Below are positions 1-64,000 of a DNA stretch of 64,000 nucleotides, piece after piece; positions within the stretch are counted from its first letter, which is position 1; every line of letters begins with the position of its first letter. The stretch lies in the NCBI GenBank assembly GCA_944386225.1, contig CALXAH010000016.1, forward strand, positions 1 through 64,000. Reading direction: 5' to 3'. Below the pieces are notes generated by a model. It made no database searches and was not told the DNA's origin. It worked only from the letters and a program-made list of their open reading frames with translations. The DNA is from an uncultured Gemmiger sp. GTDB taxonomy: Bacteria > Bacillota > Clostridia > Oscillospirales > Ruminococcaceae. Made by a program: the position numbers and the translations under genes.

Positions 1-1192
1 TGGCATCGCCGAAATGCTCCTTGGCCTCGGTGGCGGCGCCCAGCATGTAGGTGCAGGCGGCGCAGGTGGCGCTGTCCAGGGTGCAGACCTCCATCAGCGG
101 GCGGGGCAGATGCTCGTAGTCGGGCAGCTCCACATCCTCGTCAAAGGTGGCGGACACATAGTTCTCCACCATCTTGCGCACGCTCTCGGTCTCCAGGGCA
201 GCCTGGGCCGCGCCGATGGCGTTCTCCACCGGCACCGCGTAGGGCATGTCGCAGCCGGGGGCCACGATGAAGTTGCGGTATTCCGGCAGCTGGGCCAGCA
301 TGTCCACCACGTATTTCATGTTGTCCTGCTGGGTGCCGTGCAGCATGATCGAGGTCAGGGGAATGTTGCCGCCGATGACCACATTGTACTTGTCGGTGAT
401 GGCCTTGGCCGCGATGATGTCCACGTTCTCGTCCACGGAAATGGAGTCCGGGCCGGTCTGGCACATCACTTCAATGTTGCGGGTGGCATCGCCGCAGACA
501 AAGAAGGAGGAGAACACACCCTTGCTGCGGATGTGATCGAACAGCTCGGTATAGGGCCCGGAGAGGAAGTCCTCAAAATGGGTACTGGAAATCTGGGAGA
601 CCAGCGGATCCACCACGGCAATCACATCCATGCCGGCTTCGATGAACAGATCGCTCATGCGCTTGCCGCAGTCGGTGCAGAAGGCCAGCAGCTGCTGTAC
701 GTACTCCTCATCGTCATACATGTCCATGAACAGGTCGTTGCCGCGCAGATGAGACGCCAGGGTGAAGGGGCCGCAGATCAGGCCGTACAGGGCGGTGGTA
801 TCGCCCACCTCCTTCTTCATGCGGCGCATGGCGTTCAGCACCATGGGCAGACGGCCTTTTTCCGCGGTGGGCAGGGTGCAGCGGCAGGGAACGGTCATGG
901 TGTCGGCCAGGGGATGGCTGGCCACGCTGGGCGGGCCGTCCTGTGCCCACACCAGATCACAGCCCAGGATTTCAGCCTCCAGCTGCAGATCAAACACAAC
1001 CGGCTGACCGTCCGGCTTGTACAGACGGTTCACCGCCAGAAGCGATTCCACCAGCGCATCCTCGTCGGTCAGAACCTTGGTGGCGTCGGCGCCGGTCAGA
1101 AAACCGGAATGAACGCCGGAAAACGGTACCCACGGGGCGCGGGGCGTGGCTTCATGGCGCAGGGTGGCAAACAGAAGTTCCTTCGGAGTCAT
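1..1192 (-). CDS. UroD-fold methylcobamide methyltransferase-like protein (partial, 3' end off window)
   Basis: The protein starts MTPKELLFATLRHE, the usual beginning of the uroporphyrinogen decarboxylase/MtaA superfamily, and stays open for 397 codons to the left edge. Members beside corrinoid proteins move methyl groups between a corrinoid and a thiol rather than making heme. The family Cys residues are seen at C233 (VCGDATRN) and C314 (GCDMPYAVPVENAIG). The family zinc motif is HxC, but here the residue two before C233 is Phe, so one expected zinc ligand is missing. Beyond the usual family length (about 340-370) the protein continues with C370-x6-C377-x2-C380 (CTLDSATCAACTYML), which resembles a redox or metal-binding tail. 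The start is supported by GGGAGG about 8 nt upstream. It lies 150 nt downstream of the corrinoid protein gene on the same strand, so both probably serve one methyl-transfer system. The substrate is unknown. Confidence 0.82.
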   Translation of the reverse strand, partial: MTPKELLFATLRHEATPRAPWVPFSGVHSGFLTGADATKVLTDEDALVESLLAVNRLYKPDGQPVVFDLQLEAEILGCDLVWAQDGPPSVASHPLADTMTVPCRCTLPTAEKGRLPMVLNAMRRMKKEVGDTTALYGLICGPFTLASHLRGNDLFMDMYDDEEYVQQLLAFCTDCGKRMSDLFIEAGMDVIAVVDPLVSQISSTHFEDFLSGPYTELFDHIRSKGVFSSFFVCGDATRNIEVMCQTGPDSISVDENVDIIAAKAITDKYNVVIGGNIPLTSIMLHGTQQDNMKYVVDMLAQLPEYRNFIVAPGCDMPYAVPVENAIGAAQAALETESVRKMVENYVSATFDEDVELPDYEHLPRPLMEVCTLDSATCAACTYMLGAATEAKEHFGDA

Positions 1193-1342
1193 AACAAAAA
1201 CCTCCCGTATTCAATCGTACGCGGGGCAGCTTGACAAGGCTGCCCGCGGGGACTATACTCAAACCATAAACAAGCTTTGTTCTCGGCCGCACATCTTTTG
1301 CACAGGCGTCGGCGAGAGCGGGGCTTTTTTGTTGCGTTTTGT

Positions 1343-1981
1343 TTACGCGGACTGGCACATGGACACAGCGGCGTCGGCGGCGGAAGCCGCGTCGGGGGTG
1401 TAGCAGTCGGCGCCGATCTGGTCGCAGAAGCTCTGGGTCACAGGGGCGCCGCCCACCATGATCTTGACCTTGTCGCGGATACCGGCCTCGCCGGCCTTCT
1501 TGACCACTTCTTCCATCATGCCCATGGTAGTGGTCAGCAGGGCGGAGCAGCAGATGATCTGGCAGCCCTGGTCAATGGCGGTCTGCACGTAGGTCTCGGG
1601 GGCCACGTCGGTGCCCAGGTCGATGACCTCCAGGCCCTTGCCCTCCATCATCATCTTGACCAGGTTCTTGCCGATGTCGTGCAGGTCGCCCTTCACGGTG
1701 CCGATGCACACCTTACCGGCGGCTTCCACACCGGCCTCGGCCATCAGGGGCTTCAGCAGGGCGGCGCCCATGTTCATGGCGCGGGCGGCCACCAGCACCT
1801 CCGGCACAAAGACCTCGTTGTTCTTGAACTTCTCGCCGATCACGCTCATGCCGGACAGAAGCCCTTCGTCCAGGATCTGCTGTACGGGGATGCCCTGATC
1901 GATGGCCTGCTGAACCAGTTCCTTGACAACCTTGGCCTTGCCGCGCTGCAGATTTTCGGAAATTTCGGTCAGTACGCTCAT
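1343..1981 (-). CDS. Corrinoid (B12-binding) methyltransferase protein, MtaC/MtbC type
   Basis: This 212-residue cytoplasmic protein carries the cobamide cofactor that shuttles a methyl group. The N-terminal half (about 1-85) is the helical B12-binding-2 cap. The C-terminal half is a Rossmann B12 domain with the DxHxxG signature GDLHDIG; H101 is the expected lower cobalt ligand. Motifs SALLTTTM and VGGAPVT are typical of corrinoid proteins of methanol, methylamine, betaine or O-demethylase systems. The start MSVLTEIS was chosen over an upstream ATG at 2026 because GGAG lies at good spacing before it and homology begins there. It is divergent from the PocR/AraC regulator and upstream of the UroD-like methyltransferase. 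No substrate-specific MtaB/MttB-type methyltransferase is in the window, so the methyl donor cannot be named. Confidence 0.9.
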   Translation of the reverse strand: MSVLTEISENLQRGKAKVVKELVQQAIDQGIPVQQILDEGLLSGMSVIGEKFKNNEVFVPEVLVAARAMNMGAALLKPLMAEAGVEAAGKVCIGTVKGDLHDIGKNLVKMMMEGKGLEVIDLGTDVAPETYVQTAIDQGCQIICCSALLTTTMGMMEEVVKKAGEAGIRDKVKIMVGGAPVTQSFCDQIGADCYTPDAASAADAAVSMCQSA

Positions 1982-2026
1982 AGCTCCATTCTCCTCACTT
2001 GATTTGCGGTTTTGGTGGATGTTCAA

Positions 2027-2154
2027 CCATCCGTCACGGTTTCTCTATATTGCTAGAATAGCATATCGCTGTGGAAAAGGCTTGTATTTCTTTGCCTGTT
2101 TTGGTATTATTTTGCTCAAAAGAATGCTTGTCCAAAAAGGGGCTGCATCGGAAT
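2027..2154. promoter_or_regulatory. Divergent promoter region of corrinoid gene and PocR regulator
   Basis: The intergenic stretch holds a perfect short inverted repeat, TGCTA-GAA-TAGCA at 2051-2063, inside a longer imperfect palindrome (about 2046-2066). It is a plausible operator for the neighbouring PocR/AraC regulator, since it lies between the two divergent genes. No convincing -35/-10 pair was assigned. Confidence 0.4.
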
Positions 2155-3417
2155 ATGAAAAAGGAAGATTTCAACCTGACACTGGCCAAAGAATGCGCCC
2201 AGGCCTTTGCGGGGGCTACCGATCTGGGCTGCATCGTATCCGATAAAAACGGCAATCAGCTGGCGGATTACGGATACAGCTGCGCGGGCTGCCGCATCTG
2301 CCGCCTGGCCAACCAGTCCCATGCCCAGTGCGTGGACGCGCAGAATTACAGCATGGCGGAGGCGGAGCGGTTCGGCGGCAAGTATATTTATTATTGCCCC
2401 ATGGGGCTGACCTGCTTTATTTCTCCCATCGTAGGGGACGTGGGCAGCTGTGCCCGGATTACGGCGGGCCCGTTCCTGATGGTGGAAAAGGACGATTATG
2501 CCGACTGTGAGCTGGTAGCCTTTCCGCCCGAGATCCGGGAGAAAATCACCGAGGAACTGCGGTGGGTCCCGGTGCTGACCACCAGCAAGGTCAACCATCT
2601 GTCCACCCTGCTGTTCATGGCGGTGGGCTTTATGAACAAGGTATCCGCCTCCAACCGCCTGCTGGAAACCCAGTCCGCCGACGCCATCCAGGGGCAGATC
2701 TCCAGCTACATCCTGCAGCTGAAGCAGGAGGTGCTGCCGCCGCCGTATCCCTTTGCAACCGAAAAGCTTTTCCTGAAAAGCATCCACCAGTCGGACAAAG
2801 CCGCCGCCCAGAAGCTGCTGAACGAACTGCTGGGGCATATCCTGTTTTCCACCGGCCGCGACCTGGAACAGGTCAAATCCCGGGTGTGTGAGCTGCTGTC
2901 CCTGACCGGCCGCGCCGCCATCGATGCGGGCGCCGACGAGGGGGCCACCCTGCAGCTGTGCCACCGGAACCGGCTGCAGATCAGCACCGCGCAGAGCATC
3001 GACGAAATGTGCCTGTTCCTGACCGAGAGCGTCAATCACCTGATGGACAGCATCTTCCAGTATTCCGACGTGCGGCACGCCCACGCGCTGCATCTGTGCA
3101 TGCAGTACATCGAGGTGCACTATTACGAAAAGGTCACCCTGAACCAGCTGGCGGAGATGGTGTACCTGTCTCCCTCCTACCTAAGCCGGATTTTCACCAA
3201 GGAAACCGGCAACAGCTTCAACGACTATCTCAACGCGGTGCGGATCAACAAGGCCAAAAGCCTGCTGAAATACAACGATCTGCGGGTGGCCGATGTGGCC
3301 AACGCGGTGGGCTTTGACGACCAGAGCTATTTTACCAAGGTGTTTCGCCGGATCACCGGTGTGACCCCGGTAAAGTACCGCCTGCTGGCCCACACCGACG
3401 CCCCGTACGGTTCCTGA
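2155..3417 (+). CDS. PocR-domain AraC-family transcriptional regulator
   Basis: The 420-residue protein has an N-terminal PocR sensory domain (about 10-170) with its Cys-rich segment CAGCRICRLANQSHAQC and YYCPMGLTCF. The C-terminal 100 residues form an AraC/HTH_18 double helix-turn-helix (LAEMVYLSPSYLSRIFTKET and VANAVGFDDQSYFTKVFRR). PocR domains are known from the propanediol regulator and occur widely beside corrinoid methyltransferase genes, where they may sense a small C1 or C3 compound. Divergent placement from the corrinoid gene makes it the likely local activator. The start MKKEDFNLTL was preferred; the 28 codons before it in the same frame look non-coding. Confidence 0.88.
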   Translation: MKKEDFNLTLAKECAQAFAGATDLGCIVSDKNGNQLADYGYSCAGCRICRLANQSHAQCVDAQNYSMAEAERFGGKYIYYCPMGLTCFISPIVGDVGSCARITAGPFLMVEKDDYADCELVAFPPEIREKITEELRWVPVLTTSKVNHLSTLLFMAVGFMNKVSASNRLLETQSADAIQGQISSYILQLKQEVLPPPYPFATEKLFLKSIHQSDKAAAQKLLNELLGHILFSTGRDLEQVKSRVCELLSLTGRAAIDAGADEGATLQLCHRNRLQISTAQSIDEMCLFLTESVNHLMDSIFQYSDVRHAHALHLCMQYIEVHYYEKVTLNQLAEMVYLSPSYLSRIFTKETGNSFNDYLNAVRINKAKSLLKYNDLRVADVANAVGFDDQSYFTKVFRRITGVTPVKYRLLAHTDAPYGS

Positions 3418-3420
3418 GAC

Positions 3421-3513
3421 AAAAAAACTGCGTCCTGATTGCAATGAGGACGCAGGCGACTGAGGCGATAAAACAAAAAAACGGAATCCGAAGGTCGATT
3501 GCCTGCGGATTCC
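3421..3513. terminator. Two back-to-back terminator hairpins
   Basis: Stem CTGCGTCCT (3428-3436) pairs with AGGACGCAG (3447-3455). On the minus strand it is followed by a run of seven T, so it can end the GH42 transcript. A second stem, GGAATCCG (3483-3490) with CGGATTCC (3506-3513), is flanked by A-run and T-run and can act in both directions between the convergent regulator and GH42 genes. Confidence 0.8.
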
Positions 3514-3535
3514 GGTTTTGTCTGTAAAGAAAGGG

Positions 3536-5470
3536 TTACTCCAGAACCTGTACCTCAAAGGGGGCCAGGGTCAGGCCCAGTGCCGTCACGGCCTTGTCGT
3601 TGTGGTTCAGAACAAAGCGCACGGTGCGGTCGGCGCTGCTGCGGGTGACCAGCTCCACGCCGTCGGGCAGACGTTCAGCCGTCAGACCCGCCCAAGCCAT
3701 GGCCTCGCCCAGCACCTGCTCCAGAATGTCGGCGTCGGGGGTGGTGCCCAGGTAATAGGCGCGTCCTTCGCCCAGGGCGTTGCGGGTGATGGCCGCATAC
3801 TGCTGGTAGAAGGGATCGTTGTAGCTGTAAAGCACTTCGGCCCGCTCCGGCACGATCATATCCCGGAAGATACCCGCGGTGCCGCTGCCGTTTTCACCGG
3901 TCAGGGGAATGCAGTCGTATTCCTGCACACTCTCGGTTTCCTCAATGTGCAGGCCCAGCAGCTCGGTGCAATCCACCGGCAGCACCTTGCCGAAGGTCAG
4001 GTTGTTGCGGCGATCCTTCACCGCGGTGCGGTAGGTAACGATGGCGCAGCCGCCCGCCGCCACATACCGGCGCAGCCGGAGGGCGAACTCCTCGTTGGTG
4101 ACGATCATGTTGGGCACAACAACGATCTTGTAGCCGGAGAAATCCCGGTCGGCGGGCAGAATATCCACCGACTGCCCGGCACGGAAAAATACCCCGTGCA
4201 GCCGCTTCATCTCGGCTTCACAGTTCAGAAGCAGGCTCTGCTGCTGAATGCGGAAGGATGCCAGCGAGTCATAATCGTACAGGATGGCCACGTCTCTGTG
4301 CACCGGGCTGGTCAGTACATCCTGGTACTTCTGCACGTCCCGGAAGAAGCTCTGCACCTCATAGAACCGGCGGCGCGGAATGTTGTCCGCGTCCAGAATG
4401 CCGTAGCAGAACTGCTCGGCGCCCTTGGTGGCGCCCCGGTAACGGAAGTACATCAACCCGTCGCAGCCGTGAGCCATGCCCTGCCAGCTCCACATCTTGG
4501 CCTGGTTGGGCCGGGGAAGGAACCCGGTAACGTCGTGCCCCTGCGCACCCATGATGGCCTCGGTGATCCAGAAATTCTTTCCCTGCAGCCCGCGGATATA
4601 ATCCAGGCCAAAGGCAATTTCGGAAGGAGGCAGCGGCTCTTTCTGACCGCCCCACACCGGGTAGTTGTTGTAGGCAACCTGATCCAGGCAGGCCGCTGTG
4701 TCGGAGTAGCTTACATGCTTCTGCAGGCCGCCGCCGGGGAAGTCGTGCATGACCACCGCGCCGGGGATCAGTTCATGCAGCAGATCGGCCTGGAAACGGA
4801 TAAAGTCCACGATCTTTTCGCTGCAGAACCGTTCCCACTCCAGCCGCAGGGCCGGGTTGTGGGTGGTGATGGTGGCATTGGGCAGGGGAATCTCATCAAA
4901 GGAGTTGTACTCCTGGCTCCAGAAGGCGGTGCCGTATTCCGCGTTCAGCCGGTCGATGTCGCCCGCAAACACCCGGTCCAGATGGCGGCGGAAGGCATCG
5001 CGGCAATGATCGCACCAGCACAGGTCGCTGCCCTCGTGGCCGATTTCATTGTCCACCTGCCAGGCAACAATGGCGGTTTCATCCTTGTAGTGCTCCGCCA
5101 GTGCCGTGATGATCCGGCGGCAGGCATCCAGATAATGCGGATTGGAGTAGCAGGCTACATGCCGTCCGCCGAATGCCCGCGGCGACCCGTCGGAAAAGCG
5201 GGAAAGCATATCGGGATGCTTTGCCACAAGCCAGGCGGGCGGGGTGGCGGTGGGGGTGCCGAAGATCACCTGCAGCCCCTTGCGCTTGGCCATGGCAATG
5301 ACCCCGTCGAAATAGGAGAAGTCAAACTGCCCTTCCTGCTTTTCCATACGGTGCCAGGCAAACTCGCCGATGCGGATAACATTGCAGCCCAGTTCCAGGA
5401 TGCGGTCCATGTCCGCTTCCATCAAAGAATCGTCCCATTGTTCGGGATAGTAATCAACGCCCAACAGCAT
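3536..5470 (-). CDS. GH42 beta-galactosidase
   Basis: The 644-residue cytoplasmic glycosidase opens MLLGVDYYPEQW, typical of GH42. The acid/base is E142 in WQVDNEIG and the nucleophile is E304 in FWITEAIMG. C107 and the CWCDHC cluster (C151, C153, C156) match the structural zinc site of this family. There is no signal peptide. GH42 enzymes hydrolyse terminal beta-galactosides, often beta-1,4/1,6-galacto-oligosaccharides. The gene is last in the order LacI regulator, GPH symporter, GH42, 18 nt after the symporter, so the import of a galactoside and its cleavage are coupled. The length is normal for GH42 with its trimerisation and beta-sandwich C-terminal domains. Confidence 0.95.
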   Translation of the reverse strand: MLLGVDYYPEQWDDSLMEADMDRILELGCNVIRIGEFAWHRMEKQEGQFDFSYFDGVIAMAKRKGLQVIFGTPTATPPAWLVAKHPDMLSRFSDGSPRAFGGRHVACYSNPHYLDACRRIITALAEHYKDETAIVAWQVDNEIGHEGSDLCWCDHCRDAFRRHLDRVFAGDIDRLNAEYGTAFWSQEYNSFDEIPLPNATITTHNPALRLEWERFCSEKIVDFIRFQADLLHELIPGAVVMHDFPGGGLQKHVSYSDTAACLDQVAYNNYPVWGGQKEPLPPSEIAFGLDYIRGLQGKNFWITEAIMGAQGHDVTGFLPRPNQAKMWSWQGMAHGCDGLMYFRYRGATKGAEQFCYGILDADNIPRRRFYEVQSFFRDVQKYQDVLTSPVHRDVAILYDYDSLASFRIQQQSLLLNCEAEMKRLHGVFFRAGQSVDILPADRDFSGYKIVVVPNMIVTNEEFALRLRRYVAAGGCAIVTYRTAVKDRRNNLTFGKVLPVDCTELLGLHIEETESVQEYDCIPLTGENGSGTAGIFRDMIVPERAEVLYSYNDPFYQQYAAITRNALGEGRAYYLGTTPDADILEQVLGEAMAWAGLTAERLPDGVELVTRSSADRTVRFVLNHNDKAVTALGLTLAPFEVQVLE

Positions 5471-5488
5471 GTTGCTTGCTCCTTTCGG

Positions 5489-6862
5489 TCAGTCCTGGGC
5501 CGAACGGGATTCCTCGCCCCGCAGCACCCGCAGAATGTGATGATAATACTCGTCGGTCAGCCGGTAGCCGCGCTTGTAGACCACCAGGCAGAGGATGGAC
5601 AGAACAGCGGGCAGCACCAGCATGATGACCCGCATACCGGCGATGGTGCCGGCAGACTGCACTTCATTGGGCACAAAACCGATGGGATCCAGGCTGGCGG
5701 CCGCGATAAAGCCGCTGAAGGCGCCGGCAAATTTCACCACGAAGGTCTGGGTGGAGAACACGATGCTCTCATTGCGGGTGCCCAGCTTGAACTCGCCGTA
5801 GTCCACCGCCTCGCTCAGGATCACGGTGACCAGCACCAGCATAAAGCCGATGCCGATGTTCACGATGGCGCTGCACACGCCCACCAGAATGATGTTCTGG
5901 GGCGCGATATACCCCACCGCGGCCAGAGCGGCAAAGCCCACCACCGGCAGCAGGGAAGAAGCCGCAAACACAACCTTCTTGCTGACCTTCTTGGACAGGC
6001 TGGGGAACACGGCCAGGGCGCCCATCTGGGCAAAACCGGCCACGGCGGTGTAGGTGGCGTAAAGGGCTTCCTTCACGCCGCAGACATACTCAAAGTAGTA
6101 GAGGGCAAAGCTGTTGGAAAGCTGGTAGGCCATGTTGAAGAACAGCGCAATGCCCAGCACCACCAGCACCTGGTCGTTCTTGGAGAGAACCCGGATCATG
6201 CCCTTGACGCTGGTCTTTTCGCCGGTACCGGCGGTGGCAATGACCCGTTCCTTGACGTTGAAAACGGTCAGCAGGATGGTGACCACAAACACCAGAGCCA
6301 CCGCGATGGCAAACCGGGAGAAGCCCAGAACCTGGTCGTCACCGCCGAAGTACTTAACAATGTACAGGCCGCCGCTGCCCACTACCAGCCAGGCCATGCT
6401 GGCAAAGAAACGGGGAATGGCACTGACCTGGCTGCGCTCGTTCTCGTTGTCGGTCAGCGCGGGCACCATGCTCCAGTAAGGAATATCCATGACGGTGTAG
6501 GTCATGCCCCACAGTACATACATGATGCAGACGTAGATGGCGTACTGGCTGGCCGGCAGATCCACATCCAGATAAAGCAGAACCAGAACCACTGCGTTCA
6601 GCAGGGTGCCGATCAGGATCCAGGGGCGGAACTTGCCCCAGCGCGAACGGGTGTTATCCACCACCATGCCCATAAAGGGATCGTTGAAAGCGTCCCAGAT
6701 GCGGGCGGCCATAAACAGCACCGCCACAACCATCGGATCCACCAGACGTACGTCGGTCAGGTACTTCATGAAGTAGGTGCTGACGATGGCATAGACCAGA
6801 TCCTTGCCAAATCCGCCCAGCCCGAAACTGAGTTTTGATCGCCAGGTCAAAGTGTGTTGCAT
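5489..6862 (-). CDS. GPH-family sugar:cation symporter
   Basis: The 457-residue polytopic membrane protein has about 12 hydrophobic segments. The GPH family signature is present near the N terminus: DAFNDPFMGMVVDNTRSRWG, followed by KFRPWIL. These proteins (MelB, LacS, XylP-like) import glycosides with Na+ or H+. The C-terminal IIA domain of LacS is absent. The start is supported by GGAGAG about 8 nt upstream. It is followed at 18 nt by the GH42 gene, so a beta-galactoside is the likely cargo (inference from context). Confidence 0.92.
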   Translation of the reverse strand: MQHTLTWRSKLSFGLGGFGKDLVYAIVSTYFMKYLTDVRLVDPMVVAVLFMAARIWDAFNDPFMGMVVDNTRSRWGKFRPWILIGTLLNAVVLVLLYLDVDLPASQYAIYVCIMYVLWGMTYTVMDIPYWSMVPALTDNENERSQVSAIPRFFASMAWLVVGSGGLYIVKYFGGDDQVLGFSRFAIAVALVFVVTILLTVFNVKERVIATAGTGEKTSVKGMIRVLSKNDQVLVVLGIALFFNMAYQLSNSFALYYFEYVCGVKEALYATYTAVAGFAQMGALAVFPSLSKKVSKKVVFAASSLLPVVGFAALAAVGYIAPQNIILVGVCSAIVNIGIGFMLVLVTVILSEAVDYGEFKLGTRNESIVFSTQTFVVKFAGAFSGFIAAASLDPIGFVPNEVQSAGTIAGMRVIMLVLPAVLSILCLVVYKRGYRLTDEYYHHILRVLRGEESRSAQD

Positions 6863-7043
6863 GATTCTTGCTCTCCTTTCAAAATAAGCACGCGTGATCC
6901 GGATCCCCCATCCGGATTTTCTGCTTTTATTTTGCTTGTGCTTTGCACAAAAATCAATAAAGTTTTACTAAAATTTTTAACTAAATTTTCCTACGATTCT
7001 TTGCGCAAATTTGCCTAAAACCCGTCTGAATTCCGTCAGAACG
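6863..7043 (-). promoter_or_regulatory. Leader and candidate operators of the symporter-GH42 operon
   Basis: The A/T-rich gap before the symporter holds several palindromes. One is TTGTGC-TTT-GCACAA at 6936-6950. Another is GCAAATTTGC at 7005-7014. A third is a pair of ATCCGGAT elements around 6897-6917. LacI-family repressors bind such short even or odd palindromes, and the LacI gene is immediately upstream. Which of them is the real operator cannot be decided from one sequence. Confidence 0.45.
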
Positions 7044-7078
7044 CAAAAAAGCCCCGCCGGGGAAAGGCCCGGCGGGGG
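7044..7078 (-). terminator. Rho-independent terminator after the LacI gene
   Basis: Stem CCCCGCCGG (7052-7060) pairs with CCGGCGGGG (7069-7077). On the minus strand the hairpin is followed by TTTTTT. It separates the regulator transcript from the symporter operon. Confidence 0.85.
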
Positions 7079-7090
7079 GAAGATGACGGA

Positions 7091-8116
7091 TTATCGATGC
7101 TGTGCCACGCTGCCTCGCTCGATGTACAGCGTGGGAACAACTGTCTTGAAGGGGTACGGGCGTTTTTCCCGGCACAGAACCATGGAACGCAGCGCGGCGT
7201 CGGCCAGTTCATGCTGCAGCACCCGGATGGCGGACAGGGGCGGCATTGCGTTCCGCGACAAAACCGTATCGTTGAAGGCGATAACGCTTATGTCGGCGGG
7301 GATGCGTACGCCCGCTTCATCCAGCGCCCGCAGTGCACCCTGTACCATGGCGTCCGAAGAAACAAACAGCGCGTCGGGCAGGCGCTCCCAGCGGCGCAGA
7401 GCCTGACTCAAAGCCTGGTACGCCTCGGGCGCGGTCATGCCGCTGTCCACCTCCAGGGTCGGATCGTAGAGCCCTTCCTCCTGCAGGATGTTGCGGAAGT
7501 AGTACAGCCGCGCGTCCAGCAGCAGATCCCGGGTGTGCTGCAGGGTGTGGAAACTGCCCAGAAAGGCAATGCGTGTATGGCCGGTCTGCAGAAAACGGTT
7601 CAAGGCCTGGCGCAGCCCCAGGTGAAAATTGGGCACCACGGCGTAGTAGGTTTCGTTGTCGGGGGTGGAGTCCACAAACACCACATAGGGGGTATACCGT
7701 TCAAAGCTTCGGATCTCTTCCTGGGTAAAACTGCCGATGGCAAAGATGCCGTCCAGCCCGCCCTGGCCCGGCGCCTGGAAGCGCCCCTGCTCATCCCGGA
7801 AAAGGGTAACGGTTTCGATTCCTTGCTCGAAACATACCTTTTCCAGCTCATTTTTCATATATAAATAGTAGGGATCCTGCAGCACCATATCCGGCTCGAA
7901 CATCTGGGCAATGCCCATTTTGGTGTGGGATTCCTCGCTTCGCACGGCTGTTCTGCCCCGCTGGTGGGCAGGCACATAGCCAAGCTGTTCGGCGGCGGCA
8001 AAAATCCGCTGTTCCGTCTGCGCCGATACGCTGATCGATTTATCCCGTTTCAGCACGCGGGAGATCGTGGAAATGGAGATGCCGGTAGCGGCAGCAATAT
8101 CTTTCAGGGTGGCCAT
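7091..8116 (-). CDS. LacI-family transcriptional regulator
   Basis: The 341-residue repressor starts MATLKDIAAATGISISTISR, a canonical LacI helix-turn-helix, followed by the hinge helix region (EQLGYVPA). A periplasmic-binding-protein-like effector domain fills the rest. The upstream in-frame ATG at 8233 was rejected: GAAGGTG lies just before 8116 and the HTH begins there. Position upstream of the GPH symporter and GH42 genes makes it their likely galactoside-responsive repressor. Confidence 0.92.
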   Translation of the reverse strand: MATLKDIAAATGISISTISRVLKRDKSISVSAQTEQRIFAAAEQLGYVPAHQRGRTAVRSEESHTKMGIAQMFEPDMVLQDPYYLYMKNELEKVCFEQGIETVTLFRDEQGRFQAPGQGGLDGIFAIGSFTQEEIRSFERYTPYVVFVDSTPDNETYYAVVPNFHLGLRQALNRFLQTGHTRIAFLGSFHTLQHTRDLLLDARLYYFRNILQEEGLYDPTLEVDSGMTAPEAYQALSQALRRWERLPDALFVSSDAMVQGALRALDEAGVRIPADISVIAFNDTVLSRNAMPPLSAIRVLQHELADAALRSMVLCREKRPYPFKTVVPTLYIERGSVAQHR

Positions 8117-8141
8117 ACGTTCACCTTCTTCCTTTGCGTAG

Positions 8142-8170
8142 ATTATACGAAACTTTCGGCAAAAACGCAA
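8142..8170 (-). promoter_or_regulatory. Sigma-A promoter of the LacI gene
   Basis: Read on the minus strand, TTGCGT (8170-8165), a 17-nt spacer and TATAAT (8147-8142) lie 26 nt upstream of the start codon. This is a near-consensus housekeeping promoter. Confidence 0.75.
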
Positions 8171-8290
8171 TCTGTTTTTTCGAAAATTTACCGAAGCAAC
8201 GGTTACTTTTTTGCCGCGGACGCGTACAGGCAAACTGCCTATATAAAATTCCGGCGTTGTGTGAAAATTGGAGAAAATGCCTGAAAACTC

Positions 8291-8370
8291 TTGCGGTTTC
8301 CGGCGGATAGGAGTAGTATGAAGGTGCTTAATTCGGAAATCGAAATAACGGGTTCGAGATTCGAATTAAG
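8291..8370 (+). promoter_or_regulatory. Promoter and palindromic operator of the ROK-regulator operon
   Basis: TTGCGG (8291-8296), a 17-nt spacer and TAGTAT (8314-8319) form a good sigma-A promoter. Just downstream, CTTAATTCG (8327-8335) is repeated inverted as CGAATTAAG (8362-8370), with further TCGA-containing half sites between. An inverted repeat over the transcription start suggests repression, most simply by the ROK protein encoded right after it. Confidence 0.65.
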
Positions 8371-8404
8371 GGTTTGAAAGAGAAGAAACGAGAGGTTTGA
8401 CCAT

Positions 8405-9415
8405 ATGATTCGTAAGCGGGGTTTGCAGGATGTAAAACGGCGCAACCGCCAGGTCATTATCCAGTCTATTCTGGAAAACGACGGCCTGTCCCGTGTGGAG
8501 ATCGCCCAGAAAACCGAGCTGTCGCCCAGTACGGTATCCACCCTGGTAGCGGAACTGATCGCGGAGGGGATCCTCACCGAAAGCGGCAGCCATACCACCA
8601 CCGCCGGGCGCAGCCGCACCGGGCTGACCATCAACGCGGGATTCGGCGCTGTGGCTGTGGTGGAGATCGGCCGCAAGGAGAGCAGCATGACCCTGTTTGA
8701 CATGGCGCTGCACCCCCTGGCCACCCGCATCCTGGCGCAGGAGTATCTGGCCGGTAACGAACTGTATGAAACCATCGTGGAGGCCATCCACACCGGCTGC
8801 GCGGGCAAACTGCCGCTGGCGGGCATCGGCCTGCTGTTCCAGGAGGATATGCGGGAGAGCGACTTCCATGTGATGTACTCCACCGGATTTGCCGCCGCCA
8901 ATATTACCCTGAAAGAAGCCCTGACCTCCCAGCTGCGGGTGCCGGTGGTGGAGGAATATTCCCAAACCTATACCGTCAAGCAGGCTCTGGCGGAAGGCCC
9001 CGATCCCGCCCGGCGGAACAGCGCCCATGTGAGCATGGGATCCAGCGTGGTGGTAAGCGTCACGGTGGAAGGCCGCGCGGTTCCGCTGCGGGAGGACTTT
9101 TACAAAGATGCGGTCAAGCTGCTGGGGGTGCCCCTGTACACCCCCGAGCCCCAGGAAAAAGACCGCTCGTGGGCCGACCTTCCCGCCCACGCCTGCAACA
9201 TCATCGCGCTGCTGTGCATGATGTTTTCCCTCAACACCGTTTTTCTCTCCGGATTGGAAGAGGCGGATGCCGTCCGCCGGCTGGAGACCCGGCTGGGAGA
9301 AATTCTGGCGAAAGATAGAATGCCCCATATCCAGCTGCTGCGTACAAAACAGCCCCAGCAATGGAAAGGAGTATTCGCCCAACGGATCCGAGCGGAGATA
9401 CTGGCCGCCCAATGA
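8405..9415 (+). CDS. ROK/NagC-type transcriptional regulator with degenerate kinase domain
   Basis: The N-terminal 80 residues are a winged helix-turn-helix typical of ROK repressors (VEIAQKTELSPSTVSTLVAEL). The remaining 250 residues follow the ROK fold only loosely. The DxGxT phosphate loop and the zinc motif CxCGxxGC are not visible, so it should be a sensor without kinase activity. The length of 336 is somewhat shorter than typical ROK repressors (about 380-400). It is the first gene of a long plus-strand operon and follows an operator-like palindrome, so autoregulation and control of the downstream catabolic genes are likely. The effector is unknown. Confidence 0.82.
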   Translation: MIRKRGLQDVKRRNRQVIIQSILENDGLSRVEIAQKTELSPSTVSTLVAELIAEGILTESGSHTTTAGRSRTGLTINAGFGAVAVVEIGRKESSMTLFDMALHPLATRILAQEYLAGNELYETIVEAIHTGCAGKLPLAGIGLLFQEDMRESDFHVMYSTGFAAANITLKEALTSQLRVPVVEEYSQTYTVKQALAEGPDPARRNSAHVSMGSSVVVSVTVEGRAVPLREDFYKDAVKLLGVPLYTPEPQEKDRSWADLPAHACNIIALLCMMFSLNTVFLSGLEEADAVRRLETRLGEILAKDRMPHIQLLRTKQPQQWKGVFAQRIRAEILAAQ

Positions 9416-9430
9416 ACAAAGGAGGACATT

Positions 9431-10126
9431 ATGGAGTTCAAGAATCTGATTGACACAAACAAATTCACCCTTGTGGTGAGCCTTCCCTCCAACAGCCTGG
9501 AGATGGCGAAGGCCGCGCTGGAAGGCGGCGCGCAGGCAGTCAAGGTGCACTGCAACGTATGGCACCGCGCCAGCGGCCACACCTTCGGCACCTATGCGGA
9601 AAACCGGGAGTTCCTGCGGCAGCTGATCCAGCTGGCGGGGGATGTGCCGGTGGGCCTGGTTCCCGGCGGCGAGGATGCCTTCATCACCAACGAGGAGCGC
9701 CTGGAGCTGGAAGAGATGGGGCTGAAATTCTTCAGTTCCTACAGCCATCACCTGCCCTGCTTCATGATGGAGAGCAAGGCGCTGACCAAGATGGTGGCCA
9801 TCGATTACACCTATACCCAGAACACGCTGGACGCGGTGCGCCGCTCGGCCATGGACGTGCTGGAGTGCTCGGTTCAGCCGGGCGAGAACTACGGCACCCC
9901 GCTGTGCTACGCGGACATCCTGCGGTACAGCGACATCGCCGACAAAACCGGCAAACCCTGCCTGATCCCCACCCAGCGCAAGATCAAGCCCTCGGAGGTG
10001 CGGCATCTGTACGAGGCCGGCTGCAAAGCCGTCATGATCGGCGCGATCGTCATGGGCAAGGAACCCACCGCCGACCAGGTCCGCGCTGCCACCGCCGCCT
10101 TCCGCGAAGCGGTGGAGGCCATTTAA
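9431..10126 (+). CDS. TIM-barrel protein of unknown function (phosphate-binding barrel type)
   Basis: I do not recognise a characterised family for this 231-residue protein. Features suggest a (beta/alpha)8 barrel: AALEGGAQAVKVHC near residue 30-40, VPVGLVPGGED in the middle, and AGCKAVMIGAIVMG near the C terminus. The last resembles the phosphate-gripping strand of NanE, tryptophan-biosynthesis and KDPG-aldolase-like barrels. A lyase or epimerase acting on a sugar phosphate or keto acid would fit the operon, but this is inference. AAAGGAGG precedes the ATG. It lies 15 nt after the ROK regulator gene and 64 nt before the transporter. Confidence 0.7.
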   Translation: MEFKNLIDTNKFTLVVSLPSNSLEMAKAALEGGAQAVKVHCNVWHRASGHTFGTYAENREFLRQLIQLAGDVPVGLVPGGEDAFITNEERLELEEMGLKFFSSYSHHLPCFMMESKALTKMVAIDYTYTQNTLDAVRRSAMDVLECSVQPGENYGTPLCYADILRYSDIADKTGKPCLIPTQRKIKPSEVRHLYEAGCKAVMIGAIVMGKEPTADQVRAATAAFREAVEAI

Positions 10127-10190
10127 TCCGGTGCATCCGTGTGAACGGTTGTGAATAAAGGGCGAAAGCCCGAAAGAAGGAGTAGACATT

Positions 10191-11492
10191 ATGTTGCAAG
10201 GTTCCCTGATCATTGTGGCCTTTGTCATCATTGCGGCGCTTATGATGACAAAGAAGATCCCCACCCTGCTGGCCCTTCCGCTGATGGCGGTGGTCATCTG
10301 CATCATTGCCGGCGTACCCGCTGTGGGCGTGGACGCGGAAGGCAACAGCATCGGTTGGCTGCAGACCGTTCTGGAAAACGGTACAGTCCGCATGGGCAGC
10401 GCCATCATGGCGGTTATCTTCGGCGCCTGGCTGGGACAGCTGATGAACAAGACCGGCGTCACCGAGAACATCATCAAAAAGAGTGCAGAGCTGGGCGGTG
10501 ACCGTCCCCTGATCGTGACCCTGATCATGGTTGTTGCCTGTGCGGTGCTGTTCACCACCCTGAGCGGCCTGGGCTCCATCATCATGGTGGGCTCCATCGT
10601 GCTGCCCATCCTGATCTCGGTGGGCGTTCCGGCCATGAGCGCCGCCTGCATCTTCCTGATGGCCTTTACCTGCGGCCTGACCTTCAACATCGCCAACTGG
10701 AAGACCTTCTCCAGCCTGTTCAGCCTGGACATCGAGCAGATCAAGGGCTTCGAGATCTACATGCTGGCTGCCACCGCGGTTGCCACCCTGATCCTGGTGT
10801 TTGTTGAGTTCAAGCGCAACGGCGTCAAGTTCGCCTTCTCCGCCCCGGTTTCCGAGCCCACCCCCACCAAGTAGCTCACCGGTGTGCGCGGCGCCCTGGC
10901 TATGGTCACCCCGCTGATCCCCATCATCCTGGTGGCTGTGTTCAAGGTTCCTGTCTGCCCCGCCTTCATGGCCGGCATCATCTGGATCCTGGTGTTTACC
11001 TCCAAGAGCTTCTCCAAGGCCATGAACACCCTGGTCAAGACCTGCTACGACGGTATCACCGACGGCGGCCCCGCCATCATCCTGATGATCGGCATCGGCA
11101 TCCTGTACCTGGCTGTGACCCACAGCATGGTCAAGGAAGTGCTCAATCCCTTCCTGCTGGCGGTTGTGCCCTCCAGCCGGATCGGCTACATCATCTTCTT
11201 CTCCCTGCTGGCTCCTCTGTCCCTGTACCGTGGTCCCATGAACCTGTTCGGCCTGGGCTCCGGCATTGCGGCGCTGGTCATCGGCCTGGGCACCCTGAGC
11301 CCGCTGGCCGTCATGGGCGCTTTCCTGGCTGCCGAGCGTATCCAGGGCTGCGGCGACCCCACCAACACCCAGAACGTCTGGACCGCCAACTTTGCAGAAG
11401 TTGACGTAAACGGCATCACCAAGAAGCTGCTGCCTTACCTGTGGGCGGTTGCGGTGATCGGCGTTGTGGTCAGCGCGTTCATCTACTTCTGA
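10191..11492 (+). pseudogene. CitMHS/GntP-like membrane transporter interrupted by an in-frame TAG
   Basis: Codons 1-227 (10191-10874) encode the N-terminal half of a polytopic secondary transporter (MLQGSLIIVAFVIIAALMM). They end in TAG at 10872-10874. The same frame continues at once and encodes the C-terminal half (LTGVRGALAMVTPLIPII...) to TGA at 11492. Read through, the protein is 433 residues, the normal size for citrate/gluconate-type ion-coupled transporters. The stop lies in the central cytoplasmic loop between the two bundles. A GTG at 10884 could restart the second half, but no ribosome binding site is visible before it. The options are a pseudogene, a split two-chain transporter, amber suppression or a base-call error. 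The operon context implies uptake of an organic acid or hydantoin-like substrate. Confidence 0.8.
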
Positions 11493-11518
11493 TTTTTAAA
11501 ACCGGAACCATTGCCAAG

Positions 11519-11584
11519 CCGGGATGCCTCTGCGGGGGCATCCCGGTCTGGTCCCGGGCTTGAGCCGAAAAGCAGACTTTTCGG
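11519..11584 (+). other. Intercistronic hairpin pair upstream of the hydantoinase gene
   Basis: CCGGGATGCC (11519-11528) pairs with GGCATCCCGG (11537-11546), and CCGAAAAG (11565-11572) with CTTTTCGG (11577-11584). Neither is followed by a T-run. They are more likely mRNA processing or stabilising structures, or a weak attenuator, than true terminators. Confidence 0.55.
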
Positions 11585-11627
11585 TTGAACCTCAGGACCA
11601 GAAAAAGAAAAACGTGGAGGTCATCTT

Positions 11628-13778
11628 ATGAAAGTTCGCATTGGCATTGACGTGGGCGGCACCTTTACCGATGCCGTCGCCATTGACAACGACACCTATG
11701 AGGTGATCGGCGTCGTAAAAACTCCCACCACCCACGACGCAAAGGAAGGCGTTGCGGCCGGTATCGTCCAGGTGCTGCACAAGGTTATGGAGCAGTGCCA
11801 CATCGCGCCGGAGGACGTGGTTTTCATCGCCCACGGCACCACCCAGGCCACCAACGCCCTGCTGGAAGGCGACGTGGCCAAGGTAGGCGTGATCACCCTG
11901 GGCCAGGGCCTGCAGGGCGCCAAGAGCAAAGGGGATACCAGCATCGGCGACATCGAGCTGGCCCCCGGCAAGTTCCTGCGTTCGGAGAACTGCTATGTGG
12001 ATACCTCCGCCGCGGATCTGGACAACGCCATCCGGCAGGCACTGGAAGAACTGAAAGGCCGCGGCTGCACCAGCTTTGTGGCGGCCGAGGCGTTCAGCGT
12101 GGACGATCCCACCCGGGAGAACCGCACGGTGGAGCTGTGCCGCGAAGCCTCGCTGCCCGGCACCGCCACCAACGATATCTCCAAACTGTACGGCCTTAAG
12201 ATCCGCACCCGCACGGCGGTGGTCAACGCCAGCATCATGCCCAAAATGCTGGAAGCGGCCACCATGACCGACGAGAGCATCAAGGCCGCCAACATCGAGA
12301 GCCCGCTGATGGTGATGCGGTGCGACGGCGGCGTTATGACGGTGGACGAGGTGCGCAACCGCCCGATCCTGACCATCCTGTCCGGCCCCGCGGCGGGCGT
12401 GGCGGGCGCGCTGATGTACGAAAAACTCACCGACGGCATCTTCTTTGAGGTGGGCGGCACCTCCACCGATATCTCCTGCGTGAAGGACGGCAAGGTGATG
12501 ATCCGGTACGCTGAGGTAGGCGGCCACAAGACCTATCTGAACAGCCTGGACGTGCGCACGGTGGGCATCGGCGGCGGCAGCATGGTGGAGATCAAGAACG
12601 GCAAGGCTGTGAACACCGGCCCCCGCAGTGCCCATATCGCCGGCCTGGAGTACGAGGTCTACACCCCGGCGGAGAAGATCGTGGATCCGAAACTGGTATC
12701 CGTCCGCCCGATGGAGGGCGACCCGGAGTACGCCTGCATTGAATGCGCCGGCGGTGTACGGGTGGCGCTGACCATGGCGGGCGCGGCCAACCTGGCGGGA
12801 TTTGTCCGCCCGGAGGACTATGCCTACGGCAACGTGGAGGCCGCCCGCAAGGCCTGGCAGCCCCTGGCCGACAACATGGGCTGTACCGTGGAGGAAGCCG
12901 CCCGGAAGGTGCTGGACTACGCCGCCGCCAAGAACAGCAAGGTTGCCGCCCAGCTGCTCAAGGACTATGACATGGACCCGCGGCATACCGTCTTTGTGGG
13001 CGGCGGCGGCGGTGCGGCTGCTGTGGTGCCCCATCTGGCGCAGACCATGGGCCATAAATCCTACATCGCCAAAAACGCCCCGGTCATCTCCACCATCGGT
13101 GTGGCGCTGGCCATGGTGCGGGATATGGTGGAACGCAGCGTGACCAACCCCACCGAAGAGGACATCATCAGCGTCCGTCGTGAAGCGGAACTCAAGGCTA
13201 TCCAGAACGGCGCGGCCCCCGGCACTGTGGAGGTCAGCGTGGAGGTGGATACCCAGCGCAACATTGTGCGGGCCGTCGCCGTGGGCGCCACCGAGATGCG
13301 CAGCAAAGACCGCCTGAACCAGAAACTGGATCAGGATAAGCTGCTGGACATTGTGGCCGAGAACCTGGACGCCCCCCGGGCGGATCTGAAGGTGGCCGCG
13401 CAGAACGGCGTGATGTATGCCGTGCAGTATACCAAGGTGGAAAAGAAGCTGTTTGGCCTTATGAAGAAGAGCAGCAACCAGCTGCGCCTGATCGATGAGG
13501 AAGGCGTGATCCGCCTGCAGAAGAACAACGCCTGGGTGCGCCAGACCACGGTGGGCCAGTGGGAAAAGGATCTGGCCTGGATTTTGGAGGAACTGACCGA
13601 ATACAACGACGGCGGCACCAACCTGCCCAACGTGTACGTGGTGCTGGGCAAGCGGATCATCGACCTGTCCGGCCTGCAGAGCCCGGAACAGATTACCAGC
13701 CTGGGCAATGTGGAGCTGGCCGGCTGCCGGCAGGAAGAATCCCTGATCCTGGCGGCCACCAAGCGTGTGGACGCGTAA
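11628..13778 (+). CDS. Hydantoinase/oxoprolinase family protein, HyuA-type
   Basis: The 716-residue protein starts with the actin-fold ATP motif GIDVGGTFTDAVAID and has the second motif IAHGTTQATNALLEG. Later come the family motifs MRCDGGVM, LSGPAAGVAGA and FEVGGTSTDIS. HyuA-type subunits use ATP to open cyclic amides such as N-methylhydantoin or 5-oxoproline. The length fits one A subunit (about 680-720). The partner B subunit normally encoded next to it is not present in the window. Here the neighbours are a putative metalloprotease and an FAD oxidoreductase. The substrate is therefore open. GGAGG lies 8 nt before the ATG. Confidence 0.88.
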   Translation: MKVRIGIDVGGTFTDAVAIDNDTYEVIGVVKTPTTHDAKEGVAAGIVQVLHKVMEQCHIAPEDVVFIAHGTTQATNALLEGDVAKVGVITLGQGLQGAKSKGDTSIGDIELAPGKFLRSENCYVDTSAADLDNAIRQALEELKGRGCTSFVAAEAFSVDDPTRENRTVELCREASLPGTATNDISKLYGLKIRTRTAVVNASIMPKMLEAATMTDESIKAANIESPLMVMRCDGGVMTVDEVRNRPILTILSGPAAGVAGALMYEKLTDGIFFEVGGTSTDISCVKDGKVMIRYAEVGGHKTYLNSLDVRTVGIGGGSMVEIKNGKAVNTGPRSAHIAGLEYEVYTPAEKIVDPKLVSVRPMEGDPEYACIECAGGVRVALTMAGAANLAGFVRPEDYAYGNVEAARKAWQPLADNMGCTVEEAARKVLDYAAAKNSKVAAQLLKDYDMDPRHTVFVGGGGGAAAVVPHLAQTMGHKSYIAKNAPVISTIGVALAMVRDMVERSVTNPTEEDIISVRREAELKAIQNGAAPGTVEVSVEVDTQRNIVRAVAVGATEMRSKDRLNQKLDQDKLLDIVAENLDAPRADLKVAAQNGVMYAVQYTKVEKKLFGLMKKSSNQLRLIDEEGVIRLQKNNAWVRQTTVGQWEKDLAWILEELTEYNDGGTNLPNVYVVLGKRIIDLSGLQSPEQITSLGNVELAGCRQEESLILAATKRVDA

Positions 13779-13792
13779 CACCGGAGGACGCA

Positions 13793-14347
13793 ATGGAAGA
13801 ATTCCGCTTTCCCTTTCCCGGCCGGGAACTGGCCGACAAGGAGCTGACCTACGATCCCTGCTATGCCCGCATCCCGGAACAGGACCGCGCCGCCATTGTG
13901 GAAAAGGCCTGGCAGAAAGGCTGTGCGGCTGCGCGGGAGGTATTCCGGCGGCAGAACGGGTCGGGAAATTTCCGGGCCATTGTGCAAAACAGCGGGCTGC
14001 AGCTGAACGAAAAGGACAGCGATTTTGTGGCGGGCGGCCAGCGCTATTTCAGCGATTACATCTCCGGCCAGAAATGCGTCAATCTCTATCGGAGAGCCAT
14101 CGAACTGTGGGCACAGCAAAACGCCCTGGACTATGAAACCGCGGTGAATCTGATTCTCAGTCACGAATATTTCCATTTCCTCGAGGTCACCGAACTGGGC
14201 CTCACCAGCCGGGACTACACCGTCCCCATGGTGCAGGTCGGCCCGGTGCGGCTGGGGAAGACCGGGCTGCGCGCCCTTTCCGAGATCGGCGCGCATGCCT
14301 TCGCCCGTACCTATCATGATCTGCTGCGGCAGAAGGAGGCGCAATAA
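13793..14347 (+). CDS. Small protein with gluzincin-like HExxH...E motif, unknown function
   Basis: I do not recognise this 184-residue protein, which has no signal peptide or membrane segment. It contains HEYFH at 124-128 in a helix-like context ([13 protein letters not shown]). Thirty-six residues later comes [10 protein letters not shown], with E164 placed like the third zinc ligand of HExxH...ExxA gluzincins such as ImmA/IrrE-type peptidases. This suggests a soluble zinc peptidase or hydrolase. GGAGG precedes the ATG, 14 nt after the hydantoinase stop, and its own stop is one base before the next start. It is therefore firmly part of the operon. It could instead be a metal-binding accessory subunit of the HyuA protein. 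Confidence 0.72.
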
Positions 14348-14348
14348 G

Positions 14349-15707
14349 ATGGAACTGAACTATGAAGTGGTCGTCATCGGCGGCGGCCCGGCAGGCGTCA
14401 CGGCAGCAATCGCTGCTGCCCGGCGGGGCGCCAGGGTGTTGCTGGTGGAGCAGAGCGGCTACCTGGGCGGCTCGCTCACCGGCGCGGGGGTCGGCCCCCA
14501 GATGACCTTCCATGCCGGCGATACCCAGGTGGTGCGCGGCATCCCGGACGAGATCGTGGAGCGGATGAAAGCCAAAGGTTTCTCACCCGGCCATATGGAG
14601 GACTTTGTGGGCTATGCCAGCAGCATCACTCCGTTTGATGCCGAAGGCCTCAAGCTGGTGCTGGAGGAGATGGCGCAGGAGGCGGGTGTGCAGCTGCTCT
14701 ACCACACGGTGTATACCGGCTGCCAGGTGCAGGACGGGCGGATCACCTCGGTCACCCTCTACGCCAAAAACGGGTTCTTTACCGTAACCGCCGACGTTTT
14801 CCTGGACTGCAGCGCCGATGCCGACCTGGCCACCCATGCGGGCGTTTCCAGCGTGTACGGCCGCGATAAGGATAACCTGGCCCAGCCCATGACCATGAAC
14901 ATCAAGGTCGGCGGCGTGGACCGGGAAAAGGTCGTGGAGTACGTGCGTACCCATCCGGAGGATATGCTGGCCACCATTCCCTTTGACCATCTGGACAAGA
15001 TCCCCCGCACCGGCATCCAGGGCGCCTATTCGGTGATCCGCGCGGCCAAGGAAAACGGCGAGTTCGATGTGGACCGGGATATGGTGCTCTGTTTTGAGAC
15101 CAACACCCCCGGCGAGTTTATCCTGAATATGTCCCGCATCGTGCAGCATTCGGCGGTGGATCCGTTCCAGCTTACCGATGCGGAGATCGAGGGCCGCCGT
15201 CAGGCCCATCAGATCGCGGCGTTTATGCGCAACCACATTCCGGGCTTTGAAAACTGCCGCATCCTCTCCACCGGGCCGAACATCGGCATCCGGGAAAGCC
15301 GCAAGATCAACGGCTGCTACAAGCTGACCGCCCAGGATCTGCTGAGCAACCGGATGTTCCCGGACGCGATCGCCATGGGCGGCTACCCCATCGATATCCA
15401 TTCGCCGGACGGCGCCACCATGAAACACGAATACCTGAAACCGGGCAGCTGGTACTCGGTACCCTATGGCTGTCTGGTCGTTCATGAGGTGGAAAACCTG
15501 ATCGTGGCGGGCCGCTGCATCAGCGCCACCCACGAGGCCTGCGCCGCTATCCGGGTAACCCCCATTGTGATGGCGGTTGGACAGGCAGCGGGTACCGCCG
15601 CCGCCCAGAGCGTGCAGACCGGCCAGCCCGCCAATCAGCTGGATACCGACCGGCTGCGGGAAACCCTGCGGCAGGACGGCGCATTCCTGGATGAATATGC
15701 GGGGTGA
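14349..15707 (+). CDS. FAD-dependent oxidoreductase (FAD_oxidored family)
   Basis: The 452-residue flavoprotein starts with a Rossmann FAD-binding loop ([21 protein letters not shown]) directly followed by [12 protein letters not shown]. The second FAD segment is near the end ([15 protein letters not shown]...[12 protein letters not shown]). This is the family of soluble FAD oxidoreductases often annotated in sugar and polyol gene clusters. There is no secretion signal. The start follows AGGAGG by 9 nt and lies one base after the previous stop. The substrate is unknown; oxidation of a hydroxy group in the operon's substrate is the likely job. Confidence 0.88.
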
Positions 15708-16342
15708 GAGACGTGCCGGTATACGATGAGGAGGGCGGACCTTCCCGGGCTGCCGCCAAAGGGGAAAACCTGGTTTTCCTGATCGGGGATTCCATACGGA
15801 TGGGGTTTCAGCCCTATCTGCAGCGTGCTCTGAAAGGGCAGGCCACGTTGGTGGCCCCGGAGGAAAACTGCCGCTATACCCAGTACACCTACACCAGCCT
15901 GGCGGGCTGGAAAGAACTCGTGGCCAATCCCGCGGCCGTGCGGCTGGTATACTGGAACAATGGCCACTGGGATGCCGCCCATTGGGACGGCGATCCGCAG
16001 CCGCTGAACACCGAGCCGGAATACGCCGCTATGCTGGTGCGCATTTACCGGCGCTTGCAGCGGTATTTCCCCAACGCAAAAATTCTGTTTGCCACGACCA
16101 CACCGCCCAACCCGAACGGCACCATGGGTCCGAACCCCCGCAGCCGGGCGGAGATTGCCCGCTATAACCAGGCGGCCAAAGCAGCGCTGCTGCCGCTGGG
16201 GGTAGAGGTGGACGACCTGTATGCATTCCTGCAGGACTGGGGCGAAGAAGAATACGCGGATTACGTTCATCTGACGGAGCGCGGGTTTGAACGCCTGGGC
16301 CGCCATGTGGCGGAAACGATCCGGAACGCTCTGAACCGATAA
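15704..16342 (+). CDS. SGNH-type hydrolase
   Basis: The 212-residue protein has the GDS block ([12 protein letters not shown]30), the block III Asn region (YWNNGHWD) and block V ([10 protein letters not shown]186 and H189). All four SGNH blocks are thus recognisable. Such enzymes deacylate esters, often acetylated sugars. It has no signal peptide, so it acts inside the cell. Translation probably starts at GTG 15704, overlapping the FAD gene's TGA by 4 nt, which points to coupled translation. Confidence 0.82.
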
Positions 16343-16396
16343 AAGCAGCCGTTTCCGCAAGCAACCGAATTGACGATTGAGAAGAGAGGCTATTCC

Positions 16397-17083
16397 ATGA
16401 AACGTTCCGAAATCAATAAAGCCCTCCGGGAACTGGAGGCAATGTGCCAGAAATACTGCTGTTACCTGCCGCCCTTCTGCCATTTCACCCCGGAGCAGTG
16501 GCAGACCCTGGGCCACGAGTACGACGAAGTGCGGGACTGCATGCTGGGCTGGGACATCACCGACTACGGCATGGGCGATTTTGACCGGGTGGGTTTCTCC
16601 CTCATTACCCTGCGCAACGGAAACCGGGCCATGGCGGACAAGTATCCCAAGGTCTACGCGGAAAAGCTGCTGTATTTGAAAGAGGGCCAGTATGCCCCGA
16701 ACCATTTCCACTGGTTCAAAACCGAGGACATCATCAACCGGGGCGGCGGCAATGTGCTGATCCGGGTATACAACAGCCTGCCGGACGAGTCCATCGACTA
16801 TGAATCGGACGTGACCGTCCACACCGACGGCCGTACCTACACGGTGCCCGCCGGCACGCAGATCCGCCTGACACCGGGGGAGAGCATCCATGTGCAGCAG
16901 TACCTGTACCACGATTTCACCGTGGAGGAGGGTACCGGCCCGGTGCTGCTGGGCGAGGTCAGCCAGTGCAACGACGATAACACCGACAACCGCTTCGAGC
17001 CGCCGGTGGGCCGCTTCCCCACCATCGAAGAGGACGAGCCGCCGTATCGCCTTCTGTGCAACGAGTACCCGGCGGCAACCTGA
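16397..17083 (+). CDS. D-lyxose/D-mannose isomerase-like cupin
   Basis: The 228-residue protein matches the D-lyxose ketol-isomerase family in length and motifs. These include NHFHWFKTEDIINRGGG (metal ligands H103, H105 and E110), GGNVLIRVYNS, TPGESIHVQQYLYHDF (a further His ligand) and GEVSQCNDDNTDN. The family interconverts D-lyxose with D-xylulose or D-mannose with D-fructose using Mn2+ or a similar metal. The start MKRSEINKAL was chosen over an upstream in-frame ATG by homology. It is the last gene of the ROK operon and is followed by a strong terminator. It argues that the operon's substrate yields an aldose. Confidence 0.9.
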   Translation: MKRSEINKALRELEAMCQKYCCYLPPFCHFTPEQWQTLGHEYDEVRDCMLGWDITDYGMGDFDRVGFSLITLRNGNRAMADKYPKVYAEKLLYLKEGQYAPNHFHWFKTEDIINRGGGNVLIRVYNSLPDESIDYESDVTVHTDGRTYTVPAGTQIRLTPGESIHVQQYLYHDFTVEEGTGPVLLGEVSQCNDDNTDNRFEPPVGRFPTIEEDEPPYRLLCNEYPAAT

Positions 17084-17432
17084 GACGGACGCATCCGCCG
17101 TCTAAAAAAAGAACAAACATAAACCCCACCGCCCGGCAAGCGTTTCAGCTTACCGGGCGGTGGGGTTTTAAAATGGAATATGTGCAGCCGGAGACCATAC
17201 GTAACATATCGCGGCAAGTTAACGCATCCGGTTGGTTCAGCATCGGTTCCTCACACTGTCAAGCTACTGGTACCTGCAGACGGAGTATGGTATAGTGAAA
17301 GAAAACGATAAAGAACAGCCGGTACGCTTTTCCCGTGTGTGAATAAGCGCTGACTCGTCCAAGTTGCGAGTGCTTCATAAAACTGAGTGTACGAACCAAA
17401 CAAAAAGGATGCTGTAAAAAGGGTGATTGCCG
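17084..17432 (+). promoter_or_regulatory. Terminator, extended -10 promoter and leader before the two-component system
   Basis: No gene is seen in this gap. It holds the terminator of the ROK operon (listed separately). TGGTATAGT at 17288-17296 follows, an extended -10 element without a clear -35. A leader of about 130 nt comes next, with weak dyad symmetry around 17345-17380 (GCGCTGACTCG against CGAGTGCTT). Confidence 0.45.
17121..17171 (+). terminator. Strong rho-independent terminator
   Basis: AAACCCCACCGCCCGG (17121-17136) pairs perfectly with CCGGGCGGTGGGGTTT (17153-17168), followed by TTAAAAT. It ends the ROK operon. Confidence 0.93.
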
Positions 17433-19184
17433 TTGAAAAAACCGCATAACGTATCAGTTAAACGACGAGTGACTGTTATTTTTATAGCACTCTCTTTACC
17501 GGCACTATTAATAATGACCGTCTATGCAGTCAATGCGATGGAAACTGTGAAAACAAAATTGGCCCGCGCAGCGGGCAGTTCGCTTCAGCTGTTTGCAGTA
17601 TCGCTGGAAAATCAAATGGAAGCGGTTGAAAATCATTTGGTTGACTTGGCTTTGCGCAGTGAAGAACTCCGTCGATTGGGAGAAGAGGAAGGCCACACCC
17701 AAGCGTATCTGGATGCCTATGAGATTACACAGGGGTTTTCAAGTCTCATCGAGTCCAACGAAGCCGTATCGGGGCTGCTGCTTTACAGTACCGATAATGA
17801 TATGTATATGGCCAGCTACGGCGCATTGCCTGGCGACGTGTTGCAGCAAGGTGCAACTCGGCTGGCGATGCGGGATGCTTTCGTTGTACTTGTTTCAACA
17901 GGGCCATTGGATGCGTACGAGTGGTTCGCGTATCGGATAGAGGATACCCTTTATTGGCTTCGGGTAGTGCGGTACAGAGGCGTTTATATGGCGGCGGCAA
18001 TCGATTTGGAAATGTTGTATGAAACAGCAGTCAGCCAGTACGAATTTGATGGCGTGCTCTCTTTCTGGGATAATGAAGGCGTCCTTCTTTTAGGAGAAAA
18101 CGCAGGAAACCCGGATTGCAGCAGCTGGGGCGTTGAACAATATGATGAAGTAACATGGAAAGGGCAGCATTATTTACGCGTCAGCGCACAGGCAGGCAAA
18201 CTGCAGCTGTCTTATCTGCTGCCGTTCGGAAATACCCAGGGAGCGATGGGAAGCCTGGAGATCGTACTGGTCTTTTGTACAGTGCTGGCGCTTATAAGCA
18301 GCCCGCTGATCGCCATTTACTTGCGGCGTACAGTTTTTCGCCCCCTGGACTCGTTGGTGGAGACCATGGAAAAGATTGCGCAAGGAGAATTGGAAGCACG
18401 TCCCAGTACGATCTATAAAAACAAAGAATTCAAGCAGGTCAATGATACCTTCAACAATATGATCAGTCAGATTACACGGCTGAAAATTGATACGTACGAA
18501 CAGCAGCTGGCGGTCGAACGTAGTGAGATGACAGCGCTCAAAATGCAAATTCGTCCGCATTTTATACAAAACTGCCTGAAAAATGTATACGCGCTGGCGC
18601 AAACCGGGCGAATTGAAGAGATCCAAGCGCTGATTTTGATGCTCTCCCGTCATCTTCGATACGTGCTGAGCTGTTCGCAGGATACAGTGCCCTTGAGCAA
18701 AGAACTGGAACTGTGCCAGAATTATCTGGAACTGAGCAGTGTGGGCCAGGTGCGGCCGGCTCAATGCAATGTGGAATTGGATCCCCGGATCAAAGATCTT
18801 CCGGTACCGCCTGTTTCCTTGCTTACCTTAGTGGAAAACTGCGCAAAACACGGGGTGCGCGGGGATACAAGTCTGGTGGTGACCATCACCGCGCGGCAAC
18901 TGGAAATGGAACAGGGAACGCTTGCGGACATTACCGTAGGGGACAACGGCCCGGGATTTTCAGCGGCTCAGATAGAGCAGTTGAATCGACACTTGCCGAA
19001 GGAAGAGAATGAGGAACATGTTGGCCTGGCCAACGTAATGCGCAGGCTTCAATTGCTGTACGGCAAAGAAATGGCGGCAGCCTTTACCAACGGGCGCGAT
19101 GGAGGAGCGCGCATCGAGATCTTTTTACCGTTGCAGAAAGAAACAACTGGGGAGGAAATGCATGAAACTGCTGATCGTGGATGA
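17433..19184 (+). CDS. YesM-type sensor histidine kinase
   Basis: The 583-residue membrane kinase has a first membrane segment at about 10-35, an extracytoplasmic sensor to about 270, and a second segment at about 272-294. HAMP, His_kinase and HATPase domains follow. The phospho-acceptor box reads MQIRPHFIQNCL rather than the common NPHFLYN form. The ATP-binding N-box is LVENCAKHG and the G-box GDNGPGF. TTG at 17433 was chosen as start because GGGTG lies 7 nt before it; a TTG two codons upstream is too close. It overlaps the response-regulator gene by 23 nt. Such pairs sense extracellular glycans or their binding proteins and control the adjacent transport and glycosidase genes. Confidence 0.9.
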   Translation: MKKPHNVSVKRRVTVIFIALSLPALLIMTVYAVNAMETVKTKLARAAGSSLQLFAVSLENQMEAVENHLVDLALRSEELRRLGEEEGHTQAYLDAYEITQGFSSLIESNEAVSGLLLYSTDNDMYMASYGALPGDVLQQGATRLAMRDAFVVLVSTGPLDAYEWFAYRIEDTLYWLRVVRYRGVYMAAAIDLEMLYETAVSQYEFDGVLSFWDNEGVLLLGENAGNPDCSSWGVEQYDEVTWKGQHYLRVSAQAGKLQLSYLLPFGNTQGAMGSLEIVLVFCTVLALISSPLIAIYLRRTVFRPLDSLVETMEKIAQGELEARPSTIYKNKEFKQVNDTFNNMISQITRLKIDTYEQQLAVERSEMTALKMQIRPHFIQNCLKNVYALAQTGRIEEIQALILMLSRHLRYVLSCSQDTVPLSKELELCQNYLELSSVGQVRPAQCNVELDPRIKDLPVPPVSLLTLVENCAKHGVRGDTSLVVTITARQLEMEQGTLADITVGDNGPGFSAAQIEQLNRHLPKEENEEHVGLANVMRRLQLLYGKEMAAAFTNGRDGGARIEIFLPLQKETTGEEMHETADRG

Positions 19185-20745
19185 CCAAATGAGCGTGGTG
19201 GAAGGCCTCAAAACCGGAGTGAACTGGAAAGCGTTGGGCTTTGCTACGGTAGACGGCGCATATAACGCGCTGGACGCACGGGCAAGCTTATCCCGTCAGG
19301 TGGCGGATGTAATGCTTTGCGATATTGAAATGCCTGTAGAAAGCGGGCTTGAGTTGTTGGCGTGGATGCGCGAACAGGGTATGGAGACCTTATGCATCTT
19401 TCTTACGGCGCATGCTAAATTCAATTATGCACAGGAGGCGGTTCGGCTGGGCGGTTTTGACTATATTATCCAGCCGGCTTCCTATTCCGAAATTGCACAG
19501 GCCGTATCCAAAGCGGTTAAAAGCGTACAGCAGGGAAAAGAGCAGCTGCAATTGCAGGATATGGGGAAGGCTTTTCATCAGCAGGAACCTGCTATCATTG
19601 CGAATGTCTTGCGGAATTTTTTGATGAATCAGCCCAACAGCCGTGATATGGACACGTTGGAACGGCTGGGGATTCTGCCGCTGCGAAGTAAGGCTGGCTA
19701 TTTAGTCCTGATGCAGCCTTTACGCTGGGAAAAAGAAGAAGGTATGGAAGGCACTCTTTTTGCCGTTGCCATGGGAAACTTTTGCCGAGAGGTTTTTGAT
19801 CCCTTGTCGGAATTGTCGGTTGTAGCATGGATGCCGCAATATGGTGGGCTGGCCATTGTATTGCAGAACAGCGAAGGGGAAGAAATGCCTATAGAGGGCA
19901 TCATACGCCAGCTGGTGTTTTTGGAGAGCGTTTGCGAGCAATATCTGCACTGTACCGTAGCCTGTTATCTGGATGGACCGGTTCCGATGAATGAGATGCC
20001 GGGCCGGTGGCAGAAGCTGGCAGCCATGCAGGAGGACAATGTGGCTCTGCGACCGGGTGTTTTCCAGCTGGAAGAAAAACCCCGCGCACCGCACACTTTC
20101 CGTGTTCCGCAGATACGGGGATGGTACAACCTCCTTAAGGAAGGTTATACCGAAGCCATGGAAAAAGAGGGGATTGCCCTGTTGGATCAGCTTTCAGAAA
20201 ATGGTCAGCTGGATGGGGCGGCACTAAAGACCTTTTATCAGGATTTTCTGCAGATGGTCTATCATTCTATGGAAGGGAGTGAAGACCGCATGCACCAAAT
20301 GTTTCACGAACCGGAAGATCTGGAACTTTATCGGAACGGAATGCGTTCGATAGACAATATGAAACGGCTGCTGCATCATGTGGCAACACACTTTGCTTTG
20401 CCTTCCCCGATTGATGATCAGGCCAAAATCGTAGAAAAACTTTGCCGTTACATTAATGAACACCTGGACAGCGAATTGCGTCGGGATGAACTGGCGGATT
20501 ATGTACATCTGAATCCGGACTATCTTACCCGGATTTTCAAAAAAGAGACCGGATGCACAATCAAGGAATACGTGATTCGACAAAAGATGGAAGAAGCAAA
20601 GGTTCTTCTCCGTACAACCAATTTACCGATCAGCTTTATAGCCGCTAAAGTGGGGTATTGTAATTTTTCACATTTTTCTTATACCTATAAAAAAGTTCTC
20701 GGCATTACCCCACAGGAGGAACGGCAGGGCGTAAATCAAGAATAA
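19162..20745 (+). CDS. YesN-type response regulator with AraC output domain
   Basis: The 527-residue protein has a receiver domain at 1-120 (LLIVDDQ, phospho-acceptor D54 in LCDIEMP, and the conserved TAHAKF segment). A poorly conserved middle region follows. At 425-527 there is an AraC-type double HTH (LADYVHLNPDYLTRIFKKETG and VGYCNFSHFSYTYKKVLG). It is the partner of the overlapping kinase and most likely activates the downstream binding protein, GH43, sulfatase and ABC genes. A direct repeat at the ABC promoter is a candidate target. The start follows GGAGG. Confidence 0.92.
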   Translation: MKLLIVDDQMSVVEGLKTGVNWKALGFATVDGAYNALDARASLSRQVADVMLCDIEMPVESGLELLAWMREQGMETLCIFLTAHAKFNYAQEAVRLGGFDYIIQPASYSEIAQAVSKAVKSVQQGKEQLQLQDMGKAFHQQEPAIIANVLRNFLMNQPNSRDMDTLERLGILPLRSKAGYLVLMQPLRWEKEEGMEGTLFAVAMGNFCREVFDPLSELSVVAWMPQYGGLAIVLQNSEGEEMPIEGIIRQLVFLESVCEQYLHCTVACYLDGPVPMNEMPGRWQKLAAMQEDNVALRPGVFQLEEKPRAPHTFRVPQIRGWYNLLKEGYTEAMEKEGIALLDQLSENGQLDGAALKTFYQDFLQMVYHSMEGSEDRMHQMFHEPEDLELYRNGMRSIDNMKRLLHHVATHFALPSPIDDQAKIVEKLCRYINEHLDSELRRDELADYVHLNPDYLTRIFKKETGCTIKEYVIRQKMEEAKVLLRTTNLPISFIAAKVGYCNFSHFSYTYKKVLGITPQEERQGVNQE

Positions 20746-20811
20746 AGAGGTCTTGATTTCGACAATGAAGTTCTGTTTTTTGGTAGTGGAGGTAGAAAGG
20801 AGCAAGATATA

Positions 20812-22269
20812 ATGAAAGCATCGATAGCAGGATGGCGCTTGTTGCTGCTTTCTTTCTGCATCGTTTTTTGTGTGGTGATATATGCGGGCTGCGCTCAAAA
20901 GGCGGATTCCGACACACAACAGAAGGACGAAATCACTCTGCGCGTTCTTACGGTAGGATCTTCCAGCGAGGAAGCCTGCGAGCGAATCAGTCGGGCCCTC
21001 AGTGAAATTACAATGCAGCGTTTGGGCTTTTCGGTCGAGCTGATTCAGACGTCTATGATTGATTATGACGAAGAACTTTCACGTCTGCATATGTTGAACA
21101 ACAGCCCGGATCTGTTTTGCTATATGCAGCCTGAGGATCTGCTGAAATACGTGGAAGGCGGGTATGTCTATCCCCTGGATCAGATGCTGGAGAATTTTCC
21201 CTGGTTAACCGGTTACGTAACGGCTGAAACATGGACATGTGTCCGGATAGGAAGCAAAACCTATGCAGTGCCTGCCAACAACAGTATCAATTACTGCCAG
21301 GGGTTCGTTGCCCGTACCGATATTCTAGAGGAATTGGGGATAGATCCGGCCACAATCACGGATTGGGATAGCCTGCACAGCCTGCTCTTGCAGGTCAAAA
21401 CCACCTATCCTGATATGACACCGGTGGTGTCCCACTTTGGGCAGACACTCCAGACACTGGGGCAGGATCCGCTGGGAGACAATCTGGGAGTGCTGCTTGA
21501 TAATCGTGGCACCACAGTGGAAAATTTGTATGCCAGCAGCCAATATGCGGAAGTTTGTGCCCGGATGTATCAGTGGTACCAAGAGGGCTTAATCCAAAAG
21601 GATGCCGCCATGGGAGGCGACGCAGCTGCTCGTATGCTGTATTTGCATAATGGGTTTGGCTATTTTGTCAAGATGAACGAGGATAACCTGGTCAGTAATA
21701 TTAACTCTGCGGGAATTTCCTTGTCACCTATTGTGCTGGGGGATACGATTGCCAACAGTTCTTCGGTCAATTTAGGATGGTGTATCGCGTCCTCCTGTGA
21801 ATACAAACAGCAGGCCATGGAATTGCTGGAACTGATCTATACCGACCAGGAGACCGCCGATTTGTGCATCTATGGTCAGGAGGGCATAGACTATCTGCGA
21901 TTGGATCAAGACACTGTAACGAGCATTGATATCCAGCCGGAGGCAGCATGGAACACGGTTGCCTGGGGCTGGCCCAACCGGGATGTGGCCAGTGTGTGGC
22001 AACTCTCTGACGGCGAGTTGCCGGTTTTCCCTACTACTGGTGCCAGACGCTCGCCCGCCATGGGCTTTGTATTTGATTCAACCCCGGTGCAGGCGGCGGT
22101 GAATCGCTGCAAAACGATTACGCAAAAATATCATAATGCACTGATGAGTGGATATTTGGATCCTGATGAGGCGTTGCCGCGCTTTTTGCAGGAACTGGAA
22201 GAGGCAGGTATCCAGGATGTGATTGACGAAAAGCAGTCTCAGCTGGATATTTGGCTTAGTTCGCGCTGA
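20812..22269 (+). CDS. Extracellular solute-binding lipoprotein
   Basis: The 485-residue protein has a lipoprotein signal with lipobox YAGC (C27) and the layout of family 1 sugar-binding proteins (ITLRVLTVGSSSEEACERIS..., long alpha/beta body). It would be anchored to the outer face of the membrane. The matching MalF/MalG-type permeases and ATPase are not beside it. The only ABC importer in the locus has its own, different binding protein. It may therefore serve as a sensor subunit for the YesM-type kinase 60 nt upstream, or use permeases encoded elsewhere. AAAGGAG precedes the ATG. Confidence 0.85.
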   Translation: MKASIAGWRLLLLSFCIVFCVVIYAGCAQKADSDTQQKDEITLRVLTVGSSSEEACERISRALSEITMQRLGFSVELIQTSMIDYDEELSRLHMLNNSPDLFCYMQPEDLLKYVEGGYVYPLDQMLENFPWLTGYVTAETWTCVRIGSKTYAVPANNSINYCQGFVARTDILEELGIDPATITDWDSLHSLLLQVKTTYPDMTPVVSHFGQTLQTLGQDPLGDNLGVLLDNRGTTVENLYASSQYAEVCARMYQWYQEGLIQKDAAMGGDAAARMLYLHNGFGYFVKMNEDNLVSNINSAGISLSPIVLGDTIANSSSVNLGWCIASSCEYKQQAMELLELIYTDQETADLCIYGQEGIDYLRLDQDTVTSIDIQPEAAWNTVAWGWPNRDVASVWQLSDGELPVFPTTGARRSPAMGFVFDSTPVQAAVNRCKTITQKYHNALMSGYLDPDEALPRFLQELEEAGIQDVIDEKQSQLDIWLSSR

Positions 22270-22361
22270 TAGCGCATCGTCTCCGTTCCCGGCAGTCGCG
22301 GCACCCGGTATAGTTTGCTGTAGAGGCCGTCTTCTTGCGGCCGGGAAAGGAGAAATATGCC

Positions 22362-23777
22362 ATGAAACACCCTGCAGTCAATCCGTATCTCCCCCTGGAC
22401 GAATATGTGCCCGATGGGGAACCCCGCCTGTTTGGGAACCGTGTATATCTCTATGGTTCTCACGATACCGCAGGCGGGAATTTTTTTTGCCTGGAAGACT
22501 ATGTGGCCTGGTCTGCGCCGGAAGATGATCTGTCTGACTGGCGGTATGAAGGGGTAATTTACCGCAAGGATCAGGACCCTTCAAATCCGGACGGAAAACT
22601 GGAGCTGTTTGCTCCCGATGTGGTCCGGGGAACAGATGGACGTTACTATCTTTATTATTGTCTGCGGCTGCGCCCGGAGTTCGGTGTGGCGGTGAGCGAT
22701 TCACCCGCCGGACCCTTCCGGTTCTATGGACACATTACCCGTCCCGATGGTTCGATACTGGATGATTTTATGCCGTACGACCCCTCGGTCCTGGTGGATA
22801 CGGATGGCAAAGTGTATCTGTACTATGGCTTTTCCAGTCAGATGCTCGCAGATAAATTCGGGGTGGAAAAAAGTCCGGGCTGCATGATGGTGCAGCTGGC
22901 ACCGGACATGCTTACTGCCATTACAGAGCCGGTTCAGTGTATACCCGGCGAGGAATTGGCAATGGGCAGCTCCTTTGCGGGCCATGCGTATGTGGAAGCG
23001 CCTTCTATGCGCCGGTTCGGTGACCGGTATTACCTGGTTTATTCCAGCCAGAATTGGCACGAACTCTGCTATGCGGTCAGCGACCGGCCCGACGGTGGCT
23101 TTATCTATGGTGGAATCTTAGTAGACAATGCAGATCTGGGGTTGAATGGCAATGCCCATCCGGTCCGGCAGCCGGGCAATAACCATGGTGGCCTGGTGGA
23201 GGCAGCGGGGCGACTGTACATGTTTTACCATCGTCACACCCAGGCGAATTCCTACTCCCGTCAGGGATGTGCCGAGGCTATTGCTTTTCGGGCAGACGGC
23301 ACATTGCCGCAAGTGGAGGTTACCTCGTGCGGGCTGAATGATGGGCCGTTGCCAGCCCAGGGCGAATGGCCTGCCGCTATTGCCTGCTGCCTGCATGGTT
23401 CTGATCCGGATGTATTGCTGGATTTTCGCAGTTTAAAACCGGGCAGCGTACCCTATATCACCGAGACCGGTACCGGTGGGCCGGCTCCGGAACAGTTCAT
23501 CGCCAATCTGTTGGATGGATCCGTAGCAGGATATAAGTATTTTAAGGCAGAGGACGTGCGACAGGTAACAGTCTGGGTGCGCAGTACCCGGCCGGGTGAG
23601 GTGAGTCTGCACCTGGATGCGCCGGACAGCCCTGCACTGGGGCGCGCTGCATTACCCGCCGGTGATACCTGGACGCCGGTCACCATACCGGCATCTTTCG
23701 GCGGTACCCATGCCTTGTATTTCCTCTTTGCGGGTCAGGGCATAGCAGAGTTTTCCCGCTTTGCATTCAATGTGTAA
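22362..23777 (+). CDS. GH43-family glycosidase with C-terminal CBM6-like region
   Basis: The 471-residue protein has the five-bladed propeller signatures of GH43: DEYVPDGEPRLFGNRVYLYG near the start (general base Asp in the PDGE segment), MPYDPSVLVDTDGKVYLYYG (pKa-tuning Asp), and YVEAPSMRRFGDRYYLVYSS (acid Glu). Residues from about 340 resemble a beta-sandwich carbohydrate-binding module. There is no signal peptide, so it acts on imported oligosaccharides. GH43 enzymes usually remove arabinose, xylose or galactose. The exact linkage is not predictable here. Confidence 0.88.
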   Translation: MKHPAVNPYLPLDEYVPDGEPRLFGNRVYLYGSHDTAGGNFFCLEDYVAWSAPEDDLSDWRYEGVIYRKDQDPSNPDGKLELFAPDVVRGTDGRYYLYYCLRLRPEFGVAVSDSPAGPFRFYGHITRPDGSILDDFMPYDPSVLVDTDGKVYLYYGFSSQMLADKFGVEKSPGCMMVQLAPDMLTAITEPVQCIPGEELAMGSSFAGHAYVEAPSMRRFGDRYYLVYSSQNWHELCYAVSDRPDGGFIYGGILVDNADLGLNGNAHPVRQPGNNHGGLVEAAGRLYMFYHRHTQANSYSRQGCAEAIAFRADGTLPQVEVTSCGLNDGPLPAQGEWPAAIACCLHGSDPDVLLDFRSLKPGSVPYITETGTGGPAPEQFIANLLDGSVAGYKYFKAEDVRQVTVWVRSTRPGEVSLHLDAPDSPALGRAALPAGDTWTPVTIPASFGGTHALYFLFAGQGIAEFSRFAFNV

Positions 23778-23807
23778 AAGAAACAAAAGGAGAGGAAAGA
23801 AAAAGCC

Positions 23808-25325
23808 ATGAAGATCTTGTATGTGGATATTGATACACTGCGTCCCGACCATCTGGGATGTTACGGATACGGCCGCCCTACCAGTCCCAATATTGACCGG
23901 ATCGCCGGTGAGGGCGTGCGGTTTACCGACTACTATTGTTCCGATGCTCCCTGCCTTCCCAGTCGGGCAGCCCTTATGACGGGCCGGTTCGGCATTCATA
24001 CTGGCTGCATTGGCCATGGCGGCCGCAATGCAGAAATGTGCCAGGAGGGCCGGGAACGGGGCATGGCTGATTTCAATGGTCGCTATAATTTGCCTGCCGT
24101 TATGCGTCGGGCCGGAATGAAAACGGCCAGTATCAGCAGCTTCCCGGACCGGCATGGTGCCTGGTGGTTTAATGGTGGCTTTGACGAGTGCTATAACGTG
24201 GGAAAGCGGGGATTGGAACCGGCTCATGAGGTAATTCCCATCGCCCTGGACTGGCTGGAACGCAAGAAGAACGTGTCGGACTGGTTTCTGCATCTGCATG
24301 TATGGGATCCGCATATTCCTTATCGTACGCCCGGTGAATATGGTAAACCCTTTGCGGAGATGCCCTTGCCTGATCCCTGGATGACGCAGGAACTCCTGGA
24401 GAAGCACCGCAAGACAAAGCCGGGCGGCCACAGTGCGTGTGAGGTTACCGGTTATGACAGTACCCCGAATCCGGCAACACCCCGACAGATTACGGAGATC
24501 CGGGACGTGCAAGACTTTCGCGCCATGATCGACGAATATGATACAGGTATCTGGTATGCCGACCAACAGCTTGGCCTTGTTTTTGACAAGCTGCGGGAAC
24601 AGGGAATCTATGACGATATGGCAATCATTATAAGCTCTGACCACGGTGAGGATCTGGGTGAAATGGGAAGCTACTGTGAGCATGGAGAGGCCGACTACAT
24701 CACTACCCATATTCCACTGATTGTCAAGTGGCCCGGCTGTGCCAGGGGAGCGGTTTCCGGCGGTTTCCACTATAATGTGGATCTGCTGCCCACGCTGGTG
24801 GATCTGCTGGGCGGTGTGCCTCCTTTCCAGTGCAACCGGGTAGTAGGAAAGCCCAATCCGGTTAAGTACGACGGTGAAAGTTTTGCCCATGAAGTGCGCA
24901 CCGGTGCTGACGGCGGTCGGGATTATCTGGTTGTCAGCCAGTGTGCCCATGTTTGTCAGCGCAGTGTTCGGTTCGGAGACTGGATTTACATCCGAACCTA
25001 TCATGACGGATACCATCTTACCGATGCGGAGGAACTCTTTAATGTGAAAGAGGATCCCCATGAGACACGGGATGTGGCCCATGAGCATCCGGAACTTTGC
25101 TGGAAGGGGGCTTGGTATCTGGAACACTGGGTTGCTGACGCTATGCTCGGCAACATCAGACACAGCAATGCGGATCCTCTTTGGAATGTGATTGCGGAGG
25201 GAGGCCCTTTCCATTGCCGCGGATACCTTAAAACCTATTGCGAGCGGCTGGAGGCTACAGGCCGGGCAGATTGTGCTGAGGAACTGCGTCGGCGTCATCC
25301 CGATGAATTAGCGGAGTCCTATTAA
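23808..25325 (+). CDS. Type I sulfatase (Cys-type), no signal peptide
   Basis: The 505-residue enzyme has the formylglycine motif CLPSRAALMTGR (C49), metal ligands in the first strand (VDIDTLRPDH) and the C-terminal metal pair SSDHGED. Cys-type sulfatases need maturation by a radical-SAM anSME in anaerobes; none is in the window. The protein starts directly at the first beta strand, so it is cytoplasmic. It lies 30 nt after the GH43 gene and 15 nt before a second sulfatase. The tail (about 440-505) includes motifs unlike the other sulfatases here, so a different linkage specificity is likely. Confidence 0.92.
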   Translation: MKILYVDIDTLRPDHLGCYGYGRPTSPNIDRIAGEGVRFTDYYCSDAPCLPSRAALMTGRFGIHTGCIGHGGRNAEMCQEGRERGMADFNGRYNLPAVMRRAGMKTASISSFPDRHGAWWFNGGFDECYNVGKRGLEPAHEVIPIALDWLERKKNVSDWFLHLHVWDPHIPYRTPGEYGKPFAEMPLPDPWMTQELLEKHRKTKPGGHSACEVTGYDSTPNPATPRQITEIRDVQDFRAMIDEYDTGIWYADQQLGLVFDKLREQGIYDDMAIIISSDHGEDLGEMGSYCEHGEADYITTHIPLIVKWPGCARGAVSGGFHYNVDLLPTLVDLLGGVPPFQCNRVVGKPNPVKYDGESFAHEVRTGADGGRDYLVVSQCAHVCQRSVRFGDWIYIRTYHDGYHLTDAEELFNVKEDPHETRDVAHEHPELCWKGAWYLEHWVADAMLGNIRHSNADPLWNVIAEGGPFHCRGYLKTYCERLEATGRADCAEELRRRHPDELAESY

Positions 25326-25340
25326 CAGGAGGAGAACACC

Positions 25341-26945
25341 ATGACGAAACGGCCACACATCATCCTGTTCAATCCGGATGAGATGCGTGCCTCGGCTTTG
25401 GGCCATCTGGGCAATCCGGCGGCCATTACGCCTTATTTGGATGCTTTCACTGGCGAAGCGGTATCCTTTCGCTATGCATATTGCCAAAATCCGGTATGTG
25501 TACCCAGCCGATGCAGCTTTTTTACAGGTTTATATCCCCATGTGCATGGACATCGAACCATGAGCTATTTGTTGCGTCCGGGTGAAACCACCCTGTTTCA
25601 AGAATTGCGGGCCGCTGGCTATTATGTATGGATGAACGATCGCAATGACTTGACTGCTGGTCAGATCCCCGGTTGGACGGAGAGCCATGCGGATGAGATA
25701 TACTATGGAGGCCAGAAAAAGCAGGGACCCGGCCCGGAAAATCCCGGCTTAAGAGGCACCCGGGGCGATAAGCAATTTTATTCCCATTTTGAAGGGCGGC
25801 TTGGTCTGGATGAGACAGGAGCGAACTACAATGGGGATGATGAAGTGGTGGATGCGGCTATCAAACGGATCCGTACCCGCCCGAAAGAGCAGCCGCTTTG
25901 TCTGTTCCTTGGCCTTACCTGGCCCCATGCGCCCTATCGGGCGGAGGAGCCATACTACTCCGCGGTGGACCGCAGTAAATTACCGCCCCGTATCCGGGCG
26001 GCGGACTGCACCGGAAAAGCTAAGATCCTTGCAGAAATCCGTAAATATGCAGGTATGGAAAGCTATACGGAAACGGACTGGGATGAACTGCGCGCTGTCT
26101 ATCAGGGCATGTGCATGAAAATTGATGAACAATTTGGCCGTTTAATGACCGCACTTAAAGAAGAAGGCATATACGACGATTGCGCCATCTTCTTCTTCAG
26201 CGATCACGGCGACTTTGCCGGCGATTATGATCTGCCGGAAAAATGTCAGAATAGTTTTGAAGATTGTCTGACACGGGTGCCGCTGCTGATCAAACCGCCC
26301 AAGGAAATGGCTTTAGATCCTGGAATCAGTGACAGCTTGGCTGAATTGGTGGATTTGTATGCCACCGCGCTGGAATTTGCAGGGGCTTCTTCCTCACATA
26401 CCCATTTTGGCCGCAGTCTGACACCGGTGCTGACCGACAGAAAGACGCGGGTGCGTGAGTATGCTTTTTGTGAAGGAGGCCGCCAACCGGGCGAGACGCA
26501 CTGTGATGAGTATCATCAGTGCGGTCCCCACGGCGCACCCCCTGCTACGCCCTATTGGCCAAAGATGATGGCACAGACGGACGATGAGGCACACGCCAAG
26601 GGCATTATGATACGCGATGAACGGTATAAATATGTAAGCCGTACCCTGGGCCAGGATGAATTGTATGATATGGCATTGGATCCCAATGAGACAACGAATC
26701 GGATTGCCGACCCATCACTGTCCCCGGTAGTTGCCCGGATGCAGTATGTGATGCTGAAATGGTTGCAGGCCACCGATGACATTGTTCCCTTTGAGCAGGA
26801 TCAGAGATTCACACCCGAAATGTTATGGGCACGTGTAAGGGGACTGGTACCTTCCGATAAGGAGCCGCAAGTGCGTGAGATGATCGGCCAGGGAACACCC
26901 TTCCCTGTGCTGATGAATTTCTGCCGTTCCTTGTCAGAAAAATGA
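25341..26945 (+). CDS. Type I sulfatase (Cys-type), no signal peptide
   Basis: The 534-residue sulfatase has the motif CVPSRCSFFTGLYP (C53), N-terminal metal strand ILFNPDEMRAS and C-terminal pair FFSDHGDFAGDYDL. The family's first Asp-Asp pair is reduced to a single acidic pair in NPDE, as in several cytoplasmic sulfatases. The start codon follows ACAGGAGGAG. It is followed by a terminator, so the first transcription unit of the glycan locus ends here. Confidence 0.92.
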   Translation: MTKRPHIILFNPDEMRASALGHLGNPAAITPYLDAFTGEAVSFRYAYCQNPVCVPSRCSFFTGLYPHVHGHRTMSYLLRPGETTLFQELRAAGYYVWMNDRNDLTAGQIPGWTESHADEIYYGGQKKQGPGPENPGLRGTRGDKQFYSHFEGRLGLDETGANYNGDDEVVDAAIKRIRTRPKEQPLCLFLGLTWPHAPYRAEEPYYSAVDRSKLPPRIRAADCTGKAKILAEIRKYAGMESYTETDWDELRAVYQGMCMKIDEQFGRLMTALKEEGIYDDCAIFFFSDHGDFAGDYDLPEKCQNSFEDCLTRVPLLIKPPKEMALDPGISDSLAELVDLYATALEFAGASSSHTHFGRSLTPVLTDRKTRVREYAFCEGGRQPGETHCDEYHQCGPHGAPPATPYWPKMMAQTDDEAHAKGIMIRDERYKYVSRTLGQDELYDMALDPNETTNRIADPSLSPVVARMQYVMLKWLQATDDIVPFEQDQRFTPEMLWARVRGLVPSDKEPQVREMIGQGTPFPVLMNFCRSLSEK

Positions 26946-26953
26946 TGTCCGTT

Positions 26954-27022
26954 CCATAAAGATAGACCCGCTGGTGGAATTACGTTCTGCTGGCGGGTTA
27001 ATCTTTATGGGTTTTGTTTTTT
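26954..27022 (+). terminator. Terminator between the first glycan unit and the ABC operon
   Basis: CCATAAAGAT (26954-26963) followed by the ACCCGC region pairs with GCTGGCGGGTTA and ATCTTTATGG (ending 27010). A T-rich tail GTTTTGTTTTTT follows. The stem is long, with a few mismatches. Confidence 0.8.
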
Positions 27023-27070
27023 AGGGTGCCGCCTGCGTAAGTCATAATATCTACAACGATGGTCGGATTA

Positions 27071-27120
27071 TCGATATTGCATTGTCGATATTTTGCAGAT
27101 GGTCGCAAATTTGATACTAT
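27071..27120 (+). promoter_or_regulatory. Promoter of the sugar ABC operon with tandem activator site
   Basis: TCGATATT occurs at 27071-27078 and again at 27085-27092, a 14-nt repeat period, immediately upstream of a weak -35 TTGCAG (27093-27098). A 16-nt spacer leads to TACTAT (27115-27120). Tandem direct repeats abutting a poor -35 are typical of AraC-family activator sites. The locus's YesN-type regulator is the obvious candidate. Confidence 0.6.
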
Positions 27121-27229
27121 CCTTTCGGAAAAATGAAAGAATTCGGATCGGATACATTCTATACTAATGCTGTAAGAAGCCCTGGAGGAATGTGAGCGGG
27201 GCCACTACAGAGAAGGAGGCATGTTTCCG

Positions 27230-28735
27230 ATGCCGGAAAAAGGTAAGGTCTTGGTCCAAGTCAAGGATGTGTGCAAAAACTTTGGCGTGACCATTGCGTT
27301 GTCCCATGTGGATTTCGTGGTCAAGACCGGCGAAATTCGCGGACTGATCGGTGAGAACGGTTCGGGCAAATCCACGGTTTCCTCGATTATCGCCGGAATG
27401 CAGCCGGCCAGCAGCGGCGAAATGGCCTATAAGGGCAAACCCTGGAAGCCAAAAGATGTATTGGAAGCACAGGCTGCCGGCATTGGCATGATTGTGCAAG
27501 AGGCCGGTACTATCGCGAATATCTCGGTGGCAGAAAATATTTTTCTGGGAAGCTATCAGAAATTTCGCAAGGGGCCCATTATTGACAAAAAAGCGATGGT
27601 GACCGAGGCCCGTAAAGCCCTGGAAAAGATCGGGGTCACCCACATAAACCCGGCATTGCCCGCCCGGATGTACGACATGCAGGAGCGCAAGCTGATCGAA
27701 ATCGCAAAATGCATGTATAACAATCCGGAACTTCTGATTGTGGATGAGACGACTACCGCCTTGAGCCAGAGTGGCCGCGACATCATCTACCGGATCATGC
27801 ATGAGATGGCGGATGCCGGTAAAGCGGTAATGATTATCAGCCACGACCTGAACGAAATGATGGAGCAGTGCGATACCCTTACAGTTCTGCGTGACGGCGT
27901 CATTATCGACAACATCGACAAAGCGGACTTTGATCCGGATGATATTAAGCAAAAGATGGTGGGCCGCGAGATTAAAGGCAACTACTACCGGGTGGACAAT
28001 GACGGTTATAGCGATGAGGTGGTATTGAAAGCGGATTGTATCACTACCATGCACAGCCTGCTTTGCTTTGATCTGGAACTGCACAAGCAGGAGATTCTGG
28101 GCATCGGAGGCCTGTCCGATTGCGGGATGCATACGGTTGGACGGGCACTCTATGGGCTGGAAATGGTAGTGGACGGTGAAGTCCGGATTTCTGACCGCAA
28201 CGTGGTGGTTAAGAACGCACAGGTAGCTTTTCGCAACGGTATGGGCTATGTGTCCAAGAACCGGGATACGGAAAGCCTCGAGTTAAATGCTTCCATTTAC
28301 AACAATATCGCTTCCACCGGCTATGATAAGAACAGCACAGGCCCTTTCATCAACCCCTTCAAGGAGCGAGCCTATGTGGACAAGCAGGTTCGTGCTCTGA
28401 TGATTAAGTGCCAGAATGCTCACCAGCCGGTGCGTGCGCTGTCCGGCGGCAACAAACAGAAGGTGGTATTCGGCAAATGGTGTGCAGATGATGCGGACAT
28501 CCTGATTCTGGATTGTCCCACCCGCGGTGTGGACATCGGTGTCAAGGCCGCCATGTACCAGCTGATCTACGATATGAAAAAGCAGGGCAAGTCCATCATT
28601 ATGATCAGCGAGGAACTTCCGGAACTGATGGGCATGTGCGACCGTCTGCTGATCATGAGGGATGGACAGATATCCGGCGAGTTCTTCCGCAAAGACGGAT
28701 ACGACGATCGCACCCTTATCGAGTATATGATTTGA
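27230..28735 (+). CDS. Sugar ABC transporter ATP-binding protein (RbsA/MglA type, two domains)
   Basis: The 501-residue protein has two ABC domains. Domain 1 has Walker A GENGSGKSTV and Walker B LLIVDETTT. Domain 2 has the usual degenerate P-loop (GGLSDCGMHTVG) but an intact signature LSGGNKQKVV and Walker B ILILDCPTRG. This arrangement is that of CUT2-family importers for ribose, galactose and related sugars. The second ATG (27230) was taken as start: GGAGG is 10 nt before it but only 1 nt before the upstream ATG at 27221. The signature of domain 1 is not obvious in the usual place (MYDMQERKLIEIAK), a common feature of CUT2 ATPases. Confidence 0.9.
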   Translation: MPEKGKVLVQVKDVCKNFGVTIALSHVDFVVKTGEIRGLIGENGSGKSTVSSIIAGMQPASSGEMAYKGKPWKPKDVLEAQAAGIGMIVQEAGTIANISVAENIFLGSYQKFRKGPIIDKKAMVTEARKALEKIGVTHINPALPARMYDMQERKLIEIAKCMYNNPELLIVDETTTALSQSGRDIIYRIMHEMADAGKAVMIISHDLNEMMEQCDTLTVLRDGVIIDNIDKADFDPDDIKQKMVGREIKGNYYRVDNDGYSDEVVLKADCITTMHSLLCFDLELHKQEILGIGGLSDCGMHTVGRALYGLEMVVDGEVRISDRNVVVKNAQVAFRNGMGYVSKNRDTESLELNASIYNNIASTGYDKNSTGPFINPFKERAYVDKQVRALMIKCQNAHQPVRALSGGNKQKVVFGKWCADDADILILDCPTRGVDIGVKAAMYQLIYDMKKQGKSIIMISEELPELMGMCDRLLIMRDGQISGEFFRKDGYDDRTLIEYMI

Positions 28736-28748
28736 AGGAGGGAAAAAA

Positions 28749-29765
28749 ATGACTGCGACATCCTCCGCGAATACCTCCGGGAAGGAGCTGCATCTGAACT
28801 GGAAAGAGCGCGTTGACGTGATCCGCTCCAATCGCTGGTTCCTGATGGCCTTCCCCTTCGCCATGCTGGCGCTTATCATCCTGATTTTTGGTGGGGCTAC
28901 CGGCGGCAATTTCTTCCGGGTCAGTGTACTTAAAGGTATCTTAAGCCAGGCGATTATCATCGGCACCTGTGCCACCGGCGTTTCTTTCATATACTCCAAC
29001 GGCAACCTGGATATTTCTATTGGTGCTGTACTGGGTATGGGCGCTACCTTAGGCGTGCTGGCCTATAACGCTACCAATATCACCCCGCTGCTGATTCTGG
29101 TAAGTGTGGGCGTTTCGTTGGGATTGATGGCTTTCAACTGTACCATGAGCGTGGTTTGCCATATCAAGACCATCACGGTGGCTATTGTGGTCACACAGAT
29201 TTACAGCGCAATTACCACATTGCTGATCGGCGGTGCCGGCACCATCGACATTGCCTATGAGACCAGCTCGATGCTGGAGGATGGCGGTTTCCGCTATATA
29301 GCCTTCTTCGGCTACTTCATCCTTTGCCTGGTGGTTTACCACTTCACCAGGATAGGCCGGGAACTGCGGTTCCTGGGCGGCAACGAAACATGTGCCCAGC
29401 AAACCGGTATGAGCAGCGGCAAGGCCACCTATGTAAGCTTTCTGATGGCTGGTCTGGGCGTTGGCCTGGCAGCCGTGTTCAGTGTCATTGATGTGTCGGC
29501 AGTGAGCGTAGAAACCGGCAGCGGTCTGGGAATGGACGTAATGCTGGCCACTGTGCTGGGTGGCATGTCCATCTTCGGTGGTTCACGATCCAACGCCTAC
29601 GCTGGCCTGATCGGTGCTTTGACTGTGGCTGCGCTGAACAAGGGCCTGCTGATGGTAGGCGTTCCCTCCGCTTTCATCCAGGGCATTCGGGGCGTTATCT
29701 TCCTGGCGCTTGTTTATATGAACAGCGAGCGCCGCGATCTGCTTCCTTCCCGCATGCAGTTCTGA
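28749..29765 (+). CDS. Sugar ABC transporter permease (RbsC-like)
   Basis: The 338-residue polytopic protein has the CUT2 permease segments, including GNLDISIGAVLGMGATLGVL and GMDVMLATVLGGMSIFGGSRSN near the end. It lies 13 nt after the ATPase gene, with GAAGGAGGG before the ATG. It is one of two different permeases in this operon and may form a heterodimer with the one at 31167. Confidence 0.9.
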   Translation: MTATSSANTSGKELHLNWKERVDVIRSNRWFLMAFPFAMLALIILIFGGATGGNFFRVSVLKGILSQAIIIGTCATGVSFIYSNGNLDISIGAVLGMGATLGVLAYNATNITPLLILVSVGVSLGLMAFNCTMSVVCHIKTITVAIVVTQIYSAITTLLIGGAGTIDIAYETSSMLEDGGFRYIAFFGYFILCLVVYHFTRIGRELRFLGGNETCAQQTGMSSGKATYVSFLMAGLGVGLAAVFSVIDVSAVSVETGSGLGMDVMLATVLGGMSIFGGSRSNAYAGLIGALTVAALNKGLLMVGVPSAFIQGIRGVIFLALVYMNSERRDLLPSRMQF

Positions 29766-29831
29766 TCCGTATACGACGCGTCTGTGAGGCGCGGACCGAT
29801 TCTGACACAATAATAAAAAAGGAGAATCATC

Positions 29832-31103
29832 ATGAACAAGATCCTGAAACGCATGGCAGCCGGCATCCTGACCGGCGCTCTCTGCCTGACGGCCTTTGCA
29901 GGCTGCGGCTCCACCGGTTCCGGCTCCCAGGGAGGCTCCTCCGCCGACGGTGAAACCACCGGCAAAAAATTTGTCATCGGCGTGGCAGAGGCCCAGGCCA
30001 ATGATGAGGTTACCACTCGTCGTGCCTACTTTGAAAACTTCATCGCCCCCACCTACAATGTGGAGTTCATCTTCTCCGAGGTGCTGAAGGACGACGCCGC
30101 CGTCAAGACCTTTATCGAAAACTGCATTGACTCCGGCGCTGACGCCATCATCGACTTCAAGTCCAACTCCTCCCAGATGGCTCGCCTGTGCGAGGAGAAC
30201 GGTGTTGTTTATACGGTACAGGGTATTCCCGACATGGCACCCGACCTGATGGAGGGGGAGTTCCCGCTGTTCAGCGGCTGGTCGGGCGCCAACAACGACC
30301 ATCTGGCGGATCTGTTCCGCAACTGGCTGGAGGAGAACACCAGCGCGGATGGTTCTGAGGGCTTCCTGGTTTCCACCTCTCTGGCTTCCCAGGGAAATGT
30401 ACAGCACATCGAAGTGTCCCGTGCCATTCTGGAGGGCCTGCAGGAAAAATATGGTTTGACCTATGAGCAGCCCATCGAGGATCTGGTATACGTTTCGGAA
30501 ACCACCAACGTGGCCAACGACAAAGGCCTGCTGATTACCCTGTATCCCGGCTCTCCCAACAAGGACACCTGGCTGCCCGGTATCTCCTCCCTGCTGCAGA
30601 GTGGCAAGTACAAGATGTTCCTGAGCTCCGGCCAGACCTACAACCAGACCGCCACTGTGGTCAATGAGGTGGAAGCGGCCTTCGGCATTGATATCAAGGT
30701 TGCCAGCATTGCGGCTTTCAGCACCACTCTGGACACTGCTTTCAGCACCCTGGATCCCAATGGCAACCCCAGCGTGGACTTTGTTACCGTCAAACCCTCC
30801 AGTGTTCTGAATGCTTCTGTGTTTGCTGCAACCTATAACGCTCTGAACGGTGTTATTGATACCGCCTGCCGGGATGAGAATGGTAAGCCTGCCAACTTCC
30901 GTTTCAACATGATCAGCATCAGCAGCCCGGAAGAACTTGCTAAAACCAAAGGCTGGGATGATGCTGAAGCCGGTACCTGGATTGCAGGTAAGGAATTCGT
31001 GGATCAGATGCTGGTTACCACCAACCCGGATGTCACGGCGGCAAGCATCAACGAACTTATGGCGAGCGTAGACGTGGATTCCATCGCGGAGATGATGGGC
31101 TGA
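29832..31103 (+). CDS. Sugar ABC transporter substrate-binding lipoprotein
   Basis: The 423-residue protein has a signal peptide and lipobox AFAGC (C25), a Gly/Ser-rich linker, then a periplasmic-binding fold of the RbsB/MglB class (VIGVAEAQANDEVTTRR). It is longer than classical ribose-binding proteins (about 300), which would suit a larger ligand such as an oligosaccharide. It lies between the two permease genes and delivers the locus's glycan fragment to the importer. Confidence 0.88.
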   Translation: MNKILKRMAAGILTGALCLTAFAGCGSTGSGSQGGSSADGETTGKKFVIGVAEAQANDEVTTRRAYFENFIAPTYNVEFIFSEVLKDDAAVKTFIENCIDSGADAIIDFKSNSSQMARLCEENGVVYTVQGIPDMAPDLMEGEFPLFSGWSGANNDHLADLFRNWLEENTSADGSEGFLVSTSLASQGNVQHIEVSRAILEGLQEKYGLTYEQPIEDLVYVSETTNVANDKGLLITLYPGSPNKDTWLPGISSLLQSGKYKMFLSSGQTYNQTATVVNEVEAAFGIDIKVASIAAFSTTLDTAFSTLDPNGNPSVDFVTVKPSSVLNASVFAATYNALNGVIDTACRDENGKPANFRFNMISISSPEELAKTKGWDDAEAGTWIAGKEFVDQMLVTTNPDVTAASINELMASVDVDSIAEMMG

Positions 31104-31166
31104 TTCCCGGGCAACGACTTGTTTGACAAGGGTGGGCGTCCCTGTCAGTAAAGGAGAGAAAGAGCA

Positions 31167-32219
31167 ATGAGCAAATGGCAAGACTTCCGCAGAAAGCATG
31201 TGCTGCTCATGAACACGCTGTTTACCGTGGCAGTGCCGCTGACAGTGTGGCTGGTGATGGAACTGCTGGATTATTCAACCACCGGCCTGCACACTATGAA
31301 CTCCATGGTGGACTGGACCACCCTCATGCGCAACCTGGTGTCCTCCTTCTGCTTTGCCCTGGGCCTGAACTGTAATATGGCCCTGGGACGCATGGATACC
31401 TCTACCGGATCGCAGATGTTCCTGGCCTGCATCTTAGGCGGCAATCTGGCTTTGTCGCTGAATCTGGGCGGCGTGGGCGTGCTGGTCTTCAGCATGCTGC
31501 TGGGTATGGTTGCAGGTGCTTTTGTGGGATTCCTCTTTATCAATCTGCGCATCCTGCCCATGGTGCTGGGCTTGGGCATCAGCCTGGTGTATGAGTGTAT
31601 CTCCTTCAGTGCCAATAACCAGCAAGGCCTGAATCTGTTTGGCAAGCCTGGCGTAGGGATTCTTTCCAACCGGCTGTTCATCATTGGCATTACCGTCCTG
31701 ATTATGCTGGTCATGACCTACCTGTTCCAGTACAGTCCCTTCGGCTACAAGCGTCGGGCTATTCAAGGTAATCAGAAGTTAGCCAACGATGCGGGCATTA
31801 ACATTTATGTGAATGCGCTGCTTTGCTACACGGCGGCAGGCGCACTGGTTGCCGTGGCCGGTGTCTTTGACACTGCCTATAAGAGCAATTTGGTGCCTGT
31901 GCTGGGCATGAACTCCAACAGTACCGTGTTTTCCAACATGTTCCCCATGGCAGTGGGGTTGTGGCTGGCTAAAAAATCCAATCCGGTCATTGGCATTCTG
32001 GCTGGCTCGCTGAGTGTTCAGTTCTTGGTACTGGGATTGGCCAAGTTCACCAACATCGGCATGAGCGACTATATGCAGACCTGCATTAAGTACAGCGTCT
32101 GGCTGGTATTCATGATTTACCGGATGAACGAGGATAAGATCCAGCTTATCAAGGATAAGCGCGCCCGGGTGGCGCTGGCCAAAGCGACCCGCGCTCAGCG
32201 CGCTGCGGTGGCTGCCTAA
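31167..32219 (+). CDS. Second sugar ABC transporter permease (RbsC-like)
   Basis: The 350-residue polytopic protein has CUT2-type segments (LNCNMALGRMDTSTGSQMFL, LRILPMVLGLGISLVYECIS). It is clearly divergent from the permease at 28749. The C-terminal 25 residues are strongly basic (KDKRARVALAKATRAQR). With the other permease it probably forms a heterodimeric channel energised by the ATPase at 27230. AAGGAG precedes the ATG. Confidence 0.88.
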   Translation: MSKWQDFRRKHVLLMNTLFTVAVPLTVWLVMELLDYSTTGLHTMNSMVDWTTLMRNLVSSFCFALGLNCNMALGRMDTSTGSQMFLACILGGNLALSLNLGGVGVLVFSMLLGMVAGAFVGFLFINLRILPMVLGLGISLVYECISFSANNQQGLNLFGKPGVGILSNRLFIIGITVLIMLVMTYLFQYSPFGYKRRAIQGNQKLANDAGINIYVNALLCYTAAGALVAVAGVFDTAYKSNLVPVLGMNSNSTVFSNMFPMAVGLWLAKKSNPVIGILAGSLSVQFLVLGLAKFTNIGMSDYMQTCIKYSVWLVFMIYRMNEDKIQLIKDKRARVALAKATRAQRAAVAA

Positions 32220-32292
32220 AGCAAGACATAGTCAGAAGCGGCGGCAAAGAGTGTTCTTTGCCGCCGCTTTTCTCAAGAGAAAGGAAAAAGCG

Positions 32293-33675
32293 ATGAAGAT
32301 GCCTCCCAACATCCTGATGATCATGGCGGATCAGTTTCGCCTGACCACTTTGCAAGGCATGGGTGACAACATTCCTACTCCCAATATCAAGCGGATTATG
32401 GATCAAAGTGTAGTTTTTACCCGGGGATGCTGCTCCTGCCCCTTGTGTACTCCCAGCCGAGCATCGTTAGCGACCGGCAAATACCCAAGTCGTTGCGGAG
32501 TGCCGGTACATGATGCGGTGCTGCCGCCGGAACAGCCCACCTACTACCAGGCCTTGCGACAGGCAGGCTACAGGGTGGGAATTGTGGGGAAGAGCGATTT
32601 GCACAAGGCTGACAAATATTGCGGAAATGGGGCGCTACCCAGTATGTACCACTACGGTTTTACAGATCCTGTCGAGACTGAGGGGAAAATGAACAGCGCC
32701 TGGTATGTGAAAAATGAGGCAGGTGAGGCCATTCCTGCCGGACTGTACCAACGGTATTTGAATGCGCGCGGGCCGGAGCGGCTGGCTGCCTTGAATGAGG
32801 ATTACCGCTCCTATTTAAGAGAAAAACGCCGGTTTTACGCGGCGCCCAGCGTACTGCCGGAAGAAGATTTTCTGGATAATTTCATTGGCCGGATGGCCTG
32901 CACATGGCTGGAACAGGTGGAGAGTGATGTGCCCTGGCACGGGTTTATAAGCTTTGCGGGGCCACATAATCCTTGGGATCCGCCGCTTGCCGATTATGAG
33001 AAATTTAAGAATGCCGATCTACCTGCACCTCTGGCTGATAATCTGGACGGTAAACCGGAATGGGTCAGGCGGCGCGCTGAGCAAGAGACTGGCGGGATGA
33101 CCGTCGAACAGGCTATGAAGATGCGTCGATGCTATGCCGCCAGCGTACAGGTGGTAGACTGCTGGGTAGGGCGGCTGTTGGATATTCTCGAGCGGCGGGC
33201 GCTGGCGGACAACACGGTGGTGATCTTCTGTGCTGATCATGGAGAAATGCTGGGAGACCATGGCCTCTTGGAGAAAAAGGTGATGTATGAGGCCAGTGTG
33301 CGCATCCCTTTAATGGTGCATTTGCCTGGTATGACCACACGCCGTGACAGCGATGCTTTGGTGCAGCTTATGGATCTTGCCCCTACCTGCATGGATCTGG
33401 CGGGTGTTGATTATGACCGGCGTTGTCTGGACGCTCGCAGCCTTCTGCCTCTGCTTCAGGGAGAGCACGGCCCTGACGCCCAGCCTCACCAGGTTCAGAT
33501 TAGTGAACTGCTCAATAGTTTGATGATTTTCGATGGACGATACAAGTGGATCCGAAACTGGAACGATAGGGACGAACTCTATGACCTTGAGACGGATCCA
33601 CAAGAACTGCATAACGTAATTGAAGAACATCCGGAGATCATCCAACGTCTGAAACAGTACACTTTTATGCATTGA
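32293..33675 (+). CDS. Type I sulfatase (Cys-type), no signal peptide
   Basis: The 460-residue sulfatase has CCSCPLCTPSRASLATGKYP in its first 65 residues (modified Cys C52), N-terminal metal motif ILMIMADQFR and C-terminal pair CADHGEMLGDHG. The substrate-pocket segment FISFAGPHNPWDPP resembles arylsulfatase and choline-sulfatase relatives. ATG at 32293 was chosen because AAGGAAAAAGCG precedes it and homology begins at KMPPNILMI. It follows the second permease by 73 nt. Confidence 0.92.
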   Translation: MKMPPNILMIMADQFRLTTLQGMGDNIPTPNIKRIMDQSVVFTRGCCSCPLCTPSRASLATGKYPSRCGVPVHDAVLPPEQPTYYQALRQAGYRVGIVGKSDLHKADKYCGNGALPSMYHYGFTDPVETEGKMNSAWYVKNEAGEAIPAGLYQRYLNARGPERLAALNEDYRSYLREKRRFYAAPSVLPEEDFLDNFIGRMACTWLEQVESDVPWHGFISFAGPHNPWDPPLADYEKFKNADLPAPLADNLDGKPEWVRRRAEQETGGMTVEQAMKMRRCYAASVQVVDCWVGRLLDILERRALADNTVVIFCADHGEMLGDHGLLEKKVMYEASVRIPLMVHLPGMTTRRDSDALVQLMDLAPTCMDLAGVDYDRRCLDARSLLPLLQGEHGPDAQPHQVQISELLNSLMIFDGRYKWIRNWNDRDELYDLETDPQELHNVIEEHPEIIQRLKQYTFMH

Positions 33676-33706
33676 CGCTGCCAGGCAGCAGAAAGGACGA
33701 TCAGCT

Positions 33707-35218
33707 ATGAAAGCCATCATGGTTATGTATGATTCTCTTCGGCGGGATCTTCTGTCCTGCAACGGCGGGCCGATCCCAACCCCGAATTTCGAGCGGCTGG
33801 CGGCACGTACGGTATGCTTTGACCGGTGCTATGTAGGAAGTCTCCCTTGCATGCCCGCCCGCCGCGAGCTGCATACCGGCCGCTACAATTTTTTGCACAG
33901 GGATTGGGGCCCCATTGAGCCTTTTGATGATTCCATGCCCCAGATTCTCAAACAGAATGGGGTGTATACCCACCTGACAACCGACCACTACCACTATGTG
34001 GAGGATGGCGGTGCCACCTACCACAGCCGCTATTCTTCCTGGGAATGCTACCGGGGTCAGGAGAGCGACACCTGGATCGCCGATCTGACCCCGCCGCCCG
34101 CCGAGTATTCGCCCCATCTGATTGGAACAAAAAATATGAACGGTACTTTGGCGGTTATGCGGCGCAGGGGCGGTTGGCAGAATGACCACAACCGGGAAAT
34201 GCTGCATACCAGCGCTGACTATCCCATGCACCATACTTTTGACAACGGGCTGGATTTCCTGGACAGGAACGCGGCCTATGATAACTGGTTTTTGCAGATA
34301 GAAACGTTTGATCCCCACGAGCCTTTTACCGTGCCCGGAGAATTTGAGAGCAACTGGTTTAGTCCGGATAACCCCTTTGTGCCGGATTGGCCTCCCTACG
34401 CCAAGGTGGATGAGGATGCGGAAACAGTGGAGGGAATGCGGAAAAAATACTTCGCCCTTACCCAGTTCTGCGACCAGCAGTTGGGTCGGGTGCTGGATAA
34501 GATGGATCAGCTGGATCTCTGGAAGGATACCATGCTTATCGTAAACACCGACCACGGCTTTTTCCTGGCGGAGCACGATTGGTGGGGCAAAGGTGCGGCG
34601 CCCAACTATGAAGAACTGGTACATACGCCGCTCTTTATTTGGGATCCCCGCAGTCCGGAAACAGCTGGCCAGCGTCGCCAGGCTCTGGTGCAGACTATTG
34701 ATCTGGCTCCCACGCTGTTGGATTTCTTTGGGATGCCGATACCGACGGATATGCAGGGAAAATCTTTGTCGGACACTATAGCCCGCGATGTTCCCGTGCG
34801 GAAATATGCCATTTTCGGTTATCATGGTGCGCCTGTGGGGGTCACCGATGGCCGCTGGGTACTGCTTCGGGCAGTGGCAGACAAGAGCACACCGGTGTAC
34901 GAGTATACCCATATGCCCACTCATATGCGGGCACTTTTCTCGGTAGAAGAGATGCGTACTGCTACTATGGCCCCTGCTTTCTCTTTCACCAAGGGAGCAC
35001 CGGTTATGAAGATCGAATCCAAACCGAACCCTCGTTTTGTCAATGCGCTGGAAGAAGGAGAGGACCTGCTGTTTGATCTTCAGAACGATCCGGCCCAGCT
35101 GTGCCCGCTGGATAATGCTGCGGAAAAGCAAAGGCTTTTGAATGCACTGGCAGTCCTGCTGCAGGACAGTGACGCGCCGGCAGAAGCTTACGATCGTTAC
35201 GGCTTGGCCCGTCCCTGA
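33707..35218 (+). CDS. Type I sulfatase (Cys-type, CxPAR form), no signal peptide
   Basis: The 503-residue sulfatase has the modification motif LPCMPARRELHTGR (C48), N-terminal strand IMVMYDSLRRDLL and C-terminal pair TDHGFFLAEHDWWGKG. The first strand has YDSLRRD, keeping an Asp and the activating Arg. The MYDSLRRD...HDWWGKG type is a distinct subgroup among bacterial sulfatases. It lies 31 nt after the preceding sulfatase and 15 nt before a 53-codon gene. Confidence 0.92.
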   Translation: MKAIMVMYDSLRRDLLSCNGGPIPTPNFERLAARTVCFDRCYVGSLPCMPARRELHTGRYNFLHRDWGPIEPFDDSMPQILKQNGVYTHLTTDHYHYVEDGGATYHSRYSSWECYRGQESDTWIADLTPPPAEYSPHLIGTKNMNGTLAVMRRRGGWQNDHNREMLHTSADYPMHHTFDNGLDFLDRNAAYDNWFLQIETFDPHEPFTVPGEFESNWFSPDNPFVPDWPPYAKVDEDAETVEGMRKKYFALTQFCDQQLGRVLDKMDQLDLWKDTMLIVNTDHGFFLAEHDWWGKGAAPNYEELVHTPLFIWDPRSPETAGQRRQALVQTIDLAPTLLDFFGMPIPTDMQGKSLSDTIARDVPVRKYAIFGYHGAPVGVTDGRWVLLRAVADKSTPVYEYTHMPTHMRALFSVEEMRTATMAPAFSFTKGAPVMKIESKPNPRFVNALEEGEDLLFDLQNDPAQLCPLDNAAEKQRLLNALAVLLQDSDAPAEAYDRYGLARP

Positions 35219-35233
35219 AGCGGAGGAAACCAT

Positions 35234-35395
35234 ATGGAACTATGGAATGCCTTGGCCCCGGTACTGGAGGTGCTGGTGGGCGGCGGTTTGATTGCGGCAC
35301 TGGTAGCACTGCGGGCGCATCGTCGTGGTGACAATCGCCAGGAGCTGCTGGAGGATCCGCTGGCAGATCTGTTTCGGGATCAAATCCCCCGTTAA
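35234..35395 (+). CDS. 53-residue single-span membrane peptide
   Basis: This short gene has GGAGG 6 nt before its ATG and a clean stop. It fits tightly between a sulfatase and the GH3 gene. The product MELWNALAPVLEVLVGGGLI... has one hydrophobic helix (about residues 9-28). A basic patch (RAHRRGDNRQ) follows, then an acidic amphipathic tail ending FRDQIPR. I do not recognise a family. It could be a small accessory of the ABC importer or of the cytoplasmic enzymes, holding them at the membrane. That role is speculation. Confidence 0.65.
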   Translation: MELWNALAPVLEVLVGGGLIAALVALRAHRRGDNRQELLEDPLADLFRDQIPR

Positions 35396-35433
35396 TATGC
35401 TGTGAAAAGAAACAAAGAAAAGAGGAGTTCCCT

Positions 35434-37131
35434 ATGATCGATCTGAAGGCCAGACCGTTTTACCTGGATGATGAGGCTATCGCCTGGGTGCAGGATACCC
35501 TGGCGGGTATGACGGTGGAAGAAAAGGCCGGGCAGCTGTTTTGTGTGCTCTTTAAGGAGGCTAAACCCGAAGAATTCGACTATGTGTACAGCATCCTGTC
35601 CCCCGGAGGCTGTATGTATCGGGTGGTGCCCAGTGCGCGGGCTGTAGAGGCGTCTCAGACACTGCAAGCCCGCAGCAAGATTCCCCTGTTGATTGCCGCC
35701 AACCTGGAAAAAGGCGGGAACGGCATTGTGGAAGAGGGGACTCTGGTTGGATCTCCCATGGAAATTGCCGCCACTGATGACCCGGAAATGGCGGCCCGTA
35801 TGGCCGAAGCCTGTGCCAAGGAAGCCCGGGCGGTGGGAGCCAACTGGGCCTTTGCCCCTATTATCGATATTGATACCAATTTCCGTAATCCTATTACCAA
35901 TACCCGTACATTTGGCAGCGATCCGGATCGGGTGCGTCGGATGGGAGAAGCATATGTGAAAAAGGTGCAAAGCCTGGGTCTGGCCGCTTCCATCAAGCAT
36001 TTCCCCGGAGACGGTCAGGATGAACGGGACCAGCATCTGGTTACTTCCATCAACAGTATGGACTGCGATACCTGGATGGCCACCTACGGTGCTGCCTATA
36101 AGGCAGGCATTGAGGCCGGGAGCCTTACCGTTATGGTGGGCCATATTATGCAGCCTGCCTGGAGCAAGCGGCTTGATCCAACCCTCAAGGATGAGGAAAT
36201 CATGCCGGGAACTCTGAGTGCGGAACTTATGCAGGGACTTCTGCGGGACAAACTGGGATTCAATGGCCTGATCTGCACCGACGCCACCACTATGGCTGGC
36301 TATACCCTGGCCATGAGCCGCCGCCGCGCCGTACCTGAAAGTATCGCCCGGGGCGCGGATATGTTCCTTTTCGCCCGAAATCTGGAAGAGGATTACGGCT
36401 TTATGCTGGAAGGAATTCGCCAGGGAATCATCACACCCCAGCGGCTGGACGAGGCGGTTACCCGTATTCTGGCCACCAAGGCTGCCCTGGGCCTGCACAA
36501 GGGCGTGCCGGCCATCAGCCAGGAGGCCGCTGCCCAGGTGGTGGGCTGTGCTGAGCACCAAAGCTGGGCGGAAGACTGCGCTGACCGGGCTATCACCTTG
36601 GTCAAGGAGCAGGCCGGTGTGCTGCCGCTTACCCCTGAGCGATACAAACGAATCCTGTTCTACACCATCGAACCGCCTGCCGGCGGCGAGGGAAACTACA
36701 AAGTTAAAGCGGCCTGTGCCAAGGTGCGGGAGATGCTGGAAGCCGAGGGCTTTCAGGTGGATGACTTTGTACCTCAGCCCTACGGAGAAGGCTTTACCAC
36801 CAAGTACGAAGACGTGGTGAATAACTACGACCTGATTCTTTATGTAGCGAACCTGTCTACCAAGAGCAATCAAACGGTAGTACGCATTGAGTGGAAACAA
36901 CCTATGGGAGCGGATTGCGGGCACTATATGAACGATGTCCCCACCATTTTTGTTTCCCTGGAAAATCCGTATCACTTGCTGGACTTTCCACGGGTTAAGA
37001 CGTACATCAACTGCTATAGCAACAACGACCATTGCCTTCGTCAATTGGTCGAAAAACTCACCGGCCGCAGTTCCTTCAAGGGGAAAAGCCCTGTAGATGC
37101 TTTCTGTGGTAAATGGGATGCCCGGCTGTGA
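35434..37131 (+). CDS. GH3-family glycosidase, NagZ-like
   Basis: The 565-residue cytoplasmic protein has the GH3 barrel: FAPIIDIDTNFRNPITNTR, SIKHFPGDGQDERDQH, and the nucleophile D283 in LICTDATTM. In NagZ-type beta-N-acetylhexosaminidases the catalytic loop reads KHFPGHG...DxH. Here the second His is Asp but DQH is retained. A second alpha/beta domain follows (about 380-565). It has no signal peptide. In this locus it probably removes a beta-linked N-acetylhexosamine from a desulfated oligosaccharide, which hints at a mucin- or GAG-type substrate. Other GH3 activities cannot be excluded. Confidence 0.88.
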   Translation: MIDLKARPFYLDDEAIAWVQDTLAGMTVEEKAGQLFCVLFKEAKPEEFDYVYSILSPGGCMYRVVPSARAVEASQTLQARSKIPLLIAANLEKGGNGIVEEGTLVGSPMEIAATDDPEMAARMAEACAKEARAVGANWAFAPIIDIDTNFRNPITNTRTFGSDPDRVRRMGEAYVKKVQSLGLAASIKHFPGDGQDERDQHLVTSINSMDCDTWMATYGAAYKAGIEAGSLTVMVGHIMQPAWSKRLDPTLKDEEIMPGTLSAELMQGLLRDKLGFNGLICTDATTMAGYTLAMSRRRAVPESIARGADMFLFARNLEEDYGFMLEGIRQGIITPQRLDEAVTRILATKAALGLHKGVPAISQEAAAQVVGCAEHQSWAEDCADRAITLVKEQAGVLPLTPERYKRILFYTIEPPAGGEGNYKVKAACAKVREMLEAEGFQVDDFVPQPYGEGFTTKYEDVVNNYDLILYVANLSTKSNQTVVRIEWKQPMGADCGHYMNDVPTIFVSLENPYHLLDFPRVKTYINCYSNNDHCLRQLVEKLTGRSSFKGKSPVDAFCGKWDARL

Positions 37132-37149
37132 GCGGAAAGGAACTGGCCT

Positions 37150-38220
37150 ATGTCACAGAACGTATGTTTGGCGGCCCTGCGCTGGCGTCAGGATGGGATT
37201 GATCACGTGGTGAAGCTGCTGCCCGGCGGCCGGATCGGTGTACTGAGTGACGAGATCCTGGCCGAGGCTGCCGCTTCGGGAGGCAAACCGGGGGAAAAGA
37301 TTGCTGCTATTCGTGCCGGGGATATAGCCAGGGTTCGGGCAATCCAGCGGGACGAAGGCCCGGAAGGAAAAGAGATCGCCACAGCGCCTCTCTGCCAGTG
37401 GGAAGAAAGCTTGCCCGGCCCGGGCGGCCCTGTGCCGGTTACCTTCTGCCGGCCCGGCTCTCCGGCAGTCCGGCCTTGCCTGGTGTATTTTCACGGCGGC
37501 GGCTGGATGTATGGAAGCCGGGCGATGGTGCAGCCCTTTTGCCGTTATCTGGCTCAGGAGGCCGATGCACTGGTGGTAAATGTGGAGTACCGATTGGCGC
37601 CGGAACACCGATGGCCCGCTGGTTTTGAAGATTGTTGGGCAGTCCTGTGCTGGGTCTATTCCCAGGCAGAGCGCCTGGGGGTGGATCCGGCCAGGATCAC
37701 CGTGGGTGGTGACAGCGCCGGCGGCAATATGGCCGCCCTCTGTGCTCATCGGGACCGGGACCAGGGCAGGCACATGATCCGTCGGCAGATTCTCTATTAC
37801 GCTGCCCTCAGCGTACGGGATGTGGAAGGACTGTCCGGCTTCCACTTCGGTCTGGAGGACTATATCTATGATGACAGTCAAAAAACCATGATTGAGCCCC
37901 GGATACTGGCTATTTATAATGCGAGCCGCCGCAGCGAACAAAACTACCTGCCAAGGAATGTGTCCAGTCGGGATCCCCGGGTCTCTCCTCTGTGGGATAC
38001 GGATTTTTCCTGCCTGCCTGAGACGCTGCTTATCACGGCACAGTACGATTATCTGACACAGCAGTCCCGTGCTTATGCAGGGCGCCTGGCTGCAGCGGGA
38101 GTGCCGGTAACATTGATGAACTACTGTGGTATGGCGCATGCCTTTGTGGACAAGTGCGGCGTATACCCTCAGGCGGATGATTCGCTGCGGGAGGTCGCGG
38201 CTTTTCTGCGAAAAGAATAG
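37150..38220 (+). CDS. Alpha/beta hydrolase, HSL-family esterase
   Basis: The 356-residue protein has the HSL signatures: oxyanion motif YFHGGGWMYGS, nucleophile elbow GDSAGGNMA, Asp in ITAQYDYL and His in GMAHAF. The N-terminal 85 residues are an extra cap. No signal peptide is present. Located between a GH3 gene and two sulfatase genes, it most likely removes acetyl or other acyl groups from imported sugars. It ends in TAG, one of few TAG stops in the window. Confidence 0.88.
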   Translation: MSQNVCLAALRWRQDGIDHVVKLLPGGRIGVLSDEILAEAAASGGKPGEKIAAIRAGDIARVRAIQRDEGPEGKEIATAPLCQWEESLPGPGGPVPVTFCRPGSPAVRPCLVYFHGGGWMYGSRAMVQPFCRYLAQEADALVVNVEYRLAPEHRWPAGFEDCWAVLCWVYSQAERLGVDPARITVGGDSAGGNMAALCAHRDRDQGRHMIRRQILYYAALSVRDVEGLSGFHFGLEDYIYDDSQKTMIEPRILAIYNASRRSEQNYLPRNVSSRDPRVSPLWDTDFSCLPETLLITAQYDYLTQQSRAYAGRLAAAGVPVTLMNYCGMAHAFVDKCGVYPQADDSLREVAAFLRKE

Positions 38221-38245
38221 GGAATATAAAAAGGAGGCGACATCC

Positions 38246-39760
38246 GTGCAACCGGATATTCTGCTGTTTATGAGCGACCAACACGCCCCGCAGTATATGG
38301 GGGGAGGCGAGATCCCGGTTGATACCCCCCATCTGGATGCACTGCGCCGGGAAGGTGTGGAATTTTCCCAGGCATATACCGCCTGCCCGCTTTGTGTTCC
38401 TGCCCGTATGGCCATGCTATGTGGAATGCGCCCTTCCCGAACGGGCATTTTCACTAATGTGGATGCTCTGCCGGATACCTTGCCCACGTTTTTGCATTAT
38501 CTGGTAGCTGAGGGGTATGAGACGGTATTGGTTGGCCGGATGCATTTTGTCGGTCTGGATCAGCGTCATGGATTCACAAAACGCATAGCGCCGGACTTTA
38601 CCAACAGCGGTTGGGCACGTCCGCCTTGGCTGGTGGACGATTTTGGCGTCCATACACAAACAATGGGGTATAAATGGTGTACGCATGTGGTAGGCGGTGG
38701 CCGGTCGCCGGTACAAATCTACGATGAGATGGTGGTTTCGGCTGCACAGGATTATCTGTCCCAGCCTCATGAGAAACCGCAGTTCATCCTGGTAGGTACT
38801 TACGGGCCGCATTTCCCTTATGTAGCGCCGGAGGAACTGTTTAAAAAGTACATTGCCCGGGCGGAACCGCCTCAGACGCTGGCGGGAGAAGAAAAATTTA
38901 TGAATCCGATCTTGCGGATGCTTCAGGAACCTTCCCGAACACCGGAACTGGCAGCAGCCTGTCAGGCTGCATACCGGGGCATGGTGGAAAAACTGGATGG
39001 CCAGTTGGGAGAAATACGCAAAGCGTTCCAGGCCTTTACCGCCGCCCGGGGAACTCCCGGATTATTTGGCTATCTGTCCGACCATGGGGATACAATCGGG
39101 GAGCATGGTATATTCGGAAAAAAGACATTTTTTGAAAAATCGGTTCGCATTCCGCTGATCTTTGCAGGGGATGGGGTTGCTGCCGGAAAGCGTTGGAACG
39201 ATCCGGTAAGCCTTCTGGATCTGGGGCCTACAATCTGCGCTTGGGCTGCAGCCGACACGCCGGAACGGGCGGACGGTATCAGTCTGAAAGAAATTTTACA
39301 TACCGGTACAGGAACAGGCGGCCGGACTGTATTCAGTGAAGGAATGGACAAAGCGCCGGACGGCCATTGGGTGCACAGTATTATGGTTAGACAGGGGCGG
39401 TACAAATACATTTCCTACCATGGTTATGAAAACCAGGACATGCTTTTTGAACCGGAAAAGGATCCGAAGGAACAAAACAATCTGGCAGCTGTTCTGCCTG
39501 CTGCTTGTGCAGGACTTCGCGCCCAGGCATACCGCTGGGCAGATCCGGCAAAGGCGGAGCGCATGCAGAAAGAACACGCCGAACGGGCAGCATGTATGGC
39601 AGCTTTTGAAAAGGCATGCGGGTATGATGACCGTGAACGTTTCCGGAACTACCCGGAGGAAGCAAAAAACGATCCGGCAATTTGTGTAACGCGGTTGACC
39701 AGTGTGCCGGGACCAAAGCAAACCAGCGAATTTCTGGGCTTGTCCGCTGCGGCGAAGTGA
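38246..39760 (+). CDS. Type I sulfatase (Cys-type), tandem copy 1
   Basis: The 504-residue sulfatase starts at GTG 38246 with AAGGAGG 8 nt upstream, giving (M)QPDILLFMSDQHAPQYMGG. The modification motif is CPLCVPARMAMLCG (C50) and the C-terminal metal pair SDHGDTIGEHG. It is strongly similar to the next gene over its whole length (for example the segments GTYGPHFPYVAP and KRIAPD occur in both), so they are tandem duplicates. No signal peptide is present. The upstream in-frame codons overlap the esterase gene and look non-coding. Confidence 0.92.
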   Translation: MQPDILLFMSDQHAPQYMGGGEIPVDTPHLDALRREGVEFSQAYTACPLCVPARMAMLCGMRPSRTGIFTNVDALPDTLPTFLHYLVAEGYETVLVGRMHFVGLDQRHGFTKRIAPDFTNSGWARPPWLVDDFGVHTQTMGYKWCTHVVGGGRSPVQIYDEMVVSAAQDYLSQPHEKPQFILVGTYGPHFPYVAPEELFKKYIARAEPPQTLAGEEKFMNPILRMLQEPSRTPELAAACQAAYRGMVEKLDGQLGEIRKAFQAFTAARGTPGLFGYLSDHGDTIGEHGIFGKKTFFEKSVRIPLIFAGDGVAAGKRWNDPVSLLDLGPTICAWAAADTPERADGISLKEILHTGTGTGGRTVFSEGMDKAPDGHWVHSIMVRQGRYKYISYHGYENQDMLFEPEKDPKEQNNLAAVLPAACAGLRAQAYRWADPAKAERMQKEHAERAACMAAFEKACGYDDRERFRNYPEEAKNDPAICVTRLTSVPGPKQTSEFLGLSAAAK

Positions 39761-39774
39761 GAGGAAGTGGAAAA

Positions 39775-41229
39775 ATGAAACAGCCGGATATTCTGGTGTT
39801 TATGAGCGACCAGCACGCACCGCAGTTTATGGGGGGCGGTGAGATCGCGGTGGATACTCCGCATCTGGATGCCCTGCGCAGGGATGGTGTGGAGTTTACC
39901 CAAGCGTATACGCCGTGCCCGCTCTGCGTCCCGGCCCGGATGGCTATGCTGTCAGGGTTGCGAAGCGCACGTACGGGGATATTCACAAATGTAGATACCC
40001 TGCCGAATGTTACCCCTACGTTTGTGCACCATTTGGCCGCATCAGGATATGAGACGGTGCTGGCGGGGCGAATGCACTTTATCGGGCAGGATCAGAGGCA
40101 CGGGTTTACTAAAAGGATCGCTCCGGATATAACACTGGTAACCTGGACCCGCCCCGAACATATTAAACAGGAACGCGGCGTTTTTGCGCGTACATTTGCC
40201 GGAAAGTGGGCACCACAGGTGGTGGGAGGTGGTGAATCGCCGGTTCTCATTTACGATGAACTGGTGATACAGGCAGTGCTGGATTACCTGGCGCAGCCTC
40301 ATGAAAAGCCGCAATTTATTTTAGTGGGAACGTATGGGCCTCATTTTCCCTATGTGGCGCCGCCGGAACTCTTCCGTAAATATTGGGATCGAGTGGAAGT
40401 GCCGGCGCTCCGGGAGGACAAAGCGGGGGAACTGAACGCTTTCCTTCAGGCCCGCCGCGTGCAAGCCAGCGAAGAGGTGGCGCGAGGCGTACGGGCCGCT
40501 TATTGCGGTATGATAGAGCGGATGGATGAGCAGATCGGAAAGGTGAGAGCTGCGTTTCAGAATTTCACCGCCGGCAGAGGTACAACCAGCCTGTTCGGGT
40601 ATGTATCCGACCACGGCGATCAGGCCGGTGAACGGGATCTGTATGGGAAAGAGACTTTCTTTGAAAAGTCTGCACGGATTCCGCTGATCTTTGCAGGGGA
40701 CGGTATTCCGGCGGGACGCAAGGAAAATGCCCCGGTCAGCCTTTTGGATCTGGGGCCGACTATTTGCGACTGGGTGGGTGCATCGGTGCCGGAAGATACA
40801 GATGGTCAAAGCCTGACCGATGTGCTGCGGGGCGGTTCGACGGACTGCGACCGGATGGTGAGCAGCGAATTTATGGAAAAAGACGATGCTGGATACCATT
40901 ATGCACTGATGCTGCGCCGTGGTGCCTATAAGTTTGTGACCTATCGGGGATGTGAGAATCAGGACGGGCTGTTTATGCCGGAAGCTGATCCGCTGGAGCA
41001 GAATAACCTGGCGGCGGTGCAGCCGGAACTGCTGGCTGCGTTCCGCGCCGCAGCAGCAGAGTTTACGCCGGATGCAAAAGCCTTGGAAGTCGCGCAGGCG
41101 CGCCAGGCAAGGGATGCTGCATTGTTTATCGCCTGGGAAAAAGCGACGGGCTTGAATGAGAGCGAACGCTGGAAGGATAATCCGCCCAGCGCTCGTGTGA
41201 ATCCGGAAATCTGTATTGCCGGACTGTGA
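39775..41229 (+). CDS. Type I sulfatase (Cys-type), tandem copy 2
   Basis: The 484-residue paralogue of the preceding gene has MKQPDILVFMSDQHAPQFMG, CPLCVPARMAMLSG (C51) and SDHGDQAGERDLYGKE. The family His after the metal pair (EHG in copy 1) is replaced by ERD, which may alter metal or substrate binding. The gap between the two copies is 14 nt. It has no signal peptide. Diverged copies suggest two sulfate positions on the same sugar. Confidence 0.92.
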   Translation: MKQPDILVFMSDQHAPQFMGGGEIAVDTPHLDALRRDGVEFTQAYTPCPLCVPARMAMLSGLRSARTGIFTNVDTLPNVTPTFVHHLAASGYETVLAGRMHFIGQDQRHGFTKRIAPDITLVTWTRPEHIKQERGVFARTFAGKWAPQVVGGGESPVLIYDELVIQAVLDYLAQPHEKPQFILVGTYGPHFPYVAPPELFRKYWDRVEVPALREDKAGELNAFLQARRVQASEEVARGVRAAYCGMIERMDEQIGKVRAAFQNFTAGRGTTSLFGYVSDHGDQAGERDLYGKETFFEKSARIPLIFAGDGIPAGRKENAPVSLLDLGPTICDWVGASVPEDTDGQSLTDVLRGGSTDCDRMVSSEFMEKDDAGYHYALMLRRGAYKFVTYRGCENQDGLFMPEADPLEQNNLAAVQPELLAAFRAAAAEFTPDAKALEVAQARQARDAALFIAWEKATGLNESERWKDNPPSARVNPEICIAGL

Positions 41230-41243
41230 AGAGGAGGAGTTTT

Positions 41244-41897
41244 ATGAGTCAATATAAAGGCCTGCTTTTTGATCTGGACGGGGTTATTGTGGATACGGCC
41301 AAATATCATTTCCTTGCGTGGAAAGCACTGGCTGATGAGTTGAAAATTCCGTTTAATGAGCAAGATAACGAACGGCTGAAAGGGGTCAGCCGGATGGCCA
41401 GCTTCGAGATTATCTTGGAACTGGGACATCGGACTATGACCACCGAAGAAAAGCAGCGCAACTGTGACAGAAAGAATGCCTTGTACGTTTCTTATATTCA
41501 GAAACTTACCCGGAATGATATTTTGCCCGGCGTGGAAAGTTTCCTTACCCGGGCGAGAAAAGCCGGCTATAAAATCGCGTTGGGCTCGGCCAGCAAAAAT
41601 TCCCCTTTGATCCTGGAACGCCTGGGCATTACTGACCTGTTTGATGCAGTTGTAGATGGAACGAAGGTAAGCAAAGCCAAACCCGATCCGGAAGTGTTTT
41701 TGGCAGGGGCGGCTGAACTTGGGGTAAACCCGGCACAATGTGTAGTTTTTGAAGATGCGGCTGCCGGGGTGCAGGCCGCGCACCTGGCCGGAATGAAAGC
41801 TGTGGGAATTGGTGATCCGGCTGTTTTGCGTCAGTCTGACGTGGTGTTGCCCGGATTCGGCGGTATGGATCCAGGGGAATTGCTGGCACGGCTGTGA
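41244..41897 (+). CDS. pgmB: HAD phosphatase/mutase, beta-phosphoglucomutase-like
   Basis: The 217-residue HAD protein has motif I FDLDGVIVD (D10, D12), the beta-PGM cap signature FHFLAWKALADE-like region and LKGVSR, and motif II/III regions LGSASKN and VFEDAAAGVQAA. Beta-phosphoglucomutase converts beta-glucose 1-phosphate to glucose 6-phosphate. In this locus it implies phosphorolysis of some product, or a related sugar-phosphate phosphatase role. GAGGAGG precedes the ATG. It follows the last sulfatase by 14 nt. Confidence 0.85.
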   Translation: MSQYKGLLFDLDGVIVDTAKYHFLAWKALADELKIPFNEQDNERLKGVSRMASFEIILELGHRTMTTEEKQRNCDRKNALYVSYIQKLTRNDILPGVESFLTRARKAGYKIALGSASKNSPLILERLGITDLFDAVVDGTKVSKAKPDPEVFLAGAAELGVNPAQCVVFEDAAAGVQAAHLAGMKAVGIGDPAVLRQSDVVLPGFGGMDPGELLARL

Positions 41898-41905
41898 GGT
41901 GTGGT

Positions 41906-42595
41906 ATGCCCATTGGTTATATTACGGACTGCTTCCTTGTGCTTCTGGGAGGATTGGCGGGTACAGCTTTGGGCGTCCGTCTGCCCTCGCGTATTCAGAA
42001 AAATCTCACTGTGCTGCTGGGCTTTTGCTCTGCTGCCATAGGGATTACTTCTATCACCAAAGCGGTCAATATGACGCCTGTAGTGGTGTCGGTCATCCTG
42101 GGAACCCTGCTGGGGGAAATGCTGGATCTGGAGAAACGCATTACTGCACTTTTCAGCAAACTGTTGCGTCGTACCTTCTGTAAAGGAATTGCCGTTGATA
42201 TGGAACGCTTCATTACCGTTGTGGTTCTTTTCTGCGCCAGCGGATTTGGAATCTATGGCGTTCTGATGGAAGGAATGAGCGGAGATGCCTCTGTTTTGCT
42301 GTCAAAGTCGGTCCTGGATTTTTGTACCGCTGCCGTATTTGCTGTAACATTGGGGATATCGGTGGTTCTTGTGGTTGCTCCCATGGCGATCGTGCTGGGG
42401 GGACTTCTGCTGTTTGCGGGATTGCTGGCACCGTATGTTACCCCGATCATGCTGCAGGATTTTATGGCGTGCGGCGGTATTCTCACCCTGGCTGCCGGGC
42501 TGCGGGTCAGTGGGATTAAGAACTATCCTTTAGCCAATATGATTCCGGCACTGGCCCTGATACTTCCTGGTTCAGCCTTGTGGATGATGCTGTAA
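41906..42595 (+). CDS. DUF554-family membrane protein
   Basis: The 229-residue polytopic protein starts MPIGYITDCFLVLLGGLAGTALG and contains the family's repeated helix pairs (ILGTLLGEMLDLEKRI, and the C-terminal LRVSGIKNYPLANMIPAL). DUF554 (YdfK/YqgA) has no firmly assigned function; a transport role is assumed. It begins 8 nt after the beta-PGM gene and ends the glycan locus before a terminator. Confidence 0.9.
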   Translation: MPIGYITDCFLVLLGGLAGTALGVRLPSRIQKNLTVLLGFCSAAIGITSITKAVNMTPVVVSVILGTLLGEMLDLEKRITALFSKLLRRTFCKGIAVDMERFITVVVLFCASGFGIYGVLMEGMSGDASVLLSKSVLDFCTAAVFAVTLGISVVLVVAPMAIVLGGLLLFAGLLAPYVTPIMLQDFMACGGILTLAAGLRVSGIKNYPLANMIPALALILPGSALWMML

Positions 42596-42637
42596 AAACG
42601 CCGGAAGAAGCGGATGGAAAGCTGGAAAGATATATTA

Positions 42638-42691
42638 AAAACTCCCTTTGCGAAGAGTGCGGTTTAGCACCCTGACGTAAAGGGAGTTTCT
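42638..42691 (+). terminator. Terminator at the right end of the glycan locus
   Basis: AAACTCCCTTT (about 42639-42649) pairs with AAAGGGAGTTT (about 42679-42689) around a 29-nt GC-rich insert. It lies between the convergent DUF554 and NhaC genes and can serve both. Confidence 0.75.
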
Positions 42692-42722
42692 TAACGCGGG
42701 AAAGAGGATATATGCTGTGCGC

Positions 42723-44153
42723 TTACATTACAAGCCCGAATCCCACATACAGCACCGTGGACAGGGCAGCCACCACCAGCGCGTAGGGCAGCTGGGTCTT
42801 TACGTGGGAGAACAGATCCGTGCCCACCGACATGGAGGACAGGATGGTGGTGTCCGAAATGGGGGAGCAGTGATCGCCGAAGATACCGCCGGAGATCACG
42901 GCCCCGATAGTCAGCAGCATGTTGGCGTCCATGGCGGCAGCCATGGGGATGGCGATGGGCATCATGATGGAGAAGGTGCCCCAGCTGGTGCCGGTGGCAA
43001 AGGCCATCACCGCACCCAGCACAAAGATGATAGCGGGGCAGAACGCGCCGCTGATCTGATCACCGATCAGGCTGGCCAGGAACAGGCCGGTCTCCAGCTG
43101 CTTGACCACCGCACCGATGGCAAAGGCCAGCACCAGCAGGCAGACCAGATTGATCATGTTGCTGACGCCCTTCAGCAGATAATCGCTGAACTGTTTGCCG
43201 GTCATGATCTTCTGCCGGGTGTACAGTACCGCCATGAACAGCAGGGTGACAATCACCGAGTACAGAATCGCCGTGGTGCCGCTGCCGTCGATGATGTTGC
43301 CGCCGCCGGTAACAAACAGCCCGATAAAGGTGCCGCCGATCAGCACGATCAGGGGCAGGATCATATTCCACTTGTTTCCCTTGCCGGTAGGCACCAGCCG
43401 CTCGATGCCGTCCCGGTCGTTCAGCAGGGGGGTGACCCCCTCGTCGTACAAAGCGCCGGTGGTCTGCACCCGCTGCTCAGCCCGCTTCATGGGGCCCCAG
43501 TCCTTGCCGGTAAGGATGTAGAACAGCACAAACACCAGGGACAGAATGCTGTAGAACTGGAAAGGCAGGCTTTCGATCAGCAGGGTCATCGGATCGCCGG
43601 AGATAAACCCGGCGGTGATCTCCGCGCCGATCAGCCCCATGAGCATCGCGCCCCAGGAGTTCAGCGGAATAATCGCGTTCACCGGGGCGGAAGTAGCGTC
43701 GCAGATATAGGCCAGCTTCTCCCGGGATACCTTGTACTTGTCGATCAGCGGGCGGGTCACCACGCCGGTAAACATGATGCTCAACAGCCCGTCAATGAAG
43801 ATCAGGATGCCGATGCCGTAGGCGATCAGCATGGCGGCCCGCTTGCTCTTTACCTTCCGGCTCTGCACCGTCAGGTAGTTCACGAACCCGTCCACACCGC
43901 CGGACACCTCCACCATGATGACGAAAGCACCCATCAGCGCGGTGAACAGAAAGGTTTTCAGGTTTCCGGTGTCGCTGCATACGTTCAGAATTTCGTTGAC
44001 GGTGGCGTCCAGGGCCAGAAATGGGTTCCAGCCGAACAGGATCAGCTCACCGGAAAAGATACCGATCAGCAGCGCCAGCGCCACCTTCCGAAAGGCAACC
44101 GCCGCCACGATGGCGATAATCGGCGGCAGCAGGGTCAAAAATCCGTATTCCAT
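42723..44153 (-). CDS. NhaC-family Na+/H+ antiporter
   Basis: The 476-residue polytopic protein has NhaC-family regions: LLPPIIAIVAAVAFRKV at the N terminus, GVVTRPLIDKYKVSREKLAY, and FATGTSWGTFSIMMPIAIPM with IFGDHCSPISDTTILSS near the end. Members exchange Na+ for H+ or for an organic acid. The start at 44153 follows GGGAGGAATCG. An earlier in-frame ATG at 44498 lies inside the upstream gene and was rejected. It is co-transcribed with the PLP enzyme, so it may move that enzyme's amino-acid substrate or keto-acid product. Confidence 0.9.
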   Translation of the reverse strand: MEYGFLTLLPPIIAIVAAVAFRKVALALLIGIFSGELILFGWNPFLALDATVNEILNVCSDTGNLKTFLFTALMGAFVIMVEVSGGVDGFVNYLTVQSRKVKSKRAAMLIAYGIGILIFIDGLLSIMFTGVVTRPLIDKYKVSREKLAYICDATSAPVNAIIPLNSWGAMLMGLIGAEITAGFISGDPMTLLIESLPFQFYSILSLVFVLFYILTGKDWGPMKRAEQRVQTTGALYDEGVTPLLNDRDGIERLVPTGKGNKWNMILPLIVLIGGTFIGLFVTGGGNIIDGSGTTAILYSVIVTLLFMAVLYTRQKIMTGKQFSDYLLKGVSNMINLVCLLVLAFAIGAVVKQLETGLFLASLIGDQISGAFCPAIIFVLGAVMAFATGTSWGTFSIMMPIAIPMAAAMDANMLLTIGAVISGGIFGDHCSPISDTTILSSMSVGTDLFSHVKTQLPYALVVAALSTVLYVGFGLVM

Positions 44154-44172
44154 AACGATTCCTCCCAGTTTT

Positions 44173-45162
44173 TTATTCCTCGTATTGACTGAACAGCGAA
44201 CCCAGTCCGCCGGTATGCAGATAGCATACCGCGCCGGCGGCTTTTCCCGTCCGCACCCAGTCTTCCATACCCACCAGCACCTTGCTGGTGTATACGTTTT
44301 CGATAAAGATACCCTCCGCCCGGGCAAAGGTTTCCACCATCCCGGCGCTTTCCGGGGTGTTGACTCCCCAGCCGCCGCCCCGGTATTGGTCGGTGATGGT
44401 GCACAACTGCCGTACCGGCGCGGGGCAGAGCAGCCCGGTAATGGCTTCCGCCTGCCGGATGATTGTTTCCATGTGGGATTCCAGTACAGGGGCTTCATCC
44501 TCCACGCTTACAACAACAATCCGGAAGGGATTGCCCAGCAGCGCGTTGCCGTATACCAGCCCGGCGGCCACGCCGCCGTTTCCGCCCGGGGCAAACAGCG
44601 TCAGGGAGGCAATCCCCAAATCCCGGCACTGATCCCGCAATTCCACTGCCGCCGCCGCGTACCCCAGTGCTCCGCAGCCGGTGGAGGCGCCGTTGCGCAC
44701 TACAAACGGCCGCCGGCCCTGCTGGCGGTATTGTTCGCTCAGTTCTTCCATCCGGGCGTTGCGTTCTTCCCCGGATACAGGCCCCAGGAAATGCGAGCGT
44801 ACCCCCAGCAGCCGGTTTAACAGCAGATTGCCCCGGGCCTGTTCGGGGCGGTCACTGTTGTGCACCAGTTCGCAGGCCAGCCCCAGCCGGGCGCAGGCGG
44901 CGACTGTCAGGGTGCAGAGATTGGATTGTTCCGGCCCGGCTGCCAGCACGCAGTCGCAGCCTTCCGCCATGGCCTGCCCCAGCAGAAACTCCAGACTGCG
45001 GATCTTGTTCCCGCCCGGCCCGATGCCGGTCATGTCGTCCCGCTTGATCAGCGGCTGTACGCCCGGCTGTGCGCCGAAACGGACCATGGGATGCAGCGGC
45101 GTGGGGCCGGGCAGCAGGCGGGCACGGGGTATCTTTGCCAGAAATTCCTCCAGCGGTTCCAT
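44173..45162 (-). CDS. D-cysteine desulfhydrase/ACC deaminase family PLP enzyme
   Basis: The 329-residue fold-type II PLP enzyme has the lysine K53 in PGGNKIRSLEFLL and the preceding motif LIKRDDMTG. The PLP phosphate-binding loop FAPGGNGGVAAGL and GPEQSNLCTLTVAAC are also typical of DcyD and its relatives. The family splits D-cysteine to pyruvate, H2S and ammonia, or deaminates related amino acids. Family members cannot be told apart without the substrate-pocket residues. It is first in a two-gene operon with the NhaC antiporter, behind a near-consensus promoter. Confidence 0.88.
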   Translation of the reverse strand: MEPLEEFLAKIPRARLLPGPTPLHPMVRFGAQPGVQPLIKRDDMTGIGPGGNKIRSLEFLLGQAMAEGCDCVLAAGPEQSNLCTLTVAACARLGLACELVHNSDRPEQARGNLLLNRLLGVRSHFLGPVSGEERNARMEELSEQYRQQGRRPFVVRNGASTGCGALGYAAAAVELRDQCRDLGIASLTLFAPGGNGGVAAGLVYGNALLGNPFRIVVVSVEDEAPVLESHMETIIRQAEAITGLLCPAPVRQLCTITDQYRGGGWGVNTPESAGMVETFARAEGIFIENVYTSKVLVGMEDWVRTGKAAGAVCYLHTGGLGSLFSQYEE

Positions 45163-45182
45163 CGATCTGATTTCCTTTCAAA

Positions 45183-45225
45183 TATAATGCATTAGCATTA
45201 TAGCAAGATGAAGCGGTAAAGTCAA
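45183..45225 (-). promoter_or_regulatory. Consensus promoter with palindromic operator over the -10 box
   Basis: On the minus strand TTGACT (45225-45220), a 17-nt spacer and TATAAT (45202-45197) lie 35 nt before the PLP enzyme start. The -10 is one arm of a perfect palindrome, TATAATGC-ATTA-GCATTATA (45183-45202). A repressor bound there would block the promoter. The mirror arm also gives a TATAAT facing the other way. Confidence 0.8.
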
Positions 45226-45276
45226 AGGGGATCGCACCGGCCTTGACATCCGGGGATGAGGAGGGGGTAACGGAAG

Positions 45277-45586
45277 ATGGATTCTAAGGATAAAATGAGA
45301 GGGAAACGAATGGGTGAGACCAAGATCTTTGATTCCGAGCTGCTGAACGGCGCAACGCTGACCGGTGAGCTTTCCCTCAATGATCGGGTCACAGGGAAAC
45401 GGCACAGCTGGCAGCTTACCGACACCCAACAGAAGCTGCAGACCCCGGCTATCTGGTAATGGTGGACAGCAGTAGGCTGGTTGCCGGCACCAGTCAGACG
45501 GCTTTCGCAGGCGGTTCTCTGGCAGCCTGGCACTGGCAGCGGTGGCCGCGGCCGTGTTCTTCATCACCCGCCGCCGCAGAAAATAA
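45277..45586 (+). pseudogene. Decayed remnant of an LPxTG-type surface protein
   Basis: A short reading frame from 45277 encodes a 60-residue fragment (MDSKDKMRGKRMGETKIFDS...TPAIW). Further on, another frame encodes FSGSLALAAVAAAVFFITRRRRK ending in TAA at 45584-45586. That is the membrane-anchor helix and basic tail of a sortase-anchored wall protein. The two pieces are in different frames and no LPxTG is intact between them. This reads as the leftovers of one gene after deletions and frameshifts. The rest of the 490-nt gap holds only the dcyD-like promoter and the hairpin listed separately. Confidence 0.55.
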
Positions 45587-45611
45587 CCTGTCGGCAGTCT
45601 GACAGAAACAG

Positions 45612-45648
45612 AATGCCCCCGTCCGGTTCTATGCCGGGCGGGGGCATT
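45612..45648. terminator. GC-rich hairpin between the surface remnant and the ABC lipoprotein gene
   Basis: AATGCCCCCGTCCGG (45612-45626) pairs with CCGGGCGGGGGCATT (45634-45648). The flanking T-runs are weak, so termination strength is uncertain. Confidence 0.6.
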
Positions 45649-45654
45649 GTGCTG

Positions 45655-46041
45655 TTACCGGCCCCACAGTTCCACGATTACGCTGCCCCGGGTGTCCGGC
45701 TCGATCGTGATGACAAAATCCGCCTGTCCGGCGCTGCCGGCGGCAAGGGAGATGCTTTCTTCGCAAGGAGCATCCGGGCTGACCGCGTACTCCTGTTCTT
45801 CGCCCGCACAGGCGGCCGAGACGGTAAGCGTTCCGCTTTCACAGGCGGCCTGGATTTGTATCCGGTACTCCGTGCCGTCTTCCAGCATAATTGTCTTTTC
45901 CGCCTGTGAGAACGCTTCCTCGTACTCGTCCGGGTAAAAATGATACTCAAAATTCTGCCGCAGCTCGTACTCGCTCTGGCTGCCGCAGGCCACCAGAGCA
46001 GCTGCCAGCAGTGCTGCACACAAACTTTTACACCATCTCAT
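45655..46041 (-). CDS. Small lipoprotein of the MacB-like ABC operon
   Basis: The 128-residue protein has a lipoprotein signal (MRWCKSLCAALLAAALVAC, C19) and an acidic, beta-rich exported domain. I do not recognise the domain. Its start overlaps the end of the ATPase gene by 14 nt, so it belongs to the same transcript. It may be an accessory or substrate of the transporter. Confidence 0.75.
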   Translation of the reverse strand: MRWCKSLCAALLAAALVACGSQSEYELRQNFEYHFYPDEYEEAFSQAEKTIMLEDGTEYRIQIQAACESGTLTVSAACAGEEQEYAVSPDAPCEESISLAAGSAGQADFVITIEPDTRGSVIVELWGR

Positions 46042-46708
46042 CCTGTAGAATCCTCCCGTCCTGAATGGTAATTTTCCGTTTTGCACAGGCGGCAACCTGC
46101 CGGTCGTGGGTGATCAGCACAACGGTGCCGCCCCGGGCATGAAACCGGGCAAACAGATCCATGATCTCCTTCCCGGCTTGGCTGTCCAGCGCGCCGGTGG
46201 GTTCATCGGCCAGCAATACCTCCGCGCCGCAGGCAATAGCCCGGGCAATGGCTGTCCGCTGCTTCTGCCCGCCGGAAAGCTCACCGGGCCGTTTCTGCGC
46301 CAGCTCCGCAATGCCCACAGCGCTCAGTGCCGCCATGGCACGGGCTTTCCGCTGTGCCCGGGGCAGGGCCTGCCGCAGCAGGGGAACCTCCACGTTTTCC
46401 CGCACTGTGTACCGGTCAAGCAGAGCAAAATTCTGGAACACAAAGGCGATCCGGCGGCCCCGGATTTGGGCCAGCCGGTTTTCACCGGCACGGCCTGTGT
46501 CCATTCCGTCAAACTGACAGATGCCGGAGGTGGGCACGTCCATGCAGCCGATCAGGTTCAGCAGGGTGGTTTTGCCGGAACCGGATGCCCCCATAATGGC
46601 CGCAAATTCCCCGGCCCCGATAGCAAGATTCACACCCCGCAGGGCCGTATACGCGGTGCCGCCGCTGCGGTATACCTTGGTCACATTCTCCAGTTCAATC
46701 AACGCCAT
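46028..46708 (-). CDS. MacB/LolD-type ABC transporter ATPase
   Basis: The 226-residue ATPase has Walker A GASGSGKTTLLN, signature LSGGQKQRTAIARA and Walker B VLLADEPTGALD, the last typical of the LolD/MacB/FtsE group. This group powers mechanotransmission exporters for peptides or antibiotics, or regulates wall enzymes. It overlaps the upstream permease gene by 14 nt. Its partners are the two FtsX-type permeases upstream on the same strand. Confidence 0.93.
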   Translation of the reverse strand: MALIELENVTKVYRSGGTAYTALRGVNLAIGAGEFAAIMGASGSGKTTLLNLIGCMDVPTSGICQFDGMDTGRAGENRLAQIRGRRIAFVFQNFALLDRYTVRENVEVPLLRQALPRAQRKARAMAALSAVGIAELAQKRPGELSGGQKQRTAIARAIACGAEVLLADEPTGALDSQAGKEIMDLFARFHARGGTVVLITHDRQVAACAKRKITIQDGRILQDEMV

Positions 46709-47960
46709 TGGTTTCTCCTCCCGTCAGTTGACACGGCTGACACCGCAGAATCATCCCGGCCGGTATCGCTGCCGACACAGCGGTCAGCAGCAGGGCGGCC
46801 GCCAGGCACAAAGGCAGGGAAACCCGCCAGTGGGCCGCCAGCAGAATCTCCCGGAACAGATCGTCGCTACCGGCAAATTCCAGCAGCTTGTACAGCCATG
46901 CTGCCAGCGCGGCCGGCCCCACAACCAATAATAGTTCCAGCGCCATGCCGAAAGCCAGATCCCGCAACGTAAAGCCGCAGGCCAGCAGGACGCCGTATTC
47001 CCGGCGCTTGAGCAGAATGCCGGTTGCCGAAACCGAGAGCAGCGAAGCCGCCGCCATCCCGGCCACGAACACCGCCAGCGCCGCCTGCCGCCGGGTGAAC
47101 GCACCGGTTTCCCGGCGGTAGTCACGGAATTCTTCCGAAAGAAGCACCGCCTTTGCCGTGAATCCGTGCTGCGCCGGATAGGCCTGTATTGCCAGCGCCA
47201 CCGCGCCCGGATCCGCGTCCGCCTCCAGGCGCACATAGGTGTTGTGCAGGCAGGACAGCTGGGTCATCAGATCTCCGTCGCCGGACGAGGCAAGGGGGGC
47301 GATGAACCACCCATCCAGAGAAACCATTGGAAACCGAATCAGATCATCCTCCTCCACCCAGCGGCAGCCCCGGGGAAAATACCCCGCCACCTCGTAGACC
47401 TCGCCGGTACGCTCGTCGGTCAGGCGGGTGCCCAATGGCAGAATTCCGGCAAATACCTCGCTGGCATACAGGGGCAGCGCACCGGAGGCAGGTTGCGCGT
47501 ATTCCATCAGATTGCCCCGCACAAAGGGCAGCAGCGCTTCATCCACGCTGAGCAGCCGGCTGATACCGGGATAGTTTTCATACTTTCCGCCTGCCAGTAC
47601 CCGGCTGTTGATTGCCTGGTAGTCCGCCCGGTCTTTCAACTCGGAAAAATACATCCCGGTGGCATCAAACCGTCCCACCGCCTGTACACCGGGCAGCCCG
47701 GCAATGTAAGCCCGGTACCGGCGCAGCGTCCGGGGCAGGGAAGGGCTTTCTTCCAGATCTCCGTAATCCAAATGCAGGATGGTTTCCATGGAAAAAGCCA
47801 GGCTGCCCGCAAAGGTTTCCTGTTGCCAGAAGGCTGCGGTCGCATTGGTAAGGGCGCTTAAAATGGTGAGCATCGCCGCAAAGCTGACCAGAAACAGCAG
47901 AAGCACCCGCCGTTTCTGGCGCAGAACCTCCCGGGCAGCCCAGTAAACTTGTGTTTTCAT
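46695..47960 (-). CDS. FtsX/MacB-type ABC permease
   Basis: The 421-residue permease has a first membrane helix (about 18-40) and a large extracytoplasmic domain (about 45-270). Three C-terminal helices make an FtsX domain (AVFVAGMAAASLLSVSATGILLKRREYGVLLACG). The start codon shares a base with the stop of the preceding permease (TGATG), so translation is coupled. Confidence 0.88.
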   Translation of the reverse strand: MKTQVYWAAREVLRQKRRVLLLFLVSFAAMLTILSALTNATAAFWQQETFAGSLAFSMETILHLDYGDLEESPSLPRTLRRYRAYIAGLPGVQAVGRFDATGMYFSELKDRADYQAINSRVLAGGKYENYPGISRLLSVDEALLPFVRGNLMEYAQPASGALPLYASEVFAGILPLGTRLTDERTGEVYEVAGYFPRGCRWVEEDDLIRFPMVSLDGWFIAPLASSGDGDLMTQLSCLHNTYVRLEADADPGAVALAIQAYPAQHGFTAKAVLLSEEFRDYRRETGAFTRRQAALAVFVAGMAAASLLSVSATGILLKRREYGVLLACGFTLRDLAFGMALELLLVVGPAALAAWLYKLLEFAGSDDLFREILLAAHWRVSLPLCLAAALLLTAVSAAIPAGMILRCQPCQLTGGETNGVD

Positions 47961-48484
47961 CAGGCAACAACCTCCGCGGGCCGGATTTTCAGAATGCGGG
48001 CAACCGGAGCCAGCATGGCAAGAAACAGGGTCAACAGCAGCAGTACCCCGGTACCCAGCAGAAAAAACGGGGTGAGCCGCAGCGCAAACACTCCGCCGCT
48101 CTCCCGGGCCAGAACCGCCAGCAGCAGGGCGCTGATCCCCAGGCTGCCGCCCAGCTGCCAGGCCAGTTCCCGGGCCACAAGCCCCACCAGCTGCCGGTTG
48201 GACCAGCCGAACGCTTTCCGGATAGCCATTTCCCGCTGCCGGGTCACGATCCAGTAGTTGGTCACCGCAAACCCGTTCACAACCGAGAACAGATATAAAG
48301 AGAGTGCCAGCGAAAGCCCGGTATTCTGCATGGTGGTATAAATGGGAGCCTCACTGCCGGTCTGCGCCAGTGCATCCTGCACGGCGTCAACCGAACTGAT
48401 TCCGATCAGCACGGCTGTCAGGGAAACTGAAAATCCTCCCATCAGCAGAACGGTTGTGGGCCGCAAATTCCGTCGCATATTCAT
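47960..48484 (-). CDS. Short FtsX-type ABC permease
   Basis: The 174-residue permease has a first helix (LLMGGFSVSLTAVLIGISS) and an FtsX-like C-terminal part (TNYWIVTRQREMAIRKAFGWSNRQLVGLVARELAWQ). It lacks the large extracytoplasmic domain of its partner, about 20 residues instead of 200. The same frame stays open upstream of the chosen ATG for some 15 codons, with coding-like sequence (RIGYCAVLWADIGKAV), before a stop. The true start may be GTG 48487, or the gene may have lost its 5' end. The minus-strand sequence GGAAAGG supports 48484. Confidence 0.75.
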   Translation of the reverse strand: MNMRRNLRPTTVLLMGGFSVSLTAVLIGISSVDAVQDALAQTGSEAPIYTTMQNTGLSLALSLYLFSVVNGFAVTNYWIVTRQREMAIRKAFGWSNRQLVGLVARELAWQLGGSLGISALLLAVLARESGGVFALRLTPFFLLGTGVLLLLTLFLAMLAPVARILKIRPAEVVA

Positions 48485-48937
48485 CACCGCCTTTCCGATA
48501 TCTGCCCATAAGACCGCGCAGTAGCCGATCCGTTACACACGTCCCGGGAAAAGTGTCATCCTCCTTTCGCCGGGCAAGCAATTCAGAAAGCAGCCGAACG
48601 GAAAATCCGGTCGGAGGCGGCAGCGGATACCGCACCGGACTGTGTTAGTCCTGCGAACTTGCAATAAATTGACAAATAAAGCAATAAAACGATGGCCTGG
48701 TCTGTTCCTGATGCGGTATATTTAATCTGGGAATCCGGCATCCGTCGGTTAGCGGGATGGGCGGAATCTGTGAAACAGATGGAGCTGGCATCCGAAGAGA
48801 AAACAATACAGCAGATTCACTTCGCGGTTGGCAAAAGCAATAGGGAGGGTTCGCGGGTATGAGGATAAAAGGATTGCCGGAACAAACTTTGCCGGATGCA
48901 AAGTTTCTGCAGAATAACGCATAAAGGAGGATGTCGG
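48485..48937. other. Intergenic region before the aldo/keto reductase fusion
   Basis: The gap holds a repeated GCAATAAA at 48661-48668 and 48681-48688, 20 nt apart and flanking TTGACA (48669-48674). This may be a binding site with two helical turns' spacing. A 56-codon frame (48692-48862) and a 20-codon frame (48859-48921) lie in the plus direction and overlap at GTATGA. The first lacks a ribosome site; the second has GGGAGGG upstream and could be a leader peptide. I support neither as a gene. Confidence 0.4.
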
Positions 48938-50563
48938 ATGGAGAACATCAAAAAGAAATTTGGCTTTGGGTGTATGCGCCTGCCCATGAAAAACGGCGAA
49001 GTGGACACGGAGCAGACCTGCCGGATGGTGGATGCCTTTCTGGAAAACGGCTTCAACTACTTTGACACGGCGCATGGCTATCTGAACGGCAAGAGTGAAG
49101 GCGTTTTGAAAACCTGTCTGACCAGCCGCTATCCCCGTGACCGCTATGTTCTTACGGATAAGCTGACCAATGTTTTCTTCAAAAAACAGGAGGATATCCG
49201 TCCGCTGTTCCAGAGCCAGCTGGAAGCCTGCGGTGTGGAGTACTTTGACTTCTACCTGATGCACGCCCAGGGGACGGCCAACTTTGCTCATTTCAAGCAG
49301 TGCCGGGCCTATGAGACGGCGCTGGAACTGAAGGCGGAGGGCAAAATCCGGCACTTCGGCATCTCGTTCCATGACCGGGCGGATGTGCTGGAGCAGATTC
49401 TGACCGAGTACCCCCAGGTGGAAGTGGTGCAGATCCAGTTCAACTACCTGGACTATGAGGATCCCGCGGTAGAAAGCCGCAAATGCTATGAGGTCTGCCG
49501 CAAATACGGCAAGCCGGTCATCGTCATGGAGCCGGTGAAAGGCGGCCATCTGGCAAACCTGCCGGAGCGGGCGCAGGCGGTTTTGGACGAGCTGGGCGGC
49601 GGTTCCGCCGCAAGCTATGCCATCCGCTATGCCGCCGGGTTTGAGGGAATTCTGATGGTGCTGTCCGGTATGAGCAGCATGGAACAGATGACCGAAAACA
49701 TTCGCTTTATGAAGGATTTCCGACCGCTGGATGACAGGGAGATGGCGGCCATTGAACAGGTACGGGAAATCTACCACTCTATGAACCTGATTCCCTGTAC
49801 TGCCTGCCGCTACTGCGTGGCCGGATGCCCCAGGCACATCTCTATTCCCAATCTGTTGGCGATAATGAACACCAAGCACATCCATCGCGACTGGAACGCG
49901 GATTACTACTACAATGTTGTCCACACCGGCGGGGAAAAGGGGAAAGCCTCCGACTGTATCCAGTGTGGGAATTGCGAAAAAGCCTGTCCCCAGCATCTGC
50001 CCATCCGCAAGCTGCTGGCGGACGTGGCAAAAGAATTTGAAAAGCAAGGAGAGCGCAGAATGGCAAAACTGGTTGTATTTTATTCGCGGGCGGATGAAAA
50101 TTACTTCGGCGGGCAGTGCCGCTTTGTTGAGGTCGGGAACACGGAGAAAGTAGCGCGCATAATCGCAGAGGCGACAGGGGCGCAGTTGTTCAAAATCGAG
50201 CAGAAGCAGCCGTACTCGCCGGACTATAAGCGCTGCATCGATCAGGCGATGGCTGACAAACGGGCCAATGCCCGCCCGGAACTGGTGGAACCTCCGGAGA
50301 ATCTGGACGGTTACGATGAGATTTATCTGGGGTATCCCAACTACTGGGGGGATATGCCCATGGCCGTTTATACCTTTCTGGAAGCCTTTGACTGGTCCGG
50401 CAAGACCATCCATCCCTTTTGCACCCATGAGGGCAGCGGCCTGAGCGGGACGGAGCGAAACATTGCCCGCACCTGCAAGGGCGCCGATGTGAAAACCGGT
50501 CTGGCGATTTGCGGTTCTGACGTGGACGGCAGCAAAGACCTTGTGCTGCGCTGGCTTGCGTAA
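48938..50563 (+). CDS. Aldo/keto reductase - 2[4Fe-4S] ferredoxin - flavodoxin fusion
   Basis: The 541-residue protein joins three redox parts. Residues 1 to about 275 form an aldo/keto reductase barrel (FGCMRLPMKNGEV, NYFDTAHGY with the catalytic Tyr, and Lys in LTDKLTN). Residues about 285-370 carry two Fe-S motifs, CTACRYCVAGCP and CIQCGNCEKACP. From M375 a flavodoxin follows (KLVVFYSRADENYF, YLGYPNYWGDMP). Reductases with the ferredoxin tail are common in Clostridia and end near residue 374. The flavodoxin is normally a separate gene. An AAGGAG site lies 9 nt before the internal ATG at 50060, so the second half may also be made alone. The substrate is unknown. Confidence 0.9.
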   Translation: MENIKKKFGFGCMRLPMKNGEVDTEQTCRMVDAFLENGFNYFDTAHGYLNGKSEGVLKTCLTSRYPRDRYVLTDKLTNVFFKKQEDIRPLFQSQLEACGVEYFDFYLMHAQGTANFAHFKQCRAYETALELKAEGKIRHFGISFHDRADVLEQILTEYPQVEVVQIQFNYLDYEDPAVESRKCYEVCRKYGKPVIVMEPVKGGHLANLPERAQAVLDELGGGSAASYAIRYAAGFEGILMVLSGMSSMEQMTENIRFMKDFRPLDDREMAAIEQVREIYHSMNLIPCTACRYCVAGCPRHISIPNLLAIMNTKHIHRDWNADYYYNVVHTGGEKGKASDCIQCGNCEKACPQHLPIRKLLADVAKEFEKQGERRMAKLVVFYSRADENYFGGQCRFVEVGNTEKVARIIAEATGAQLFKIEQKQPYSPDYKRCIDQAMADKRANARPELVEPPENLDGYDEIYLGYPNYWGDMPMAVYTFLEAFDWSGKTIHPFCTHEGSGLSGTERNIARTCKGADVKTGLAICGSDVDGSKDLVLRWLA

Positions 50564-50638
50564 TATTCCGCTGGCGCTTTTCAAAGACGCGGGCCGGTTC
50601 CGGTGTTGCTACAATTTGAACGGAAAAGAGAGATTGCG

Positions 50639-51465
50639 ATGAAAAAGGTAATGATATTGACCGGCGCGGGTCAGATCGGAATGGCCATTGCCCGCCGGAT
50701 GGGATACGGAATGAAGATCGTGATAGGGGATAAAAAGCCCGAGAACGCGCAGGCCGTTGCCAAAATCATGAACGATGCCGGATTTGACGCGGTGCCGGTG
50801 GAAATGGATCTTTCCAGCCGGGAATCGATCCGGAACATGATTGCCAAGGCGCAGCAGTACGGTGACATTACCATGCTGGTGAACGCCGCCGGTGTCTCTC
50901 CCATCCAGGCCCCTGTCGAGGCGATCCTGAAGGTGGACCTGTACGGGACGGCTGTTCTGCTGGAAGAAGTGGGCAAGGTGATCGCCCCCGGCGGCGTGGG
51001 TGTGACCATCTCCAGTCAGTCCGGTCACCGGATGAAGCAGCTTACTCCCGAGGAGGATGGACAGCTGGCCTGTACACCCACCGAGGAGCTTCTCCGATTG
51101 CCGCTGCTTCAGCCGGAGAATATCCGGGACACGCTTCACGCGTACCAGCTTGCCAAGCGGTGCAATGAAAAACGTGTTATGGCCCAGTCCGTCGAGTGGG
51201 GCGCAAAGGGCGCCCGGATCAATTCCATCTCTCCGGGGATTATTGTCACGCCTCTGGCCATCGATGAGTTCAACGGTCCGCGCGGGGATTACTATATAAG
51301 AATATGTTTGCCAAGTGTCCGGCCGGGCGCCCCGGCACAGCGGATGAGGTGGCCAATGTGGCGGAATTGCTGATGAGCAGCAAAGGGGCTTTCATTACGG
51401 GAGCGGACTTCCTGATTGACGGCGGGGCAACAGCTTCGTATTTCTATGGACCGCTGAAGCCGTAA
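50639..51465 (+). pseudogene. SDR-family oxidoreductase gene with a 2-bp frameshift
   Basis: The N-terminal 220 codons encode a short-chain dehydrogenase: MILTGAGQIGMAIARR nucleotide loop, LVNAAGVSP (NAAG), SSQSGH serine, YQLAKR (YxxxK) and NSISPGIIVTPLA. At the run TACTATATAAG (51290-51300) the frame shifts by two. The original frame then stops at 51373. Reading on after dropping two bases gives the expected end, KNMFAKCPAGRPGTADEVAN...FLIDGGATAS, to TAA at 51465, total 274 residues. The lesion sits in a TA repeat, so it may be a real mutation, slippage-based switching or a base-call error. It is probably co-transcribed with the redox fusion. Confidence 0.85.
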
Positions 51466-51501
51466 ATCGGCTGGAAAAGGGGAGCACTTACCGTTTACAG
51501 C

Positions 51502-51554
51502 AGCAGCCCCCTGATGCAGGTTATGGTTTCCTGCATCAGGGGGCTGCTTTTCAT
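51502..51554. terminator. Very strong bidirectional terminator
   Basis: AGCAGCCCCCTGATGCAGG (51502-51520) pairs perfectly with its complement at 51530-51548, followed by TTTTCATTTT. It separates the convergent SDR and anti-sigma genes. Confidence 0.95.
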
Positions 51555-51555
51555 T

Positions 51556-52236
51556 TTACCGGTTTGTTTCGTCGGCGGGGGAATTCTGTTCCCACAGACA
51601 TACCGATTGTGCCAGAACCTCCTGCAATCCGGTATCATCCATCGTTTCCAGCCCGGCATAATCGCCGGTGTAGTAGTATACCGCCGCCACCTGTTCCGCG
51701 CCTTTACCGGCGTAACTCAGGGTAAACTCCGAATATACATCGTCACCGGTGGTCAGATCATCCCATCGGGTATCCCACAAACAGAAAAACAGGCAGGTCT
51801 GGCCTTCGTCCAGCGTTACGGCCTTGATCCGCAGGCGGTCGTACCGGCTGCCCCGCAGCCGCCCCACCAGATCCCCGTCGGTCAGGGCAACCGACAGGTT
51901 ATCCCGGTATTCCACCACCTGAACCGACCGTTTCAGCAGGCCCACCGTCCCGCCGATAACCAAAAGCAGCACCGTCACCACAGCCGCGGCGAAAAGCAGC
52001 TGGCGGTGCAGCAGCCGCTTTTTCACTCCCAGGAAAGAAGCGGCTTTCTTCAGTTCCTGCCCGGCAGAGGATGCAGGAATGGCAACGTTTTCGGTTTCCT
52101 GCAAATCGGCAAGGAATGCCCGGCAGTCCGGGCATTTTGTCAGATGCGCGTCCACAGCGCGGCGGCTTTCCGTGCTGCACACCCCGTCCAGATACAGGGG
52201 CAGCAGATCCCGGATTACATCGCAAGGATAGTTCAT
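51556..52236 (-). CDS. Membrane anti-sigma factor with zf-HC2 domain
   Basis: The 226-residue protein has an N-terminal zinc anti-sigma domain (MNYPCDVIRDLLPLYLDG, and the HxxxCxxC motif in HLTKCPDC). One membrane helix follows (LLFAAAVVTVLLLVIGGTVG, about 80-100). The extracytoplasmic part has about 125 residues. Its ATG overlaps the stop of the sigma-factor gene in ATGA. It should hold the cognate sigma at the membrane until a surface signal arrives. Confidence 0.9.
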   Translation of the reverse strand: MNYPCDVIRDLLPLYLDGVCSTESRRAVDAHLTKCPDCRAFLADLQETENVAIPASSAGQELKKAASFLGVKKRLLHRQLLFAAAVVTVLLLVIGGTVGLLKRSVQVVEYRDNLSVALTDGDLVGRLRGSRYDRLRIKAVTLDEGQTCLFFCLWDTRWDDLTTGDDVYSEFTLSYAGKGAEQVAAVYYYTGDYAGLETMDDTGLQEVLAQSVCLWEQNSPADETNR

Positions 52237-52706
52237 ACGATTCCCTCCTTGATTTTCAGTTTGGCTCTGTGGTAGGTGACCCGCGCCCAGCTTTCGGTTT
52301 TTCCGAACAGCGCCGCGATCTCCCGGAAGGACAGTTCGCCGAAGGTTCGCATCCAGAACACCTCCCGGTACGGTTCCTCCAGCTTGTGCAGCTGCTTGTG
52401 AATCTGCAGGGCGGTTTCCTTGTCCGACAGCTTCTGATCCAGGGAATCCTCGTCCGCGGGCAATTCCGGGGTGATATCCGTCTGCCGTTGCCGCCGCTTG
52501 GCCATGGTGTAAAAGGTGTTTTTGGCAATCTGGCACAGCCAGACCGACAGCTTGCACTCCCCGCGGAACGAGCCGATGTGCTTCAGTGCCTTGAAAAAGG
52601 ATTCCTGGGTGATTTCCTCCGCCCATTGCTCATCCCCGCACAGGGACACTGCATATCGGAACACTATGTCGTAGTAATCCGAATACACCTGTTCAAACTC
52701 CTTCAC
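52233..52706 (-). CDS. ECF-type RNA polymerase sigma factor
   Basis: The 157-residue sigma factor has region 2 (YYDIVFRYAVSLCGDEQWAEEITQESFFKAL) and region 4 (LEEPYREVFWMRTFGELSFREIAALFGKTESWARVTYHRAK). Regions 1 and 3 are absent, as in ECF sigmas. It is translationally coupled to the anti-sigma gene downstream. Targets cannot be predicted here; no ECF-like promoter was recognised in front of it. Confidence 0.92.
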   Translation of the reverse strand: MKEFEQVYSDYYDIVFRYAVSLCGDEQWAEEITQESFFKALKHIGSFRGECKLSVWLCQIAKNTFYTMAKRRQRQTDITPELPADEDSLDQKLSDKETALQIHKQLHKLEEPYREVFWMRTFGELSFREIAALFGKTESWARVTYHRAKLKIKEGIV

Positions 52707-52803
52707 CCGCTCACCCCGCTTTCCTTATATAAGACGAACAGAACGCCGGTTTGTTACAGAGAAGCTGAAATTTTTTTCGGGATTGCATCCGCTCAATACA
52801 CAA

Positions 52804-52833
52804 AAACGGACGATCCGGCCGGATCGTCCGTTT
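52804..52833. terminator. Perfect 30-bp palindrome, terminator of the TetR gene
   Basis: AAACGGACGATCCGG is followed directly by its complement (52804-52833), with A-run and T-run at the two sides. It lies just past the TetR stop on the minus strand and can also serve as a barrier for plus-strand transcripts. Confidence 0.85.
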
Positions 52834-52860
52834 GAAGCTGTGCATAGATTTCAGCTGTTT

Positions 52861-53424
52861 TCACTGCGGCGGATCCATCCGCTGCAGTTCGTTCAAAAGC
52901 TGGCCGGAGAACAGTTCCCGCAGCATCTGAATCGCCGGGGTCGGGTCACTTTCCATACCGCGCCGTCCCCAGCGGCGGATTTCGCTCACAATTCCCGCGG
53001 CAATAAACCGGGAGACCGTGTGCATCTGCCGCTCCTGAAGCGCATGCGCCCCCTGTTTCAGCAAAAGCGCGTAGACCAGATCCTGATAGAACTGGGTCAG
53101 GCATTCACAAAAACTGTTTTGCCCCTCAATTGCCAGCATCGGGATGTAGAATTCCCGGTTTGCCTGCAAATACAGGCACAGCTCGGAAAGCCCGGAAGTC
53201 CAGTTTTCCAGCCGGTCAAACTGGGACAGGAACGGACGGATCTCGTCGTAAAAGATCCAGCTGACCACCTCATATTTGTCCCGGAAATGATAGTAAAAGG
53301 TGTTGCGGCTGATGGCGCAGCGGCGGATCAACTCGCCCACCGAAAGCGAGGAGAACCCCTGCTGCCGCACCATTTCTTTCAGTGTGGTTGCAATATGCCG
53401 CTTGGTAATTTCCGAAGCAGACAT
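52861..53424 (-). CDS. TetR/AcrR-family transcriptional regulator
   Basis: The 187-residue regulator has an N-terminal HTH (FSSLSVGELIRRCAISRNTFYYHFRDKYEVV). The C-terminal ligand domain resembles the Clostridia TetR group with the DhaS-like C-terminal region. ATG at 53424 follows GGGAGGG; the upstream in-frame ATG at 53448 is less likely. It is not clearly tied to a neighbour. Targets could be its own promoter or the adjacent sigma or phosphoesterase genes. Confidence 0.85.
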   Translation of the reverse strand: MSASEITKRHIATTLKEMVRQQGFSSLSVGELIRRCAISRNTFYYHFRDKYEVVSWIFYDEIRPFLSQFDRLENWTSGLSELCLYLQANREFYIPMLAIEGQNSFCECLTQFYQDLVYALLLKQGAHALQERQMHTVSRFIAAGIVSEIRRWGRRGMESDPTPAIQMLRELFSGQLLNELQRMDPPQ

Positions 53425-53521
53425 TCCGTACCCTCCCGTCCTGTCCATCCCCGCTGCCGGGAATGTGTCCTGTTCTCAGTATAACACAGAGCGCACGGGA
53501 TGAAAACCGGGGGTGAACGCC

Positions 53522-54223
53522 CTATGGCGTTTCACACGCTTCCTCAAACTTGTGAAACAGAAAGTGCATCTTTTCAATCCGTTTGTTGATGTGCCAGTGC
53601 CCGCAGTACCAGGCATCGCAGCTGAGGCGGTCATCGATGGAATCCAACCATCGCTCGGTGGAATCGTCCACGCCGCTCTGGTCGATGCCGGGCAAAAAGG
53701 CTTCCGTCGGTTCGTACTTGAAGGGGCAGGTATGGCTCAGCACCACGGGGATTTTCCAGTCCCGGGCGGCCAGTACCTGCTCCACCTTGGCTTTTGTTGC
53801 TTCGTCAGGCTGTTCATCCGGCCACCAGTGGAACCCCCACATCAGACGATAGTCCTTGTCCACGCTGTAGGCGCCGCCGATCACCAGATGATCCCGCCCC
53901 GCCAGCGTGTAAACTTCGCCGTCCACCGCAAACAGAACGCAGGGGAACTCCGGCTGCACATATACCTGACCGCCGTTCCAATCCTGCAGCAGGTAGCCGG
54001 GAACGCTGGCAGGCCGGCACTCATGGTTGCCGTGGATGCACAGAATGGTGGGCCCGCAGGTGTTAAGTTGTTCCTTGATATACATATCCAGCCCGTTCAG
54101 ATGATAGTTCGCGCCCACATCCCCCAGAATTACCAGGATATCCCGGGGTTCCAGCTGCATACGTCGGCTGAACTCCACAATCCCGGTAACGTCACCGTGC
54201 GTATCACCGGTATAAAATACCAT
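53522..54223 (-). CDS. Metallophosphoesterase
   Basis: The 233-residue protein has the five phosphoesterase blocks: YTGDTHGDV, ILGDVGANY, IHGNHEC, VVLSHTCP and YCGHWHINK. All metal ligands of the calcineurin-like two-metal centre are therefore present. There is no signal peptide. The substrate (protein phosphate, nucleotide or other) cannot be told from the sequence. It ends in TAG. The start MVFYTGDTHG follows GGTGGTG. Confidence 0.88.
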   Translation of the reverse strand: MVFYTGDTHGDVTGIVEFSRRMQLEPRDILVILGDVGANYHLNGLDMYIKEQLNTCGPTILCIHGNHECRPASVPGYLLQDWNGGQVYVQPEFPCVLFAVDGEVYTLAGRDHLVIGGAYSVDKDYRLMWGFHWWPDEQPDEATKAKVEQVLAARDWKIPVVLSHTCPFKYEPTEAFLPGIDQSGVDDSTERWLDSIDDRLSCDAWYCGHWHINKRIEKMHFLFHKFEEACETP

Positions 54224-54369
54224 AGAATTCACCACCTTATACAATGCAAAATGCTATAGAACCCGCTTGTAACACATTTCTGTGACGCTGAAAAATGTTG
54301 CGTTTCGTGCGGTCATTTCAGTATACCGGCCGCAAAGGCCCGCTGTCAATTTACGCGTTCTCAAAAACA

Positions 54370-54406
54370 AAAATCCCGTTTCTCGGAAAGCCGAAAAACG
54401 GGATTT
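54370..54406 (-). terminator. Terminator after the tRNA gene
   Basis: AAATCCCGTTTCTCGG (54371-54386) pairs with CCGAAAAACGGGATTT (54391-54406). Read on the minus strand, the second arm runs into TTTTTG. Confidence 0.85.
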
Positions 54407-54412
54407 ACTTTA

Positions 54413-54487
54413 TGGAGCAGGTGATGGGAGTCGAACCCACGTCCTCAGCTTGGAAGGCTGATGTACTAGCCGTTGTACGACACCTGC
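54413..54487 (-). tRNA. tRNA-Gly (anticodon TCC), CCA encoded
   Basis: The minus strand folds into a full cloverleaf. Acceptor arms are GCAGGTG and CACCTGC. The anticodon stem-loop CAGCCTTCCAAGCTG has TCC at its centre, and the T-arm is GTGGGTTCGACTCCCAT. The discriminator T is followed by genomic CCA (54413-54415). Confidence 0.96.
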
Positions 54488-54502
54488 ATTTTCAACTCCC
54501 CT

Positions 54503-54532
54503 ATAATAGCACAGAGCGGGGGCATTTGTCCA
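54503..54532 (-). promoter_or_regulatory. Promoter of the tRNA-Gly gene
   Basis: On the minus strand TGGACA (54532-54527), an 18-nt spacer and TATTAT (54508-54503) lie 16 nt before the tRNA. Confidence 0.6.
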
Positions 54533-54584
54533 GCCCTGCGCGGATTTTTTTATACGGCTCTTTTCCGGGTGTGCGGACGCGTGG

Positions 54585-54590
54585 TATAAT
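54585..54590 (+). promoter_or_regulatory. Extended -10 promoter of the aldose epimerase gene
   Basis: TGGTATAAT (54582-54590) is an extended -10 element. A recognisable -35 is missing. The ATG follows 60 nt later. Confidence 0.55.
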
Positions 54591-54650
54591 GCTGGAAGAT
54601 ACAAAATACAGCCGCCTGCAAGGATGCGGGCGGGGAAGGGAAGTCGCATT

Positions 54651-55700
54651 ATGGCAGTTACCATCACACCGTACGGCAAAACCGCCGACGGGCTGGAAGT
54701 CCGGCAGGTTGTTCTGGAGAACGGCCCCTACGAGCTGCGGGCTCTGACCTACGGCGCCACCATCACCCATCTGTTTGTCCCCGGCCGGGACGGGCGGAAA
54801 CTGGACGTGCTGCTGGGCTACAGCCGTCTGCAGGATTATGAAAAGGGCACCGCCTATCTGGGCGCACTGGTGGGCCGCAACGCCAACCGCATCGCCGATG
54901 CCTCCATCACCATCGACGGGCAGGTCTGGCCGCTGGTGGCCAACGAGGGCACCAAGCAGCTGCACGGCGGCCCCGGCGGTTTCGCGCGCCGTGTCTTTGA
55001 AGCCAAACCCGAAGGGGACAGCGCCGTCCGCTTTATTCTGGACAGTGCCGACGGCGATCAGGGCTACCCGGGCGCGGTGCACCTGGAGGCGGTATACTCC
55101 CTGTCCGCCGACGGTGCGGTGACCCTGGACTATACGGCTACCACCACCAAGCCCACCCTGGTGAACATCACCAACCACAGCTACTTCAATCTGGCCGGCC
55201 ACGACGCGGGCATGGATGCGCTGCTGAACCATACCCTGTGGCTGGATGCTCCGTCCTTTACCCCCTCCGATGCTGCTTCCATCCCTACCGGGGAGATCCG
55301 GCCGGTGGCGGGTACCGCCTTTGATTTCACCACCCCCAAGACTCTGGGCCGGGATATCGAGGCGGACGATCTGCAGCTGCACCAGGCGGGCGGCTATGAC
55401 CACAACTGGGTGCTGGCGGGCAGCGGCATGCGCACGGTGGCCCGGCTGACCAGCCCGGACAGCGGCGTCTGGATGGAGATGGACACCACCCAGCCGGGCG
55501 TGCAGGTCTACGCCGGCAACTACCTGGCGGGCGGCCCGGACTCCAAGAACGGCGCACCCTATGAAAAGCGGGGCGGCATCGCGCTGGAGACCCAGTATTT
55601 CCCCGATTGCATCCATCACGAAGGCTTTGGCGACCCGGTGCTGCGTCCGGGCCAGACCTACCGGCAGACCACCGTGTACCGTTTCGGCCGGGAGGACTGA
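54651..55700 (+). CDS. galM: Aldose 1-epimerase (galactose mutarotase)
   Basis: The 349-residue enzyme has the family motifs: YGATITHLFVPGRDG, GRNANRIADASI, NEGTKQLHGGPGGF (His) and ITNHSYFNLAGHD (His). The final catalytic Glu lies in GIALETQYFPDC. It interconverts alpha and beta anomers of galactose or glucose in the cytoplasm. GGGAAGGGAAG lies before the ATG. It stands alone, with its own promoter and no sugar kinase nearby. Confidence 0.94.
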   Translation: MAVTITPYGKTADGLEVRQVVLENGPYELRALTYGATITHLFVPGRDGRKLDVLLGYSRLQDYEKGTAYLGALVGRNANRIADASITIDGQVWPLVANEGTKQLHGGPGGFARRVFEAKPEGDSAVRFILDSADGDQGYPGAVHLEAVYSLSADGAVTLDYTATTTKPTLVNITNHSYFNLAGHDAGMDALLNHTLWLDAPSFTPSDAASIPTGEIRPVAGTAFDFTTPKTLGRDIEADDLQLHQAGGYDHNWVLAGSGMRTVARLTSPDSGVWMEMDTTQPGVQVYAGNYLAGGPDSKNGAPYEKRGGIALETQYFPDCIHHEGFGDPVLRPGQTYRQTTVYRFGRED

Positions 55701-55746
55701 TCGGCCCGTTTTGTGCGGAATTTGTGCATATGCGCAGTTTTGTGCC

Positions 55747-55775
55747 TTGGTTAACCTGTCAGGTTGTAGTATACT
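55747..55775 (+). promoter_or_regulatory. Promoter with palindromic operator in the spacer, aconitase-X operon
   Basis: TTGGTT (55747-55752), a 17-nt spacer and TATACT (55770-55775) form a promoter. The spacer starts with the perfect palindrome AACCTG-T-CAGGTT (55753-55765), well placed for a repressor or a MerR-like activator. TTTGTGC also occurs three times just upstream (55710, 55721, 55739). No regulator gene is adjacent. Confidence 0.7.
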
Positions 55776-55853
55776 TAACAATAGTGTGCCTGCCCACCGC
55801 GGGCAGACGACTGCCGCCGGGTATCCGGCAGAAGTGAGGAGAGATACATACCT

Positions 55854-57125
55854 ATGATTCTGACAAAGGAGCAGCAAGCCCTGCTGGACGGCGCGCAGGG
55901 CGAAACCATGGCCAAGGTCGTCAAGACCCTGGTCATGTACGGTGAAGCCTTCGGGGCCGAGCGCATGGTGCCGGTCACCAGCAAGTACGGCCATACCGTG
56001 ATCAGCTTCGGCATCGGCGTGATGAAGCCGGTGTACGAACTGTACGACCAGTTGCTGGCCGCCGGTGCGGTGAGCAAGCAGCCCTTTTCCGCCGACCCCC
56101 GCCCGCTGGACAAGAACATCCCCTCGTCCTTTTTGCAGGATGTGGTGTTCAAGTTCATGTACAGCCAGCAGGACCGCTATGAGGATCAGCTGCGCAAGCT
56201 GGGCCTGATGGACGACAACGCCTATACCTGCGCCTGCTATCTGCCCCAGGCGGGCAACGTGCCCCAGCGGGGCGAGGTGCTTTCCTGGGCCGAGTCCTCC
56301 GCCGTGGTCTACGCCAACAGCGTGCTGGGCGCCCGCTGCAACCGCAATTCCGGCATCATCGAACTGATGGGCTCCATCGCGGGCTTTGTGCCGGAGTTCG
56401 GCCTGCTGACCGACGACGGCCGCAAGGCGGACTGGGTGGTGGAACTGCGCACCAGCCGTCTGCCGGACGCGCAGCTGCTGGGCTCCGCCGTGGGCATGAA
56501 GGTGATGGAAAAGGTTCCCTATGTGAAGGGCCTGGACAAGTGGCTGGGTACCGAACTGACCGAGGATGCCTGCGCTTATCTGAAAGACTTCGGCGCGGCG
56601 GCTGCCTCCAACGGTTCGGTGGGCCTGTACCACATTGATCACCTGACCCCGGAGGCGGTGGACGCGGGCGAGAGCCTGGTGCGGGAGAACGCCCCGGTCT
56701 ACGTGGTGGACGACGCGGAGCTGGCGCGCATCAAGAACGGCTATCCCTGCATCTGGAAAGATCTGAACGCCACCCCGAAACTCTGCTTTATGGGCTGCCC
56801 CCACATGACCCTGAGCCAGCTGAAGGACTGGACCGTCCGGGTGGAGGAAGGCCTTGCCGCCGCCGGCAACAAGAAGGTCGTGATCCCCACCGTTTTCACC
56901 ACCGCCCCCGGCGTGGCGAAGGAATTCCGCCAGACTGAGTACGCCGCCCGTCTGGAAGCCACCGGCGTGGTGCTCAGTACCATCTGCCCGCTCATGTACA
57001 TGAACAACCCTCTGTCCAAAAAGATGCCGGTCATCACCTCCTCCAACAAGCTGCGTACCTATACCAGCGCCCGGTTCTATTCCGATGAGGAGATCCTGGC
57101 CAAGATCACGAGGGAGGGCAAGTAA
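55854..57125 (+). CDS. Aconitase-X large (catalytic) subunit
   Basis: The 423-residue protein matches the AcnX/DUF521 large subunit. Signs include LTKEQQALLDGAQGE at the N terminus, LSWAESSAVVYANSVLGARCNRN, and the Cys residues of the expected Fe-S site (C in LGARCNRN, FMGCPHMTL and VLSTICPLMY). AcnX enzymes are Fe-S dehydratases; characterised ones act on cis-3-hydroxy-L-proline or, in archaea, phosphomevalonate. The small subunit is encoded directly downstream. No proline or mevalonate genes lie beside it, but an enoate-type reductase does, so the substrate may differ. Confidence 0.9.
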   Translation: MILTKEQQALLDGAQGETMAKVVKTLVMYGEAFGAERMVPVTSKYGHTVISFGIGVMKPVYELYDQLLAAGAVSKQPFSADPRPLDKNIPSSFLQDVVFKFMYSQQDRYEDQLRKLGLMDDNAYTCACYLPQAGNVPQRGEVLSWAESSAVVYANSVLGARCNRNSGIIELMGSIAGFVPEFGLLTDDGRKADWVVELRTSRLPDAQLLGSAVGMKVMEKVPYVKGLDKWLGTELTEDACAYLKDFGAAAASNGSVGLYHIDHLTPEAVDAGESLVRENAPVYVVDDAELARIKNGYPCIWKDLNATPKLCFMGCPHMTLSQLKDWTVRVEEGLAAAGNKKVVIPTVFTTAPGVAKEFRQTEYAARLEATGVVLSTICPLMYMNNPLSKKMPVITSSNKLRTYTSARFYSDEEILAKITREGK

Positions 57126-57126
57126 G

Positions 57127-57570
57127 ATGAGCAAAACCTTTCAGGGCCGGGTTGTAACCCCCGGCGAAACTACCGCGCCCGCGCTGGTATCCCACGGCGG
57201 GTTCAACACCCTGGCCAGCTACCAGATGGCGCTGATGTTCGGGGACAAGCAGGTCAAATGCGGCGACCAGAACAACCCCGACCTGTACAAAAAGCCGATG
57301 ATCGGCAAGGCGCTCTGCCTGCCGGAAACCATCGGCTCCACCACCGGCGGTATGGTGCTGTATACCGCCTGCGCCATGGGCAAGCAGCCCGCCTGCCTGC
57401 TGTTCTCCAAACCCATCGACTCGCTGGCTGCCTCCGGGGCGATTCTGGCCGCGAACTGGACCGACGCCTCCATGCCGGTGGTGGACAGCCTGGGCGAGGA
57501 GTTCCTGCAGTATGTGCAGGACGGCATGACCGTAACCGTTGGCCCGGAAGGCCGGGTAACAGTGGAATAA
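57127..57570 (+). CDS. Aconitase-X small subunit (swivel domain, DUF126)
   Basis: The 147-residue protein has the DUF126 swivel-domain features: GRVVTPGETTAPALVSHGGFN, the loop LCLPETIGSTTGGMVLY, and IDSLAASGAILAANW. In AcnX heterodimers this subunit closes the active site, and the Ser of the GST loop helps bind the substrate. It starts one base after the large-subunit stop, so the two are made in equal amounts. Confidence 0.9.
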   Translation: MSKTFQGRVVTPGETTAPALVSHGGFNTLASYQMALMFGDKQVKCGDQNNPDLYKKPMIGKALCLPETIGSTTGGMVLYTACAMGKQPACLLFSKPIDSLAASGAILAANWTDASMPVVDSLGEEFLQYVQDGMTVTVGPEGRVTVE

Positions 57571-57589
57571 ACAGAAAAGGAGCGAATCC

Positions 57590-59644
57590 ATGAAACAGGA
57601 GTACGAGGCTCTGTTTACGCCCTGGAAGATCGGCAATGTGGAGATCAAGAACCGCATTGTGCTGTGCTCTATGGGCGGAACCTCCATCTTCGGCTGGATG
57701 GAACCCAACCATTTTGATAAGGAAGCTGCCAATTTCCTGTTGGAGCGGGCCCGCAACAACGTGGGCCTGATCCTGCCGGGCATTGCCCCTATCCGGGACC
57801 CGATGGGCGGGCGCTGGCTGTACCAGAATCCGGGCAAGTTCAAGGAACTGAAGGAGTTCATGACCGAGTTCCACAAGACCGGCGCCAAGCTGTTCATCCA
57901 GATCACCGCAGGCTTCGGCCGTGCGATGGCGGTCAATGACCTGATGGTCAAGATGACCAAGAACAAGGTGCTGGGCACCCTGGGCAAGCCCATCTTTGAT
58001 ATGGACTTCATCCTGGGCAGCGCCTCCGCCACCCCCAACCGCTGGGCGGACGGGGTCATGTCCCGTCCCTACACCGTGGAGGAGATCCACGAGATCATTG
58101 ATGCCTTTGCCAAGACCGCTCGCCTGTGCCAGGCTGCCGGTGTGGACGGCATCGAGGTGCACGCGGTTCACGAGGGCTATACCCTGGACCAGTTTGCCAC
58201 CAAGTACACCAACCAGCGTACCGACGAGTACGGCGGCAGCTTTGAAAACCGCTACCGCTTCGCCGCTGAGATCGTGCAGGCCATCAAAAAGACCTGCGGC
58301 AAGGATTTCCCGGTATCGGTGCGGTACTCGGTAGTTTCCAAGACCAAGGGCTTCCGCCAGGGCGCGCTGCCGGAAGAGGTAGACTTTGTGGAGGTCGGCC
58401 GTGATATGGCCGAGTCGGAGAAGGCCGCCCGTTTCCTGCAGGAGGCCGGCTACGATATGCTCAACTGCGACAACGGGACCTACGATTCCTGGTACTGGGC
58501 GCATCCGCCCGCATACATGCCCCTCAACTGCAACCTGGAGTATGTAAAGCATATCAAAAAGTTTGTGGACATCCCGGTGGTCTGCGCCGGCCGCATGACC
58601 CCCGAGGACGGCGCGGCGGCTGTCCAGGCCGGCGAGATCGACGGCGTGGGTGTGGCCCGGCAGTTCCTCACCGATCCGGCCTGGGTCACTAAACTTATGG
58701 AGGACAGGGAAGAGGACATCAAGCCCTGCATCTGCTGCCACAACGCCTGCTTCACCATGGCCCGCTACGAGGGTTCGGCCAACGACCAGGATCTGATGGA
58801 CGCGATCCATATGGCCCGCTGCGCGCTGACCCCCCAGACCATGCAGAGCAAAAAATACCGCATCGTCAAGACCGATAAGCCCAAGCAGATTGCGGTGATC
58901 GGCGGCGGTATCGGCGGTATGGAGAGCGCCCTGCTGCTGGCGGCCCGGGGCCATCAGGTGGATCTGTACGAAAAGACCGACCGTCTGGGCGGCGTGTTCA
59001 TCGAGGCGGCCGCGCCTTCCTATAAAGAGAAGGACCGCCAGCTGATCGACTGGTACCGCCGGAAGATTGAGCAAAGCTCCGTGACGGTGCATCTGAACAC
59101 CGAGGTCACCGATCTGAAGTCCCTGAACGCCGACGAGATCGTGGTGGCCACCGGCTCCAAGCCCCGCAAGCCGTCCATCCCGGGCATCGAGAACGCCATG
59201 GAGGCGATTGAGTACCTGGACGGCAAGGAAACCGGCGAGCGCGTGGTGATCGTGGGCGGCGGCCTGACCGGCTGCGAGATCGCCTACGACCTGCTGCTCA
59301 AGGGCAAACAGCCCGCCATCGTGGAGATGAAGAACGACCTGATCGCCGTGCGCGGCGTCTGCCTGGCCAACTCTTCCTTCCTGCGGGAGACCTTTGCCCT
59401 GCACAAGACCCCCGTCTATCTGGAAACCGGCGTACAGGCCATCCGGCCCGACGGCGTGACTCTGAAGGACAAGACCGGCAAGACCTTCGACGTGCCCTGC
59501 GACACGGTGATCCTGTCGGTAGGCTATGAGCCCAAGCCCCTGGCTGCTGCCTCCCGCCATGTCCACATTGTGGGCGATGCCGAAAAGGTGGGCAACCTGC
59601 GTACCGTGATCTGGCGCGCCTGGGACGTGTGCATGAAGCTGTGA
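57590..59644 (+). CDS. NADH:flavin oxidoreductase / 2-enoate reductase-type flavoprotein
   Basis: The 684-residue protein has an FMN barrel of the old yellow enzyme class (about 1-380, with HAVHEGYTLDQF and TNQRTDEYGGSFENRYRF). A 4Fe-4S site follows (CICCHNACF plus a later Cys in MARCAL). The C-terminal FAD/NAD module (from about 425) has IAVIGGGIGGMESALLLAARG and VIVGGGLTGCEIAYDLL. The architecture is that of 2-enoate reductases and bile-acid BaiCD/BaiH enzymes; the HEGY spelling recalls the latter (from memory). It reduces an activated C=C bond or the reverse. It lies 19 nt after the AcnX small subunit. Confidence 0.92.
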   Translation: MKQEYEALFTPWKIGNVEIKNRIVLCSMGGTSIFGWMEPNHFDKEAANFLLERARNNVGLILPGIAPIRDPMGGRWLYQNPGKFKELKEFMTEFHKTGAKLFIQITAGFGRAMAVNDLMVKMTKNKVLGTLGKPIFDMDFILGSASATPNRWADGVMSRPYTVEEIHEIIDAFAKTARLCQAAGVDGIEVHAVHEGYTLDQFATKYTNQRTDEYGGSFENRYRFAAEIVQAIKKTCGKDFPVSVRYSVVSKTKGFRQGALPEEVDFVEVGRDMAESEKAARFLQEAGYDMLNCDNGTYDSWYWAHPPAYMPLNCNLEYVKHIKKFVDIPVVCAGRMTPEDGAAAVQAGEIDGVGVARQFLTDPAWVTKLMEDREEDIKPCICCHNACFTMARYEGSANDQDLMDAIHMARCALTPQTMQSKKYRIVKTDKPKQIAVIGGGIGGMESALLLAARGHQVDLYEKTDRLGGVFIEAAAPSYKEKDRQLIDWYRRKIEQSSVTVHLNTEVTDLKSLNADEIVVATGSKPRKPSIPGIENAMEAIEYLDGKETGERVVIVGGGLTGCEIAYDLLLKGKQPAIVEMKNDLIAVRGVCLANSSFLRETFALHKTPVYLETGVQAIRPDGVTLKDKTGKTFDVPCDTVILSVGYEPKPLAAASRHVHIVGDAEKVGNLRTVIWRAWDVCMKL

Positions 59645-59662
59645 CCGTCTGTTGAGTTCCCC

Positions 59663-59691
59663 GGCCCGGCGCTTTGGCGCCGGGCCTTTGG
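59663..59691 (+). terminator. Hairpin after the enoate reductase gene
   Basis: GGCCCGGCGC (59663-59672) pairs with GCGCCGGGCC (59677-59686), followed by TTTGG. With a short T-run it may be only a partial terminator before the transporter gene. Confidence 0.65.
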
Positions 59692-59713
59692 TCTGTGAAA
59701 ACGAGGATTTTCC

Positions 59714-60880
59714 ATGTATACCCTGTTGTTGGTCCTTATCTATCTTGTGTTTATCAGCCTGGGCCTGCCGGACTCCCTGCTGGGATCCGCCTGGCCCACC
59801 ATGCGGGCTGCCTTCGGTATGCCGCTTTCCTCTGCCGGTATCATCTCCATGATTATCGCGGGCGGTACCATCTGCTCCAGCCTTGCCTCCGAGCGGCTTA
59901 TCCGCCGGTTTACCACCCGCTGGGTCACGGTGGTAAGCGTGTTCCTCACCGCCATTGCCCTGAACGGCTTCTCCCTGGCCACCCGCTTCTGGATGCTCTG
60001 CCTCTGGGCGATTCCCTACGGGCTGGGCGCAGGCTGCATCGACTCGGCCATGAACAACTATGTGGCCCTGCATTACCGCTCCCGCCATATGAGCTGGCTG
60101 CACTGCTTCTGGGGCGTGGGCACCATCATCAGCCCCTATATCATGAGCTGGTGCATCACCCATTCCCGCTGGAACGACGGCTACCGGGCCGTATCCTTTC
60201 TGCAGTTCGGCATTGCCGCGGTGCTGCTGCTCACCCTGCCGATCTGGAAAATTCACGCCGAGGGCGGCAGCGAGAGCAGCGCAGACGCACCGCTGGGGGT
60301 GCGGGGTGCCCTGAAAATCCAGGGTGCGCCCACCCTGTTCGCGGGCTTCTTTGCCTACTGCGCCGGGGAAGCCACCGCCATGCTCTGGGCCAGCAGCTAT
60401 CTGGTGGGTACCCGGGGCATGGCCGAGGACCGGGCCGCGGCCTGCGGGGCGCTCTTTTTCATCGGCATCACGGCAGGGCGGTTTGCCGCCGGCTTCATCG
60501 CCGACCGTCTGGGCGACCATCGGATGATCCGCCTGGGGGCAGCAGTGGCCGCGGTGGGAATCATCTGCATGGCCCTTCCGGTGCAGGCGGAGTTCCCGGC
60601 ACTGGCAGGTCTGGTGATCTTCGGCCTTGGCTGCGCACCTGTTTATCCCAGCATCATCCACGCCACCCCCGCCAACTTCGGGGCCCGCAATTCCCAGGCG
60701 ATTATCGGTATGCAGATGGCCAGCGCCTATGTGGGTTCCACCTTCATGCCGCCCCTGTTCGGCCTGATCGCCAACCGGGCGGGCCTTGCCTGGATGCCGC
60801 TGTTCCTGGCTGTGTTCCTGGTGCTGATGATCACCATGATCGAGCGCACCTTCCGTACCGTGGCCTCCCGCAAACCTTAA
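59714..60880 (+). CDS. MFS transporter
   Basis: The 388-residue protein has twelve predicted membrane segments. MFS-type loops include SERLIRRFTTRWVTVVS between helices 2 and 3 and ADRLGDHRMIRLGA between helices 8 and 9. It resembles the FucP/sugar-MFS-like group in length and in the motif GLGAGCIDSAMNNYVALHY. It follows the enoate reductase by 69 nt and probably imports the substrate of, or exports the product from, the AcnX-reductase route. Confidence 0.87.
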   Translation: MYTLLLVLIYLVFISLGLPDSLLGSAWPTMRAAFGMPLSSAGIISMIIAGGTICSSLASERLIRRFTTRWVTVVSVFLTAIALNGFSLATRFWMLCLWAIPYGLGAGCIDSAMNNYVALHYRSRHMSWLHCFWGVGTIISPYIMSWCITHSRWNDGYRAVSFLQFGIAAVLLLTLPIWKIHAEGGSESSADAPLGVRGALKIQGAPTLFAGFFAYCAGEATAMLWASSYLVGTRGMAEDRAAACGALFFIGITAGRFAAGFIADRLGDHRMIRLGAAVAAVGIICMALPVQAEFPALAGLVIFGLGCAPVYPSIIHATPANFGARNSQAIIGMQMASAYVGSTFMPPLFGLIANRAGLAWMPLFLAVFLVLMITMIERTFRTVASRKP

Positions 60881-60894
60881 ATTGATTTATACCC

Positions 60895-60940
60895 AAACGC
60901 CATGTATCTGTGCTTACAGGTGCATGGCGTTTATTTGTTT
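60895..60940 (+). terminator. Terminator of the aconitase-X operon
   Basis: AAACGCCATG (60895-60904) pairs with CATGGCGTTT (60923-60932), followed by ATTTGTTT. Confidence 0.85.
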
Positions 60941-61116
60941 GCGTTCTGCCACCGTTACGCCGGCTTCGCCCTCGCTCAATGAAATTTTACTTTCACGAAA
61001 ACCGCATCGGAAATATAACTTTCACTTTACATAAACATGATAGCTGACCGTCTCCGTTTTTCGTAAGATAAACCTGTGGAAACAAATCCCTGTCAAGCGA
61101 AACGGAGGAAAGAAAA

Positions 61117-61959
61117 ATGGATGCCTTTCAAAACAAACAGGTCTCTCAATCCCAGAAACTGATGGTCTTTGTGCTGACCATGTCCCTGTACGGTCTTGCC
61201 ACCCTGTTCACCGAGCTGATCCCTAAATTCCAGGTGGGCATTGTGGAATTTTCCGTAGAGTATTTCCTGTTCATCCCCCTGGTGCTGGCGATGCTGTTTG
61301 ACCCCCTGTCCGCCGCGCTGGGCGCTGCTACCGGCGAGCTGGTTTTCAGCGAGATCATGCTGGGCCAGTTCGGTGGCCTGGGTGAACTGGAAAAGTTCCT
61401 CACCGTCACCATCGGCGTCTACATCGCCGGCCGTCTGGTGCGCGATCCCCGCAACACCAAAATGGTGGGTGTGGCTGCGTTTGTCGGCACCGGCGCCCAG
61501 CTGCTGATGGGCACCATCGTGGATATCTGCAAGGTGCAGTTCGCGGTGGAGGACTTTGAAGCGGTGGCCGGCCTGCCCGAAAGCGTCTACGCCACCGAGG
61601 GCTTTGCCTTCCTGAACGACCTGATTTTCTCCGGTATCCTGTTCTGTGTGCTGCCCACCCTGTTCCTGGTGCCCCGCCTGTATGGCAAGATCGAGCCGCT
61701 GCTGGGCATGAACCCCCGCACCAAAGAAACCTCGCTGGGCCTGTTCAGCGCAAAAACGGCGGCAGGCTGTGCCGTTGCCTTCCTGTGCGCGGTCTGCGCC
61801 GAGATGCTGGCCTCCAGCGGATTTGAGCTGATCGACTGGGAAGCCAGCTGGGCGGAAAGCGGAACCGCCATGGCCGTTGGTATGATCGTGGCCGCCGTGG
61901 TCGCCCTTGCGGTACTGATGGTGATGCGCGGCAAAGCCCAGACAGCGAAGGTGAAATAA
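61117..61959 (+). CDS. ECF transporter S-component-like membrane protein
   Basis: The 280-residue polytopic protein (about six membrane segments) starts after GGAGG. It lies 4 nt before an ECF double ATPase, as substrate-binding S components often do. It is longer than usual S components (about 180-220). The segment LFDPLSAALGAATGELVFSE resembles the helix pair of such proteins. No riboswitch was recognised in the 230-nt leader. Only a repeated ACTTTCAC near 60990-61025 stands out, so the vitamin or ion carried is not indicated. Confidence 0.78.
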   Translation: MDAFQNKQVSQSQKLMVFVLTMSLYGLATLFTELIPKFQVGIVEFSVEYFLFIPLVLAMLFDPLSAALGAATGELVFSEIMLGQFGGLGELEKFLTVTIGVYIAGRLVRDPRNTKMVGVAAFVGTGAQLLMGTIVDICKVQFAVEDFEAVAGLPESVYATEGFAFLNDLIFSGILFCVLPTLFLVPRLYGKIEPLLGMNPRTKETSLGLFSAKTAAGCAVAFLCAVCAEMLASSGFELIDWEASWAESGTAMAVGMIVAAVVALAVLMVMRGKAQTAKVK

Positions 61960-61963
61960 CAAT

Positions 61964-63676
61964 ATGGCATCCATCAAGATTGAGAATCTGAGCTACACCT
62001 ATCCCGGTGCGGACAGGCCTGTGCTGGATCACGTCGATCTTGAAATCATGCCCGGAGATTTTCTCGCAATCGTCGGCAACAACGGTTGCGGGAAATCTAC
62101 GTTGTGCAAGGTTTTGAACGGACTGATCCCGCATTTCATCTCCGGCGATTTTCAGGGCCGTGTGCTGATCGACGGCCAGGACACCCGCCAGGCCGACGTG
62201 GGCGTTCTGGCACGCAAGGTCGGCTATGTGTACCAGGACTTTGAAAATCAGATCGTGCGCCCCACCGTGCTGGACGACGCCTCTTATGCCTGCCTGAACT
62301 ACGGCATGGCGGATTATCAGGCGCGGGGCCGTCAGGCTCTGGCCCAGTGCGGGCTGCAGAACCGGGAAAATGAGTATATCTGGCAGCTTTCCGGCGGGCA
62401 GACCCATCTGCTGGCGCTGGCCGGGGCGGTGGCGCTGGGGCCGGATATCCTGATCCTGGACGAACCCATTGCCCAGCTGGACCCGGGCCATGCGGACCGC
62501 ATCTATGGCGTTTTGCGGGAGCTGAATGAAAAATACAACAAAACCATCCTGGTGATCGAGCATCACACCGAGTACATCGCCGATTACTGCAAACACGTCC
62601 TGCTGCTGCGGGACGGGCGCGCGGCCTGGTATCTGCCGGTGCGGCAGGCGCTGAGCCGGGTGGAGGAGCTGCAGGCCAGCAACATCTTCCCGCCGCAGGT
62701 CACCCTGGCGGCCCATGCGCTGCAGGCCAAAGGTTTGCTCCCTGCCGGGGGCGAACTGCCCACCACCATCGGGGAAGGGCAGCAGGCGTTCCGGTCGATC
62801 CCCCGGCCGGAATACCATCGCCCCTGCCCGCCGCCTGCCCGGCAGCCGGGCCAGACGGTGGCGGAATTTCAGGATGTTTCGGTGTCCTACCGCTCGGTCA
62901 AGGGCGAACCCCATACCGTGTTCCATAACCTGAACCTGACCCTGCACAAGGGCGAAAACATTGCCCTGATCGGCTCCAACGGGGCGGGCAAATCCACCCT
63001 GATGAAGCTGCTGGTGGGGCTGCTGCGCCCCACCGGGGGCGAGATCCTACTGGGCGGCCAGTCCCTGAAAGAGCAGAAGCCGGAACAGATCGCCCGCAAA
63101 ATCTCACTGGTGTACCAGAACCCGGAAGAAATGTTCATCAAGGACTCCATCCGGGACGACATCGCCTACGCCATGCAGGTGCGGCAGGTGGAAAACTGGC
63201 AGACCCGTACCGAGGAACTGCTGGCCCGTTTCCGGCTTACCGATCTGGCTGACCGGGATGGCCGCCTGCTTTCGGGCGGGCAGATGCGCCGGGCCAGCCT
63301 GGCGATCGGCATCGCGCTGAATCCGTCGCTCCTGCTGCTGGACGAGCCCACCGCCAACCTGGACATTGCCACCCGCAAGGAGATCCTGCGCACACTGAAC
63401 GACATGAAGGCCGTTACCGAAACGGTCATGATCGCTACCCACGACATGCAGCTGGTCTGCGAATGGGCCGACCGGGTGGTGGTGCTCTGCGGCGGCAGCG
63501 TGGTGGGGGACGGCACCCGGGACGCCGTCTTTGGCGACCGGGCCCTGACCGAGCGGGTCGGCATCCGTCCGCCGGAGATTTTCGCCATGGGCCGCGCAGT
63601 CTGCGAGGAGGCGCTGTGCTACACGGTGCCGGAATTTGTACAGCTTTTCGGGGAGGGAAAGCGCAATGCTGAATAA
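61964..63676 (+). CDS. ECF transporter ATPase, two fused ABC domains
   Basis: The 570-residue protein joins two EcfA-type domains. Domain 1 has Walker A GNNGCGKSTLC, signature LSGGQTHLL and Walker B ILILDEPIAQLD. Domain 2, from about 300, has GSNGAGKSTLM, LSGGQMRRASLA and LLLLDEPTANLD. In ECF systems the two ATPases are usually separate genes (EcfA and EcfA'); fused forms also occur (YkoD type). It overlaps the EcfT gene by 11 nt. Confidence 0.93.
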   Translation: MASIKIENLSYTYPGADRPVLDHVDLEIMPGDFLAIVGNNGCGKSTLCKVLNGLIPHFISGDFQGRVLIDGQDTRQADVGVLARKVGYVYQDFENQIVRPTVLDDASYACLNYGMADYQARGRQALAQCGLQNRENEYIWQLSGGQTHLLALAGAVALGPDILILDEPIAQLDPGHADRIYGVLRELNEKYNKTILVIEHHTEYIADYCKHVLLLRDGRAAWYLPVRQALSRVEELQASNIFPPQVTLAAHALQAKGLLPAGGELPTTIGEGQQAFRSIPRPEYHRPCPPPARQPGQTVAEFQDVSVSYRSVKGEPHTVFHNLNLTLHKGENIALIGSNGAGKSTLMKLLVGLLRPTGGEILLGGQSLKEQKPEQIARKISLVYQNPEEMFIKDSIRDDIAYAMQVRQVENWQTRTEELLARFRLTDLADRDGRLLSGGQMRRASLAIGIALNPSLLLLDEPTANLDIATRKEILRTLNDMKAVTETVMIATHDMQLVCEWADRVVVLCGGSVVGDGTRDAVFGDRALTERVGIRPPEIFAMGRAVCEEALCYTVPEFVQLFGEGKRNAE

Positions 63677-64000
63677 ATTGTCGGAGAGCATTCTGGACAA
63701 GTTCTCCATGGATTTTCTGCGCAACCAGGTGCTGAAAAACGCCTATGGCAACGACGATACCCTTATCGCCGTGCGGGACCCGCGGGTGCTGCTGCTGTGG
63801 TACCTGTTCTTTGGCCTGGTGCCCTGGTTTGTTAACGACATCGTGTTCCTGCTGGGCTGCTTTGTGCTGGTGATGATCACCACCCTGCTGGCCCGGGTGG
63901 CGGGGCTGGTGCTGTTCCTGTTTGCGCTGGGGGTATTCTCCCAGACCGGCTACCTGCTCATCGTGACCCTGCTGTTCGGCGGGGACGCCTCGGCCATTCT
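63666..64000 (+). CDS. ECF transporter transmembrane protein EcfT (partial, cut by right edge)
   Basis: The frame opens MLNKLSESILDKFSMDFLRN and continues with strongly hydrophobic helices (LLLWYLFFGLVPWFV, VFLLGCFVLVMITTLLARVAG) to the window end. Position after the fused ATPase and the hydrophobic pattern identify the scaffold subunit EcfT. The C-terminal coupling helices (Ala-Arg-Gly motifs) lie outside the window. Confidence 0.8.
   Translation, partial: MLNKLSESILDKFSMDFLRNQVLKNAYGNDDTLIAVRDPRVLLLWYLFFGLVPWFVNDIVFLLGCFVLVMITTLLARVAGLVLFLFALGVFSQTGYLLIVTLLFGGDASAI

Follow-up and report, generated by a model that had tools for sequence, protein, structure and literature searches.

A run of six sulfatase genes in a Gram-positive anaerobe raises the question of which compound is desulfated and on which side of the cell membrane this takes place. 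The gut sulfatases covered in the available part of the review PMC10154612 are those of Bacteroides, most of which are periplasmic. The locus described here lies in a window of 64,000 nucleotides, the whole stretch of DNA that was analysed, on contig CALXAH010000016.1 of an uncultured Gemmiger sp.

Gene content and extent of the locus

A domain scan of 25 open reading frames (ORFs) at 14295-47960 confirmed that one run holds six Cys-type sulfatases together with a GH43, a GH3 and an esterase (Pfam), as a sequence-only reading had described; all six sulfatases match PF00884 above the Pfam cut-off. The limits given in that reading, 20812..42595, hold up in their gene content but leave out a histidine kinase and a response regulator, so that the locus probably starts earlier, with this pair from 17427. 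A carbohydrate-degrading enzyme, a transport system and a regulator stand together in one locus, which corresponds to the wording for a Gram-positive polysaccharide utilization locus (PUL) in the available part of PMC9067506. The features are as follows:

17427..19184, + strand: sensor histidine kinase, YesM-like (HAMP, His_kinase, HATPase_c; Pfam), with homologous genes at 10 of the 14 related loci
19099..20745, + strand: response regulator, YesN-like (receiver and AraC HTH; Pfam)
20812..22269, + strand: SBP1, lipoprotein-like solute-binding protein (SBP_bac_1 and DUF3502; Pfam, N-terminus)
22335..23777, + strand: GH43 glycosidase without signal-like N-terminus (Pfam, hydropathy)
23808..25325, + strand: sulfatase S1 (CLPSR; PF00884)
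25341..26945, + strand: sulfatase S2 (CVPSR), core (PF00884; 12-row alignment)
27221..28735, + strand: ABC ATPase with two ABC domains, RbsA/XylG-like (Pfam; best NCBIfam score 378.6 bits, cut-off 699)
28749..29765, + strand: permease 1 (BPD_transp_2; Pfam)
29832..31103, + strand: SBP2, lipoprotein-like solute-binding protein (predicted sugar-binding-protein fold)
31167..32219, + strand: permease 2 (BPD_transp_2; Pfam), query for the related-locus search
32251..33675, + strand: sulfatase S3 (CTPSR; GKSDLH in motif II; PF00884, sequence)
33707..35218, + strand: sulfatase S4 (CMPAR), core (PF00884; 15-row alignment)
35434..37131, + strand: GH3 of the BglX β-glucoside phosphorylase type, D-x-H dyad kept (sequence comparison)
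37150..38220, + strand: α/β-hydrolase esterase (Abhydrolase_3; Pfam)
38126..39760, + strand: sulfatase S5 (CVPAR; PF00884; 59% identity to S6)
39682..41229, + strand: sulfatase S6 (CVPAR; PF00884)
41226..41897, + strand: β-phosphoglucomutase, HAD (TIGR01990, 254.4 bits, cut-off 189.4)
41894..42595, + strand: membrane protein of the DUF554 family that overlaps the stop codon of the mutase (Pfam)

Several starts need care: that of the response regulator probably lies inside the overlap with the histidine kinase ORF, that of S6 probably downstream of 39682, and that of S5, whose listed ORF start overlaps the esterase, is uncertain. A response regulator homologue is present in 11 of the 14 related loci, one of them cut by the locus edge. 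The clustering of the sulfatases is not due to chance, as six of the 16 PF00884 matches in 3.38 Mb fall within 17.4 kb. The CxPxR maturation motif is found in 13 of these 16 proteins (all six at the locus and seven elsewhere), while the three without it have several transmembrane-like stretches. An anaerobic sulfatase maturase (anSME; TIGR03942, 372.2 bits against a cut-off of 349.45) is encoded on another contig of the genome. Choline sulfatase (TIGR03417) was rejected as an assignment, the best score at the locus being 239.4 bits (S6), below the cut-off of 433.45.

Import and the site of desulfation

The N-termini were assessed not with SignalP but with our own Kyte-Doolittle hydropathy scan (11 residues), which reached back to the in-frame stop upstream. 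The nine locus enzymes (six sulfatases, GH43, GH3 and esterase) score 0.58-1.23, compared with 3.20 and 2.09 for SBP1 and SBP2, both of which start with a lipobox-like sequence. The separation is modest, as scores of 1.75 and 1.81 were obtained for two further proteins whose N-termini are Rossmann- or HAD-like. The absence of signal-like N-termini from these enzymes, claimed earlier, is thereby upheld, and signal peptides on alternative upstream starts do not overturn it, since no ATG, GTG or TTG lies 5' of the listed starts of the nine enzymes up to the in-frame stop. The same pattern extends to the related loci, with 0.28-1.19 at 12 S2 sites, 0.93-1.66 at 15 S4 sites and 1.94-2.55 at 11 SBP2 sites. 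Elsewhere in the genome, six of the seven CxPxR sulfatases are without a hydrophobic N-terminus; one sulfatase there (L042) has a short hydrophobic stretch (2.25, above SBP2) in the region before its likely true start, and the start of another (L049) is uncertain.

Judged from these N-termini, ABC import followed by desulfation inside the cell, as originally proposed, is the likely order of events. Such an order is not without precedent: in the glycosaminoglycan (GAG) import cluster of Streptobacillus moniliformis, as described in the available part of PMC5430744, ABC import of a sulfated sugar is likewise followed by a sulfatase predicted to be cytoplasmic (by PSORT-B in that work). Like the locus, the systems of Bacteroides thetaiotaomicron bring uptake and regulation together with glycosidases and a number of formylglycine sulfatases, but there, according to the accessible text of PMC10154612, the sulfatases are mostly periplasmic, some at the surface, and uptake is of the SusC/D type, whereas the enzymes here are without signal-like N-termini and go with ABC import.

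The importer consists of a double-domain ATPase and BPD_transp_2 permeases (Pfam). We take it to be CUT2-like, using this label for importers of the RbsABC, YtfQRT-YjfF and LsrABCD types, with which it also shares a matching binding-protein fold, SBP2 being predicted to be RbsB/GBP-like. Its two permeases differ from each other, as do YtfT/YjfF and LsrC/LsrD. Compared with CUT2 importers, it scores below the curated NCBIfam cut-offs, its SBP2 has no Pfam or NCBIfam match, and it is linked to sulfatases. A CUT2-like importer suggests a small ligand, and as there is also no secreted depolymerase in the locus, such a ligand is more likely than the sulfated oligosaccharides that the sequence-only reading had envisaged.

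The candidate substrate and its alternatives

The GH3 had been taken to indicate an N-acetylhexosamine-containing target, which is not supported. The enzyme aligns end to end with the β-glucoside phosphorylase BglX (5VQD; E=1.2e-168 over residues 4-565) and keeps the His/Asp (D-x-H) dyad (KHFPGDG...RDQH), whereas its score as a β-N-acetylhexosaminidase (NF003740) is 96.6 bits, far under the cut-off of 207, and a β-phosphoglucomutase is present. BglX/BglP (PDB 5VQD/5VQE; PMC8950772) came from a metagenomic clone, while the GH3 described here, a predicted phosphorylase, sits with sulfatases and the mutase. Enzymes of the BglP type yield β-sugar 1-phosphates, and as both β-Glc1P and β-GlcNAc1P are listed in the available part of that paper, GlcNAc could still be the sugar concerned. 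Together, the GH3 and the β-phosphoglucomutase would convert a β-glucoside to Glc6P.

The best explanation, to which we give about an even chance, is that this operon lets a Gram-positive cell use a small β-glucoside that is sulfated and probably also acylated; the substrate, the order of steps and all activities are predicted. The compound would contain glucose in β linkage, at least one sulfate ester and probably an acyl ester too. It would be detected by the two-component system, captured by SBP2 and taken in unchanged by the CUT2-type importer. Once in the cytoplasm, it would lose its sulfates to sulfatases matured by anSME: S2 and S4 would form the conserved pair, and S1, S3, S5 and S6 would be additions that serve other positions or aglycones. 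The esterase would take off the acyl groups. The GH3 phosphorylase would cleave the β-glucosidic bond with phosphate to give β-Glc1P, which the β-phosphoglucomutase would turn into Glc6P, bringing the glucose into glycolysis. GH43, SBP1 and DUF554 are left without a part.

A search with permease 2 identified 14 related loci (one, L021, on the contig of a query row), and all have S2 or S4 linked to the transporter: S4 in 13, S2 in 12 (one partial) and both in 11. The suggested comparison with related genomes thus finds the core of transporter and sulfatases again in bacteria that are distantly related, a number of which come from animal guts; the isolate Anaerocolumna sp. AGMB13025 (L023) also has it. 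This conservation favours the β-glucoside reading, as do ROK kinases in seven of the loci, GH1 enzymes in three and GH3 enzymes of other types in two (L023, and L032, which is cut by the contig end), all of which suggest other pathway ends. The two ROK kinases scanned resemble the β-glucoside kinase BglK, below cut-off, and the one GH1 scanned scores as a 6-phospho-β-glucosidase, above cut-off; these would form a non-homologous route to Glc6P. The BglX-like GH3 and esterase of two distant transporter relatives (L035, L036) are a further point in favour. At five of the 12 S2 family sites, S2 and a GH3 are no more than about 9 kb apart, and some of the sites have CUT2-like or MFS_2 importers. 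TauE in L023, L025 and L069 and anSME in L023 also fit, as does a gene in L030 that resembles anSME but scores below cut-off. Against it, no BglX-like GH3 or β-phosphoglucomutase match occurs in the 14 loci (the contig of L021 ends early), nor a β-phosphoglucomutase match in L035 or L036; a third distant SBP2 relative, G009 (L037), lacks both this transporter set and a GH3, and S2 is without a GH3, GH1 or S4 match at three of the 12 sites, one of them 2.9 kb from a contig end. Homologues of S1 are found in two of the 14 loci (L021, L023) and those of GH43 and SBP1 in L021 alone, SBP1 also in L035.

A YdjC/ChbG-type deacetylase in four of the 14 loci, whose score as a chitin disaccharide deacetylase falls short of the NCBIfam cut-off, hints at N-acetylated sugars. 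Like the listing of β-GlcNAc1P for BglP (PMC8950772, available part), it counts against the β-glucoside reading and in favour of sulfated fragments of host glycans, monosaccharides or disaccharides of mucin or keratan type, that would be imported and desulfated inside, which was partly the earlier view. The GlcNAc-6-sulfatase 5g2v as second-best PDB sequence match of S4 and the cattle or sheep intestine named in three of the 14 record titles fit such fragments as well. They are nevertheless an unlikely substrate, given the pairing of the GH3 with β-phosphoglucomutase, its low hexosaminidase score, a scanned GH1 that scores as 6-phospho-β-glucosidase and not as galactosidase, and no fucosidase, sialidase, GH88 or polysaccharide lyase among the 25 scanned ORFs (Pfam). 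The last two absences also speak against GAG fragments, the other target first suggested: the S. moniliformis cluster, which handles unsaturated GAG disaccharides, has a lyase and GH88 (PMC5430744, in the part available), while the scanned proteins here include neither, and the locus differs further in its CUT2-like importer, its six sulfatases and probable phosphorolysis.

The active sites of the sulfatases raise a different doubt. In formylglycine (S1-type) sulfatases, the second motif is Gly-Lys, then His. S3 (GKSDLH) and S5 and S6 (GRMH) are somewhat off, and S1, S2 and S4 are without the Gly-Lys, with an invariant R-N-D at this position in S2 and an invariant D-H-x-H-Y in S4. This weighs against the β-glucoside reading and would fit S1, S2 and S4 as core formylglycine enzymes that cleave phosphodiesters, phosphonates or small sulfate esters other than those of sugars; the close PDB sequence matches of the three include phosphonate monoester hydrolases. 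The top match is a sulfatase each time (6hhm for S1, 4upl for S2 and S4), TauE or anSME accompanies some loci and S2 lies near glycosidases, which makes such substrates quite improbable. It is highly doubtful that the locus is a composite, in which a CUT2/GH3/kinase-regulator set for a non-sulfated β-glucoside stands beside separate sulfatases that act on various unrelated sulfate esters. L035 (transporter, GH3, kinase and regulator, SBP1) and L036 (transporter, GH3) have no sulfatase match, and S2 and S4 also occur in other surroundings, but all 14 loci, which carry several genus labels, have one or the other joined to this transporter.

A possible family of pathways in Bacillota

More tentatively, and with somewhat less confidence than the operon itself, the small sulfated β-glucoside reading may extend to a patchily distributed, undescribed Bacillota pathway for small sulfated and acylated β-glucosides. 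A CUT2-type importer and the S2/S4 pair would be combined with interchangeable ends: phosphorylase and β-phosphoglucomutase here, kinase and 6-phospho-β-glucosidase or another GH3 elsewhere. A conserved Bacillota importer-plus-sulfatase module with desulfation inside would point to a further sulfated nutrient and would bring with it two groups of sulfatases whose active-site signatures are unusual. Desulfation inside would also explain how Gram-positive cells could hold the desulfated sugar private. The question of the substrate is directly testable, as it comes down to a small gene set of one binding protein and two enzymes. If the pathway with interchangeable ends is real, sulfated plant glucosides from the diet would be candidates for its substrate, and S2 and S4, with their catalytic pockets altered, would represent sulfatase specificities that are new.

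Extent and enzymes of the gene run

A single gene run on the + strand comprises six Cys-type sulfatases (S1–S6), two lipoprotein-like solute-binding proteins (SBP1, SBP2) and a CUT2-like importer with two BPD_transp_2 permeases:

17121–17168: 20-pair inverted repeat, terminator-like score on the − strand, between a D-lyxose-isomerase-like gene and the histidine kinase
17427–42595, + strand, first part: histidine kinase, AraC-type response regulator, SBP1, GH43, S1, S2, double-domain ABC ATPase
17427–42595, + strand, second part: permease 1, SBP2, permease 2, S3, S4, GH3, esterase, S5, S6, beta-phosphoglucomutase, DUF554

The gap between the isomerase-like gene and the kinase is 343 bases and, together with the inverted repeat, implies that the transcription unit probably starts at the kinase (17427). 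The sequence-only reading, which began the run at 20812, thus probably started it about 3.4 kb late. A separate upstream group (11628–17083) encodes a hydantoinase-like protein, an FAD oxidoreductase, a GDSL hydrolase and a Lyx_isomer protein, the last at 259.9 bits, under the NCBIfam cut-off of 350. A candidate ORF of 1106 codons (3518–6838, + strand), overlain by long antisense ORFs, gave no match in a Pfam search.

The six sulfatases noted earlier are confirmed: each scores above the PF00884 cut-off and has a CxPxR motif. For the nine locus enzymes, no start codon was found between the listed start and the upstream in-frame stop, and a hydropathy scan (not SignalP) run from that stop gave 0.58–1.23, as against 3.20 and 2.09 for the two binding proteins. 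This margin is moderate because two further proteins, whose N-termini resemble Rossmann or HAD folds, reach 1.75 and 1.81. The split is clearer in related loci (S2 0.28–1.19 at 12 sites, S4 0.93–1.66 at 15 and SBP2 1.94–2.55 at 11). In the whole genome, 13 of the 16 PF00884 matches are Cys-type. Seven of these lie outside the window: six have no hydrophobic N-terminus, though the start of L049 is uncertain, and the seventh, L042, is ambiguous, scoring 2.25 in a stretch ahead of its likely start. One anaerobic sulfatase maturase (anSME) above cut-off is encoded on another contig. The sulfatase activity of the conserved S2/S4 pair is predicted by family membership only, because the Gly-Lys of the second sulfatase motif is missing (it is absent from S1, S2 and S4, while S3 and S5/S6 deviate somewhat). 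Near structural relatives include phosphonate monoester hydrolases.

The importer and sulfatases in related loci

A genome-contig scan with a permease 2 alignment (the window and a piece from family genome G026) found 14 loci, defined as those matching two short peptide patterns; by their record titles they come from 13 isolates or MAGs, with L022 and L024 sharing a source. They are mostly MAGs, labelled Oscillospiraceae, Solobacterium, Erysipelotrichaceae, Anaerocolumna, Hungatella, Gemmiger, Faecalibacterium, Lachnospiraceae and Clostridium. L021 (JAQUTM010000070.1, ‘Oscillospiraceae bacterium’ MAG) is the contig from which one query row derives, since it contains the 5-kb G026 piece letter for letter; this makes a Bacillota anaerobe the likely host of the window. 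Sulfatases played no part in the choice of these loci, which were picked out by a permease; tblastn found S2 or S4 in all 14 (S4 in 13, S2 in 12 including one partial, both in 11). The L021 and L024 contigs stop shortly afterwards. L032 is a real variant (2–4848), in which permease 1 adjoins permease 2 with no SBP2 between, followed by S4 and then, at the contig end, by a GH3 start that is cut there; no S2 lies within 1.8 kb after S4. In L021 (6549–8377), where the ATPase and permease 1 are absent, the S2 match breaks off near residue 413 and runs straight into the C-terminal half of SBP2, a junction that reflects a deletion or a join made during assembly.

Other genes in the 14 related loci (number of loci)
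Regulators: histidine kinase 10, response regulator 11
Sugar and acyl enzymes: ROK 7, PF00756 esterase 5, YdjC 4, GH1 3, other-type GH3 2
Transporters and maturation: AEC transporter 3, TauE 2, anSME-like 2
BglX-like GH3 0, beta-phosphoglucomutase 0

Family names were taken from scanned representatives: one GH1 (664.6 bits vs 623 for 6-phospho-beta-glucosidase; the L025 GH1 shares just 43% identity with it), two ROK proteins (best model BglK, 120.8 and 128.8, cut-off 550) and the anSMEs of L023, above cut-off, and L030, below it (329.8 vs 349.45). Eleven of 12 aligned SBP2 rows show 34–42% identity to the SBP2 of the window and the L021 fragment shows 64%, which suggests that the importer–sulfatase linkage is either old or was transferred as a block. 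Within the family, SBP2 occurs in five of 396 genomes at E<=1e-10, its own included, and is absent from the three genus mates at that threshold; among 391 class genomes it occurs in its own alone (E<=1e-30). Given this sparse occurrence, the locus looks accessory.

S2 outside the conserved arrangement

Two loci of the same family with more distant transporter relatives (L035, L036) carry a BglX-like GH3 (40–42%) and an esterase, with no sulfatase match by tblastn; a third distant SBP2 relative (L037, genome G009) has neither the transporter set nor a GH3. An S2 profile search of the 396 family genomes yielded 17 matches from 16 genomes; five were discarded, leaving 12 strong ones (E<=1e-240) from 11 genomes. 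GH3 lies near five strong sites (window, L050 on contig C4 of the same genome, L069, L070, L074) and S4 near four (window, L071–L073); the G026 site sits on a short contig, and three (L075–L077) have no GH3, GH1 or S4 match nearby. Importers near S2 vary: the window and L070 have a CUT2-type permease, whereas L069 and, by homology, L050 have MFS_2. The recurrence of S2 beside GH3 with differing importers suggests that S2 is tied to sugar catabolism independently of any single transporter.

L069 (2975–14701) and L074 (9078–17778) combine S2 with GH3, a class II aldolase, a TIM-family protein and a LarA-type protein (families determined on L069 genes), a set that recurs in these two genomes and may form a distinct pathway for breaking down a sulfated sugar. 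L050 (2848–9967) encodes, in order, a PGI-family gene, a second S2-type sulfatase (58% to S2), a GH3 whose match is scattered across several reading frames and an MFS_2-like transporter.

A predicted beta-glucoside pathway

The GH3 had been taken to indicate an N-acetylhexosamine target. Its best alignment, over residues 4–565, is to BglX, a beta-glucoside phosphorylase (E=1.2e-168; next best 3.6e-43), and it retains KHFPGDG...RDQH, while falling far under the cut-off of the hexosaminidase model; the HAD gene is a beta-phosphoglucomutase (254.4 bits vs cut-off 189.4). The N-acetylhexosamine argument therefore falls, and a beta-glucoside is proposed in its place. According to the review PMC8950772, GH3 phosphorylases of this kind are retaining, use a His/Asp dyad and yield beta-sugar 1-phosphates; its BglP entry names both beta-Glc1P and beta-GlcNAc1P. 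GlcNAc may thus still belong to the target, and YdjC in four related loci leaves room for an N-acetyl sugar.

A small sulfated beta-glucoside would be imported intact, desulfated and deacylated in the cytoplasm, and phosphorolysed to beta-Glc1P and then Glc6P, the GH3 and mutase together converting beta-glucoside to Glc6P. This scheme gives no part to GH43, SBP1 or DUF554. Among the loci compared, this pair accompanies the sulfatase set in the window alone; relatives would use a kinase and a 6-phospho-beta-glucosidase for the final part. As the kinase route requires a free 6-OH, desulfation would have to come first if O6 is sulfated.

Import before desulfation, as proposed from sequence, is likely, though not as a new principle: in Streptobacillus, according to PMC5430744, import precedes desulfation by a sulfatase predicted to be cytoplasmic, a precedent for this order. 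PMC10154612 places the majority of reviewed S1 sulfatases of Bacteroides in the periplasm. The literature searched yielded no published description of the importer–sulfatase core. Judged by its gene content, the locus is a Gram-positive utilisation locus with a conserved importer–sulfatase core.
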